A DNA stretch of 64,000 nucleotides. Source: Sciurus carolinensis (taxonomy: Eukaryota; Chordata; Mammalia; Rodentia; Sciuridae). The stretch covers positions 1,067,120 through 1,131,119 of the forward strand of contig NW_025920105.1 in the NCBI RefSeq assembly GCF_902686445.1, in the 5' to 3' direction. Within the stretch, counting starts at the first letter, position 1; every line of letters starts with the position of its first letter. This document shows, one piece after another, positions 1 through 64,000 of the stretch. Both the position numbers and the translations under genes were made by a program. The notes below the pieces were generated by a model. It was not told where the DNA came from, did not search any database, and saw only the letters and a program-made list of their open reading frames with translations.

Positions 1-53
1 AAGCCTACGCGGGGAGGCTGGACAGCAAGGGGGGGGGAATGCGATTGATCGTC
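1..53 (-). other. ITS2 fragment of rDNA (start of ITS2)
   Basis: This lies just past the 3' end of the 5.8S copy on the minus strand. The bases next to 5.8S (gattgatcgtcaag on the plus strand) match the conserved start of mammalian ITS2. The G-rich remainder fits ITS2, and the window edge cuts it off, so a 28S part may lie outside. Confidence 0.7.
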
Positions 54-214
54 AAGCAACGCTCAGACAGGCGTAGCCCCGGGAGGAACCCGGGGCCACA
101 AGTGCGTTCGAAGTGTCAATGATCAATGTGTCTTGCAATTCACATTGATTCTCGCAGCTAGCTGCGTTCTTCATGGATGCACCAGCCGAGTGAGTGATCC
201 ACCACTAAGAGTCT
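54..214 (-). pseudogene. 5.8S rRNA pseudogene copy
   Basis: The reverse complement follows mammalian 5.8S rRNA from its 5' end (near 214) to its 3' end (near 54), about the normal length of 157 bases plus small insertions. Several CpG positions read as TpG or CpA, for example in the 'ccaccactaagagtc' stretch at the 5' end. It keeps its natural order with ITS1 and 18S on the right and ITS2 on the left, so it is part of one antisense rDNA segment. The substitutions and the truncated 18S neighbour argue against a working unit. Confidence 0.9.
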
Positions 215-1315
215 ATGAGGTTTTACAAGGGGGGGGGGGGCGTGATGACACCCCCAATACTTCCTGGCACGGCACTGGCCCTTTCCAGAGTGGGCGGGGA
301 GAGAGCTTCAACTCCCCGCTGGCCAGCACACAAGGCAACCATAACAGAAATACCACGGTGGTCGGTAAGGTTTCAGGACAGGGCTCGCCCTGCGCCACAG
401 ACCCACGAGAAGCGGGTGGGTGTGCGAACAGCCCCACAGGCACCGGGGGTTACCACCCCCCCAACGGAGCGGAGCGGCACACACGCCCCACCGCGTGGGA
501 CCCCGCCAGGAAGGGGCTTCTCAGCGGGCGCCAGCGTCAGGGCGCGGCACACACCCCGACCGTGGGGGTGTCAGAGTCCAGGAGAGCCGGGAGGGCCGAG
601 GCCCTCTCCCACCGCCGGGTTCCCCACGGGGCCCGCCGCCCCACACACCAGGAGGGGTCTTTAAACCTCCGCACCGGGACGCGCTAGGTACCTGGAGGTG
701 GCGGGCGAACGAGCGCACATGCGCGAGCGGGTTGGCGGGTGGCACCCGCAGCCGCGCCTAGAGAGCCCTATGCCGCCCCAGCCCGGCGGAGGGACGCGAG
801 GTACCTCGGCGGCGGCAGAACACCGTCCAGGGGAGGGCCATCAGGAGGCAGCGGCGACGGCGGTTGCGACCGCCTTTCGGGCACACCCTCCTGGAGGAGG
901 GGACCCGCGAGGCAGATCGCACCCCGCCGCCGCCGCCACCACCACCGCCGACATGGACGACGACCGCCGCTCTCGCACACACCCTGAGAGACGCGCCACT
1001 GGATCGCGCCCCAGTGGCCGCGACCGAGGGAGCAGCCCAGCGTCGGTGGCACACACAGCAGCGCGGGGGTGCGGGACACACCACTCCCCACCAACCGCAC
1101 CGCACAGGGTGCGCGCTGGAACCACCCTAGCGGGAAGCTGGAGCGTAAAGAGGGACCGACCGCCGGGGCGGCAGTGGCAGGGCCCACCAGTCGGCTGGCC
1201 GAGGGCCGGGAACCACCTTCACCACCCCCCCACCATGGCCCCTCCGGGCCAGGGATCGAGATCGCTCTAGGGGCGCGAGGAGGGGCGCACACGTCCGCTT
1301 CCCTCGCTCACGCGT
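215..1315 (-). other. ITS1 of rDNA segment
   Basis: This is 1.1 kb of very GC-rich sequence lying exactly between the 5.8S 5' end and the 18S 3' end, close to the usual mammalian ITS1 length. It has G and C homopolymers, a run of 11 or more G near 230, and CCG-type repeats near 920-960. The open frames seen in all phases here are a by-product of low stop-codon density and are not genes. Confidence 0.85.
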
Positions 1316-1447
1316 TAATGATCCTTCCGCAGGTTCACCTATGGAAACCTTGTTATGACTTTTACTTCCTCTAGATAGTCAAGTTCGACTGTCTTCTCAG
1401 CACTTTACCAGGGCCGTGGGCCGAAGCTGGCAGGGCTGATCTGAGGG

Positions 1448-1478
<31 letters not shown>

Positions 1479-1483
1479 GGGCA

Positions 1484-1515
<32 letters not shown>

Positions 1516-2897
1516 AAGCTTATGACCTGCACTTACTGGGAATTCCTCGTTCATGGGGAATAATTGCAATCCCCAATCCCCATCACAAATGGGGTTCAAT
1601 GGGTTACCCGGCGTACGGTAGGCACATGCTGAGCCAGTCATTGTAGCATGCGTGCAGCCCCAGACATCTAAGGGCATCACAGACCTGTTATTGCTCAATC
1701 TTGGGTAGCTGAACGCCACTTGTCCCTCTAAGAAGTTGGGGGATGCCGACCACTCGGGGATTGAGTAACTAGTTAGCATGCCAGAGTCTCGTTAGTTATC
1801 GGAATTAACCAGACAAATCGCTCCACCAGCTAAGAACGGCCATGCACCACCACCCACAGAATCGAGAAAGAGCTATCAATCTGTCAATCCTGTCCGTGTC
1901 CGGGCCGGGTGAGGTTTCCCGTGATGAGTCAAATTAAGCCGCAGGCTCCACTCCTGGTGGTGCCCTTCCATCAATTCCTTTAAGTTTCAGCTTTGCAACC
2001 ATACTCCCCCTGGAACCCAAAGACTTTGGTTTCCCGGAAGCTGCCCGGCGGGTCATGGGAATAATGCCTCCGCATCACCAGTCTGCATCATTTATGGTCG
2101 GAACTACGACAGTATCTGATTGTCTATGAACCTCCGAGTTTCGTTCTTGATTAATGTAAACATTCTTGGCAAAAGCTTTTGCTCTGGTCTGTCTTGTGCT
2201 GGTCCAAGAATTTCACCTCTAGCGGCCCATTACGAATGCCCCCGGCCATCCCTCTTAATCATGGCCTCAGTTCCGAAAACCAACAAAATAGAACCGCGGT
2301 CCTATTCCATTATTCCTAGCTGCGGTATCCAGGTGGCTCGGGCCTGCTTTGAACACTCTAATTTTTTCAAAGTAAACGCTTCGGGCCCCGAGGGACACTC
2401 AGCTAAGAGCATCGAGGGGGCACCGAGGGGCAAGGGGCCAGGACGGGGGGTGGCTCACCTCACGGCGGACCGCCCGCCGGCTCCCAAGATCCAACTATGA
2501 GCTTTTTAACTGCAGCAACTTTAATATACGCTATTGGAGCTGGAATTACCATGGCTGCTGGCACCAGACTTGCCCTCCAATGGATCCTCGTTAAAGGATT
2601 TAAAGTGGACTCATTCCAATTACAGGGCCTCAAAAGAGTCCTGTATTGTTATTTTTCGTCACTACCTCCCCAGGTTGGGAGTGGGTAATTTGCGAGACTG
2701 CTGCCTTCCTTGGATGTGGTAGCCGTTTCTCAGGTTCCCTCTCCGGAATCGAACCCTGATTCCCAGTCTCCTGTGGTCACCATTGTAGGTACGGCGAGTA
2801 CCATCGAAAGTTGATAGGGCAGACATTCGAATGGGTCATCACCGCCTCGGGGGGCGTGCGATAGGCCCGAGGTTATCTAGAGTCACCAAAGCCGCCA
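1316..2897 (-). pseudogene. 18S rRNA pseudogene, 5' truncated
   Basis: The reverse complement begins at the 18S 3' terminus (taatgatccttccgcagg on the plus strand at 1,316) and follows 18S collinearly to the 'ttatctagagtcaccaaag' region near 2,895. There the match stops abruptly, so roughly the first 250-300 bases of 18S are missing. Decay is biased to CpG sites: many conserved CG pairs read CA or TG, and there are small deletions, for example near 1,608 where several bases of 18S are lost. A functional rRNA would not tolerate this, so the copy is an inactive, formerly methylated orphon. Open frames across it (such as 2,120-2,500) are accidental. Confidence 0.93.
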
Positions 2898-4061
2898 CCA
2901 ACATCAGGCACAAGAGACTCGGAACATCGTTCCGTGTCAGCGGGACCAGCTCCGAAGGGGTCGCAGAAAGCCACCAGGATGTGCCCCACCGGCTGGGGCG
3001 CCCTGCCAGCCCCCCCACCCCCGCCCCGAGGGGCATGAGCAGCCACCGCTCTGCCCAGAGGCCCTAGAAAGCCCAGCGGGGACACAGGGGCGGTCTTGGA
3101 CCGCCTGCAAAACCGTAACCAGGAAAGGGGGACACACGAGGAAACGGAACAATCATCGCTCCAATTCCACCCTCTCGCTGCCGGGGAAAGGGAGAAGCAG
3201 GCAAGAGAGACTCTGAGAGACCGAAAGACAAGTCTGGGTTCACGCCCCAAGTCCAAAGAGAGAATACCAGGACTTCCGGGGATGGTGTCCTAATATGATT
3301 TCATTTCAGTTCATTTCATTCCAATCGTTCCCGCTGACGGAAGCATCCAGGTCAAGAAAGCCACAGAGCAGGTCGGAGATTCCACCCTTGCAAAGGAAAG
3401 GAGGGAGGGAGGGAGGGAGCCTACAGGCCGCTTCCCTCCAGAGGAGACGGGTGCCCTGGACCACAACCCACACCTACGACGCCCACCCACCACCGCTGCC
3501 GCCGCCACCACCACCAGCAGCGCCGCCGCCGCCCCCCCTACACACAATCTCTCTCCCTCTCTCCTCCCTCCCCCTCGGAGTCTCCCCGACCCCCCACCGC
3601 CGCTGCTGCTGCGTGCACCCTCCCCCCATCTCCCTTTCTTCTTCTCTCCCTATCTCAGAGTCCACTAGGTGACTCCAGAGGAGCAGGATGTGCCATGTGC
3701 CTCAATCACTCTCACCAGAAACAGGGTGCTCTCACTGAACTCACCCTGGAAAAGATGCTTCAGTACACGTGCCATTCCGAAAACACTCCCCCTCCCCAAT
3801 CCAAAGCAGCACGAAGTACGAAAACTAAATCCATGTTTGCTTTTCATTTATCAGTCCGGGTCATTTGTTTGGTTTGTCAGGCTTCCACCCACTACCGCAA
3901 CCCAGTGACCCAGCTTGATACTTTCCAGATCGGAGGAGGCCCCTACCAAGGCCTCCTACCTTGTCCTTTCATTCGCAATCACGTGACGGTCGCTCCATTC
4001 CCCAAGACCACTAACTAACCCTAACTCACCTTAAACCTACGCCTGTATAAATATAGACACA

Positions 4062-4092
<31 letters not shown>

Positions 4093-5550
4093 TGAAAAGG
4101 AGGGGGAATGTGACTCAGGAGGTCAGCGTTCAGCGACCCTGCCGTTCCATCCCCATTATCACCAAGGGGGTAAAGATAAATCAATGCCACAGCTGACATA
4201 CACAGGCCGTCCTGCTTTGGATGGTACACAGTAGTCACAGAGTTCTCCGGATCATGGGACACAGATCAGTGGGCCTAATCCCGCCGCACTCCTAGGGCCA
4301 TCCCTCCAACTGGACTGTGGGCTCAGGCATAAGTGAATCATGGCTACTCCCCACTTTGAGGAAGCTTCAAGGCCTTTTAGGGCAAGAACCTTGCAGGTGC
4401 CTGCAGGATAAGCAGTTCCGAGGCTGCATGGAGATCAACTGAGCAGAGTAAAGGCTCTCCCACAAGATGTGGGGAGAGAAACCTAGGGACCTCACTGCTT
4501 CCTGAGGCCACCACTCTATTTTCACTGGGAGCCAGCAAGCATGTGATTTGACACAGACTGCCTCGCAGTCAGCGGGCTGGCAAGAGACACGGGGCTCAAC
4601 CCACAAAAACGGAAACAAAAAGGGAGGCGGCGGCGGGGGGGTGTCCCCCTCGGGGGCGCAGTGGGGCGGGGCGGTGCCACAGGAGCGGGGCAGGAAGCTC
4701 CAGCTCGGTTTAGGTTCCTTTGCAGGATGGTGATTTCCAGAGGAGCTGGGAAGGACAGAGGGGGAAGGAAGGAAGAGCGGCCGCCACTACTCCACGCCCC
4801 CACCAACACGCCTGCCAGCCACTTGCCAGGACCCTCCTCCTCCTCCTCCCCCACTCCCCCCAAGTCGCCCGGGACTGCAAGTCCCACCCACCAAGCAGCG
4901 CCAGCGCCACCGCCATTGCCCACCCAGGTCTCCTTGCCAGAATGGCATCTTGCCACCGCCAGCACCCACAAAGGTCTCTCGAGAGCTATCTCTAGTTCGT
5001 TCCCATCTCAGGCTCTGCTACACCTTCTTCCGAAACTGAATCCACTAGGTGATGCTGCAGGACGGGGAATAGAACATAGAACGGGATCCCTCACTCGAGG
5101 AAAGGCGGGGGTATTTCTACCAAACTACCAAACACAGGTGATCGGCCTGTTCCCCGAGTCCCCTAGGACCACTCCTCTGGACCTCCCCATTTAGACGCAG
5201 GGAGTGGAGAGGGGAGGGCAGAACTGGGAGGAGGGGGGGCCGCGGGACTCAGAAAGGGCTGGGCCTGGGGAACCCTGGCCGGACCGACAGACAGAGCAGG
5301 GCCGGGGGCAAAGAGCTGCAAGGCAGTCCCCAGCCCTGGGAGACACACCCCAGGCAGGCTCCCAGAAAATCCCTCTCCCTCACACAAACCAGGCAGGTAG
5401 CAGAAACTGCTGGGGAGTCACCAAAACACATATAACCAACTCCCCTTTCTCTCCCAAGGAGGCTCAGCTCCCAACCAGGTCCTCACCACCACGGAGGGAC
5501 TTCAGAACATGCCACCTCAAAACACTCAGGGAGAGAGAGCGGCCCCAGGA
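2898..5550. other. GC-rich unassigned region next to truncated 18S
   Basis: About 2.6 kb of GC-rich sequence contains purine/pyrimidine tracts (for example 3,395-3,420 and 3,540-3,660), a CCG/CCA-rich patch at 3,480-3,540 and no reading frame that looks like a protein. It begins exactly where the 18S match ends. It could be rDNA 5' external spacer or intergenic spacer joined by a deletion, or an unrelated CpG-rich host region into which the rDNA was inserted. I cannot tell these apart by eye. Confidence 0.4.
4056..4092. repeat. (CA)n microsatellite
   Basis: An almost perfect CA dinucleotide run, interrupted once by a T near 4,069. It also explains the poly-Cys/Val reading frame on the minus strand at this site. 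Confidence 0.95.
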
Positions 5551-5684
5551 CAGAGGATCGATCGCTTGTGATTTCCTTTGAGGCCAGCCTCCACCACTTA
5601 GCGAGTTCCTGCCTCCAAAAATAAAAAGGGGTCATGTATAGGCCTCACAGGAAGAGCGCCCTGGGTTCAAACCCTGGCAGCACC
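5551..5684 (+). repeat. B1-ID dimer SINE, 5' truncated and diverged
   Basis: The sequence keeps the end of a B1 (7SL-derived) unit ('gaggccagcctccaccacttagcgag'-like), a short A-rich linker near 5,620, and then an ID-like unit ending in 'gggttcaaaccctggcagca'. That order is the B1-dID dimer of squirrel-related rodents. Confidence 0.65.
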
Positions 5685-7274
5685 GCTTGCCACAAATACT
5701 GCCATTACCAAACCAGCCTCACTCTTCACCCTCAGAGTACCAGGTACAAAGTCAGGTCAGGTCAGAGCCAGGGTGCTCTCGCTGAACTCATGGGGCAAAG
5801 ACAGTTAAGTGAAGAAGGTGCCCTCACGGGTTGCGTGCACCTGAAGCCAAAGAACATCCCTAACTGAAACAAACAAACCAAAAAGGAAAGAGAGGAAAGG
5901 AAAGAAAAAGAAAAAAGAAGAAGAAAAAAATATATATGTATATGTATATGGAACCCTATCCTTAGGTGGCTTATGGTGTCTATATAGGTAAGGAGGCCGT
6001 GTCTTCTGAAAGACACAAGTTATAACTCAGAGCAGAGTGGGGGACAATTCAGGAATAGCTTCAGGACATGGGGTTTCCTCTGCAACAATGCACCAAAAAT
6101 CAATCTCCCTCTCCCCAAAACCACTCATCAGACATATGTCGAGAAGCAGAGTGCACGTCTGGTGCCTTGGTCTCCTCACTCATGCAACAGAGAGGGACAG
6201 CACCCATTGCCGCCTCCCAGGAGCACGTCAAAGACACGTATGTATGTTACACACTTAGGGCCAGAACTCAGGAGCAGTGAGACTACACTGTCCAGGCCCA
6301 CCTGTCCTACCGCTTCACCCTGTAAACTGTCCACTCTATTGCCTGTGAAGAGGAGATGGAGATCCAAGGGAATGTGCCCCAACTAGATAGTCAGGCCAAC
6401 ACTTTGCCCCGATCTGACTCGTTCCTCGGTTCTGACATCTTGTACTGTACATCCCCGGACAGAGCAGAAAATTCTGAGAACACCAGTGTCCTACCCTGGT
6501 CACGGCAGGGAGGGAGGTAGGGAGGGAGGGAGAGAGAGAGGGAGGGCAGGGCAGGGCAGGGCAGGGCAGGCCGGCCACAGAGCACCCAGATGGCAGTAGC
6601 CAATCCCCCATTCAGCTAGCTCTGTCTTCCCGTATGTTTCAGGAATCATTAATGACACCCACTCACTCACCCACCACCCACTCTCACGAAGATAGGCGGC
6701 ACAGGGCCTGATACCCTCCCTGCCAGCGCCCGTTTTCAGACAGGAGACATAAAGTTCATGGAAACATCCGATACAGATGACATTCCAGGAAAAATCCATC
6801 AGACGGTCATCGCCTGCATCCACTCAATCTGAAAATGCCAGAGCCTCAATTCTCGCTCGACTCAAACCTGAAGTCATCATCACCATCACCACCACCACCA
6901 CCAACACAACTACCACCACCAGCAACACAGAAACACTGGGCCAAGATGCCTGAGCTTGCTCTTCCTTCTCAATATGGCCAAATCCCTTACAGTTTTCTTT
7001 TCTGCTTTTCACCATGACCTGGTCTGCTAGGCTTTTTCCTTATTTTTATTTATTTATTTATTTTATTTTTTGGGAGTGGGCAGAGCAGAGGAGTACCCAG
7101 GAGTTAGGCCACAGGCCCAGGGTGCTTGAAACTTCAACGGTTCGATGACATTTCATTTCAAAGACACAAATGAGGGACACTTCAGAGGCCGACTGGGGGA
7201 CAGTCAATATAAAGCTAAGGCTTCACTTCAGTGTTTGGGGGTGGGGGTGAGGGTGAGGTGCGGTAGGGGGATCA
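5685..7274. other. Unassigned region with simple repeats
   Basis: No gene or familiar repeat family is visible. It contains an A/G-rich tract at 5,870-5,930, an AT dinucleotide patch at 5,930-5,950, a TTTA-type run near 7,040-7,065, and a G-rich purine tract listed separately. The sequence is moderately GC-rich and continues the region to its left. Confidence 0.5.
6505..6573 (+). repeat. Purine-rich GGGA / GGGCA simple repeat
   Basis: Repeats of gggagg and gagaga are followed by about five GGGCA units. On the plus strand this is a run of G-triplets capable in principle of G-quadruplex formation. The apparent minus-strand proteins here (Pro/Leu/Ser repeats) are translations of this tract. Confidence 0.85.
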
Positions 7275-7275
7275 G

Positions 7276-8570
7276 CAATTTTCTCATACTAGACAAAGGT
7301 GTCAAAAATATGCAATGCAGAAAAGATGGCATCTTCAACAAATGGTGCTGGGAAAACTGGAAATCCATATGCAACAGAATGAAACTAAACCCCAATCTCT
7401 CACCCTGCACAAAAATCAACTCACAATGGATCAAGGACCTTGAAATGAGACCAGAGACCCTGCAACTTAAAGAAGAAAAAGTAGGTTCACATCTTCAACT
7501 TGTTGGTTTAGGATCAGTCTTCCTTAACAGGATTCCTATAGCATAAGAAATAAAAGTAAGAATCAATAACTGGGACAGATTCAAACTAAATAACTTTCTC
7601 TCAGCAAAGAAAACTATTAGCATTGCAAAGTGAGAGACTACAGAGTGGAGAAGATCTTAACCAAGCATACTTCAGATATAGCATTAATTTCCAGAATATA
7701 CAAAGAACTCAAAAAACTCCACACCAAGAATACAAATAACCCAATCAACAAATGGTCCTTGGATATGAGCAGACACTTCACAGAAGATCTACAAGAAATC
7801 AACATGAAAAAAATGTTCAACATCTTTAGTAATATGAGAAATGCAAATCAAAACTACCCTAAGATTTCATCTCACCCCAATTAGAATGGCAATTATCAAG
7901 AATACAAGCAAAAATAGTTGTTGGAGAGGATGTGGAGAAAAAGGTACACTCATACATTGCTGGTGGGGCTGCAAATTAGTGCAGCCACTCTGGAAAGCAG
8001 TGTAGAGATTCCTTGGAAAACCTGGAATGGAACCACCATTTGACCCAGCTATCCCACTCCTTGGCCTATACCCAAAGGACTTAAAATCAGCATACTACAG
8101 AAGTACAGCCACAACAATGTTCATAGTTGCTCAATTCACAATAGCCAGATTGTGGAAACAACCAAGATGCCCTTCAAGTAATGAATGGATAAAGAAACTG
8201 TGGTATATATACACAATGGAATATTACTCAGCCATAAAAAATAATAAAATTATGGCATTTGCAAGCAGATGCCTGAAATTGGAGAATATCATACTAAGTG
8301 AGATAAGCCAATCTCAAAAAACCAAATGATGAATGATCTGCTAATATGTGGATGATGACACATAATGGGCGGTGGGAGGTGGGCAAGAATGGAGGAAGAA
8401 GGGACTGTATAGAGGGAAAAGATGAGTGGGAAGTGTGGGGTGGAAGGAAAAAAATAACAGAATGAATCAAACACCATTATGTAAATGTATGATTACACAA
8501 TTGGTATGCCTTTACTTCATGTACAAAGAGAAACAACATGTAACCCATTTGTTTACAATAATCAAAAAAG
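7276..8570 (+). mobile_element. L1 LINE fragment: 3' end of ORF2 plus 3' UTR
   Basis: Conceptual translation across several frames gives the C-terminal part of L1 ORF2. It starts near 7,285, passes through the Cys/His-rich end ('CWWGC' near 7,960) and the very conserved 'TMEYYSAIKNN' stretch near 8,215, and stops near 8,328. A G-rich 3' UTR and an A-rich end near 8,560-8,575 follow. Stops and frameshifts (for example at 7,542 and 7,632) break it. It is 5' truncated, as most L1 copies are, and its well-preserved motifs suggest a fairly young rodent L1. Confidence 0.92.
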
Positions 8571-8577
8571 AAAGAAA

Positions 8578-8875
8578 AACTCAAAACCAGCCTCATAGTA
8601 AATGGACAAATACCAAAAGCATTTCTTTTAAAATCTAGGACAAGAAAATGATGTTTTCTCTCATCACTTCTCTTTAATATAGTTCTACAAAGCTCACCAG
8701 AGCAATTGAAAGAGAAGAAAATAAAAGAAGTCAAATTATCTCTGCAGACAATGATTCTTTACCTAGGTGATCTACAATATAAAACTTCAAATGAATGCTA
8801 AAGCTAATAAACAAACCCAACAAATGAGCAGTTCATAAAATTAACCTAAAGATTAATTTTTTTCATATACTAAAA
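8578..8875 (+). mobile_element. L1 fragment: internal ORF2 reverse transcriptase
   Basis: Reading the plus strand with one or two frame changes gives the L1 RT palm region, including a recognisable 'SLLFNIVLQ' stretch near 8,665 and 'KEVKLSLQTMILYLGDLQY' near 8,730-8,785. It lacks both ends. It lies between the L1 tail on the left and the retroviral LTR on the right, so the LTR probably inserted in or beside it. Confidence 0.8.
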
Positions 8876-8877
8876 AT

Positions 8878-9238
8878 TAATGTACAGAGAGCAAAAGTCC
8901 TCCAAATTGAGCAAATTCTTTGGGACAAAACTTGTTCTACTTGAATGTGTTAAAAATGCTCTGCAACTCCTCTGTCCTTGAGGCCTGGCAACATTATCTT
9001 ATTAAAAGAACCTTTGGTACTAGTGGACTCTGAGAAGCAAGCAAGTTATGTGATCTGCACATGCACAAAGCTAACTGTACTATGTAACCTAGGTAATTTG
9101 ATATGACCCTGGAATAGGTAATAAAACTGAACCAACTTTTCCAGGAGAACCACTTCTTGCTCTTCACCATCATGTGTGCTTGCCTCTTTATTAGTTCTCC
9201 CCTTAACCCTTGTAAACAGACACCAATTAACCTTAACA
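8878..9238 (+). mobile_element. 5' LTR of the betaretrovirus-like provirus
   Basis: It aligns over its whole length with 22,446-22,796, sharing long blocks such as 'ccacttcttgctcttcaccat' and 'gcctctttatta'. The first 20 bases or so of the LTR seem to be missing. It ends in ca at 9,237-9,238. The bases after it (tggggtgctgtgcagg) hold the expected primer-site position, but I could not match them to a tRNA. Confidence 0.85.
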
Positions 9239-10807
9239 ACTGGGGTGCTGTGCAGGTATCCTATGGATGTCTTGATGTGAGAACGGGTTAGCTTACTGCC
9301 TTGAACAGGCTTTGATGTGCATCACTGTTTGACTGGTATTGATTCCACTAGTAGGCTATGGAGAATTTTGTGTGACACTCAACATTGACATTGGGCTGAG
9401 CTGACTTATTTGCTTTGTAGGGTTAAACATACTGTGAGTAATGCTGATCTTGCTGTTTTGTGATCTGAAATAGACTCTTGCTGCTCATGTTATTGAAAAA
9501 GTGGGTCCTTATGACCCCAAGATTGGGAAGACATAGGTAAAAAATTACACAAGAAGCTGAGGGCTCCTATACCTGTGTTACATGCTTACTACTTGTGTTG
9601 AGATTCTATCTCAAAAATAGCCTTGACAGAACCACTAACTTCTCTGGTAGTCTCTAAGATGGAAGATTTTTCTCCCATCTCCTTGCATTTCTACTTCTCC
9701 CCCTCCTTCTTTCCCTCTCCCAGTCCAGTCTCATTTATCTGAATGTCTTAGGCAGTCAGCTGCAGAGGGAGAAATTCCTACCTTGACTGTCTGCCTCATT
9801 AAATTAAATAATGCTAATCCATCAGAATATAAACAATTGCCTTTTGCTGTGTTTAAGAAATTAAGACGGATGCTGTTGAAGAGTAAAATCAATAGTAATT
9901 TCATTCTTAATATGATAGAGGGGCTGGGCATGTGTTATGCCTTGGTTCCAGTGAATGGAAAGCCTTGTTGAAGATGGTTACTCCTGCTCAAAATAGTGTT
10001 TTTACAAGAATACTGACTTAGCCTGTGTTCAAGCTGAGAATAATGCTCAAGGAAATGTTAATATTGATTATGATGACTTGTTTGGCCTGGGGTGAAGCAG
10101 GACATTACAGCAACAAGTTCAGTTGCCTGCAGTCACCACTGGCCAGATAAGAACCTTAGTTTGTAAAGTATGAGGAGGATCCCAGACACTCAGGATCGTT
10201 CAAAGTCCTTTGCTGTAATTCAACAAGCCTTAGGGGAGACTTATTGTTAACCTATTGAGTAAAGCCACTGAAAGACAAGTAGACAATTTGGAGGCTGTCA
10301 ATATTCTGACCAAACAGCTAGCTTATGAAAATGCCAATCAAGATTGTAAGGAAGTAATAAAATCTATTTACCATAAAGTGGATACTACACTTTCTAATTT
10401 AATGAAGGCCATGTGAAGATGTTGGATCTGAAAATCCTAAAGTGGATTTACTGGCTGCTGCTCTAAAAACCCCTGATAAACTTTGTTACAATTTTTAAAA
10501 AAGCTGGCTGTCTTCAAAAGGACTGTAAAATAAAAAACAGGATCATAAAAAGGGCCCAATCAGAAATGTCCAATCTGTCATAAGGATTTCATTGGGCTAA
10601 TCAATGCAGATCTAAAACAGTCTTTTTGGGAAACCTAAATACAGGTGAACTCCTAACCCAGGGCCAAAGAAGGAGGAAGCCTTTTCATCTGCAGATGCAG
10701 ATGCCTCCTTTACAGATGTTTCTAATTCAAACAGAAGCTCCTTCCACTAATTCTTTCATGACACTAGAGGGAGTACAGAAATAGATTTGATTACTATTGA
10801 GGATGCT
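9239..10807 (+). pseudogene. gag remnant of the betaretrovirus-like provirus
   Basis: No long frame survives; the longest is 62 codons at 9,783-9,971. Near the end are two degraded retroviral zinc knuckles: one at about 10,484-10,527, where the His position reads Cys and a frameshift splits it, and one at about 10,567-10,613 ('CPICHK' then, after a frame change, 'WANQC'). These place the nucleocapsid end of gag here. The part before them should be matrix and capsid but is too decayed to divide into domains. It lies between the 5' LTR and the inserted solo LTR. Confidence 0.7.
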
Positions 10808-11264
10808 TGTCACGAGCACGTCGTAACACTTGCAGCCTGTACTGGATCGGGAACCAGGTAGGAATAAGATAACACTCACGTAGCCGGTCGTTGGTCCTCA
10901 GATGAGGTTTTATTGATGCTTGGTTCACAGCAAACGGCAATCAGTCATCGGAGTAACAGCATGCAGCAACCAGGGGCCTCGAGCTGGGGAGCACTATCTT
11001 GTCACTTGTCAGCGGGACATAGTGACAGACTCTGTCGGTGGAGTAGTGCCCGCTCTCTCCTGATCAGTCTGCAGTTTATATAGTCACATCAAAACAAGTT
11101 CACACATTACCTCATTTGTTTTTCAAGTCCTGAATTCTGCAAATTCATCTAGTAAATATTTTTACCAGTTTTACCATTAAAACTAATGTAAATTTGGTGT
11201 AAACAAACTGCCAAATGTTTTTCTCAGTGACTGCATAGTCACCATGTGCGTCACTGCTCGTGAC
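10808..11264 (-). mobile_element. Solo LTR-like insertion
   Basis: A 457-base block with CpG content unlike its surroundings interrupts the older provirus between gag and dUTPase. Its ends are an inverted repeat: gtcacgagca on the left and tgctcgtgac on the right. On the minus strand it has a TATA-like ctatataaactg (plus-strand complement near 11,075) and a downstream AATAAA (plus tttatt at 10,909-10,914), the promoter and poly(A) layout of an LTR read on the minus strand. No clear target duplication is visible. Family unknown. Confidence 0.65.
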
Positions 11265-11655
11265 TTTACTTATCTTAACGCTACACACACATTTTGTTTT
11301 GATCTATCACAGAAAACAACATGTTTTTCATAAGTTTCACAAAATGGGGTCAGAAAGCAAAATGGGAGTTGTTTGGTTCACTTCAGCAATGTTCCATACA
11401 ATGCTCAAAAACATCTCCTTGGGTAAAATTGCTACTCAAATTCAAGGACATCTACCTAAAAGTACCTTTGGTTTAATTTTGCCCCACTCTCAAAGTGCTA
11501 AAGAAGGAAAATTTATATTTCCTGGAGTGATTGATTCTGATCATACTGGTGTAATATGCATTAAATTTTGGTATCACATGTCTTTAACACCCCCCAAAGG
11601 ATCCTTGGTAGCTCAATTAATTGTCAACTTTGTATTACTGCCGAACAATCCCTAA
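11265..11655 (+). pseudogene. Retroviral dUTPase remnant
   Basis: The 131-codon open frame here contains, from about residue 68, 'STFGLILPHSQSAKEGKF' followed by 'PGVIDSDHTGVI'. This has the spacing of the dUTPase motifs that bind the uracil and the phosphates. dUTPase lowers dUTP during reverse transcription; in betaretroviruses it is encoded just before protease. The frame runs to a stop at 11,653-11,655 and its start codon is not a natural one, because viral dUTPase is made by frameshift from gag. It is the best-preserved piece of this provirus. Confidence 0.75.
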
Positions 11656-11739
11656 ATGAAAGAGGGAATGCAGGTCTTGGTTCCACTATTATTGGAGCAT
11701 TTTACTTATTACTGAAAATAGACCAAAATTAACCTTTTT

Positions 11740-11986
11740 TTAAAAATGTACTATCACAGGGTTCTTGGACACCAGTGCTGATGTTACAGATACCTGTCTC
11801 AAAGAGGCCACCCAGTTTGGGGCATTGGAGGAAATAATGAATAGATGTCTTAAGGCTCTCTATGGTTGCAATGCTCCACCCCTTCCAAAACACAGCAAGT
11901 TATTACTCATATTCAACCATACATTATGGCAATTCCCTTTTCTAAATGGGGCAGAGAAATCTTACACAAATTATAAACATCTATGA
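11740..11986 (+). pseudogene. Retroviral aspartic protease remnant
   Basis: Translation gives 'GFLDTSADVTD' near 11,760-11,795, the active-site loop of a retroviral aspartic protease, with Ser in place of the usual Gly in the catalytic triplet. The frame continues to a stop at 11,984-11,986. It follows the dUTPase segment after about 85 bases with stops, as expected for a joined dUTPase-protease region. The altered triplet and nearby stops show it is dead. Confidence 0.7.
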
Positions 11987-12059
11987 AGTTGCTCTTTTTT
12001 ATTGGGGCCTCTGTGGAATTGACTGCTTACCATTAAAATGGAAGGTCACCACTCAGGTC

Positions 12060-12870
12060 TGGGTAGAACAATGACCATTGTATAGAATGTGGCAGCTGCA
12101 GAGGCCCTTATTCAAGAACACTTACAATTGGGACATATTAAACCTTTTACCTGCCCATGGAATACACCTATTTTTATCATAAAGAAAAATGGAAATGCAG
12201 AGTATTATAAAATTTAAAAGAAACTGATAAACGCATACATACTATGCTCCACTTCAATGAGGATTGCCTAACCCTAATATAAATCCTCAGGATTTTTCCT
12301 TATATGAAATATACTAAAAGATTTTTTTTTACTATTCATCTCTTTCCTGACAAATGAGAAAAAATGCCTTCACTGTTCCTGTTTTCAATCATCATAAGCC
12401 TGCTGATAGATATCAGTGGAAAGTTCTTCCTCAATGTATGTTAAATAGCCCCACATTTTGTAAATAATGTTCTTTAGCCTTTCTGATAATTATTTTTACA
12501 TATTCTTGTTTATAATTATATTGATAATTTTATTGCTGGGTCAATACTTACAGCAGAAACTTTAAATTATAGCACATTCTATTACAATCTGGCCTCCATG
12601 TGGCCACAGGGAAAAAAAATTCAACAACTCACTATTAACTATTTTTGACTTAAGATACTTCAACTTTATTCCATTCCTCATACTCCAAAACTGACTCTTC
12701 CTTCCAAATTTTCCTTAGTTCATTTACAACAATTTTTAGGACGTTTAATTTGGACTCAATCATATATTTCTTTAACTACTGATACATTGTTGCCTTTTTC
12801 TCACCTGTTAAAAAAAATAATCCCACCATTTTTCCAGTTAATTCTGCACTGACTGCAGCTCTTCACTCTG
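12060..12870 (+). pseudogene. Retroviral reverse transcriptase remnant
   Basis: Near 12,115-12,215 the sequence reads 'HIKPFTCPWNTPIFIIKKNGN', the N-terminal fingers region of a retroviral RT. Further RT-like pieces follow in changing frames to about 12,870. The catalytic region near 12,510-12,545 is degraded. Stops and single-base runs (T and A tracts at 12,311 and 12,610) break every frame. Confidence 0.7.
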
Positions 12871-13119
12871 TTAGTTCTCACTCTCTACAGTTCTACAGAG
12901 AATTTCTCATTCTCTACAGTTCTTATAGACAGACTCCCAACATTCAATGTTCCTTTATCTCTAATAACCTTTACAGGAAAGACTTATGTCTTTGCTGCAG
13001 TTGTTGCCAGTTATAATCAAAACTCGTATAATAATAGAATGGTTATATTCTCAATTTTCTGGAAAAATATCTTCCTTATGCTGATATATATGCTCAACTG
13101 TTCTCAGATGATATCAATT

Positions 13120-13849
13120 ATACTTTATGTCTTATAGTAATGGATATTTATGTAATTTTTTATCTTTTTATGGAAAGATTTTACATTTACACTATTTGCA
13201 AATTTCATATTACCTAGCTGTCTTAACTGACTTTTTTTTAGCTCACAACACTTTACATACACTTCTAAATGAATGTCTTTACTTCTTGGGTCAATTCTCT
13301 CTTGCTCCTTTTTCTAAAATCACCTCCATTCCATTTTCCAGTGGGATTACTGTCTATACAGAGAAAAACAAAGGGGTGTGGTATCTATATTCACTGATAA
13401 AAAATGGACTGATTATTACACGTTGCCTTAATCTTCCCCTCAGTAAGCAGAATTACTTGCAATTATTTTGGCTCTTCATATGTTTCCCACTGCCTTAAAC
13501 ATCATTACAGATTCTCAGTATATAGTCAAAGTGATGCCTCACATTTCCACTGATATTTTGTCACCTCATTTGGACTCTAATTTGTTTTCTCTGTTTATCA
13601 CTTTTCAGTCATTCTTTTATAAGATTATTCAGCTCCATATTTCTTGCTCTCATATGTAGCCACACTAAGATTCTTGAACAACTCACTGAAGAAAATACTC
13701 ATGTTGATGCTCCTATAAAATCACTTCATCCACTCTTGTCAGATGCCATGAAATCACACAATTTTTCATCAAAATGCTCACTCATTAATAAAAACCTTTT
13801 TGATTTCCTCTCAAAAGACCTCTTTAATTGTTAATAATTGCTCTCATTG
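13120..13849 (+). pseudogene. RNase H and N-terminal integrase remnant
   Basis: The frame around 13,500-13,530 reads 'IITDSQYIVKV', the characteristic second acidic motif of retroviral RNase H, and the preceding 13,340-13,500 part fits the start of the domain. After 13,660 the sequence is consistent with the His/Cys zinc-binding end of integrase. The provirus A insertion cuts it at 13,849; integrase continues at 21,306. Confidence 0.7.
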
Positions 13850-14390
13850 TGATACCGCCGTTTACCAGTGACGAGTTCTGCTTCTTCTAATGTTGAAGAT
13901 TAAGCACTAGAGAAGCACGCCAAGGCAAGCATATTAAGCAGATTTCTTTAAAGGGAATAATACAGACTTCTACCGGCAAGGAGAAGGGGGCCATGGCTGA
14001 TGTTCTAAAAGTCCCAAGAAGTGAGCACACCCTGCATCTTTTATAGGTTAAAGTCTCTTTTGTTCTCCAGTTCTTTCCCCCCTTATCTCTCCTTCCTGCC
14101 TTCGTGACTAGGCCTGGTTTTGCATTAAGTGAGAAGCCATGGGCAGGGGGAGGGCCAAGGTGATTCAGGCAGATAAGGGCCCAGGGGGCATTAATTAGCA
14201 GCTCCTTGTTTGCAGCCCTTGATAAAGGCAGGTAAATTTGGTAATCAATGGGCTCCGGAGATCTTTGACATTCCATTCTTCCAGGGACAGTCTCCAACTT
14301 CCAAAGGCAGATGGCTTCATGGCTTCATTTCCTCGAATTGACCCGATTTCCTATTTCTACACTAACTACCTGTCCTTAATTCTGGCTTCA
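13850..14390 (-). mobile_element. 3' LTR of provirus A
   Basis: The boundaries are tgatacc at the left and ggcttca at the right, so the minus-strand LTR runs TGAAGCC to GGTATCA. A TATA-like ctataaaag lies on the minus strand at 14,038-14,046. The polypurine tract aaaggggagaa is the reverse complement of 14,391-14,401, directly upstream in sense orientation. It matches 20,767-21,305 almost throughout. The 136-codon minus-strand frame across it is not a viral gene. Confidence 0.93.
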
Positions 14391-17300
14391 TTCTCCCCTT
14401 TAGCTATAGGAACTCCTAACTGCTTTAAGGAAAAGGGGGCGTCAGTCATTCTGGCTGCTTTGAAGCTGAAAGGGGGCAGTGAGGCGCAAAGCAGTTTGGA
14501 GTTCCTTTTTTAAAAATCAGGTCAATCGAGGGGTCCAAGGTAGAAGTCTGGTTGGGGAATAGCAGGTTGTAAAGTCATCTGGGGGTGGGTGCTTCTATGA
14601 TAGAAGAACAAAAAGACATGAGTTCTGAAATGAGATTAGTACAAAGTAAATGTTGCAGCATCTGGAAATTGCCACTGAGTATCATGAAAATGACAGAAGT
14701 CAATCTCTCACCAGGAGGTGGAAGAACTGAGAAATTGTTCCCATAACTAGGCCTAGCAAAGGCTGGAAAGGACAAGGCCTTTATTTGGGAACTTTAACAT
14801 TGTCCAGGTTATCAGGAATGTAAACACAACATTTAACTCTTAATGTCATAGATGTCCCCAGAAAATATAGTTAAGCTACTTAATGTCATTTGATTCTTGT
14901 AAAATATCCCTTTATTGGTATAACCTGTGTTAGAGATCTCTATACTTCCATTACTTAGGGCTAGATAATCATACGAGCAAACATAGATTAAGTCTACCTG
15001 TGTAGCTTAGGAAGGTCTGCAGACCTTAAACTGACTAAAAACTTCTGGCAGTTTCTCTTGAGAGTTTTCAGGCACATTTGCTGAAGAATCTTTTATTTGT
15101 AGCTTCCAGTCTTTATTCTAGTGGGCTAATACAAGTGTACATCTTAAGTTACATTTAACTATTATTTCTTTTAAATGCCCAAGAATGGCTATATTTTGGT
15201 TTTAACTGTTTTGCTGGGTGTCTAAGATCAAGCTGGTCAAATTGACCTGGTTCCTGTCTTGTTAAAGAGTCAGCTGAGTTCCCACAGGGGCCACTTGTAG
15301 AGAACTTAAGAGCAGCTTCTTAGCTCCACCAGTGCTATTGGTTAGGTAGGGTCTCCTTGATGAGGTGACTTCCTTTGGAAGTATAAAGGGATGTCTCCCT
15401 TTTTCCATGACCCTCCTTTGCAGCAGATGCACTGAGTGATTTTTCATCCTCTAGTCTCAACAATCTCCTTGATCAGGAGGCTGTGCGACCCAGAGTTGCA
15501 GCACTCCTTAGAGAAGTCCTCTTATTCCCTGGGTTCAGGCTGACTGAGGGCAAAAGATCCAAATACTGGTCTATCTTGCCTTCTGTATTTAATTCCAATC
15601 TCTAAGTTTGATCTTAGTCATCCAGCAAGCCAGTCTCGCCAGTCATAAAGTAAGAGTACTGGGCTTTAAATTCAATGTCCATTAACTTTGCAGTTATTTA
15701 CCCTTTTATCTAGCTGGAGTCTGCATTAATACTGGAAGTTACCACTATCTGTTAGGTGATGGCTTATTATCACAAGTTACCTAGGTTGTGTGTTCTTGAA
15801 GCACCTACTTCTGCAAAACATTAACAGGTAACAATTTTACAAAATGAAATTAGCAAGAGTAAAAATATATTCAGCTTGTATAATAGCTATCTTGAATTTT
15901 GACTGAGAACCACATTATATTCCCTATTTGAGATCATATAACTTTAAATAAGCTGAAGTCTGACTTATTTTGGAGTCACTCTAACATGCAGTAAGGTAAG
16001 AGCCTTATCTCAGGTAAGGCGTGGCTCTTTACAGATCTTAAGTGTTCTTATTCTGATGTTGATTTTTGCTTCTTCCTTAAATATCATTAAGTAGTTTACA
16101 TATACTGTTTCCTGAGTCTAAGCTTAAAATTACCATTACAGACAAGTTTAACCTGGAGAATAGCAGCTTGATAAATTCCCTGCTTTAAAACTTGTATACC
16201 TGAAAAATATGAACACATTTAATATACAACTAGTGACCACTTCACAATTACCTTGACGCTTTTTATATAAACTTTATAATTAACACAATTTAACATTGTA
16301 TCTAAAACATGAATCAAAGAAAGGCTGAGAGAGCTTTTAACTTTCCTTTTGTGTGTCAAAGTGGCAAAATATTTTCATGTTTCACAAAATTAACCTTTAA
16401 ACAAGTCAGGCTCTAATGTTTAGAAATACATCTACATTTGAAATTCTTTATCTCAGTGTAAAAAGTAACAAATTTTACATATACCCTATTGATAACAGGT
16501 CCTATAATAGAACATTAAATGATAGAAATTAATCCCCAATAAAATTTACTCTTTATAAGCTTAAAATTACCATTACAGACAAGTTTAACCTGGAGAATAG
16601 CAGCTTGATAAATTCCCTGCTTTAAAACTTGTATACCTGAAAAATATGAACACATTTAATATACAACTTGTGACCACTTCACAATTACCTTGACGCTTTT
16701 TTCTTACCAAATTTAGTTTAAGAAAAATGTAGACTCTGTAACACAGTACAATACTCTAACAGTTGTTTAACCATAATTGTATACACCCCAATTTTTAAGA
16801 CTAATTGTTCTAAAGAATAAAACTTAATAGACAGAAAGTTGAGTAAATTAGTGTTTCTAAGAAATCCTTGCCATTTTACCATATAGATTAAACTTTGGTT
16901 TATATCAGAACATTAGTATTTCACCTTAGGAAAAACCTTAAATAGCTTTAGCTGTCTCACATACATACAACCAACTTAGTTACATGCAAACTTGTTGAAA
17001 CTTGCCCTTTACATACACAGACTTTCTTAGCACTTACTTAGACCCTCATGTATTTCATCACACAAGCACTTTCTTACCCAGAAACATTTCCTTTTTCCTT
17101 TTACTAAATATATTTCCATACCCAGAACCTTTTATTTTCTCTTTCCTATTCATTGACCCCTTTTTGTTCACATTCTGAAACAACTCTTATGAAATTTCTG
17201 AATTTAGATAAATTACTCTATTTTAATAAGATTGAATATTTTGCTGTTTATAGTACTCTAATTGAAACACAGTTGAAACTTTTGGGACACTTTGTATATA

Positions 17301-18002
17301 GAGTTGCACTTGTTAGGACATAACTCCTAGTAACCTTGTTTTTAGGTTAGTGATGACACAAAGCAAGTTTAAACCCTTTTATTTACTAACCTATAAAAAC
17401 ACCAATAATGTTTAAGTATGATACCCCATGGAATTTAAAGAGTTAAGAGTACTTGAAGTTATTTAACAATTAGCATTTTAACTTTGAAAATTAATCAGAT
17501 GTCTCTACAAACACATTTGAGTAATCCCATACATGTTAACTCTAATTCACTTATTCTGTAAAAACCAAGAAATCAGACAAGTGTCCTGAACAGTATTTGC
17601 TGTCTCTTTCCTGTTGAAGAAAAGTCTTAGAAACAATTGATATTAGACATTTTATTAACATCAATATTTTATTAGCTTAACCACCTAGAGATTTGCGAGT
17701 TATTTTCAAAGACATTTTACTTTCATTAGTTTACCCAATTTGAATTGAACCTTTAAATCACGTGAATTAAAAGTATTTGGATCCATTTTTAAATTTTAAT
17801 TTTAGGAGCGCTCAGTTTTGATACAGACAACACCAGACAGCACGACATACAAATAACACAAAATCAAAGGCCTTGTAACTTTATAGGTGAATCTCCATTG
17901 CAATGTAACAGATGTTCAAAAACTCTAGTTGAATAAAAAGTAGAATTGATCAAAAAAATCATGAGCTCAAAAAAAACATAATTAAAAAAAAACAAGAGTC
18001 CT
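14391..18002 (-). other. Non-coding AT-rich body of provirus A
   Basis: This occupies the place where the rest of pol and env would be, yet no frame exceeds about 66 codons and no retroviral motif is visible. It aligns with 33,831-37,296 in provirus B over nearly its full length with scattered substitutions and short gaps. A 66-codon minus-strand frame (14,575-14,775) and a 61-codon one (15,262-15,447) have counterparts in B, but the differences change amino acids about as often as chance would, so they do not look selected. Origin unknown: captured host sequence or an ancient retroviral 3' region. Confidence 0.75.
16119..16701. repeat. Direct duplication of about 145 bp inside provirus A body
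   Basis: The stretch 16,119-16,264 recurs at 16,556-16,701 with only one or two differences by eye (for example actagtgacc against acttgtgacc). Provirus B has a single copy, at about 35,918-36,062, matching the second position. The first A copy is therefore an extra insertion, best explained by template switching during reverse transcription. Confidence 0.85.
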
Positions 18003-18479
18003 GGAAAAATGATACGGTCGTTAATTACTTTAGTAAAGCACCATAAAATTCACTTTTGCTGGAGTTTAGGTAAGGCTCTTTTTTACCTTTTTTTCCTTGG
18101 GTTTGAGACCGGTCTCCTACTGAGCCTTTAGGCTTCCTATTTACATTTCAATGTAAGCCTTGACTGAGATCTGGAAGGATCTAACAGGTTTTAACAGAAA
18201 CTTTGTGCTTAGGGTATTTTAGTCATTTCATTAGGACAGGTTGGATGTCAAAGAAAATTATGAGACCTTATTTTCCATTTCTTTTGAGAATGAAGCTACT
18301 TTGCTAAGTTCCTCACTGAGATATGCCATTGGTTATTGAGTTGCCTATGGCTGCCTATCCAGGATTTATTTTCCCCTTTTGTGACAAACAGGTTAAATTT
18401 TGCTTCATAGGTAAGCTGAGGACAGGAGCTTGAAGTAAGGCCCCTTCCTGGGGCAGAATATTGTCCTATGGTGACTATT

Positions 18480-18990
18480 TCCTGTAGTTGAACCTGTTGA
18501 TGACATAATTAAGCTTTATTTTTTGAGATCTTATAATTCCTATTAGCTAAGAAGTTTAGGAGTTCTGCAATGGCCTTTTGATATTCCTCCTGGGTGGAGA
18601 CACATAAAGGATGTCATTTACTTACTGGAGAACAATCACAGATGTTTTATCTCTGAATTTTGTTAAGTCCTTAGCTAAGGTTTGTCCGGAACAGGTGAGG
18701 GCCATCTAAATCCTGAGGCAATACTGTCTAGGTTAGTTGAGATACAGTATCTGGTTCCTCAAAGGCAAACAAATTGCTATTCAGAGTCTAGCATAAACAG
18801 GAAAAGCCATCTTTTAAATCTAACAGTAAACCAAGCAGCAGTTGGAATCCAAGATAAAAGTGTATGAATTAAGAACTACAGGGTGGGGGAAATTACTGCT
18901 TCATTATTCTAAGGTCTTGGACTAGACAGTTTTCTTTTTAACTCCTAAATGGGCAAATTGCATGGGCTATTGCAAGGCATTAAAAGTTTC
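18480..18990 (-). pseudogene. Gammaretrovirus-like RT remnant (provirus A)
   Basis: On the minus strand, pieces of a class I RT appear in order: a 'PCN...' N-terminal segment near 18,970, an 'IPTAAWFTVRFKRWLF' segment near 18,810, then 'TLAKDLTKFRDK' and 'STQEEYQKAIAELLNFLAN' running to about 18,535. The position of the catalytic Asp-Asp reads 'VND' after a stop codon, so the active site is destroyed. Gag-like sequence lies immediately upstream, so nucleocapsid, protease and the RT start are deleted. Confidence 0.75.
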
Positions 18991-18994
18991 TATC

Positions 18995-19520
18995 AGTTTG
19001 AATGATCTTTAATAAGTCCTTTTTCTTGCCTATATGTTCCCTTTTCTTTCCTTTGATGTCTATTAAAAATGGAAGATGCAAGCTGGAGAAGATCATCTGA
19101 GGATTGATCAGGGCCACGTGCCAATTTTGAAATTTCCTCTAAATATTTGGGACTGACTAAATGATAAATTTATACTTTAAAAGTAGGTGGCCCTTTATGG
19201 ATTCAGGATTCAGAGTGGTGTGCTTTCTTATTGCTTTCCTAAGTCTCTCCATGAAAATAGCAGGACTTTCCTGAAGGCTGCATAATAGTTTTTTAAGGCA
19301 TCCTACTCATTATTCGAATCCCAGTTAGGATGGTTTCTGGGAACTGCCTGTGCTCTAGATGGCTAATAGCATAATTTTCCAGGTGAAGTCAAATACCTGG
19401 CATAAGTTTTGAAACATCTCAATATTCTCAATATTTATTAGGATCCTCCAAAAGCCTCCTTAAATTTTTGTCTATCTTAAGTTGGGAGGGTTCCCTCAAT
19501 TTTCCTCCCTTAGTGGGCGA
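18995..19520 (-). pseudogene. Gag capsid-like remnant (provirus A)
   Basis: The minus strand at about 19,140-19,270 reads 'FMERLRKAIRKHTTLNPE' followed by a charged helix-rich stretch to about 19,000. Its position and pattern fit the capsid C-terminal region of a gammaretroviral gag. It is joined almost directly to RT sequence. Several stops are present. I base this on pattern and position only. Confidence 0.55.
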
Positions 19521-20744
19521 TTCCTCAAGACTTTCTCCTCTCATGGTAGAGATTATTGCTGTCAAGCATGGTAACATATGAAAGGCACTTTTCTTGATCA
19601 TTTGCAATTTAGCAGTATGCAGGCTAGTGGTGAACCTGGCAATACTGTTGAGAGAGAAGCTCCCTTCTGAGTTAGAAGTATTAGGGACGTCTCCCTAACT
19701 GAGCTTCCTTAGGGTCCAGAAAAACCCGTCTCTCACCACCTGGCTTTGCCAAAGTTATTTCTGGCCTTCTTCAGCAAAGTGCTAGGGTCCTAGTTTGCCC
19801 TGTGCTAGAGACCCTGGGAGGATTCAGACTTAAGGGCATTACTGCTTTCCTCCCTGCCACTATAAACTCCTAATTATGAAAAACGATGACAAAAGTAAAA
19901 AGTGTGCCTTTTACCTATCTTCTTGCCCTGTAGACTAAAGGAATCTCCGGAGGGTGAGGGGACATCTATTGGTTGTTAGGCATATAACGCCCTTTGCTTG
20001 GAGGGTCTCATGGGAGGGGTTTTTAAATGCCTCCCTCTTGCAGCTTAAAGAGAACACAGTGAGCACATTTAAGCATGGGAACAGTAATGGGGAGACTCTA
20101 GATAGACTAGTGAAGGCTAACTATGTGAACAAAGGGAACCTGGGCATTTTCATACTAATCATCCCAGGCCTTAATCCTACAGCTTGAATTCCTAATGTCT
20201 GACCGGCAAGGGAAGGGGAGCATCCAGGAGGGAGTGGATGTGCGGGAGTGTTGTGCACTGTATGGCCCATACGGAGGCAAAGGTGATTGGTGCTTTCCCT
20301 CAGTGCCATTGTCTACAGATCAGCCTGGATACCCTTCAGGGCTGTCGGGAGGGGGAGTCTGGAGAAGGAACCTTTGGGGTCCACCCGAGAGTAGCCCGGG
20401 CCGAGAACCCCGCAGTTGCTCCAACCCTTCCTCCACCTCCACGCATCCTGGGCAGATCAGGACTAGGGACACTGTGTACTTGCGGCAATTGCGCTCCGGG
20501 CCTGGACAGAAAAGTAGGAAATGGCTTCAGCAGAGCCCCAACATGCCTGCAGAGCAGGGGATTGGAAACTTGCCTGGGCCAGGAAACCTCTCACCCGAGT
20601 CTTAAGAATGGCGGCTGCACTAACTGCATTTAAGTAGCCGACGGGTGCCCATTTTGCCCTCCAAAAATAAAGAGACAGAAAGAAAGATGCACCTCAAACA
20701 GATGTGGGGTGTGTGGAGAGAGAAGCTTACTTACCTTGGCGTAA
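19521..20744 (-). other. Leader and 5' gag region of provirus A
   Basis: It lies between the primer site and the capsid-like remnant. Next to the primer site the minus strand has a strong splice donor, aggtaagt (plus-strand positions 20,729-20,736). The segment 20,200-20,630 is richer in G+C and CpG than the rest of the element. Plus-strand frames here (20,195-20,633) are antisense to the element and are not considered genes. Confidence 0.6.
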
Positions 20745-20762
20745 ATCTCGCTGGGGCCTCCA
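20745..20762 (-). promoter_or_regulatory. Primer binding site matching tRNA-Thr
   Basis: The minus strand reads tggaggccccagcgagat four bases inside the right LTR. This is complementary to the 3' end, with CCA, of vertebrate tRNA-Thr (UGU), allowing one mismatch at the end. It fixes the element's orientation and identifies the primer class. Confidence 0.85.
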
Positions 20763-20766
20763 AATC

Positions 20767-21305
20767 TGATACCGCCGTTTACCGGTGACGAGTTCTGCTT
20801 CTTCTAATGTTGAAGATTAAGCACTAGAGAAGCACACCAAGGCAAGCATATTAAGCAGGTTTCTTTAAAGGGAATAATACAGACTTCTCCCGGCAGGGAG
20901 AAGGGGGCCATGGCTGATGTTCTAAAAGTCCCAAGAAGTGAGCACACCCTGCATCTTTTATAGGTTAGTCTCTTTTGTTCTCCAGTTCTCTCCCCCCTTA
21001 TCTCTCCTTCCTGCCTTCATGACTAGGCCTGGTTTTGCATTAAGTGAGAAGCCATGGGCAGGGGGAGGGCCAAGGTGATTCAGGCAGATAAGGGCCCAGG
21101 GGGCATTAATTAGCAGCTCCTTGTTTGCAGCCCTTGATAAAGGCAGGTAAATTTGGTAATCAATGGGCTCCGGAGATCTTTGACATTCCATTCTTCCAGG
21201 GACAGTCTCCAACTTCCAAAGGCAGATGGCTTCATGGCTTCATTTCCTCGAATTGACCCGATTTCCTATTTCTACACTAACTACCTGTCCTTAATTCTGG
21301 CTTCA
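20767..21305 (-). mobile_element. 5' LTR of provirus A
   Basis: This is a nearly identical copy of 13,850-14,390. TATA-like ctataaaag lies on the minus strand at 20,955-20,963. It ends at ggcttca before the attg target duplication. Differences from the left copy include gcacaccaag/gcacgccaag, agcaggtttc/agcagatttc and a missing aa near 20,965. Confidence 0.93.
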
Positions 21306-21783
21306 ATTGTACACTCTTTGTTCCCCTAGTAGGAAAACTGTAAACCCTCGAGGTTTACATTCTAATCCTCTTTGGCAGATGGATGTAACTCATTTACCTT
21401 CTTTGCACTTCTATTCCTTTTCACATGTTACCATAGATATCTCCTCAGGCCTTATATGGACCAATGCACATTGTTCAAAGAAGGTCTCAGACTGTATGTC
21501 TCATGTGCTCCTTTGCATTGCTACCATGGATAAACCTCATCATTTAAAACCTCACAATACACCTGCTTATACTTCTAGTGCCCTTGCTCAGTTTTGTAAT
21601 CAAAGGAATATAGTTCTAACCCATAGAATTCCTCACAATCTTACTGGACAGACCTTAGCTGAATGTACATGTCAAATACTTAAAATGTGTCTTTTAAAGC
21701 AAAAAATTCACAATCCAATTTCCAAATTTTATTTGACCTTGGATGAAGAGGACCCTGATTCAAAAAAGAAAGCTCCAATATGA
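21306..21783 (+). pseudogene. Integrase catalytic core remnant of the older provirus
   Basis: The 158-codon frame from 21,307 matches the retroviral integrase core: 'NPLWQMDVTHLP' supplies the first catalytic Asp, 'PHNTPAYTS' covers the second acidic site where His appears to replace Asp, and 'TLAECTC' carries the Glu. It continues the integrase broken at 13,849, as shown by the duplicated attg at both junctions. The frame survives for 477 bases although the enzyme would be inactive. Confidence 0.85.
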
Positions 21784-22425
21784 AAAAGATGTTCAAGAGA
21801 CCCTCTGCCTTTGATTCATCTACTGACTTGGCGGGGGATATAAACAATTTAACAACATCTACTCAACAATTGCTAGTCTACATGTGTTTAGAATATACCC
21901 TGGAAAACTTGATTGCAGCTGTTTGCCAAACTTACCCAAAATTCTATAAATATACTGATGATTACTGTATTATTTCTCTGTTATTGTGTCCCTCTTGAGG
22001 GTGCCTTCATACTTAGCAGAAATTGGTAATTCTTCTGAAATTTGTATCATCAAGCTACTCTTGATAATAGGGCTGCTATGGATTATTTGCTGTTACATCA
22101 TATAGGATGCCAAAATTTTAACAATAAGTGTTTTCAATTTAGCTGATAATAGTAAATCCATTCAAAGGGAATTGGATTATCTTAAAGATATTGTTAAAAA
22201 AGATAGAAGATGATGGTGGTTGAGATTTATTAGACTGATTAACCTCATGGCTGCCAAATTTTACATGGATCAAACAGCTTTTCATTGGAAGATGCTTACT
22301 GATACTTGCCTTATTATGCTGTACTTGTGTTAGCCAATGTTTGCATTCCTTTATCCCTCCACTGTTTTTAAACAGAAGACCAGTCATGTCTATTCAAAAG
22401 GTCATGCACAACAAAAAAGGGGAGT
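21784..22425 (+). pseudogene. 3' region of the older provirus up to the polypurine tract
   Basis: Short frames (21,780-21,998, 72 codons) follow integrase, but I recognise no env domain. It ends in aaaaaaggggagt just before the 3' LTR, the polypurine tract that primes plus-strand synthesis. With only about 640 bases here, env is absent or reduced to its end. Confidence 0.6.
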
Positions 22426-22796
22426 TGTGGGGATTTCAGGTCAATGTACAGAGGAGCAAAAGTCCTTTGAGTTGAGCAAACTCCTTAGGACAAAAGGTGC
22501 TCTGAATGACTTAGAAATGCTCTGCAACTCCTATGTCCTTCAGGCCTGGAGACATTATCTTATTTTAAAATATTTGGTAATAGTGGGCTCTGAGAAGCAA
22601 GTAAGTTATTTAATCTGCACAGTTGCTAATCTAACTGTACTTTGTAACCTAGTGTAACTTGATATGATCTTGGAATAGATAAGACTGGACTGACTTTTCA
22701 ATGAAAACCACTTCTTGCTCTTCACCATCCTGTGTACTTGCCTCTTTATTAATTCTCCCCTTAACCCTTATAGCTGGACTCCAGTTAACCTTTACA
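22426..22796 (+). mobile_element. 3' LTR of the betaretrovirus-like provirus
   Basis: It starts tgtggggatt after the polypurine tract and ends ttaca, 371 bases. It matches the 5' LTR with many substitutions, which indicates an old insertion. Confidence 0.88.
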
Positions 22797-22899
22797 AATA
22801 AGTGTTGGAAATGATATTGCCCAAATTATGTTATTAGATTGTGTGTGCATATGAGATGTACCAATAAAAAAAGTGGAAAAGAAAGAAAAAAAGTAGTCT

Positions 22900-23535
22900 A
22901 ATTAAAAATGTGCAGAAAATTTGAAAAAATATTTATTCAAAGACAATAACTATGGTCAAAAATCACCTGTTACTCATATACTTTGCAGTAGGAAAGACGC
23001 CAAACATGATTAGTCATTAGGGAAATACAAAATAAATCTACCACAGGAAATGACTCCATAATCACTAGGATTGGTATGACTTAAAGAAAAAAAAAGGAGT
23101 ATAAAAAAAGTCACCATATGATCCAGAAATTCTATTTCTGTACATATACAAAAATAAAAACACATTGCACACACATTCAAAACTCACTAAAACTTGAGGA
23201 TGAATAATCATAGCATATTTACAGACAATAGCACCAAAGTGGAAACAAAACAAGTAAACCCACACCACTTAATAAATGGATAAATAAAATTTGGTGTTAT
23301 TTGTAGAAAATAGTATTTAGCCAAAAAAAGTCATGATTCACACTGTGAAATGAAAAACCTTGAAAAAAATCCAATTGTGAAAGAAGCTGGACATAAAGAC
23401 TTCATACTGCATATAATATTGACTTACATAAATGTTCAGAATTGGCAAATCCATACACATGAAACACAAAGTAGCAGATACCAAAGGATGGACCTGGAAG
23501 ATATAACATTTCTCACTGAGGTGATACAAATATTC
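22900..23535 (+). mobile_element. Old L1 3' fragment
   Basis: Between 23,100 and 23,300 the order 'atgatccagaaattctatttctg', 'ccaaagtggaaacaaa' and 'aataaatggataaata' is that of the L1 ORF2 3' end, followed by 3' UTR-like sequence. Frames are destroyed. The PCGF2 pseudogene lies immediately downstream. Confidence 0.7.
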
Positions 23536-23539
23536 TGGA

Positions 23540-26090
23540 ATTAAGAGTTCAGAGTTAGTATCTTCTTTCTCTCTACCATCCCAAACTGTTTTCTCTCAAA
23601 CTGTTTTCTTAGGACAGGTTTCTCCCACCCTGGCCACCAAGTGACATTGCTTTGTCCCTTCTTCCTTCCCTCCCTCCCTGAGACCTACAGGAATCCAAAC
23701 CTGGGTACCTAGTGAAAATTCAGAGCATCAGAGAGAACCAGCCACATGAATACACCCAATCCTACCTTAAATAGTGAAAGTCCCCAGTTCTCCCACTCCC
23801 AATTCTGATCTTATACTTTTTGCATGAAACCACATGGATCAGAATGAGGGAGTTGAACCCTAACCTCATGTGTGCCCTCTGTATGGGCCACTTCATCCAT
23901 GTGACCACCATCATGGAGTACTTGCATTCCTTCTGCAAAACATTCATCCATTGCTACCTGCAGACCAACAAATACTGCCTAATGTGAGATGCACAGGTCT
24001 ATAAAACCCAACTGCTGCTTAGTATCAGATGGAAAAAAAAAAAAAAAAACTCTCCAAGACATTGTCTATAAATTGGTCCCTGGAATTTTTAATGGTGAGA
24101 TGAAATGGTGATGAAATTTCTACACAGTTCACCTCTTCATAGAGGTCTGCAATGACTCCAGTGAGAACCTAGGCAAGCAGAAGATGAAACTGAGCAAAGA
24201 TGAGATCATCAGTCTCTTCATGGATTGCTACAAAGATGTAACAAAGAAGAAAGACCTCCTGTAGAATGGAGATGGGGACAAGGAGAAGACAGGGGTGTCC
24301 TTCCTTTGATGATTAGCTGCCATGACAATTATGCACATTGCCAAGTTCATTTGCTTGAAGATGGATGTACCCAGCAAATACAAGGTGGAGGTTCTTTAAG
24401 AGGACAAGCATCTGAAGGAACACTACACCCTCACGGACACTGCTTACGTCTATTCCTTGCAACCGATTGGCTCTATCCCTCTCAAGTACCATGTCCAGAC
24501 AACCTGTAAGCAACTAACCATGCCCAAAATGCCTACTCCTTCCAAGGGCATCAACATCAGTGGGGCATCAGAGTGTAAGTTAGTCAGCAACAAGGTTCCT
24601 AGCTCTGCCACAATGCTGACCACTTTCTCCTCCCTACGCAGTCCTGCCACTCCTTCTCATGGCTCTCCCAGTTCCCAAGACCCCCACTCCTGCTGCCCAC
24701 ACTACCTCCCTCACTCCCCCTTCAACAGCCAGTGGGCTCACCAGAGCTGTCAACTGGGGTGACTCAAACTGCCTGCAGAAACCATCCTCCACCAGCTGGG
24801 GGTGGAGGATGAGTGTCAATGGAGACCCCATGCTCCCCATCTGAAAGAAAGGGATTCTTTCCTTCTTTGCAGCCACCTTTCCACTCCTTTCACTTTCTCT
24901 GGGCCCCTTTATTTTCACCTCTTCTAGCATCCCCAGCTCTTCCCACCATAGAGGTAAGAAGTGGGCTTCATAAATAAGTCTACATATGAGTACATGGGAA
25001 AAACCAAATATACATACTTGTTTTCTATGGACTAACCAGATTAATTTAACTGACAAGGGGGTGGGGGAACCTTCTGTGTTCTCATTTTTAGTGTCTTGTG
25101 TAATTTGCTCTACTTTTTGGGGGTTACCTGGAGGTGAACTCAAGGGGCCACATGGAGACTGGATAAAACCCTATCCCATTCCTCCATGTGATTCTCAGGG
25201 CAGATGTGTTGTTGGGGGACCCTACCAGCCCCCAAAGCTTTAGACATAGCTCTATCTGACTGTGTATAGAGTCCACCATTTTTCCCTACACATCGTTGCT
25301 GTTGTCCTGCCCCTACCCAGTCCCCATTGCTGAATGTTCAGAGAATTTTGAAAGCACTGCCTTTCACAAACACAGTTTGTGCCCTGGATTTGAGGAGCTA
25401 GTGGGCATCATGGAAGGTATCTCCCTCACTTTAACATACAGTGGAAAAGCCTAGATAGTTCTGCTGCTTTTTTCCTGTATGTGTGATCTTTGTCTCATTT
25501 ATCTTGTGGAAAAGTAGATTCAGGCACAGGGGATCCCAGCCCTGGAAAGTCCATATGTGCCTTTGGTATGTGAGTTGACTCACCCACTCCTGTCCCTACC
25601 CTGTTCCAGGACCTTTACTAGCAAGAATGGGGGTGGGTGAAGCCTTACTTAGGAACCCAGAGTGGAGAAGCAGGGATGAGGTTGCCCTCAGACAAGCACA
25701 TACCCCAGTTTCTGCCAAAGGCAAACAGTTCCCTAACTACCCTCTCCACCGGCAGCTGAGGTAAAGTCAGGACAGTGACTGAGGCATCTAGAAGGACAAG
25801 AATCACACCTTAACCTGAGAGGTCAACAGAGCACCTCTCAGGAGCAGGCCTGAGCAGATTCCTGCCTACCTGTTTTCCTCAAATGTTCATAGATCTGGGA
25901 GGAGGCCAAACTCTCACAACTAGGTGCATGGGGTTGGGAGCTCCCAAGGTTTTGTCTGTGCCTTGTCCTGTTTGAGGTCCTCTCTATCTGTGCCCTCCTC
26001 CTGCACTGGGACATTTGCATCTCTTGACTTTGTCATAAATGGTCTATCCTCAAAAGAATTAAGAGTTATGTGACATGGTGAATAAATTAA
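23540..26090 (+). pseudogene. PCGF2: Processed PCGF2 (MEL-18) pseudogene with UTRs
   Basis: A single intron-less block carries a Polycomb RING-finger coding region (23,820-24,844) between a probable 5' UTR and a long 3' UTR. The 3' part includes a TC/CT-rich stretch and ends near an AATAAA at 26,081-26,086. Lack of introns across a gene with several coding exons marks an L1-mediated retrocopy. No poly(A) tail is obvious after the signal, so the right edge is uncertain. Confidence 0.75.
23820..24844 (+). pseudogene. PCGF2: PCGF2-like coding remnant (RING and RAWUL domains, broken)
   Basis: PCGF2 is a subunit of Polycomb repressive complex 1 that partners RING1/RNF2 in histone H2A ubiquitination. 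Reading 23,820 onward gives '[16 protein letters not shown]' and 'YLHSFCKTF' (RING half, with one zinc-binding Cys now Phe), 'LQDIVYKLVPG' near 24,055, and 'MDVPSKYKVEVL' then '[12 protein letters not shown]' (RAWUL domain) near 24,360-24,455. The Pro/Ser-rich tail '[13 protein letters not shown]' near 24,645 distinguishes PCGF2 from BMI1. The start ATG reads TTG, several stops and frameshifts occur, and an A-run of about 18 at 24,031-24,049 replaces codons. Confidence 0.88.
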
Positions 26091-26620
26091 AGACATTCAT
26101 ACATATATTTTAAAATGTTAAAATTTATGTTATGTGAATCATTCTAATAAATACATAAAATATGTTTCCATAAACAATTAGGGCATGAACTCAAGTCCCT
26201 GGATTGTGCACTCTTAGGATTTGAGCACCAGGGCACAGCCTTCTTTGAGACTTCTACACATTTCATGGTGTATAGAACAACAGAGTTTTCAGGCTGTGCC
26301 TCAACTCAATTACTCCATCTTGAAAGCAAGTCCCCACCTTCATTTGTTACTTAAGTGCTTTCTTTTCTTTCACTCACCTACTTTTTATATAACTGTAGCA
26401 ATTCATCCTTGACAGGATAAAATGTATGCACAGGATTCTATACCAGCAGAAGGAATTTAGCAGTGCCCACCCCAAGATGACTGACTGATTCTCAAAGCCC
26501 TAATGTTTGCACAGGCCAAAAAAAAAAAACCAAAAAAATAAAAAACAAAAAAACACTTTTTGAAACTATGCCCTAAACCAATAGAAGTCTGAGACTAACA
26601 CTGTCCTGCAACAAAATACA
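26091..26620. other. Unassigned AT-rich region
   Basis: No gene is visible. It contains an A-rich tract at 26,518-26,560, possibly the tail of a decayed retroposon. Confidence 0.5.
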
Positions 26621-26935
26621 TGTTGGGAGAAATTCTACTTCTTGGCTGGCAGTAGTGAACATCTAAAGTGTGCAAGAAAGACTTTCAGGGAGGAGCATTC
26701 TTCTTAGGCCACCTAGGAAAGTACACAACTGCCACAAATTGACTCAATGTTACCAAGAGAACCTATATAGGAACCTGGTGGTCTGATCTCCTGTGGCACA
26801 TTGTGATTGGACAAGAAACTTATAAAATGTATACCTGTTCCTGCAATAAATGAGTTTGCAAGCTGCTCGCCACAAACCTGCTTCCATGCAACTCTCAGAG
26901 TCTCTTGACTCTGCGCCACTTACCCCACGTATGAG
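26621..26935 (+). mobile_element. Solo LTR-like element
   Basis: It starts tgttgggaga. It has tataaaatg at about 26,821 followed 25 bases later by aataaatga, an LTR promoter and poly(A) signal pair, then a U5-like pyrimidine-rich end with 'gagtctcttgactctgcgcca' spacing. The right end is uncertain (26,912-26,940) and I see no target duplication. ERVK type is likely. Confidence 0.55.
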
Positions 26936-29112
26936 CTAGTCCAGAACAAGAGAAGCTACACTGAGCAATGGAGCATGAAGAAAGATTAATAATAGAACCC
27001 AGAGAATAGTCTGAGCTAATCCAACACAATAAAAACATCAAATACACAGAAATAAACTGGTCCCTTCATCCAAGGACAGTCTGTCACTCTTTCAGTCAAA
27101 AATGTAGCTCTATTCTTGCTTCTCAGGCAAAATCTCCAATAAAGCCTTCCCTGTTTGAATTTCTCTGGATCTCATCTTTTTTCCAGAATTTCTGGACCTA
27201 AAGACCTGGTACACTTAGTGAAGGAACCCACTTGACTTTCTCTTACAACCATTGGGAAGGAGAATTCCATCCTTCACTCAAGGCAAAAAAGGAAGTCTCA
27301 CAGATGAAGAAAATTCTCAACCCAGAAAAGATTCTGCCTTCTAGGAGGAAGGCAAGTTTCCAGGCCTCACATTGCCAATTTTGCAACAGAGAGCCATGCA
27401 TGCCTACTGACCAAGCAAGGACAGGTGTGAGCACACATGTCACAATGGAAAAACTGCACAGTACACAGGACTGTGACTAGAAACTCACCTTGAATCTGAC
27501 TCCAACTTCTCCAAGGACATTTGGGATGAACATTCTAGCATTTTCAAAGTGGAGTTTTCATGCTGAAAGAAAAAGAAATTGTCTTTATCTGACACATCTG
27601 CCACAAACCTACAGATATATTATTTATTCATTCAGGATCTTGCAGGACAGTACAGAGGCAAAGTTTCTGTCTTTGGGGAGTTCATATTTTGTTTAGTGAG
27701 AAAACCTCAGAACACCATAACATAATAATGTGGTCAGTTCTTGGGATTAAAAAGAAGACAGTTTGATAGACTTAGAGGTGAGTGGGAGCAGATAACAATA
27801 TTTTTTTGAAGAATATGTAAACCTTTTCTTGTTAACATTTAATAGAAACTTATAAGAAAGAATGAGAGAATAAATAAGATAGACAGAAAAGTGCTTTCTT
27901 AGGGTAGATGGATTTGATGGTCCAGTTCTTCACTATAACACACCTGCACCAATACACAGTAATGGCAGCAGCCTTCTACCTTGGGCAGGGAAATTCTAAG
28001 AATAGGTTTGGCCACTGGAATAGAGCCAATGCAAGCAAATTAATTAAAAACATTTTATGTACAAAAAATTTAAACATGAATTTTTAAGGTCAATGAGAAC
28101 AGGAGACCTAATTGTGCTGATATGGTATGTGTTGTCCTTTTATGTGCCTGTGGTGCACAGTAAGAAAGTGACCCAGGATGGTAAAGAAGACCCTTGGGCT
28201 ACACTGAGGCCAACCCAAGCCCGAACGGGTTGCCTTGGGCACACCAACAGCATTCTGAGGCATCTGTTGAGAAGAATCACTGCCTAAAGGGATAATGAGC
28301 AGTCTTGTAGTTAAACACACTAGTTGTGAATAAGATGCAATCACAGAGGAGAGGAACAGTGGAGGGGAGAGTGGCTTCTGAATGGCATTTTCTGTAGCAA
28401 CAAGTTTTTGGTGTTATTTTGCATGAACATGGCAGCTCCTGGCAATTTACACTGGACTAAATTGCTTAGTGAGAAAACTTGGGAGGCAAGCACTATACCA
28501 CTGAGCCACAACCCAAGCCCCTACTTATTTTTCAATGTGGGAATTCATATTGTTTAGCAAATGGCTTACAAGTTGAGTTATTTTACAAGTTGTTGGGCAG
28601 TTAAGCTTCAGAGATTCTTTGTTGCCTAGTATTTAAATCCCAAATGGGAAATAATTATTACATTCAAATACTTTAATGAATTTCTGCAGGCTGAGAAAGA
28701 CTTGCAGAGGGGATAAATTGGGTTAGAAAAATTACTTCATGTTTTAAAGATACTCATACCTTTAAAAGATTATGACACTCCAAGTTATTGGGGTTTTACT
28801 CCCAAAATTGGTTAAAAGTTGTAATAGTTTAGAAAGACTATCCTGGCTAGATAGAAGCTATAGGGAGGTGAATTCTAGATTAATTAGTGTCAAGAAAAGG
28901 TTTTAATCAGAAGGTTCCAACAGTCTTAAACTGTCTAACTAGTGCTTTGACATTGGGTGAATTTAGTAGTGCTATGTAACTCCCATTCCTAACTGCCTCA
29001 GTGCTAGGACTTGTTGAATTTTCAGTCTGATTTTTTGATCAGGGTTTCAAGGCAGATGGGGGTTGAGTGTAAAGAAGAAAATGCACCCCCTTCATGTAAA
29101 AGTGAATGTTTC
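26936..29112. other. Mostly unassigned; possible LTR tail and ID fragment
   Basis: A possible second LTR end lies near 27,045-27,225 (caataaagcc followed by a pyrimidine-rich stretch). A short minus-strand ID-like piece sits at about 28,473-28,521 (gaggcaagcactataccactgagccac). The remainder shows no gene; frames such as 28,057-28,287 lack any recognisable domain. Confidence 0.4.
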
Positions 29113-29245
29113 AGGACTGGGTTGTGGCTCAGTGGTAAGGAGCTTGCCTAGCATGTGTGAGGAACTGGGTTCAATTCTCAGCACCACATAAATAAAGGTA
29201 TTGTGTCATCTACATCTAAAACAATACATAAAAAAATTGAAAAGC
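29113..29245 (+). repeat. ID SINE with sciurid-type tail
   Basis: A tRNA-like head (gggttgtggctcagtggtaag ... gggttcaattctcagcacca) is followed by 'cataaataaaggtattgtgtc' and an A-rich end. The same head-plus-tail order recurs at 60,167 and, reversed, at 55,740. Confidence 0.85.
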
Positions 29246-30620
29246 TTTGAAAAGAAGTGAATGTTTTTCCTTTCAAAGGTCCTTATATTGTGATAGGCAA
29301 TAAGAGTATTTGCTATTGATACTCATTATTATTCCACTTCTATCCTCATGAAGTACACTTATTGAAGCTATTTATCTTTGTGAATAGAAGTATTTCCCCC
29401 ATTTAATGATAAAAACAATAAAAAATGGTCTTTTTTGACCAACTGAAAAAAAAAGACATACTACATGGGAGGTAGGACAAGGTCCTTCTGCCAGCAGATA
29501 TTTCATCTGAATAAGAGTTTACCTTCCTCTCTGGCCTTCAGCTTGCCCCTTCCACCCTCATGTGGGGTCACTGTGAATTCTAGTGGTTACTACCCACCAG
29601 ACTTCAGTGCACAATAAGCCATGATAGAGGTGGTCACTGCCCACATGGCTCCAACATTCAACATGCCAAAATCTTCATTATCCCAAGGTCTCTGACCTGT
29701 TCCCACCAACACTGGAATGATGAGTTCCTTGTAAACAATAATAGTGCTAGCTCTCATAGTTATAGTAGAAAACAGTGCTATCATGTTTCTGCAAACACTA
29801 AGCATCCCCAAACTGTAGGATGCCAACTCATCACCTCTATAATGCAGGTGCCATCATCACCTATTTTCTCTTATTGATTAAAACACAGCAAGGAAAGAAA
29901 ATGAGTTTGTACAGTTTTGAAGGGGTGGGGTACAGGGCAGAGCTTAGGAACTCCTGAACTCACAGCCCAAACACTATGGCCAGTATCATCCAAAACACAA
30001 GGCCCTCAAAGATGAAAGTGACTATAGGTGACAGAGGAAGGCAGAAGACAGGGTAGAATGCAGATGGAGAATCTGAGACCAGAAATGACAGACCCATGAG
30101 AAAAATTATTGAGAACCCCATGACAGCATAGGACAAAGACAACTTAGAAGAATGTAGGCTCGAGTGAGCTGTATGCTCACCAGGGATGGTGGGTTGGCTG
30201 TATGGGCAGAAAGGGAGTGTGTGTGTGTGGCCTACCACCAAATGATTACCCAAAACACAAAATATTCTGCACTTTCTGGTGCTTATCACTGTGCCGTCAC
30301 ACCAAGGCTGAACTGCACTCTTCTCATTCCCACTGAAATAGACAAAGCTGAATGTGCAGGAGGTATACATCTGATGTCTGCTGAATGCACAAGTTAGTTT
30401 CAAGTAGCTCATCTTCACCATGGAAAACTTTTGTGGCACTCCTAATTTGATTTGGCTAAACACAAAATTCAAACCTACAGTGTTTAAGCCTCATGTCTTC
30501 ATATTTGGGTGTAGTGAAATGTTGGTCTGCTTCTCTCTCTCAGACTCAGATACACACACACAACTTACTGTTGACTGTTCAATGTATCTTCAGACTTCCA
30601 TGAAGTAACACCTTCAAAGT
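29246..30620 (-). other. Unrecognised region with two minus-strand open frames
   Basis: Minus-strand frames at 29,590-29,826 (78 codons) and 29,960-30,472 (170 codons) are longer than their surroundings would predict. The larger one ends in three hydrophobic segments, including 'LSYAVMGFSIIFLMGLSFLV', which look like membrane helices. Both lie on the same strand 130 bases apart. I do not recognise a family, and no splice structure or promoter can be shown. A decayed retrocopy of a membrane protein, or chance, are both possible. Confidence 0.3.
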
Positions 30621-31998
30621 TCTGTTCTATGTTCAATGCTGTAATTTTTCCTTTCACCAAGTTGTCAGTCAGCAAACTCATTCTTTTTCAAGAGAATAAA
30701 TACACTTTATAGTCCTCTGTTGCCAATACAGACCTGAGAAAAGAAAGCATCATTGACCATCAAGCTCCAACTCCCCATCAACTACAGACAAGACAAGAAA
30801 AGTCCTTGACTTCTCAGTGGCCAAACCTGCATGAACACAAAAATCCACACTTCACAAAGATTTCTTAAAAAACACGCGATCAAGGCAAGGAATAGGGGGG
30901 TCAAAAATTTTCCCAGGGGAACTACTGGCTCAGGTTCTGCTACCAGAAAAGAGATTATTCCTGAAGGAATCATTTCAGAGGATTACATGTATGTATATAA
31001 ATGTATGCTGTAATTTATACACACACACACAGTGTTTGCATTTACATAATTTTAGTAAAAATTAAAAGCTCACATGTAATCTCAGTAATTCATCTTAGGA
31101 GACTGAGGCAGTAAGATTATAGTTACTTTTTTTTATTAATTGCAATTTAAAAGTCAGTGTTAGCCCCAAGAATTCTGTGTCCAAGGCAAAAGGCTGTATA
31201 TACACACCATAGTACCAGCTTTGCCAACAAAATTTAGCTGTTAATCTATTACTATAAGAAAGTTTCTGTCCCCAACACTTGAGACTATCCTCCAGGAGAA
31301 GTTCAGCACAAGATTACTCATTTTAGAGGAATGGTTTTTTCCCTTTAAAATATTAATTAAAATATATCATTTTTGAAAATGAAAAACAAAACCAAAATCA
31401 AGACAAAACAAATCAAAGTGAGCCTTAGAAGCTTAGTGAAGTCCTGAGCAAATTAACAAGTCTCTGTCTTGAAAACATAAAATGGGCTGCAGATGTGGCT
31501 CAGTAATTAATTCCTTATACCAAAATAAATAAATAAGAAGGGGAGAGGGATAAACAAAGATACTGCTCAACAAATGACAGTGTGTGGCATTTATCTGGAC
31601 TTTGATTCAAGCAAACTATATAACCAAAAGGTACAATGATAAGTGAAATGCAAAAAAAATGAAACATTTTTATCCTTTAGAACTACATGTTTAAATTGTC
31701 AAACATGCAATCCCGAAGTAGTGATCACTACTGTACATGGTAATGTACAGTGCCTCACCATGCTTTCATGAATGTTTAAAGGTTTGCTTGATAAAAAATA
31801 AAACAGAAGGATTGGTGCAGGGCAGCCTGGGAAGGATGGCTATTATAGGATCAATCCCAAGTAAAGCAGAAGTGACCATGGTCCAAGTAATAGATGTATA
31901 CTCAGAAGGCCTGGGTCCTTCTCTGGTCCTGTTCTTCCTAGCTGACTCCCCTTGTACTGGAGACACATCCCACATGAAGAAAAAGACTAATAAAAAAT
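30621..31998. other. Unassigned region with short SINE pieces
   Basis: A B1 head fragment lies at about 31,066-31,125 (aatctcagtaattc...gaggcagtaag) and a short ID-like piece at 31,484-31,535. No gene is visible. Confidence 0.5.
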
Positions 31999-32004
31999 AA
32001 AGAG

Positions 32005-32180
32005 GAAACCTGTAATCTCAGTACCTTGGGAGGCTGAGGCAGTATGACCATGAATTCAAAGCCAGTCTCAGCAATGGCAAAGTGCTAAGCAACTCAGTGA
32101 GATCCTGTCTCTAAATCAAATGCAAAATCGGGTTGAGGATGTAGTTCAATTAAATTCCCAGTGCCAAAAAAAAAAAGAAA
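32005..32180 (+). repeat. B1-ID dimer SINE
   Basis: A B1 unit ('tgtaatctcagtaccttgggaggctgaggca', 'gagatcctgtctctaaat') is joined to an ID-like unit ('gttgaggatgtagttcaattaaattcccagtgcc') and an A-run near 32,166. This is the B1-dID arrangement. Confidence 0.85.
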
Positions 32181-32697
32181 AAAAATTTGAGATCAACATT
32201 CATCTCAATTAAAAAGTAAAAAAAAAAAATTTATAAGGATTCAGATTTTAACACAAACTTGTCCTAATTTAATTTATGGAACACTCCACCAAAACAACAG
32301 GACAATTTTTTATTGGTTTCCAGGTTATAAGGAAAAACACTTTCACAACAAAATCTTAGTCTAAAACACAAAACTCTAAGTAAAATTTAAAGGATTCTAA
32401 TTATACAAACTGTATTCTCTGGTCACAAGAGAATACTTTTAGAAAGTACAACCAGAATTTTACTATAGCTCCTAAGAATGTTTAGAATACAGAAATAAGG
32501 AAAGATCACAAACAACTTTAGGCTTACAAATTCAGGAATTTTTATAAAACAGACACATTTCCTAAAAGACAAGAAATATAAAGGCTTATATGAGAAAGAG
32601 ATAACCTAAACAGCCCTGTATCTATAAAAGAATTTGAGTAGGCTGAAATATTTCCATTAAATCTAGACTCAAGTGGGTTTACTGGTGAACTTAACAA

Positions 32698-32787
32698 CTT
32701 TTTTTTTTTATTGGAGTGCAAATTAAACCCAGTGCATGACACACAGGAGGCAAGTGCTGCACCACTTAGCTTCACCACTAGTGGTTT
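32698..32787 (-). repeat. ID SINE, split by provirus B
   Basis: A T-run, then 'ttggagtgcaaattaaacccagtg' and 'ggaggcaagtgctgcaccacttagcttcac', is an antisense ID copy. Provirus B inserts right after it; sequence resumes at 39,546 with the duplicated gttt. Confidence 0.7.
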
Positions 32788-33579
32788 TGAAAGACCCTCC
32801 GTCCCCCTGTCCAAGGAAAGTCACGCGAACACTGGCTGCAAAAGCAAGAGGCAGTTTATTGATAACACAGGCGCCTGCGGGTGCTCAGTAAAACCTCAGC
32901 CGGAGCTTCGGTGAACTGGCACACCGGGCTTTGGGGTACAGGTTTTTTATAGGGTAAAGGGGCAGGTTTCGCGCGCACGGTAAGCAACAGATTTCTTATT
33001 GGTTATTTTGAATCCAGCATTTAGACATTCTTGGAGAAGCCATAAATTTACTTTAACTGGAGAGGGGGATGAAAGATAGAGACACAGGCGGAGACACAGG
33101 CTTCCCCAAATTGCCCGCAGCCCCTCTCTTCCGCACCTGCATAAACACAGGCTTTCCCTAATTGCCCGCAGCACGGGTCGTAAAAAATGGTAAAGAATGT
33201 ATAAACTCAGACTTCTTTCACCTTATCTGTGAAGGCTAGGGGAGCTGACCCGAGAAGGAACCTTGTTAAGGATAGAGCAGGCTCAGAACTTAAGATGCCA
33301 TGCTTCACAAGCCATAATTTTACTTTGCCATTTGCAGTCCTTCGTTATCTCATCCTATTTACTCTGTCCTTGGTCAGGAATCTGGTATCAGAAGTTTTAC
33401 AGGACAGTTTTATAGTTCCTGCTTATCAGCTCCTGTTAGTTCAGACATGCTCTGACTTTCCCAATTATCCTGCCTCTTTCTTAGCTAAATCTTCAGATAA
33501 ATTCCTTTAACATGCCCCGTTAATAATTTTTCTTTTTCTCTTAAAATAGGCCTGAGCTGGTGGGACAGGGGTCTTTTCA
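32788..33579 (-). mobile_element. 3' LTR of provirus B
   Basis: Minus-strand termini are TGAAAAG and TCTTTCA. TATAAAAA lies on the minus strand at 32,943-32,950 and AATAAA at 32,855-32,860, a normal U3-R-U5 layout. CpG content is high and undecayed, in keeping with a recent arrival. The polypurine tract is the complement of 33,580-33,594 (agaaaaaggggggaa). Confidence 0.95.
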
Positions 33580-33694
33580 TTCCCCCCTTTTTCTTTATCA
33601 TGGATAGAATCTTATATCCATTTGTCCATTCCGCCCCGGTTATCAGTTTGCTTAATCATTTGGTACTGTTGAGTAAGGACCATAGTTTGGATTG
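33580..33694 (-). other. Polypurine tract and unique 3' segment of provirus B
   Basis: These 115 bases have no counterpart in provirus A. They begin, next to the LTR, with the G-rich polypurine tract, and connect B's own LTR to the A-type remnant. Confidence 0.7.
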
Positions 33695-33830
33695 TTTAAA
33701 GGGAATAATACAAACTTCTCCCGGCAGGGAGAAGGGGGCCATGGCTGATATTCCAAAAGTCCCAAGAAGTGAGTGCACCCCACATCTTTCACAGGTTAAA
33801 GCCTCCTTTGTTCTTCAGTTCTCTCCCCCC
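33695..33830 (-). mobile_element. Remnant of A-type LTR inside provirus B
   Basis: From tttaaagggaataatac to ttctctccccccc it matches provirus A's LTR (13,944 to about 14,085) closely. It then jumps straight to the sequence that follows the A LTR (14,396 onward), with the C-run as microhomology, so about 310 bases of LTR are deleted. The TATA-like ctataaaag of A reads ctgtgaaag here, so the remnant has lost its core promoter motif. Confidence 0.88.
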
Positions 33831-36800
33831 CTTTAGCTATAGGAGCTCCCAACTGCTTTAAGGAAAAGGGGGCGTCGGTCGTTCTGGCTGCTTCGAAGCT
33901 GAAAGGGGGCAGTGAGGGGCAAGCAGTTTGGAGTTCCTTTTTTAAAAATCGGGTCAATCGAGGGGTCCAAGGTAGAAGTCTGGTTAGGGAAGAGCAGGTT
34001 GTAAAGTCATCTGGGGGTGGGTGCTTCTATGATAGAAGAACAAAAAGACATGAGTACTGAAATGAAATTAGTACAAAGTAAATGTTGCAGCATCTGGAGC
34101 ATACCACTGAGTATCATGAAAATGACAGAAGTCAATTTCTCACCAGGAGGTGGAAGAACTGAGAAATTGTTCCCATAACTAGACCTAGCAAAGGCTGGAA
34201 AGGACAAGGCCTTTATTTGGGAACTTTAACATTGTCCAGGTTATCAGGAATGTAAACACAACATTTAACTCTTAATGTCATAGATATCCCAAAAATATAG
34301 TTAAGCTACTCAATGTCATCTGATTTTGTAAAATATCCCTTTATTGGTATAACCTGTGTTTAGTAGAGAGCTCTATACTTCTGTTACTTAGGGCTAGGTA
34401 ATCATACGAGCAAACATAGGTTAAGTCTACCTGTGTAGCTTAGGAAGATCTGCAGGCCTTAAACTGACTAAAAACTTCTGACTCTGGCAGTTTCTCTTGA
34501 TAGTTATCAGGCACATTTGCTGAAGAATCTTTCTTTCATTTGTAGCTTCCAGTTTTTATTCTAGTGGACTAACACAAGTGTACATCTTAAGTTACATTTA
34601 ACTGTTATTTTTCTTAAATGCCCAAGAATGGTTATATTTTGGTTTTAACTGTTTTGCTGGGTGTCTAACATCAAGTTGGTCAAATTGACCTGGTTCCTGT
34701 CTTGTTAAAGAGTCAGCTGAGTTCCCACAGGGGCCACTTGTAGAGAACTTAAGAGCAGCTTCTTAGCTCCACCAGTGCCATTGGTTAGGCAGGGTCTCCT
34801 TGATGAGGTGACTTCCTTTGGAAGCATTAAGGGGTGTCTCCCTTTTTCCATGACCCTCCTCTGCAGCAGATGCACTGAGTGATTCTCATCCTCTAGTCTC
34901 AACAATCTCCTTGATCAGGAGGTTGTGTGACACAGAGTTGCAAAGCTCCTTAGAGAAGTTCTCTTGTTCGTGGGTTCAGGCTGACTGAGGACAAAAGATC
35001 CAAATACTGGCCTATCTTGCCTTCTGTATTTAATTCCAATCTCTAAGTTTGATCTTAATCATCCAGCAAGCCAGTTTCACCAGTCATAAAGTAAGAGTAC
35101 TGGGCTTTAACTTTAATGTCCATAACTTTACAGTTATTTACCCTTTTATCTAACTGGAGTCTGCATTAGTTCTGGAAGTTACCACTATCTGTTCTGATAT
35201 CTGTTACCACTATCTGTTAGGTGATGGCTTATTATCACAAGTTACCTAGGTTGCGTGTTCTTGAAGCAGCTACTTCTGCAAAACATTATCAGGTAACAGT
35301 TTTACAAAATGAAATTAGCAAGAGTAAAAATATATTCTGCTTGTATAATAGCTATCTTGAATTTTGACTGAGAACCACATTATATTCCCTATTTGAGATC
35401 ATAGTAATTTTACAACAAAAACCAATCTTTTGATTATAACTTTAAATAAGCTGAAGTCTGACTTATTTTGGAGTCACTCTAACATGCAGTAAGGTGGGAG
35501 GCAGAGCCTTATCTCAGGTAAGGCGTGGCTCCTTACAAATCTTAAGTGTTCTAATTCTGATGTTGATCTTTGCTTCTTCCTTAAATATCATTAAGTAGTT
35601 TACATATACTGTTTCCTGAGTCTATACAAACTTTATAATTAACACAATTTAACATTGTATCTAAAACATGAATCAAAGAAAGGCTGAGAGAGCTTTTAAC
35701 TTTCCTTTTGTGTGTCAAAGTGGCAAAATATTTTCATGTTTTACAAAATTAACCTTTAAACAAGTCAGGCTCTAACTTTTATAAATACATTTATATTTGA
35801 AGTTCTTTATCTCAGTGTAAAAAGTAACAAATTTTACACGTACCCCATTGATAGCAGGTCCTATAATAGAACATTAAATGATAGAAATAAATCCCCAATT
35901 AAAATTTACTCTTTATAAGTTTAAGATTACCATTACAGACAAGTTTAATCTGGAGAATAGCAGGTTGATAAATTCCTTGCTTTAAAACTTGTATACCTGA
36001 AAAACACGAACACATTTAATATACAACTAGAAACCATTTCACAATTACCTTGACACTTTTTTCTTACCAAATTTAGTTTTTAAAGAAAAATGTAGACTCT
36101 GTAACACAGTACAATACTCTAACAGTTGTTTAACCATAATTGTATACACCCCAATTTTTAAGACTAATTGTTCTAAAGAATAAAACTTAATAGACACAAA
36201 GTTAAGAGTAAATTAGTGTTTCTAAGAAATCCTTGCCATTTTACCATGTCATTTTACCATGTAGATTAAACTTTGGTTTATATCAGAACATTAGTATTTT
36301 CACCTTAGGAAAAACCTTTAATAGCTTTAGCTGTTTTACATACATACAACCAACTTAGTTACACACAGACTTTCTTAGCACTTACTTAGACCCTCATGTA
36401 TTCCATCACACAGGCACTTTGTTACCCAGAAACATTTTTTTTTATTAAATATATTTTCAAACCCAGAACCTTTTATTTTCTCTTTCCTATTTGTTGACCC
36501 CTTTTTGTTCACGTTCTGAAACAACTCTTATGAAATTTCTGAACTTAGATACTCTAATTGAAACACAGTTGAAACTTTTGGAACCCTTTGTATATAGAAT
36601 TCCACTTGTTAGGACATAACTCTTAATAACCTTGTTTTTAGTTTAGTGATGACACAAAGCAAGTTTAAACCCTTTTATTTACCAACCTATAAAAACACCA
36701 ATAAGGTTTAAGTATGATACCCCATGGAATTTGAGGAGTTAAGAGTACCTGATGTTATTTAACAATGAGCATTTTAATTTTGCAAATTAATCAGATGTCA

Positions 36801-37296
36801 CCAACAAACACATTTGAGTAATCCCATACATGTTAACTCTAATTCACTTATTCTGTAAAAACCAAGAAAGCAGGCAAGTGTCCTGAACAGTATTTGCTGT
36901 CTCTTTCCTGTTGAAGAAAAGTCCTAGGAACAATTGATATTAGACATTTTATTAACATCAATATTTTATTTGCTTGACCACCTAGAGACTTGTGAGTTAT
37001 TTTCAAAGACATTTTACTTTCATTAGTTTACCCAATTTGAATTGAACCCTTTTAAATCACGTGAATAAAAGTATTTGGATCCATTTTAAAAAATTTAATT
37101 TTTATGCGCGCTTATATTTAACACAAAACTAAAGGCCTTGTAATATTCATCTCCATTGCAATGTAGCAGATATTTAAAAATAACTCGAGTTGGATAAAAA
37201 GAACTGATCAAAAATCATTAACCTAGGTATGCAGGATCAAAATTATGAGCTCAAAAATACAGCATTAAAGAAAAACAAAACAAACGAAGAATCCTA
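33831..37296 (-). other. Non-coding body of provirus B, homologous to provirus A
   Basis: It runs parallel to 14,396-18,002 with scattered substitutions and indels; B lacks A's extra 145 bp copy and has a short duplication near 35,195-35,220. No frame longer than about 66 codons is present on the sense strand. Homology ends at 37,294-37,296 within ttattttctag on the minus strand, a polypyrimidine-AG resembling a splice acceptor. Confidence 0.85.
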
Positions 37297-38733
37297 GAAA
37301 ATAAGTTAGTTCTGGGTACCAACCCAGAAGTTTAAAATGGACACTTTTTTTTCTTTTCTTCAGGTTACCCGCCCCTTCCCGCTGAGACTGCTGCAGGCTT
37401 TGGCAAGGCCAGGCAGAGGGGAGGGGGGATTACCCAGGACTTTTTAACCCTTTTTTTCCTGGTTGAGAAATCAGGTTAGGTTTGAATGCAGAAAATAACA
37501 AAACATTATTTCTCACTACTTTTGAGGAATGGAGCTGCTGAGCTCTCTGCCTAGGGGGATTGGAGTAAACAAATCTCTCAGGAACAAGGAGGAGGACTGT
37601 AAAAGTACCCTGCAATGACAGACAGTCACGTAACGTGCTAAATCAAAAATTGGCTAGCTGGTACTTTGTCAATAAAAACAAACAATTTCCAATTATATCA
37701 AGGAGTTGCCCAGGCGCAACACAATGCCCAAATGGGGCCAAGAGTTAACCAGAAGCGACAAGTCGCCAGAATGCAGCACAAAAGCTGCTCAGATGTGAGA
37801 GTCACTCAAATGCGACAGAGTCGCAAAGACCCTTCTTTGGGCCAGCCTACGTTGAAGGTTGGCCATTCAGAGTGCAGAGGGTTACCCACTTCTTCCTTTT
37901 GACCTCGACCGACAAGTTGCCGGCACAGTTCCGGACGTCTTGCCAATGGTCGAGGGTGAGACTCAGGGGGGTTACCATGGATTGCCCCATTTCAGTCTCG
38001 CTGGTAAAAAAAGGAATTTAAGAAACAGGCACAGGACACAAGAAAACACAGACCAGACAACAGATTACAAACGCTGCGCGTCCTCGGCACGGACCGAGGA
38101 AATCAAATGTCGGAGAGTGCAAGCCCCTCTGGCCAAAAACAAGTCCCGACGAATCGAGCACCAAACAAGTCAAAAGCAAAGGGATTCAAATTCAGAACGC
38201 TTTCGGCTTCAGCATGACCTGAAAGTATCCAAAACCAGAGGTATTCAAATTCAAAACGCTTTCGGCACAACCCGAAAGCATTCAAAACCAAAGGTATTCA
38301 AATTCAAAATGCTTTCGGCACAACCCAAAAGCATTCAAAACCAAAGGTATTCAAATTCAAAACGCTTTCGGCACAGCCCGAAAGCATTCAAAAGCAAAGG
38401 GATTCAAATTCAGAACGCTTTCAGCACAAACCAAAAGTATTCAAAACCAAAAGTATTCAAAAGCGAAAGCATTCAAAGGTTTAAACCCCTGGGACGTCTC
38501 CCAGGGTAGCAGGAGAGAAGTCAGAGTCCGTCAACTCCCTCTCAGACTGCCCAAACTACAAATTGGAACACGCGTGCCCCTACAAAGTACAATCGCTGCG
38601 CTTCAGAACGAACAAGACAAAGCAACTACACAAGACAGACAAAGACAGACAATAACCCCCTGCTGGCCAGCTTAACTTACCTCCCAGAGTATTTGGCCGT
38701 TCCTCGGGCAGGGGTTCGGGGTGTCGAAGGGAA
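37297..38733 (-). other. Leader region of provirus B
   Basis: This 1.4 kb between primer site and body has no match in provirus A. It holds the 53-bp tandem array and, near the primer site, a splice donor aggtaagt on the minus strand (38,675-38,682). The 216-codon plus-strand frame at 37,859-38,509 is antisense to the element and stays open because of the repeat's composition. A gag start is not recognisable. Confidence 0.65.
38171..38480 (-). repeat. 53-bp tandem repeat array in provirus B leader
   Basis: Units beginning caaaacc or caaaagc start at 38,171, 38,230, 38,283, 38,336, 38,389 and 38,442. The spacing is 53 bases after the first unit, which is 59. Each contains ggtattcaaattcaaaacgc followed by tttcggcac. 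The period is not a multiple of three, so no conserved protein repeat can be encoded. Confidence 0.92.
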
Positions 38734-38751
38734 ATCTCGGTGGAACCTCCA
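38734..38751 (-). promoter_or_regulatory. Primer binding site matching tRNA-Gln
   Basis: The minus strand reads tggaggttccaccgagat, two bases inside the right LTR. It is exactly complementary to the 3' end of vertebrate tRNA-Gln, CCA included. Confidence 0.9.
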
Positions 38752-38753
38752 AA

Positions 38754-39545
38754 TGAAAGACCCTCCGTCCCCCTGTCCAAGGAAAGTCACGCGAACACTG
38801 GCTGCAAAAGCAAGAGGCAGTTTATTGATAACACAGGCGCCTGCGGGTGCTCAGTAAAACCTCAGCCGGAGCTTCGGTGAACTGGCACACCGGGCTTTGG
38901 GGTACAGGTTTTTTATAGGGTAAAGGGGCAGGTTTCGCGCGCACGGTAAGCAACAGATTTCTTATTGGTTATTTTGAATCCAGCATTTAGACATTCTTGG
39001 AGAAGCCATAAATTTACTTTAACTGGAGAGGGGGATGAAAGATAGAGACACAGGCGGAGACACAGGCTTCCCCAAATTGCCCGCAGCCCCTCTCTTCCGC
39101 ACCTGCATAAACACAGGCTTTCCCTAATTGCCCGCAGCACGGGTCGTAAAAAATGGTAAAGAATGTATAAACTCAGACTTCTTTCACCTTATCTGTGAAG
39201 GCTAGGGGAGCTGACCCGAGAAGGAACCTTGTTAAGGATAGAGCAGGCTCAGAACTTAAGATGCCATGCTTCACAAGCCATAATTTTACTTTGCCATTTG
39301 CAGTCCTTCGTTACCTCATCCTATTTACTCTGTCCTTGGTCAGGAATCTGGTATCAGAAGTTTTACAGGACAGTTTTATAGTTCCTGCTTATCAGCTCCT
39401 GTTAGTTCAGACATGCTCTGACTTTCCCAATTATCCTGCCTCTTTCTTAGCTAAATCTTCAGATAAATTCCTTTAACATGCCCCGTTAATAATTTTTCTT
39501 TTTCTCTTAAAATAGGCCTGAGCTGGTGGGACAGGGGTCTTTTCA
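38754..39545 (-). mobile_element. 5' LTR of provirus B
   Basis: Same length and, apart from one base seen by eye, the same sequence as 32,788-33,579. TATAAAAA lies at 38,909-38,916 and AATAAA at 38,821-38,826 on the minus strand. Transcription would run leftward into the primer site and leader. Confidence 0.95.
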
Positions 39546-39949
39546 GTTTTAACTTTGAGGGAAGTTCTCATTAAAATGCTGAGTTTAGCCTTTAACTTGC
39601 AATCCTCCTGTTCTTAGCATTCAGAGTACCTGAGATAACAGATGTGCACCAATGTGCCCAGGTTTTCTAAGATTTAAACCAGCATACCTCAAGAAGACAC
39701 AAGCAAAATGTCTAAAAATTGTAATAAATTGATCTTGGCACAATACATCATGACTAAGTATTATCCTAGAAATGTAAAGATGGATTAGTCTTTTAAAATC
39801 AATAATTTTCTAATAGATGCAAAACAAAGCATTGGACATGTTATAATTTGATAACATGATGAAAACTCATCACACTGAAAATAAAAGGAAAATTCTGTAA
39901 GTTTTATCAAGTTCAATAAAGAAAAGCAAATAAAACCAGTCTGTGAAGG

Positions 39950-40965
39950 AAAAGAAAGCTATGTCCAGCATCAACACAATTGTCTACATAGAATATTCTA
40001 CTACAAAGCTCCTACAAAGAATAAATCATTTTAATGTGATCATGGAATACAAGATCTACAGGAAGATGAACTGTATTTATTCAAGAAAGGAAGAGGGAAA
40101 GTAAAGACAAAAAAAATTTTCATTAGCCACTTCAAACATAGAAATAAAACCTCAGTGAGAAACTAACCCATATCCATCAGAGTGAAATAAAACAAATTCT
40201 GGCAAAAAGGCAGAGAAACTGGATGATCACTTTGTTGGTGGGAACATAAAATTATACAGCACCTTTAAAAGTACTTTGGCATTTTAAACAACTACACATG
40301 GGACCCAGCAGTGGCTCTCCTTGGCATTCATCCCAAGGAAATGCAAACAGCTCCACAAATATCCCTATATAAATATGCCACAGCTAGATTCATAAACACC
40401 CACCAAATATCCTCATGAACTTTTGATGGTGGCCAATGAAGAGCTGCTTTTCCATGCCACAGAGTACAACTGAGCAATAACATGGAGGAACTTACTGACA
40501 GACACAGCAACCTATTTGGGAGAATATTGCTGGGTAAAAAGAGTCAATTCACAAAACTTACACAATGTGTAACTCATTAATACACATTGCTGAATACCTG
40601 GCATTACATGTATGCATCACTGTGTACAGAATTTACAAATAATTGAAGGAGGAAATAATACCAATTTACCCAAAAGTCTTCACAAGGGATGATTATGATA
40701 TAAATCTGAATATTGAATAATAATGTGCATGTAAAGAGTCACATATGATAAAGCTTCAGATGCATGCAGACATGCCAGTACATGTAACAGTGGTTAATAT
40801 GATGAGGCTTAAGCTGGAGTACACTGGGGTCAACTTCCTAATTGTGCCAGTATACTACTTATGCAAGATGGTTTACCATTAGGAGAAAAGGAGTGATGTA
40901 TGCATGTCTGGTTTATTTCTTATAACAGCACATTAATTTTCACCTACTCCAAAATAAAGTATTTT
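39950..40965 (+). mobile_element. Old L1 3' fragment
   Basis: The order 'ggtgggaacataaaattatacagc', 'gggacccagcagtggctctccttgg' and 'agtacaactgagcaataacatgg' follows the L1 ORF2 C-terminal region, and the end near 40,930-40,960 fits a mammalian-wide L1 3' end. No frame survives. Confidence 0.7.
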
Positions 40966-40997
40966 TAAAAAACAAATAATATGGTTATCAAAAGTTT

Positions 40998-41090
40998 GGG
41001 GCTGGGGAGATAACTCAGTTGGTAGAGTGCTTGCCTTACAAGCACAAGGCCCTGTGTTCAATCCCCAGCACCGCAAAAAAAAAAAAAAAT
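40998..41090 (+). repeat. ID SINE, well preserved
   Basis: The tRNA-like sequence 'ggggctggggagataactca' to 'ttcaatccccagcaccgc' carries A and B box motifs of an RNA polymerase III promoter and an A-tail of about 14. It is among the least diverged SINEs here. Confidence 0.93.
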
Positions 41091-41344
41091 AGTTTGAAAA
41101 TATTGGAGTTTTAAGTCCAAGAAAAATATATTTCAACAAAAATTGTAAAATTATGCCTCTGTTCTTTCATTTTTTATTTCCTAAATGTTCTTTAATAATT
41201 AGAATATTTTTACTGATGAAATGATTGAAAGAGAATTAAATGGACAAATTCTGCAAACAGGTACAAGTTATGCAAAAAATTGAAAATTAATTTACTGCAA
41301 AAATTATTTTAAATCAGTTGCATTTCTATATTGTAACAACAAAT

Positions 41345-41520
41345 ACCAAAAAATGATTTTTTGGTAGTTCTGAGGACCAAATCCAGGGCCACTCACAAAT
41401 CCAGTCACCTTTAATTTTATTCTTGTGATGGCCTGGCTAAATTTGCAGACTTAGTTTTATTTCTGCTGCCATCCTCCTGAGTAGCTGGGAATGCAGGCAT
41501 GGCTCTTTTCACTCAGCAGA
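41345..41520 (-). repeat. Old B1-ID dimer SINE
   Basis: Antisense ID-like start ('ggtagttctgaggaccaaatccagggcc') followed by an antisense B1 end ('atcctcctgagtagctgggaatgcaggca'). Confidence 0.6.
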
Positions 41521-42827
41521 AATTGAACTTTAAAATAGCACTATTTACAACATGTATCAAAAATTTGAGTACTCAGGAATAAGTTTCACAACCAATTAAA
41601 AAACATTAATATAAAAACCTGAGGGAGATTTAGAATGGTGTGGGCAATAATGACAGGATGGCGAAGGAGGATGTCAAAAACAAGTCCAGACAGTGAGAGA
41701 ACAAAGAGTGTCTGCGAATAAGGCCAAAATTCTAGATGACAAATGTGCCCATGGACATGAACAGAGACCCACCAGAAAGACTAAAACAGATATGTGGGTA
41801 TGGGAAAAGGAAGCAACACTAAAGAAAAGAGAGCCTGGAGTCAGAGCAGATAGAAAAAGGAGGAGGGCCTAAAACTTTTGAAAAGAACAAGTCAGTACTT
41901 TCCTATAGGATTCCAGGCTCTGACTCTGGGGCCCCTTCTCTTCAAAGGAATCTGTTACTTTACTACCCTTGCTATTGTAGAAAACCTGCTGCCTGCTTGC
42001 TATCTTCCTGTCCTATTAAATGCAAAAAAAATATAAAAAAAAATTTTTTTGATCAAAATTACTCAACAGCTAAGTTTTGGAGTGCTTGCTTACCATCTGT
42101 GACTAACTGGGTTAGATACCAAGCCCCAAATACATTAAAAAACCCAAATAAAGCAAAGTTATTAAAAATTTATTCAAGACCTATACCCTGAAAGCTGTGC
42201 ACATAAATCAATAGTACGAGAAATTTAAATGACTTAAATAAATTGAAAGATGTGTCATGGTCATATTTGAATAGATTCAATATTTTTCTAAATCTCACTT
42301 CTTCCTTACACTGAGTTATTAAGTTTTTTGGTACAAGCAAGACTTGTGGAAAAGCAGAACCTAAAATGGAATGAAAGAGTAAAGAGTAGAGAAGAGTCAA
42401 AACAGCAGAAAAGAAGTTGGAGAAACAGTACTACCCACCCAGTTCCAAGCTTATTGCAAAGCTCAGCAACATCACAGTGTGTAAGGACTATGAGACCAAG
42501 TGAATATAGCAGAGGACACAAGCAGACTCACACCTGAGTGGTCAAGCAAGCTTTGACAAACATGCCATGTCAATGGGAAAAGGAGAATCTTTTCCACAAA
42601 TGGGTGTAGAAAAAACTTCATAACCATATGCAAAATTAAATATATAAATAAATAAGTCTCAAGCTCTGCTTCACACACTATGACCAATTAAGTGGGAATG
42701 ATCACAGATCTAAATTTAAGTGTTCAAAATATAAAACCTTCTAAAACAAGAGATAAAAATCATCACAACCTTGGTTTTGGCTGACTTATGTAAAATACAA
42801 ATGGCATGAAGTCTGAAAGAAAAAGAG
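41521..42827. other. Unassigned AT-rich region
   Basis: No gene or clear repeat is visible. Frames at 42,306-42,537 overlap on both strands and look accidental. Confidence 0.5.
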
Positions 42828-42905
42828 GACTGGATGTACCTCAGTGGTACAGCACTTCCCTGCATGCTTAAGGCCCTGGACTCAATTCCCAGTACAAGAA
42901 AAAGA
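42828..42905 (+). repeat. ID SINE, diverged
   Basis: 'gactggatgtacctcagtggtacagcac' followed by 'aaggccctggactcaattccc' and an A-rich end. Confidence 0.8.
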
Positions 42906-42944
42906 CATGAGCAATAAATGAAAGGACTGTTGACCATGAACATG

Positions 42945-43500
42945 GATTGGTGACAAGGTAGAAGAGCTGTAACTTTGTACACAGTGGTGAGAATGTAATG
43001 TAGTTATCTGGAAAGAACTTGGCAGATTCTTAAAGTGGATACCTACATCATGGTCAACATATTCCACTCGTGGGCATCAACCAAGGAAAATTCAAGTAGA
43101 GTTCTGCATGTATATTATACACACACAGCAAATGTGAACAAGTAATTGGATAAACAAACTTAAATACACACAATCAGTACTAAAAAAGAAAATAATACAC
43201 ACAAGATGTGAAAGCCAAAACTATGCAAGAAGATAGACAAGAACATGAAAATTGTATGATTATATAAGGTATTAAAATCTTATAGTGCAAAAAGGCACAG
43301 CAGCAGTTTCTTGCAAACAAGGAGGTAGTAAAGGTGGAGCAAGAAACTTCTGGGGAAAATGGATACATTTATTATCCTGGAAGTGCTGGTGTTTCCTTAG
43401 GGCACAACCTAAATGTGTGCAAGTTTTTATAACTCAATTATACTTCAGTAAAGTATATGGAAAAAACAAACAAGTCATATTACAAATTTAAATTTAAAAA
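42945..43500 (+). mobile_element. Old L1 3' end fragment
   Basis: 'ggtgagaatgtaatgtagttatctggaaa' through 'tattccactcgtgggcatcaacc' and an ending 'aactcaattatacttcagtaaagta' follow the order of mammalian L1 ORF2 end and 3' UTR. Strongly diverged. Confidence 0.6.
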
Positions 43501-44110
43501 AGGGATGAAGAAACTAAAGGTTTGAGTAGGAAGATAACCACAAGAACAAAATAAGTATTTCTAAATAGCAAAAGACATTTATATACAATCTATTTATAGA
43601 ACAACATTGTTGAGGCAGATCCTGGGACACCATAGTTGCTTCTAGGGTACCACATGTTCAAAGCTATTTTATTACAACAGCAAAATGTTGTTTGCCTTTT
43701 TTCTGGTTCTCCCAATAGTGTATAGTTGAATTGTCCACAGGTTACATGACACAAGTTGAACATAAAATATAGAAAGAGGAGAATCCAGCTGTATTCTAAT
43801 TAGCCAAACAGCAAGTTTGCAAAACTTTACAGCAATGCCATGCTCTCCACTGATTTTTTTGGAGATCAATATATATTTTATTAAAAATGTTAATATTTTA
43901 AATTCAATATTTTAAGTGAATGTAGTCCTTTTTAAATTCTCAGTTTTAGTTCCCAACAGGGCAAGTGTTGATAGAAAAATGAAGGTTCTTTGGGATATTC
44001 AGTGTTGGAGAAGAGCTATTAATTGCATCAAATACTACTCAGGCAGCCCCCCCCCCCCCCCCCCGGGAGGAATAACTGCCCTGCTAAGTTCCAGCCTGCT
44101 GACATAGAAT
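43501..44110. other. Unassigned, contains an 18-base poly-C run
   Basis: No gene is visible. Eighteen consecutive C residues lie at 44,047-44,064. Confidence 0.6.
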
Positions 44111-45540
44111 AAACTTTGAATTCTCCTACTTTCTGAGTGCACAACAATGGAAAATAACATTCCGATGAGATAGCCCCAAAGAGAAGTAGAGAGACAAGCA
44201 CCTTTCAGGAGGGAGGGGCAATTAGCCTAACCATTAACCTCCCACTAAACCTTTTCTTAATAACAATGGGCCCTGAAGGAAAGGGGCGGATACTGAATTC
44301 AGGGATCTGGACTTTGACCTTCCCCCCACTGCAAAATAGTCCTAAATGGAGGCACAGAAAATTATCAAAACTCTGGGAAACAATGAATCTCAGAGAAAGA
44401 AAAGCAATGGGCAAGATTTGAGTACTTATCCCTCAGGATCTGGACTTCTATTTTCCCAGATAACAATGAGTTTCAACCTTTTAACAACTACCTTCTGTTA
44501 GGTTGGAATTTGGGCAACTGTAGAAGAGGGAGTGGAGCAACTGAGACAAAGGGCAGCGCGCCAGTGACCAATCAAAGTGGACAGAAAATTCCACCGGTCA
44601 CTCAGCAGGATCCCTGCCTATTTTGGCCTGTAAAGACCCTGGGTAGCCCGGGCCACTCGCGATTTTCTCGGGGTCCCTACCTAACCTGTACCGCGGGGAT
44701 GTGGGAATTTCACCCCAGAGCCAAATTCCAGTAACACTTGCTTTGGCTGCTTTCTGTAAATTTTATTTGGCCGCTAACCATGCCCCTGAGCTTACACCTT
44801 CCTAAGCTAAAATTTTAACCTGCACAACTATGTCCCTGACTGTGCTAACTGCATGTCCACAGTGTCCAATAAAACTGTAATACCCAGACTCCTTTTGTAG
44901 CCCACAAGCCATCTCCATGCCCAGAAAATGGGCCCTAACAGTGCCTGATCTATTGGCTTTGTTGTAGAATAAAGGAAAACTTGCTGATCCGAGGTTGGCA
45001 TCCCATCTCCTGCATCCGTCATCTGTGGGCCATGAGCTTACAATCACCATCCCTGTTCTTTCCCAAGTTTACCTGATAAGAAATGGCTGTAACACAGTAT
45101 AAACCATGTTTCCCAGTGCTCCTCCCCTGGGACAGTGTCCCCTGGACCATGCTTCCATTCATCAGGCTCAAATGGGGATCGGGATACAGAGTCTTAGTAT
45201 ACCCTACCACACTCAGGTCTTCTGTCCAGAAGGTCTTGGACAGTGACAAAGCTAGACCCCAGCATGGCCTGAGGGCAAAAGGTCACAGAGAACTAGGGGT
45301 AACCTGGAACATACAGTACCTTCTCCATCCTGCCCAGGAAGAGCTCTTTGGTGTTAGTTCAGCTGCCCTACAGCAGGCCTCTCGCCCGGAAACCCAACAA
45401 AATTGCTGTGTCCACGTGAACGCTGAAAACCTGCAGCCACTCAAGCAGCATGGAGGTCACACAAGAAGCCATCACCTCCCACCTGGCGCCACGAGGACCA
45501 ATGCTGGCAGCTTTCCTTGGTGACACCACCTTCCTAGCTT
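44111..45540. other. Probable degraded LTR/ERV region
   Basis: The CpG-containing stretch 44,540-44,720 followed by a pyrimidine-rich end, and the composition overall, resemble an ERV LTR and adjoining sequence. I cannot place boundaries, find a second copy, or identify a protein. Overlapping frames on both strands (44,802-45,523) show no known domain. Confidence 0.3.
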
Positions 45541-45552
45541 GTAGGTCTTAGA

Positions 45553-46020
45553 GTTCAGGTACTGCATGATGATGAGGCAGGCTACCAGGATAATGTCGGT
45601 GGATAATGAGCCAGGAAGCTGGGCCATCTCATCCTTATTTATCATAATCCCATTGCCATGACAACTCCTGCCACTAAGGACTTATCGCCATGGTAATTCC
45701 CGCCTCAGGATTGGCATTACAAAATGATCAATGAGGACCAAGTGGGCAGCATTCTAATTTGGCATTGTAAAGTAACCAATGGGAGAATATTGGACACTAT
45801 TCTAATCAGGTGTTACTAGATAACCAATAGGAACAAATGGGGTGAGGCCTTCAATCAGATCTGTATAGTAAGGGAATGTCTCACAGCCCAGCACATAAGA
45901 CAAATTTGCAGACTTGGGAATCTTAAACTTCTCTTGCTCAGCCCACTCCACTCCACTGCACAGAGTGCTGTTTTCACCTTCACCTTCAATAACCAAGAAC
46001 CTGGACCCCAACTGCACACC
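45553..46020 (+). mobile_element. CCAAT-rich LTR-like unit, copy 1
   Basis: It aligns with 46,233-46,690 over most of its length, for example 'acaactcctgccactaa', 'ggcatt' followed by 'accaatggg', and 'cccactccactccac'. CCAAT motifs near 45,777 and 45,822 (aaccaatggg, aaccaatagg) fit promoter-type LTR sequence. Confidence 0.6.
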
Positions 46021-46232
46021 CCAACTAGCACATGCACTTGATATATTTTCTGTGATCGTAATTCACCAATGTTAAAAACAAGTGAAAGAGATGCCACGCA
46101 GAGAATGGAGAAGGGACAGGACTGCATGGAACATGCAATAGGGAATGTTGGTCTACAGAAGAAAGAAAAAAAACTCCCCAAATATTAATGATAATTATTT
46201 GGTAATGGCAGACTTTTGTGATGGTGGTACTG

Positions 46233-46690
46233 TTAGGTAGGAGTTCAGGTACACCAAGAAGGTGGAGGCAGGTTACAAGAAAAATGCCAGACAAGACAGG
46301 GAATTGAGCAATCACATCTCTGTAAGTCCCACTGCCATAACAACTCCTGCCACTAAAGACATCACCATGGCAACTCCCACCTTAGGTATGGCATTCTAAA
46401 ACAACCAATGGGGATGAAGTGGACAGTATTCTAATTATGTTTTCTAAAGTAACCAATGGGGAAAAATTCGATGTTCTAATCAAATACTACAAGATAACCA
46501 ATGGGAGGCAATCAATGGGAGTAATCAGGTCTACATAGGGAAGTGAATGCTTTATAGCCAGGCATAGAAGACACTGATTTCTGGACTTCCTAGATCTGTG
46601 GACCTCGAACCTCTCTGTCAATCCACTCCACTCCACCCTAAGGAGTGCTTCTTGGCCACTATGGTTAAAACCAAGAGTGGCATCAATCTG
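46233..46690 (+). mobile_element. CCAAT-rich LTR-like unit, copy 2
   Basis: This is the second copy, offset by 680 bases from copy 1 and perhaps 20% different. It has CCAAT motifs near 46,405, 46,453 and 46,497. Only about 210 bases separate the copies, too short for a provirus interior. Confidence 0.6.
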
Positions 46691-48289
46691 AGACTGCCCA
46701 GACAATGGTTGGGCAGATCCTTATAGAAGGACTTTTTGTACAAAGTTGTGGTAGTCTTGGTGCAAATTGTGATTATGACCCAGTACCTTTTGATAGTCAC
46801 TAACAAGCAAATATTGCCCTCTCTCTCACAATATTCAGTTATACTAAATCTGAACTACAAATCAGGGGTGATGATGATGGAGCTTGAGACATCAGGATCC
46901 TCTATGCTCATTCCTCAGATTCTTGGTTATCTTCACAGGCTGTAGGCATAAGAGAAGTGGTATGTAGATGAGACTGGCTTAAAAATACTTTTGTTTATGC
47001 TTTATCAAGAAGCCCACTAATGGGCCATTGCACTGTTGCCAGCTCTTGTACTGAGCCCTGTTTTTCACCCCTCATGCCTGGTATACAGAGGCAGCTGGGT
47101 TTGACACTGTTACCTGCTCAGGGTGGCAGATGCAGCAACAGACAGGTAAGGATCACCCAGTCATGGTGTCTGTGACTCAACACTGGTGTTGCATAATCTG
47201 GGAAGGGATATGATTAGCATCAGTAGAAAGCCATGGAAACTGAGTAGAAAGCACTTCTGCCCAACCAGCTGTCCTATATCAGCTCCCCCAATCCCTGGCA
47301 TTTATCTGTTCTCATCTCATTTTTCCTTTTCCTTCTTCTCCTGCACACACACAAGTGCAGCCCTCCCTACCTCTGCCTGTCTCAAGTGCACCTTCTCTGC
47401 TTGCTAATATTCATGCCTCACAGTGTCCCCTTTTATCCAGCAGATTGCAGTGGTTCTGCATTTTCTGGTTTTCCTTCCAACTAATACCTATCCCTGTGAT
47501 TCCTAAATATGGTTAATCATTCCTGACTTTCTAAATCCTTGGGGTGGGGTGGGTCACAGCTCTGGCTGTCACAGCTCTTTGGCAGGAAGGTACTGGAAAC
47601 CACACTCACTCAACCAATGCTCACTTTGTTGGATGTTTTCCTCCACTCTTGGCTCCAGGCTCTACCATCCCCATCAGTTTTCTGTGGAGTTTGATGGTTA
47701 TGTCTGCAGGCAGGATGGCATGAAACTGCTTTGTTAGGTGTGGAAGTAGGAGCCCCAGGAAAGACAGGAAGAGCCAGTGGTTTTATGAGTCATCATTTGT
47801 CCTCCAACCTTTTCTACAGTACTGACTATATCTTAACCTCAACTCTCACTTTTTTCCTCTGTGTGCATTTTCTTGTCCTCAGCTGAGTGGAGAGCTGCCA
47901 AGGAGTGTTTAGGTCAAAACTGCATCAGTACCTTGGTTTCTTCTGCAGGTACATCCCTCCTCCTCCAACCCTCTCTACACACAGCTCAAAGAGACTTCCT
48001 CCCAGTCATTGAGACCTCAGACCTCAGGGAGGCTGCAGGGAAACATGCTCATTTGGATTAGAGTAGAAATGTCACATGGGCTGAAGCTGCCGCACAGAAA
48101 TGGGGGCTTCTCCTTCCTGCTCCCAACTCCACTTTTCGGTATCCAAATCCTCCACTTGTCCTGCATGAGAAAAGGTGACAGCCTGAGTGGAGACTACCCT
48201 GCCCCATGTCTTCCACCAGTCAGTTGAGATAAATATTGGGTGAAAATTTGCATAAAAACACTTATGGTGCATATGCTTTCAAATCTTTC
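46691..48289. other. Unassigned region
   Basis: No gene or clear repeat. It contains pyrimidine-rich patches (47,300-47,400) and short frames of under 75 codons without domains. Confidence 0.5.
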
Positions 48290-48475
48290 TTTGCATTTAT
48301 TTTTCAATAGTGGGAATTGGACCTAAGGGCACATAACCACCGAGTTATACCCCAAAGTATCCCCTTTTTTGAGGTATTCTAACTAAGTTGTACAGGCTGA
48401 CCTCAAACTCGAGATCCTCAGCCTCCCAAGTCACTGGTATTGTAGGCATGCAACACCATACCTGGCTAGTGTTTT
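48290..48475 (-). repeat. B1-ID dimer SINE, diverged
   Basis: Antisense ID-like part ('gtgggaattggacctaagggcac...accgagttataccccaaa') precedes an antisense B1 part ('ctcctcagcctcccaagt'-like, 'gtaggcatgcaacaccatacctggct'). Confidence 0.8.
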
Positions 48476-49900
48476 AAATCTTTAATTTTGATTTTTATGA
48501 ATTTTATTGGGGGAATCCATCATTTCTGGTTCTTGCATGTGATGGAAAGCTACATCAAGAAGAATATCCATGCCACTCGGTCCAAATCATGTCTAGTCTT
48601 CCTTCTTCCTAGAATTCTTATTTGGAGAAGGGGTTGAAAGACCCCTGCCCAGGCCCACCAACCTGGGCCCTGGTTACATCCATTCACATTTCCCAGTTCT
48701 CTACCATCCATAACATGCCTCCTGGTCATTATGTGTGGTCTACAAAGGGCCCAATGTAGGCCCAGATGCATGTGCACCATGTCCAGTACAGTCACATGGG
48801 TGAGACCTCCTTTCCCCACCACCCAGCATATCCACTATGCCCATCAGTACCAGTGTGATCTTCACTAGGGGTCACCCATCTGGTAAGGTATATGTAGATA
48901 GCAAGAAACCATTGCCTTCAGACACTACCTGTCACTCAACCCATGTGGGACGGGAGTACACCATCACCAGCAACTCATGCCAGCACAGAGCAGCAGCAAA
49001 ATCAAACCCAAGACAACTGTATTGACTGCTTGGGTAGGAGACCAAAACTCCTCAAACAACTACCAACCACACAGGGCCACATCCACTGGACAGTCATCTT
49101 CAGATCAAACCTAGGGCAGCTTTGTTTCCATCTCTCCCTCACACACCACATCCTCCTAGTATTCATGCTTCTCTATTGCTCGTGTTTGAAATTCTGTATT
49201 AAAAAGCAATTTACTTTCCACATAACAATATACAGATAAAATTCAGACATGTGAAGAAATTTCTCACCCTCTTCTTGCAATGAAATGCACAATCCCAGTT
49301 GTCACTGCTTTTCATTTGGGGTTATTTGAATGACTCATCAAATTCTGTTAGAGTTCCTTCAAATATTGTTACCTAAGGACTAAGTTGTAAGTTTCAGCTT
49401 AAAACATGCTACATAGGTAATAGAAAATATGAAGAAGAAAGTAGCATACACAGACTCATAACATTTGTCAAAGTAAAAGAGAAAATAAGAAATGCTAGTA
49501 CTGTATTTTGCAAACTCAAGAAAAACTGAACATACAAATTCCCAGCCTTTTGGCACAAATGAGAGCATGCTGTGGACACTGTTCTGCATCATCTTGATTT
49601 TCCATTTACAACCCTAATCCTAAGCCTCTTTGAATGATCACTGACTATTCTATGCCAGGAGCTAGTCTGGATCCCTCACTTGAAAATGACATTTTTTAAT
49701 CTTTGGGGTGCCTTGTTTTTGTGGACCAAGGAAGCAGGCCTTAGTGATTTCAAACCCTCATTGAAGTTCAGAGCTAGATCCAGAATTTAAATGAGACCAC
49801 TGAGCCCAGGTCTTAGCTTCCACAATCACTAGGGTGTCACCTTCACCTGTTCTATTGGCCTTATTTGATTATTATGTGTAATTTTCACTTTGTTTTTCTA
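48476..49900. other. Unassigned region
   Basis: Moderate GC content at 48,560-49,090 with overlapping frames on both strands (48,550-48,822 minus, 48,837-49,239 plus) but no domain that I recognise. AT-rich after 49,190. Confidence 0.45.
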
Positions 49901-49904
49901 TTGA

Positions 49905-49975
49905 CTTTTTCTGTGGTACTGGAGATTAGATCCAGGGATTTGTTCATGATAGGCATTCTCTCGATGATTTATTTT
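49905..49975 (-). repeat. ID SINE fragment, old
   Basis: 'tgtggtactggagattagatccagggatttg' and 'ataggcattctctcgatga' are an antisense ID sequence with many changes. Confidence 0.55.
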
Positions 49976-50560
49976 TTAAAAAAAATTATTTTAGTCTTAA
50001 GTTAATATCATATTATTTTAAAGAAGCAGACATGCTGTGTCTATTTCCTGTTACTCCAACACTTGACCTGATCTGTTGGAATAAAGGACTCAACACTTGA
50101 CAGGGTTCTGTTGATGGTCCTCCCTCTTGGGGGCCATAGGCATGGCATGTCTCCATGTGTAGTTGCTTTTTAATATTAATAACCAATATATCATTAGAAA
50201 CTTATTGGGAAAAAAACATTGGGAAGGTTTTACTGTATTGGAACACAAAATAGTGCACAATAAAAATTTGGCAGTAGTATATAGATAAAATGTATGTAAA
50301 CAAATTGTAGATGTGCTGGAGTTTAAAGGAGTCTGTAATTGCTTTAATATAATAATAGATGAATAAAGAGGCATTCCTCTGAGCTTGGATGTGGTGTTTA
50401 GCCTTTGTTGCTATCCTAGTTTCAATAGTTGATTCTAGAGATACTTTACATAATAAAAACATTTAGGTTAGTCATAAATATAATTTGTGCTTTTCCTATG
50501 TTTAGTCTAATTCTTTGAAAATCAGAATAAGATTGTAGTCTGCCATTATATGGATTATGG
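49976..50560. other. Unassigned AT-rich region left of the 28S fragment
   Basis: No gene or clear repeat. AT-rich until an abrupt change to GC-rich 28S sequence at about 50,561. Confidence 0.55.
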
Positions 50561-50606
<46 letters not shown>

Positions 50607-50862
50607 AGTCTTTTGCCCCTATACCCAGGTCGGATGACGGATTTGCACGTCAGGACCGCTACGGACCTCCACCAGAGTTTCCTCTGGCTTCGCCCTGCCC
50701 AGGCATAGTTCACCATCTTTCGGGTCCTAACACGTGCGCTTGTGCTCCACCTCCCTGGCGCGGCGGGCGAGACGGGCCGGTGGTGCGCCCTCTGCGTGAC
50801 TGCCAGTGACAGCCGGGTATGGGCCCAACGCTCCAGCGCCATCCATTTTCAGGGCTAGTTGA

Positions 50863-50896
<34 letters not shown>

Positions 50897-51171
50897 ATTC
50901 CGACTTCCATGGCCACCGTCCTGCTGTCTATATCAACCAACACCTTTTCTGGGGTCTGATGAGCGTCGGCATCGGGCGCCTTAACCCGGTGTTCAGTTCA
51001 TCCCGCAGCGCCAGTTCTGCTTACCAAAAGTGGCCCAGTAGGCACTCGCATTCCATGCCCGGCTCCAGCCAGCGAGCTGGGCTTCTTACCCATTTAAAGT
51101 TTGAGAATAGGTTGAGATCGTTTCGGCCCCAAGACCTCTAATCATTCGCTTTACCGGATAAAACTGCGTGG
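50561..51171 (-). pseudogene. 28S rRNA fragment, two blocks in permuted order
   Basis: Both blocks match the antisense of mammalian 28S. Block Y, 50,561-50,793, runs from 'cctgagggaaacttcggagg' to 'gccggtggtgcgccc'. Block X, about 50,796-51,171, runs from 'gactgccagtgacagccggg' to 'ttaccggataaaactgcgtg'. In intact antisense 28S, X comes before Y, separated by about 35 bases; here Y comes first. Both have the same orientation. CpG sites are mostly kept, so this copy is younger than the 18S segment at the window start. Minus-strand frames over it are not genes. Confidence 0.9.
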
Positions 51172-51239
51172 GTTGCTTTTCAGGTCGTTCTTGTGCGAGA
51201 GTCCCGGAAGAGAAGCCGTGGGCGCCATAGGCGCCATAC

Positions 51240-51825
51240 TGTCAGAATTATCAGCCAGGAGGGGGGGGAGGGGCGCTGCTGCTTATTGTAAAGGTCAGAA
51301 TGTTCTCAGAATGAGAACTTCTTGGTCCCTGACAGATTATAATAGACTAAATATTAATTATAAGTTGATTTCTTTGCCCTTTAATAATAGTAAAAGCTTT
51401 TCACTGTTAAACACTGGAGTTCATGGTGGGAGTAGTTTCTCAGAAAATCTAGTGATGTGTTTGTTCTGAAGGTTGAAGGCTGGCACATCATGGTGGCCTC
51501 AGTTTAGCTGGGAGACAAGTTTGTTTCAGTTTAGCTAGGAGACAAGTTTGTTTTAATCTAGCTGGGAAATAAACTTATTTTGGTCTGGACTGTCATAAAA
51601 AGAGAATGTGTACTTTGAGAAGTAGCATAGATTGTACTTTTGAAGATTTTTCTTGTTTTAAACTAACCAAAAGTGATATGATCATTACTAAAGAAAAATA
51701 TCTATAAAAAGACTGGCAGGAAAAATAAAGGCAGATTCAGCCTCAGAACACTTGGTGTCTCTGTGTGCTCTTTCTCCACTGCACCGATGCCTCCCATCCA
51801 CCTAGGACCCTCGACCCCTGCTACA
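51240..51825 (+). mobile_element. Solo LTR-like element beside the 28S fragment
   Basis: It starts tgtcagaatt and ends ctgctaca. It carries tataaaaa at 51,703-51,710 and aataaa at 51,724-51,729, followed by a U5-like pyrimidine-rich end. Three imperfect copies of a 30-base unit (cagtttagctgggagacaag) lie at about 51,505-51,590 in the U3-like part. No target duplication is visible, so the ends are tentative. ERVK-type by layout. Confidence 0.65.
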
Positions 51826-52485
51826 GCTGGACCCTGGCACAGACAGAATAGTAAAAGAAAATAATTTATTTACTGTAATTAGATACTTTCAAGTGACTAC
51901 TGCGTTTCAGGATTCCTACCTTGCAATGTCCTCTCTACTGGTTAAATGTGAATGATAGAACATGGAGAAGTCACCCTATGTTCTGGTCCTTGAGGTTACA
52001 GGGAAGAATAGAGTATATGCAGGAGAACACAAATGCTTGGAGCAACCCTGGCACAGATGCATGTTGGTTCTCTAAGAGTGGGACCTGCCTGCCCTATAGG
52101 GAAAGGCACAATCGGAAACTATATCACTCCAATCTTCTGGAAGTTCTTGGTGACCTGGCAGCAAGCATAAACAGAGGGGAGTCATGGTGTCTGTGGCAGT
52201 GACCATGCTATGTCACCCAAATTCTCTCCAAAGTTCAGAGGTAGGCAGGAATGGGGCAGAAACAAGCCCACACAGGACAGAAGGTAAACACATTGGAGGT
52301 GTGAATTGCCTTTTACTCCACCTTGTCATCTTGGCTGAAAAACAAGTTCCATAATCCTGCACAAAGTTGGCAGGCATGTTAATGCCTATGGTCCCCTCAG
52401 GCACTTTTTCATACCTAGAAGATTTGCACTGTCTGCAATTTTTATTCTTGAAGAAAGAAATGGGTGCTAAGTTCTCAGCAGGACT
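51826..52485. other. Unassigned region
   Basis: No gene is visible. A 93-codon plus-strand frame at 51,921-52,202 shows no known domain. Confidence 0.45.
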
Positions 52486-52581
52486 GATTTTTTTTTTTTT
52501 TTTTGCAGTGCTGGGGATTGAACCCAGGGCCTTGTGCTTATGAGGCAAGCACTCTACCAACTGAGCTATCTCCCCAGCCCA
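52486..52581 (-). repeat. ID SINE, well preserved
   Basis: A run of about 17 T, then 'gcagtgctggggattgaacc' to 'ctgagctatctccccagccc', is a full antisense ID copy with little divergence. Confidence 0.93.
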
Positions 52582-53135
52582 GCAGGACTGATCTTGTCAT
52601 GTGAATACTGTGTCTTCCTTCTCTGGGACAAGCAAGAAGTTTAAAGTCAAGCCTGGTCAATGCCCTGAATAAGCCTGGCTTCTGGATGAGTGACTGTGAT
52701 CCCTGAAGTTTGTCAGATCCATGACATGGTCTAAGGCCTGTTCAGAGTTCTTTCTCTCACATTGACAGCACATGCCAGTTATGGTTCAAAAACTTTCTGT
52801 CCAGGATATCACTGCACCACCTTAATCCCCTGAGATAATAACCTTACGGAGAAGAAAACTGAGGCTCAGAAACTTGAAGTGAGTTACAAACATAGAAATT
52901 CTAAATAAAGGATTTGAACCTACCTGTTCAAATATCAACTTTTGGTAATCAGAGAGGAACGGCCTGTCCTCACATCTTAAAGTACCCCGGGATCTGGTAC
53001 TAGGATCTTTGGGAAGAAAGTTCATGTAATATAGCAAGTCCAGAGAAAACATTCTCCCTTTCCTCTGAAGTGAGCAGCTTTACCTCCACTAGGCTAGCAT
53101 GACTGATACCATTTTTTCAGGGAAGATCTCAATTT
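52582..53135. other. Unassigned region
   Basis: No gene or repeat recognised. Confidence 0.5.
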
Positions 53136-53325
53136 TCTCTATTTGGGTGGTACAGAAAATTGAACCTTGGACAGCTGCACCATTGAGCTGCATTTCCAAA
53201 CATTTTTGTTTTATCTTTTTAAATTTTGATACAGGGTCTCTATGAATGCTTCTTAAACTTGTGATCTCACTACATGAGCCTCTCATGTAGCTGGGGTTAC
53301 AGGTGTGTTCCATGCCCAGAGTGCA
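53136..53325 (-). repeat. B1-ID dimer SINE, diverged
   Basis: Antisense ID-like part ('ggtggtacagaaaattgaaccttgg', 'caccattgagctgcatttcc') followed by an antisense B1 part ('tacagggtctctatgaatgc', 'agctggggttacaggtgtg'). Confidence 0.75.
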
Positions 53326-53920
53326 ATTTCATAGTGGTGATTACCTTTCATTTTCTTAACCTGGTTAATACTGGGAGCCAGGACTCTATTCCATACCCAG
53401 GCATAACATTTGTAATCCAACCTTACCAGTGAGAAAGTAGTGCATCTTCCTTGTTAGAGTTACTGGCTGAGGGATGGATTTCTGCATCAGTAAAGATTTA
53501 TTCTGGCAATGTAAGTGGGATACATGCAGAAGATCTGAGAAATTTGTGTGAGCAAAAAAATGGAAAGAAATAGGTCAAATACTGCAATATAAATATCTTG
53601 TGAGGCACCATTGTAGGTGATTTCCTCCATTTTTAAATAAAAGAGTTTTAATCCAATGCTCTAATTTCAATAAAATTTGAAAACAATGATTAAAAACCTT
53701 TGGCTGTTTTCCAAATCCTGACTCTATTTCATAGCAGAGCCTGTGAGTCCAGCCCCTTTCCTGCACACAGCTTTGTCTCTTCCAGGTGTCTAACCTGATT
53801 TTGGAAAACATATTTTATCATACACTTTAGAACTGAATTTCTTTTTCAAAATAACACAAAATAATAAAGTCAGTACTAAAGAAACCTCTGTTTTCTAAAA
53901 AGGTAAGGCACAAATACTCA
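53326..53920. other. Unassigned region
   Basis: No gene or repeat recognised. Confidence 0.5.
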
Positions 53921-53924
53921 GTTT

Positions 53925-53985
53925 TGGGTGTTGCTGGAGATTGAACCCAGGTTCTCATGCATGATAGGCAAGTGCTACACAATTA
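53925..53985 (-). repeat. ID SINE fragment
   Basis: 'ggtgttgctggagattgaacccaggttctcatgcatgataggcaagtgctac' is the antisense 5' two-thirds of an ID element. Confidence 0.8.
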
Positions 53986-55090
53986 ATATTAATAGGTTTA
54001 ATGAGTAATAAATTTAATGAATAATCACAGAAATAATTTTAATGAGTATGCTTTTTAACCTGTTACAAGTATGCAATTCTGTTGTCTTGCTAATCAGAGC
54101 TCTCTGAATAAATCATGAGCAACACCACCAATAACAGAAAACTACTCTGAGTTCTACAATTTCCAGAAGATTCAATGAAGAAAGCACTAATGGAAGGGAG
54201 GAAAAGAATGCCCTCTCTAAAGCAAGAGTCATGTCATCTTTATATTCCTGAAATGAAAATGTTGCTCTCCTGGATTCTTTCTTAAAAATTTGAATTCAAA
54301 TATAAAAGCATAGCAATGTGCATTGTTTACATGTTAGATTTTGTTTTATGATGTGGTGGAAGAATAGACCCTCATTAACTGACATCTTTTGGAATTTTTT
54401 ACTTACATTATTAGGCAAACCATATCAAAATTCTGGGAATATACACAAATAGATGGGAGGCAAAAATTGTATTAAACAACTAGATAATTGTACAATACTG
54501 TCCTGAGTACAGATGTACATCACTGGCCTGAGTTATAGAATAGAAAAATAATTATAGAGGCAAGAATTGTGGGAAAAACCTATCATATTGTAAAGTAGCC
54601 TTTCCGATTTATTTATTGATAAATCAATTTGATACATGTATTATACAAGCTGAATTTGCATAATAAATTGAAATGTTTTTAAAGTATTTTGTGAAATAAA
54701 AGCCAAACTTACACTTTGTGCAATAAATCCTCAATAAAAATTTAAACCAGATCAATTTTATTATTTAAATTAAACCAAAATCTTAAAAGTGCATTATTGG
54801 TAACTAAGCAAAAATATCCTTAAGTACAATAATATATCTGTATAGAAAAAAACTATTTCAACAATGTAATATTAAATAGCTTAATAAGGATTACTCATTT
54901 TATTACATATGTTTTTGTAATGGTGGTGCACTTCATGCTTTAAATATAGCCCTTGCTGCTCTGCTGCTGAGGCTTATTTTAAAGTGGACAATTTTTTCCT
55001 CTTATCCCTCTCCAAGACTAACAAGTGAATCCAAATCTCCCCATAGTCAGGGCACACATGGAATGTAGCAGTGGAATCACCTCTTTAAAA
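53986..55090. other. AT-rich unassigned region
   Basis: Strongly AT-rich, with no long frames and no family recognised. Confidence 0.55.
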
Positions 55091-55094
55091 TCTC

Positions 55095-55290
55095 TTAGAG
55101 AGCACACCTGTAAACCTAGCAGTTTAAAAAACTGAAGCAGGAAGATTGTGAATCTACACCCAGCCTCAGCAATTTAGCAAGGCTCTAAGTAAGCAACTTA
55201 GTGTGACCCTGTCTCAAAATAAAATAGAAAAAAGGCTGGGGATGTGGCTCAGTTGTTGAGTGGCCCTGGGTTAAATACCTGCAAAAAAAC
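55095..55290 (+). repeat. B1-ID dimer SINE
   Basis: B1 unit ('cacctgtaaacctagcag', 'gtgaccctgtctcaaaataa') then ID unit ('ggctggggatgtggctcagttg', 'ctgggttaaatacctgc') and an A-tail near 55,283. Confidence 0.88.
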
Positions 55291-55739
55291 TCTGAGAGAT
55301 TCCACTTTGATGGGCAGAATCACAGCATTTGGACAGGAGTTCCTGTCCTTCTCCTTTACTAATAAAGCACTAAAGCTTATTTTTCCTGTTTCTTAAAACC
55401 ATATCATTGTTATTGGATGGGCATCGAGAACAATGGCTGAGTTTTTGGTAAAATTTGGAAAAAATAGTTTACAAGTAGATACAACCATACCTAATTTTAA
55501 AAACTGAAATAAAAAGTAAAGAAACCTCAATTTGATTCAAAATAAAATACCTTAAATAAGGTTTAGTTTATTTAATATTGGTTTGAACTGCTGGATTGCT
55601 ACAATAATGTGTAAAAACTGAACAGAAGGATTCAGTAATTGAAGTCTATAAAACAAAAGATGATCAATTTCATCATGCTTGATTAAAGGAATCCCAATAA
55701 AGTCTAACAGAAATTCCTTTTCTTAGTTGCAAATAGACA
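55291..55739. other. Unassigned AT-rich region
   Basis: No gene or clear repeat. Confidence 0.5.
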
Positions 55740-55848
55740 CAATAACTTTATTTTATTTATTTATTTTTATATGGCATTGAGGATCAAACCCAGTGCCTTA
55801 CACACATGCTAGGCAAGCACTCTGACCACTGAGCTAAAACTCCAGACT
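55740..55848 (-). repeat. ID SINE with sciurid-type tail
   Basis: A tail of ttatttatt repeats, then 'atggcattgaggatcaaacc' and 'ctaggcaagcactctgaccactgagctaaa', is antisense. Confidence 0.85.
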
Positions 55849-55869
55849 TAACATAATTTTTCTTTTGTT

Positions 55870-56008
55870 TTTAGATGTTGACAGACCTTTATTTTATTCA
55901 TTTATTTATTTATATTTATATTTATTTATATATATGTGCTGAGACTCAAACCCAGTGCCTCACACATGCTAGGCAAGTGTACTGCCACTGAGCCAGAAGC
56001 CCAACCCT
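55870..56008 (-). repeat. ID SINE with sciurid-type tail, expanded T/A-rich tail
   Basis: 'gatgttgacagacctttattttattcatttattt' and a longer TTTA/TATA run precede 'gtgctgagactcaaacccagtgcc' and 'gctaggcaagtgtactgccactgagcc'. It is adjacent to and of the same orientation as the copy at 55,740. Confidence 0.85.
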
Positions 56009-58875
56009 CACAGAAATTCTTAATATGGTGACTAGATAGAAGACAAAAATACAGAGTTATTCTTTCTAGTCTCATTGGAAGACCCAAGTGTCAGGTGTCC
56101 ATGTTAGCAGTAAGAAGACCCAGGATAAAATAACGCAAAAGGACCATGGATGAGGGTATAGATAAATCCATAAGCCATCAAAGGAATCATGTACCAAGCT
56201 TCATCCATCACAAAAGTTCACATGGAGGAGAAGAAAACAAATATTATTAGCATTTCTAGACAGCATTAGAAGGCTATAGGTAAAAATGTTGAGTTTATCC
56301 CTGTAGCCTGTCCTTAAAATTGACTTTTCTTTATTGTCCTAGTATTAATATGAGAAACTGCCTTTGAATTTTAAAGAGATAATACCCATAAATGAATATT
56401 AAGCTTCAATATATTTTTTATTTAATTGTATCAATGTATATTTGTATGAGGCAGAACAGTGAAGAAAAACTAGTTGTGCCATTAGAAATTAAAATTTTCT
56501 CAAAAGTGAAGCTAATAAAAGCAATGTGGAATGGCATACAAGAGAACATGTTTAAACCAAATAAACTAAAATGTTTCTATACCTCCCACAAATTCATGGA
56601 ATAAAGGGTGCAATGAAAAATAATTCTTCAATAGTGATGTTGTCACATAATCACATTCTTTCATATGAAATGACCATGTGTCCTGCTTTGTCTCAGAGAG
56701 TCTCAGTCTATCCCTATTTTCCCAGATTATTGTTTGTAGAATCTTTTATCTCAGTGGGGTCTCATTGAGCATCATGAATAATTATGGTCATGAAATCCAT
56801 GAGGCATAAATTACATTTATTAAATATATACATACGGAACCTAGCAGAACTTGACAGAAAAAGGCACAGAGATGACTGTACCCAGGGGTATTCAAGTCAG
56901 AGATACAGAGGGGAGGGAAACTCATTTTCCCTTACTCTGGCCACTCACATGCTCAGCTAAAGAGGAAGGGGAAGCTCAATGGACAGACAAGATCACACTT
57001 GGAGACTGATTCATGCAGGTCATACTTATGTAGAGTAGAGTGTGCTAGACCCACAAATAGTTGACTTCTCTGTCATATGAGTAGAATTCCTGGGAGGCCC
57101 CTGAGATTCAGATGCCCAGAAGAGACCAATATTTGCCTGGCTATCTGGGCATGTTGGTCTAATCAATTCAGAGAAGACACAACCCCAAAACCTCAAAGTT
57201 ATGACCTGAGCCTAACTGTAGCAACTGGAACATCCCCTTTAGAACTTTGTAACACCTCTGCCCTGTGAGTGCATCAATTTTGTGTGTCAAGACAAAATTG
57301 TCATTGAGGGCACTTCCCAGTTCATCCTACCTTATACTGGTCAGAAGGAAAGATGAGCTCTTCCAAACAATGTCAATTCCAGGTCATTTTAGCTGGCAGA
57401 TTGGTGAGTAACTTGGAAAGAAGAAAGGTTTAAGATTCCTGGTGCTTACTCTAAGGAGTACAGAGACCAGGAAGAAAGGTAAAGAAGAGCAATCTGGAGT
57501 GGCACTGTTCATCTATCCCTGTCAACATTGTGGATCAAATGTTTTGTTAATAATTTTCCATTCCCTGTCACAACCAGCATGACCAAACTCTCCAGACTGG
57601 CAAAGGACAAAGGGGGATTGAAAAATGAAGATTCATAAAGATTTTGAAGATTAAGCTGGAATCAGGTGAAGCTTTGCCCTCTGATGGAGATGTAGATCTA
57701 AAGAGTTATGCTGGCAATCTTTATTTATATGTCTCATTATCTGGTTCAATACTTCACAAAATTATTCTTTGTATTCTGCAAAGTTACAGAAACTAGGACA
57801 TCTATGTTGTTTTTCTGCAGTTGCAATACACAGTTGCAAAGTGCAATGTTAGGAGCTTTGTGTAGTTCTCAACAAAGTTCATTTTTTAAAGCTACTCTGA
57901 AGTTGGTAGGAACCTGGAAAGCGAAGCTCTTGAAACATTGTGGTTTTCTAGCATAAGAATTTCTACCTTCCCAGGAGCTGTGTGCCTGAGATCAAGGTCA
58001 GAGCTGATAGGACTCTTGCAGAGCTTCCTCAAACAGGGCATTGCCAGAGCAGCTGAGCATCCTGTGCCCTTACACAGAAACATTCCCAGGCACCAGGCAT
58101 GCCACAGTCATGAGGTCATCAGAAACCCCTGATCTCAGTAACTGCTCTCCCTTCCTCTGTCACCACTCTCTACAATCCCCTTTTTGGGAATTCCTATTTC
58201 TTTTTACTCATTTTAAATGTTTGCTGTTGTTCTTTATTCACTATTTTAAGGTTTAGATACTTAGTTCATTTTGGATTGGAATTTTGTTTTTCTTTTGCTA
58301 TTCTCTTTTTCCTTTCTTCTCCCTCTAATAGCCAAATTCTCTTATTATGCCTCTATTTACTGTTTGTTTTATTTTTTATCTTTCTTCTGTATATGTGCCA
58401 GTTGCTACATCACTACTGATTTTGTTCTCTTCACATTGTAAACATTCTAAACTTTTTGTTACCTTCATAATCCATTTCCTTTTATTTCAATGAACTGCAT
58501 TTTTACAATCTTTCAGAACTATTTAATTCCCATCCCACCTTTCACATTGCTTCAGTTATCAGTACTGTGGATGGTGTAGTTGACACCTGATGTTTAACAC
58601 CATGTGAAGTTCATAATTATTTATTGTTGCTGCTGTCAATTGCTGATCATCACCTTTTCTTTTTTTTTTTTGATTCTGTTGTAAATGTCATAGCAGTCAC
58701 CAGGTATTCCTTTTGATGCTATTATTATTTGTTACTCTTGTTTATTATTTGTTACTTTTGTTTGCTTCCCCCTTTGTCTGAGGTTCTGGGAATCTGTGGT
58801 ATACTAAAAGATAACAGGGAAAAAACTCTGTTTCTTTGCTATGAACATGAAACAACCAAGAGTCAACACCACTTA
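56009..58875. other. Unassigned region
   Basis: About 2.9 kb without a recognisable gene. Several frames of 60-82 codons (for example 57,708-57,956) have no known domain. The part 56,800-57,300 may be an old LTR (ttaaatatatac start, G+C-richer core) but I cannot support boundaries. Confidence 0.4.
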
Positions 58876-59499
58876 CTTCACACACAAACTAATTTTAACA
58901 ATATTTCAGTATGATGAGCAGGAAAAGTAAAACCTCAAATATGTGACCAGTCCTCAAGAACAAAGGGCTATTAAGTGGTCCTCAGGTCCCACAGAGGGAC
59001 ATCTGCTGTTACAGCAAAACCAGAAAGAATTAGCACAAGATTGTGGACACCACATGTATGACACCACCCAATTTTGGTTACCACCAAACCTGTTTAGAAA
59101 CACAATTGCTAATTCTAGAAATACCAATGCAGAAGGTTTACTACATATATCCCATTGTATAAAAGCAACTATGTGAACCACAAGGACCCCAGTCTTGTGA
59201 GACCTACAGGGAAAGTGCAATTTTTAAACTCTGACATAATACAAAAGGTATCAAAGTATACTAATCATAATTAAATTATATAGAGAAATAATACTCCAAA
59301 ACCCACTTGGAAATATATTGAAAACCTCACTGCAACCTGGTATCACACAACATTTTTCCAAGAGAGAAGACTGCCCTATAAATGCCCACACATGGGTGGA
59401 AAGGAAATCTATTCCAACAGATAGATGCACACCTGTAAAATATATAAAACATGACACTTTCTGAATCTTATAAATTAACATCAACTAACTTCAGAGATA

Positions 59500-60160
59500 A
59501 GGAGGTGGATAAAATGTCAGGTAAAGAAATCAACAATATGCATAAATCCCTTAAAAAGAATTCAAAATATTGATTAGAAAAGTGAACAATGACTTGAAAG
59601 AGAGCAAAGAAAAACAACAAAATGAAGTAAAGACTTCAGTGCAGAACATACATGTGAAATTCAATGAAGAGATAGATATACTGAAAAAGAACAGAACAGA
59701 GTTCTTGGAATTGATAGCCACAATAAATCAAATAAAATGTTTACACGAATGTCTCTTTAATAGAGTAGTTCATGAAGAAGAAAAAACCTCATATTTGGAA
59801 GACAAAATAATTGCCCTGAGGGCTGAGGATATAGCTCAGTTGGTAGAGTGCTTGCCTTGCAAACATAAGGCCCTGGATTCAATGCCAGCACTGCAAAAAC
59901 AAAAAACAAACAAAAGAAAACAAAACAACAAAAAAAAAACTTTTCTCAGAACTCAGACAGCATTAATGAAAAGAAAATATGTGACCACAACCAAAATGTT
60001 TAAGAACTTGGAGACAACATAAATAGGACAAATTTAAGATTCATTGGAACTAAGTATGGTTTTGAGATGCAGGACAATCATATTGATAATCTGTTCAGGC
60101 AAATAATAACAGAAAAAAATTCAAAAACTGTGGGAATAGATGGACATTAAGATACAAAAA
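59500..60160 (+). mobile_element. L1 ORF1 coiled-coil remnant, split by an ID element
   Basis: The frame from 59,570 gives a Lys/Glu/Asn-rich helical protein with 'HVKFNEEIDILKKN' and 'TINQIK', closely like the coiled-coil part of the L1 ORF1 at 62,830-62,945 in this window. ORF1 protein is the RNA-binding trimer of L1. The ID insertion at 59,818 interrupts it, and similar sequence resumes at about 59,945. Confidence 0.75.
59818..59938 (+). repeat. ID SINE inserted in L1 ORF1 remnant
   Basis: 'gggctgaggatatagctcag' to 'gattcaatgccagcactgc' followed by an A-rich tail interrupted by C. Confidence 0.92.
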
Positions 60161-60164
60161 GCTG

Positions 60165-60292
60165 GGGCTGAAGTTGTGACTTAGTGGTACAGCACTTGCC
60201 TAGCACATGTAAGGCACCTTGTTTGATCCCTGAGCACCACATAAAAACAAATAAAATAAAGGTATGTCCATCTACAACTAAAAAGTAAAATT
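60165..60292 (+). repeat. ID SINE with sciurid-type tail
   Basis: 'ggggctgaagttgtgacttagtggtacag' to 'tgatccctgagcaccacataaa' and the tail 'aataaaggtatgtccatctac'. Confidence 0.88.
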
Positions 60293-60319
60293 AAAAATGA
60301 TATAGAATGCTATTACATC

Positions 60320-60530
60320 AGGGCCCAGTGTGCACAACTGTAATCTCAGTGAATTGGGAACCTAAGACAGTAGGAGTGGAAGTTCAAAGTCAGCCTCAAT
60401 CACTTAGGGAAGCCCTAATCACTCAGGGAGACACTGTCTCTAAATAAAATATAACAAAAGACTGGGGATGTAGTTCAGTGTTTAGGCACCCCTGGGTTCA
60501 ATTCCTGATGACAGAAACAGAAAAAAAAAA
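60320..60530 (+). repeat. B1-ID dimer SINE
   Basis: B1 unit ('aactgtaatctcagtgaattggg', 'gagacactgtctctaaataa') joined to ID unit ('gactggggatgtagttcagtg', 'cctgggttcaattcctgatg') with a terminal A-run. A repeated 'cacttaggga/cactcaggga' lengthens the B1 part. Confidence 0.85.
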
Positions 60531-61018
60531 TGAATGCTATCAGAAGTCCAAGTGGGCAAGATAAATAAAAGTAACTTCTCTACAACACTCTAAATCCAAG
60601 TACCCTGAAAGAAAATAACTGCCAAGCACTTGATTAAAGACTCAGATAGACTGAAGTACAATAGTACTGAATAATTTCAACACTTCTCACCAAGGAATAG
60701 GACACCTCAACATAAACTCAGTAAAGACTCTTCAGACCTAAAAACATAATTTGATGGACTTAACATATGTGGAATATTTTATTCACTTTCTTAATTGCTC
60801 CTGAAAACTTCTCCAAAATGGACCATAGTCTGGGCCAGAGAGAAACTTCAGAAATATTATTTTTTACAAAAAGCAATACAATTTATTGCATCTTATCTAC
60901 TCACACTGGAATGAAGTTAGAAATTTACAGGAAAAAAATGAAAAAAAAAAAATCACCCCTACAGAAACTGTATAAAAAATGGAGAATGAAAATTGCATTT
61001 CAAAAATTGTTCAAATTA
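60531..61018. other. Unassigned region, possibly old L1
   Basis: A-rich on the plus strand with a 95-codon frame (60,767-61,054) of no certain identity. It may be internal L1 ORF2 sequence. Confidence 0.4.
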
Positions 61019-61650
61019 ATTATACATGATGAAATGCATTTTGACACATCATAGAGTATAATTTCTCATTCTTCTGGTTGTACATGATGTAGAGTTACAC
61101 CAATCATGGAATCACATAAGCACATAGGGTCAGAATGTCTGATTCATTTTACTGTCATTCCTACCCCCATACCACTTCCCCATATTTTGTTCCCTTCTGT
61201 CTAATCCAAAGTACCCCTATTCTTTCCAAGCCCCACTCCCTTAATATGAATCTGCATCTGGAAATCAGAGAAATTATTTGGATTTTGTCCTTTGAGATCG
61301 ACTTATTTTGTTTATCATTATATTCTCCTGGTTCATTCATTTACTGAAAATGTCACAATTCCATTATTTTCTAAGACTAAGTAATATTCCATTCTGTATA
61401 TATATCACAATTTCTTCATCCATTCATTTATTGAAGGACATCTAAATTGGTTCCAGGGTTTAGCTATCCTGAATTGAGCTGCTATAAACATTGATGTGGC
61501 AGCATCATTGTAGTATGCTGATTTTAAGTTCTTCAGGTATAAACTGAGGAGTGGAATAACTGGGTCAAATGGTGGTTCCATTTGAAGTTTTCTGAGGAAT
61601 CTTCATACAACTTTCCATAGTAGTTTTACCAATTTGAACAATGCCATTTT
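61019..61650 (-). mobile_element. L1 fragment: ORF2 end and 3' UTR
   Basis: Its reverse complement matches the ORF2 end at 7,990-8,300: 'actaagtaatattccattctg' is the complement of the 'MEYYSA' coding stretch, and 'aataactgggtcaaatggtggttcc' that of the 'PPFDPAI' region. It is 5' truncated near 61,650. Confidence 0.88.
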
Positions 61651-61859
61651 GAATGAGGAAGGGATGATGGAAGAAAGTAGGGGAAAAATTAAAAATTCTT
61701 AGAATCAAATGAGAATAGTGATAAAGTACATCAGCACCTATGAGAAACTATGAGGGTCTTTCTAAGATGGAAAATTATAGCTTTGAGTGCCTACAAAAGA
61801 AAATCAGAAAGATTCCAAATAAAGAATCTAATCATGAATTTGAAGGCTCTTGTTAAAGA

Positions 61860-62620
61860 AGAACAAACCAGGCAGTCATGGAGCGAATTGGCGGGTGAGC
61901 CAGTCCACCTACATGGTGGAGATAGGTGGTGGGCAGCTATCCCACCAAGCCAGCAGGCCAAGGACAGATGTCATAACTGAGCAACTCTGCCTGACCCCTG
62001 CACCTAGTTTGGTGCCATCAGTGGTTGGTCACAGTCATGCAGCAAGCTGGCAGGTTAGTCAGACCACTTGCATTGCAGAGGTAGCAGACAGGCACCCACT
62101 TGCCTGCCTTGCAGAGCTGGTGGGTGGGTACACAACCAGCCCAACCACCAGGCCAAACACAGATGCCATCACTGAACAACCCCACCTGACCAACATGCTG
62201 AGGTTTGTCTCCATCATGGAATTAGCCAGAGGCATCTTTATAGGCTGGTGCAGGCATTTTGAATTACTCCTGAGGGCATGGCCATCATCATTGCAAGAGC
62301 AACTCCCTTCCTGAGACAACTACAGGAGGCTAGAGGACCTTTGACAAGACCCAGGAGCCAAGAAGAGGAGGTATTGAGAGACTCAGGACCAATTCAGAGC
62401 CACCAGGGAATATACCCCACCTGAAGGGCACCACCCCTAGAAGGCCAGATTCCTAGTAGAGCACTGCATTATTAAGTTTCTCCAAGACTACTGAAAGCTA
62501 AGAGGTGAGCTATTGGAAATCTTCAGAGACAATATTAGGCAATAGAGGAAATCTGCAATATCCCAGAGTTTCACTATTAGAGGGGTAGATACCTGAACAA
62601 TATTAGAAAACAAGGGAAGG
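61860..62620 (+). mobile_element. L1 5' UTR with two monomer-like repeats
   Basis: Two related G+C-richer units lie in tandem: 'gatgtcataactgagcaac' at about 61,968 and 'gatgccatcactgaacaac' at about 62,162, a period near 195 bases, each with 'gctggcgggt'-like starts. They precede ORF1 at the usual distance. This is the promoter end of L1, so the element was not 5' truncated on insertion. Confidence 0.7.
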
Positions 62621-62622
62621 AA

Positions 62623-63636
62623 ATGTCCCAAATAAACCTAGATGGTATAGCAATAAAATCCAATGACAGCATGGCAGAAGAAATGTTTGAAAGGGAGTTC
62701 AGAATGTACATAATTAAAACAATCAGGGAAGCAAACAAGGAGATGAAAGAGCAAATGCAGACATTGAAGGATGAGATGAAAGGGCAAATGCAGGCACTGA
62801 ATGATCACACCAATTGACAGTTAAAAAAGCAAATACAGGAAGTAAAAGATAATTTCAATAAAGAGTTAGATATATTGAAAAAAAATCAGAAATCCTTGAA
62901 ATGAAGAAAACAATAAACCAAATTAAAAACTCCATATAAAGCATAACCAATAGGATAGAACACCTGAGACAGAACGTCAGATATTGAAGACAAAATATTT
63001 AATATTGAAAACAAAGTTGACCAGAGAAGATGGTAAGAAATCATGAACAGAATCTACAAGAACTATGGAATATCATGAAAAGACCAAATTTAAGAATTAT
63101 CCGGATTGAGGAAGGCTTAGAGAAACAAACCAAAGGAATGAACAATCTATTCAATGAAATAATATCAGAAAATTTCCCAAATCTGAAGAATAAAATGGAA
63201 AATGAAGTACAAGAGGCTTATAGGACTCCAAATACACAAAAATACAATAGACCCACACCAAGGCCCATTATAATGAAAATACCTAACATACAAAATAAAG
63301 ACAGAATTTTAAAGACTGCGAGAGAAAATAATCAAACTACATTCACAGGGAAACCAATATAGATATCAACAGATTTTTCAATCCAGACCCTAAAAGCTAG
63401 AAGGGCCTGGAACAACATTTTTCAAGCTCTGAAAGAAAATGGATACCAACCAAGAATCTTTAACAGCAAAACTTACTTTCAGATTTGATGATGAAATAAA
63501 ATCATTCCATGATAAACAAAAGCTAAAAGAATTTACAAAAAGAAAACCAGCATTACAGAACATTCTCAGCAAAATATTCCATGAGGAAGAGATGAAAAAC
63601 AATGATGTAAATCAGCAAAGGGAGGAACTACCCTAA
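62623..63636 (+). pseudogene. L1 ORF1 (RNA-binding protein), frameshifted
   Basis: Segments in order: N-terminal part from the ATG at 62,623; coiled coil to about 62,990; RNA-recognition region from 63,030; then 'RPTPRPIIMKIPNIQNKDRI' near 63,248-63,307 and the C-terminal domain 'LKARRAWNNIFQALKENG' near 63,390-63,443. The end is 'FHDKQKLKEFTKRKPALQNI' to the stop at 63,634-63,636. Stops at 62,816 and 63,359 and at least two frame changes break it. ORF1p coats L1 RNA as trimers in the cytoplasm. Confidence 0.88.
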
Positions 63637-63693
63637 AGGAACAACCAAATAAAGAAGAAATCAAGTCGTGTCAAAATAAAAAAACTGAGCCAA

Positions 63694-64000
63694 ATGACCA
63701 GGAATACAAATAATATCTCAATAATAACCCTGAATGTTAATGGCCTGAACTCATCAATCAAAAGACATAACCTGGCAGAATGGATTAAAAAGAAAAATCC
63801 AACAATTTGCTGTCTGCAAGAGACTCAATTCATAGAAAGAGTACCCACAGACTAAAGGTGAAAGGATGGGGAAAAACACACCATGGACATGGACACAGCA
63901 ACAAAGCTGAAGTATCCATCCTCATATCAGATAATGTGTACTTCAAGCCAAATTAGTAAGAAGGGATAAAGAAGGACATTTCATACTGCTTAAGGGAAGC
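63694..64000 (+). pseudogene. Start of L1 ORF2 (endonuclease), cut by window end
   Basis: From the ATG at 63,694 the frame reads 'ITLNVNGLNSSIKRHNLAEW' and 'NPTICCLQETQF', the first motifs of the L1 apurinic-type endonuclease that nicks target DNA. A stop follows at about 63,853, and the frame is broken beyond. The remainder lies outside the window. Confidence 0.88.

Follow-up and report, generated by a model that had tools for sequence, protein, structure and literature searches.

How do two proviruses with unrelated LTRs come to share one gene-free interior? The question is posed by a 64,000-nucleotide stretch of Sciurus carolinensis contig NW_025920105.1, hereafter the window, which holds two LTR-flanked proviruses, A and B, both on the minus strand (Table 1). 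Each has its own LTR pair (541/539 bp for A, 792 bp for B), much as the earlier note had described, and its own target duplication (ATTG for A, GTTT for B); the LTR A pair shows 7 differences and one gap across 539 aligned columns, and LTR B has the TG...CA ends that, with the 4-bp duplication, are a gammaretrovirus-type trait. Pairwise alignment also bore out the claim that the interiors align almost throughout, with 94.5% identity over 3,339 ungapped columns and 31 indels between 14393-18010 and 33826-37310. The whole LTRs are indeed unrelated, their comparison returning nothing better than E=0.6, but homology exists in one place, contrary to the reported lack of any visible LTR similarity: B contains a 138-bp piece (33688-33825) with 88% identity to LTR A, running from ~309-314 to a joint at ~442.

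Table 1. Features of the two proviruses in the window
Feature	Position	Strand	Basis or detail
Provirus A, whole	13850-21305	-	4-bp target duplication ATTG
A, 3' LTR (541 bp)	13850..14390	-	pairs with 5' LTR
Shared non-coding body, A copy	14393..18010	-	pairwise alignment with B
Duplication, 146 bp, inside A's body copy	16119-16264	-	
A, decayed gag and RT-end remnants	18306..19990	-	profile matches and reading by eye
A, primer site	20745..20762	-	read from sequence
A, 5' LTR (LTR A, 539 bp)	20767..21305	-	98.3% to 13850-14390
Provirus B, whole	32788-39545	-	4-bp target duplication GTTT
B, 3' LTR (792 bp)	32788..33579	-	1 difference from 5' LTR
B's own env tail and polypurine tract	33580..33687	-	translation read
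LTR A piece in B (positions ~309-442), 308 bp of U3 deleted	33688..33825	-	
Shared non-coding body, B copy	33826..37310	-	pairwise alignment with A
Diverged A-type pol-end sequence, 5' edge of captured block in B	37311..37544	-	77-81% to five A-type copies
B, broken gag start (MA)	37850..38017	-	MLV p15 chain 1mn8, E=1.9e-12
53-bp tandem repeats, B leader	38170..38461	-	
B, gammaretrovirus core encapsidation signal-like RNA	38485..38588	-	RF00374
B, primer site	38734..38751	-	read from sequence
B, 5' LTR (LTR B, 792 bp)	38754..39545	-	791/792 to 3' LTR

Body and LTR A stand in the same order and orientation in A and B, and in provirus B the LTR A piece is followed by B's own env tail, which argues that it was the 3' portion of an A-type element that B acquired. 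At the other end, past 18010/37310, the likeness fades without an abrupt stop, with 77% identity across 201 aligned bases as far as A 18305 / B 37544 (alignment score 82, against a maximum of 71 among 200 shuffles). The donor subtype is not among the five A-type copies compared with this edge. CpG observed/expected ratios in window B shift at the block edges, from 0.51-0.85 in its own LTR, leader and gag to 0.17 in the body; the ratio for gag-pol of provirus A is 0.14. Between A and B, the LTR A piece is more diverged (16/136) than the body (182/3,339), and the history of the block may accordingly be mixed.

Genome queries gave 1843 and 2277 first-look candidates for the body, 3678 for LTR A and 2018 for LTR C, which are not copy numbers; 40 candidates were scored for each query. 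The body belongs to the A family, because it sits behind truncated pol in all nine A-type proviruses whose sequence was read through this region (window A, L021/L030, L022/L029 and six of six more), and a full LTR A follows the A-like body end in 20/20 fetched sequences. In window A, the gag and RT remnants match Gag_p30 (E=7e-4) and RVT_1 (E=0.09), both under curated cut-offs, and a PDB search with the RT-end piece gave no match. We conclude that provirus A belongs to a large and old class I family that is non-autonomous and has gag/pol remnants and a 3.6-kb body. The primer sites of the window copies do differ, and we take them to be of tRNA-Thr type in A and tRNA-Gln type in B, but window A is the odd copy: the site differs from its own in 6/6 other A-type proviruses, where it is presumably of Gln type, as in B. 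The primers described earlier as unrelated are thus so for the window pair only, and the idea of cargo passing between two wholly unrelated systems is not supported as worded; A and B share a primer type at the family level. A HERV-T-like tRNA-Thr family, considered as a candidate for A, was rejected, as the Thr site occurs in window A alone among the A-type copies read.

Provirus B has an MLV-type gag MA start; Gag_MA matches 2 of 91 pieces (best E=4.4e-14), and gag MA pieces are the only ones from B that matched a retroviral family. The RNA at 38485..38588 scores 41.9 bits (E=1e-4) against RF00374, under that family's gathering score of 93, and the env tail gave no family match, its likeness to a gammaretroviral env C-terminus being read by eye. 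B is without complete gag, pol or env, and its longest stop-free stretch (217 aa) lies antisense in the repeats. No counterpart of the B gag piece was confirmed in viral contigs; patterns from the body, LTR A and B leader were absent from the viral contigs searched, as was the body pattern from the prokaryote contigs searched. The prairie dog retrovirus GPDRV, considered as a B-frame relative, was set aside, being described as a betaretrovirus (PMC7354474).

The A, B and C frames are all multi-copy. Typed by their 3' ends, 40 scored B-body matches comprise 30 in the B frame, 2 in C, 7 in D and 1 unreadable, and in 35 of these, the 7 D copies among them, LTR A meets the env tail at the same exact 12-mer. 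Among eight LTR-paired B copies tested, whose LTRs differ by 0-1.1%, seven have 4-bp target duplications of their own and the eighth is a tandem. Together with the common joint, these many near-identical copies with their own duplications show that the B chimera was amplified and spread. Not all B-frame pairs are very young, that of L018 matching at 98.0%; the young ones suggest that B has been mobile. Other B-frame copies carry LTR A 1-448 undeleted, so the U3 deletion seen in the window is derived. The tree unites 13 B-frame and 2 D-frame rows in one group of 15 (92/87; 96/91 when L027 is left out). Two changes have to be assumed for B and C taken as one group, and the main A group leaves out two A rows. 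L027, whose joints differ on both sides, may be a separate event.

Frame C, read from one whole element (L024) and one cut element (L012), is a gammaretrovirus frame with a primer site that we take to be of tRNA-Pro type. From about B gag nt 227 it carries B-like sequence, mostly 95-98% identical per 60-column window (87.6% across 622 columns with gaps), and it also has the 618-bp insertion of B copies; 8/8 LTR-C pairs tested contain the body end and LTR A 1-168. The CpG contrast fails in the env part of C, where 0 CpG stand against 14.1 expected. Frame D, read on both sides in one element (L026), has matches to Gag_p10 (E=6e-6) and a GP41-type env (E=1e-9); it resembles class II and is the frame of which we are least sure. 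The body is therefore found by genome search in several frames and not with one LTR type only, which upholds the notion of cargo moving between LTR systems, except that the cargo is a part of the A family and moved with pieces of LTR A.

We consider it likely that the block reached B from A, and afterwards C and D from B, through copackaging and template switching, with the body most likely a passenger. An A-type RNA would have been copackaged with gammaretrovirus B; reverse transcriptase would have switched from the B gag region to the end of A pol and, a second time, from the A 3' LTR (~position 442) to the B env tail. The chimera would have retained the cis signals of B (LTR, primer site, packaging-signal-like RNA and polypurine tract), so that B machinery could copy it. 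This B-type chimera would later have given the block to C, a second gammaretrovirus, through switches near B gag nt 227 and LTR A ~170-189, and likewise to the class II-like frame D. Since no block-free parental B, C or D virus was seen, we infer the switches from the joints. Judged by sequence, the block is passed on together with pieces of LTR A, not as free cargo.

The body might be the decayed RNase H, integrase and env of the A virus, in which case an A-type 3' half moved and there was no special cargo; we take this as a serious possibility, although we lean against it. The body's place between RT remnant and polypurine tract, a length near that of those genes (at gammaretroviral sizes) and the CpG poverty of A gag/pol, like that of the body, speak for such an origin. 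Against it, 104 open pieces from both body copies matched no retroviral family at E<=2, nor did 50 pieces of L029, an older copy at 85% identity; in 30 pieces (29 from A gag-pol) the same method did find Gag_p30, and RVT_1 weakly. The test is weak, however, for it left most of A's pol remnant likewise undetected. The G+C difference, 0.34 versus 0.43, also counts against decayed A genes. Body differences between A and B distribute 60/62/60 by codon phase and so give no coding-relic signal, and a 72-aa piece open in both copies had no homologues. The body is accordingly without a recognised gene, as had been claimed, but outside it lie the gag and RT remnants of A and the gag start, packaging-signal-like RNA and env tail of B.

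Retention of the body in the A, B, C and D frames, and its lower divergence relative to the LTR A piece, would fit a cis-acting RNA function in export, stability or packaging, selected in every frame. We think this unlikely, given that the body tolerates the 618-bp insertion and many indels, that a hairpin next to the polypurine tract, tried as an export element, does not rise above shuffles (z -0.82 in A, +1.25 in B), and that Rfam gave no match at E<=1 in A. It is quite improbable that the body is a retroviral super-parasite, a gene-free RNA with an advantage in packaging, export or recombination that jumps between class I and class II frames and founds amplified families. Entry into B as DNA, by integration of an A provirus within a B provirus and subsequent trimming through deletion and gene conversion, strikes us as very improbable: nesting of A and B does exist (in L022, B lies inside A-type pol; L021/L030, an A provirus, has received a B insertion and undergone a deletion), but those 35 of 40 matches share the same joint, with LTR A present once and incomplete, and no second LTR A was found at the block's 5' edge in B elements among 20 long loci.

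Copackaging with template switching, the reading we prefer, has precedents in recKoRV and Harlequin; what is new is the relay over several frames. The ends of recKoRV are KoRV and its inside is PhER. In recKoRV a gammaretrovirus of recent age has recombined with an old, degraded element, and none of the parts encodes an intact virus (PMC10536682); PMC9231498 does not contain the name recKoRV. Provirus B is alike in architecture, with one retrovirus's outer ends around an older defective element and amplification as a chimera; here, unlike in recKoRV, the insert occurs in two further frames, one of them class II-like; the order of events can be traced, and a piece of an LTR was captured as well. 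Harlequin is a mosaic HERV with internal foreign LTR pieces, reiterated and explained by copackaging and polymerase jumps (PMC4724089); its parts are named HERV groups, whereas no gene is recognised in the part described here, which turns up in several frames. In mouse, ETn is an LTR element without coding capacity that a coding relative moves, and VL30, non-autonomous and of class I, is copackaged with MLV (PMC6466679). ETn arose from MusD, the class II element that serves as its helper, whereas the insert described here is common to several frames that are unrelated to one another; B resembles VL30 in that it has gammaretroviral cis signals but lacks any complete gene. The literature titles and abstract openings searched contained no description of this element family.

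A gene-free stretch of an old ERV family has been taken up by at least two other retroviruses and then spread, and gene-free cargo can thus move between unrelated retroviral frames. The result is an ordered natural recombination series in one genome, of donor family, first recipient and second recipients; its joints can be read and some of its copies are young. Such a series bears on the classification of mosaic ERVs whose LTR, primer site and interior differ in history, and it offers a way to measure the frequency with which unrelated viruses copackage and rescue non-coding retroviral RNA, and to test whether a gene-free body confers an advantage.

Proviruses A and B have unrelated LTRs and share a non-coding body of about 3.6 kb. 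Provirus A is inserted in an older class II-like provirus that retains a flanking LTR-like pair (82% identical) and, by eye, an integrase-like piece.

Features of proviruses A and B and of their surroundings in the window
Element	Feature	Position	Strand	Remark
Provirus A	LTR	20767-21305	minus	
Provirus A	Primer site	20745-20762	minus	
Provirus A	Interior	body 18010 down to 14393	minus	order: decayed gag and RT-end, body, polypurine tract
Provirus A	Second LTR	13850-14390	minus	target duplication ATTG
Provirus A	146-bp duplication in body	16119-16264 / 16556-16701		99.3%
Provirus B	LTR	38754-39545	minus	primer site next
Provirus B	Packaging-signal-like RNA	38485-38588	minus	
Provirus B	Leader/gag		minus	53-bp repeats, then gag MA start
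Provirus B	234-bp stretch resembling A's pol end		minus	between gag MA start and body
Provirus B	Body	37310 down to 33826	minus	
Provirus B	3' of body		minus	LTR A piece, then env tail and polypurine tract
Provirus B	Second LTR	32788-33579	minus	target duplication GTTT
Older class II-like provirus	Whole element	8879-22797		host of A
Older class II-like provirus	LTR-like pair	8879-9239 / 22443-22797		
Older class II-like provirus	Integrase-like piece	21295-21783		
Other	rDNA, 5.8S and 18S pieces	57-2818	minus	left end
Other	rDNA, 28S piece	50585-51183	minus	
Other	ID-like SINEs, tRNA-derived	40999-41089, 52490-52580, 59820-59909		
Other	Dispersed repeat	57573-58151		

The two bodies are 94.5% identical over 3,339 ungapped columns (K2P 0.057), with differences spread evenly over the three phases (60/62/60) and 9 of 31 indels being multiples of three. 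As the LTR pairs differ at just 7/539 (A) and 1/792 (B) positions, most of this divergence probably predates the two insertions. The 146-bp duplication in A's body, absent from B, resembles a reverse transcription jump. No retroviral family matched either body at E<=2 (104 pieces), a weak negative because the same method, applied to A's gag-pol, recovered only Gag_p30 (7e-4) and RVT_1 (0.09). CpG observed/expected is 0.13 in A's body, 0.17 in B's body and 0.14 in A's gag-pol, against 0.51-0.85 in B's own LTR, leader and gag, so that a young frame and an old insert are both visible within B. Elsewhere in the window, the rDNA fragments look like rDNA-derived pseudogene stretches, and ARAGORN labels one ID-like SINE tRNA-Met. 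SINEs of the ID type would fit a host from the squirrel family.

Searching the same assembly with the B body gave 1,843 first-look candidates, the best 40 scoring 98-100%; all 40 (21 in 20 long fetched loci, two of them in L009, one in the window and 18 from 1.3-kb stretches) were typed by their 3' ends. LTR B was found in 25, among them the window copy and the B end within L021, with the LTR cut by the stretch end in five; LTR B subtypes with another U3 in five (L018, L019, L020, L080, L027); a gammaretrovirus frame, C, in two (L024, L078); and a class II-like frame, D, in seven (L026, L028, L070, L071, L074, L076, L079); one end (L077) was unreadable. An additional cut C element lies beside the B element of L012. 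The five subtypes have only the 3' part of LTR B in common (about positions 553/578-792), and their differing U3 parts point to promoter swapping within the B family.

The A body yielded 2,277 candidates, the best 40 scoring 96-100%, and a full LTR A terminates all 20 fetched matches (20 of the 39 non-window matches scored). Among 40 scored of 3,678 LTR A candidates were eight same-contig pairs, seven spaced 6.74-6.92 kb (window included) and one 13.07 kb; all six non-window pairs of normal spacing have the pol-body junction of window A. For LTR C (2,018 candidates, best 40 scoring 99-100%), eight pairs were spaced 6.25-6.59 kb, each with the body end and LTR A 1-168 (281 bases read per pair). 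L021/L030 is an A-type provirus with both LTR A copies present; a B element seems to have inserted into its body, with a deletion afterwards.

The C element L024 has LTRs of 492 bp, with 7 differences between them, and a CTGT target duplication; it runs from its own leader through B-like sequence, body, LTR A 1-189 and env TM (TLV_coat, E=2e-41) to LTR C. Its B-like part begins at about B gag nt 227, and identity there is mostly 95-98% per 60-column window, or 87.6% across 622 columns, gaps included. A 618-bp body insertion present in 13 of the 20 long loci (14 elements) is found in B copies and in both long-locus C elements (L024 and that in L012), which supports transfer from B to C; the C env part, with 0 CpG against 14.1 expected, counts against a simple picture. 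This insertion (L013:6224-6841) shows 74.6% similarity to the dispersed repeat at 57573-58151 of the window, and another relative adjoins L043.

D is probably a class II frame, judging from family hits in L026 to Gag_p10 (E=6e-6) in a gag start 5' of the block (the body with its attached A-type pieces) and to a GP41-type env TM (E=1e-9) 3' of it; among solved structures, the env piece best matches HIV-1 gp41 chains (2e-6), with an ERVK chain at 3e-6. All seven D ends continue into a common sequence that is 87-100% alike, the L028 comparison covering just 320 bases. D is the least certain frame, because neither an LTR nor a primer site of D's own could be located, two further 5' ends match L026 just partially, and L076 and L079, identical over 853 bp, could be segmental duplicates.

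In window B, 138 bp of LTR A separate the body from the env tail, and 308 bp of U3 are absent, with a 6-nt microhomology (AAGGGG, by eye) at the deletion joint. All seven D ends carry B's joint between LTR A and env tail. Of the other B-frame copies, some retain LTR A 1-448 and others show the U3 deletion. A tree of 39 rows, built from the body end together with the LTR A piece, clusters two D-frame rows with 13 of the B frame (92/87; 96/91 without L027), sets the two C rows apart (100/100) and leaves two A rows separate from the main A group; a combined B and C label requires two changes instead of one. A second tree, from a longer body piece (23 rows, support mostly weak), pairs window A, on a long branch, with L021, and the C pair is firm.

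The earlier note had A and B using different primers; this is true just of the two copies in the window, because the other sites read in both families are of tRNA-Gln type. Window A's site is of Thr type; the six non-window A-type pairs of normal spacing all have the Gln type, as do all 13 B-frame sites read (two with one base changed); L021 has a Gln-like site with one change, and C's is of tRNA-Pro type. Two versions of the Gln-type site, GGTCCC and GGTTCC, both occur in the A and B families (L057-L062, L009-L022).

Eight LTR-paired B copies, compared directly, show 0-1.1% LTR differences. Seven have 4-bp target duplications, and the eighth, L009:287-6967, consists of two tandem B proviruses whose compared LTRs are identical (0/794 differences). 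Further B-frame pairs are 100% (L014, 777 columns), 99.8% (L027), 99.3% (L020), 98.8% (L019) and 98.0% (L018) identical. The young LTR pairs, joints, order, multi-copy state and target duplications are direct observations.

Among the literature matches listed, including those for squirrels or marmots, titles and abstract beginnings describe neither body nor frames, in a coverage lying mostly outside subscription journals. The closest precedents are recKoRV (PMC10536682) and Harlequin (PMC4724089); ETn/VL30 (PMC6466679) were also considered. By our reading, the block would have been transferred by copackaging and template switching, with a helper acting in trans and the body as a passenger.
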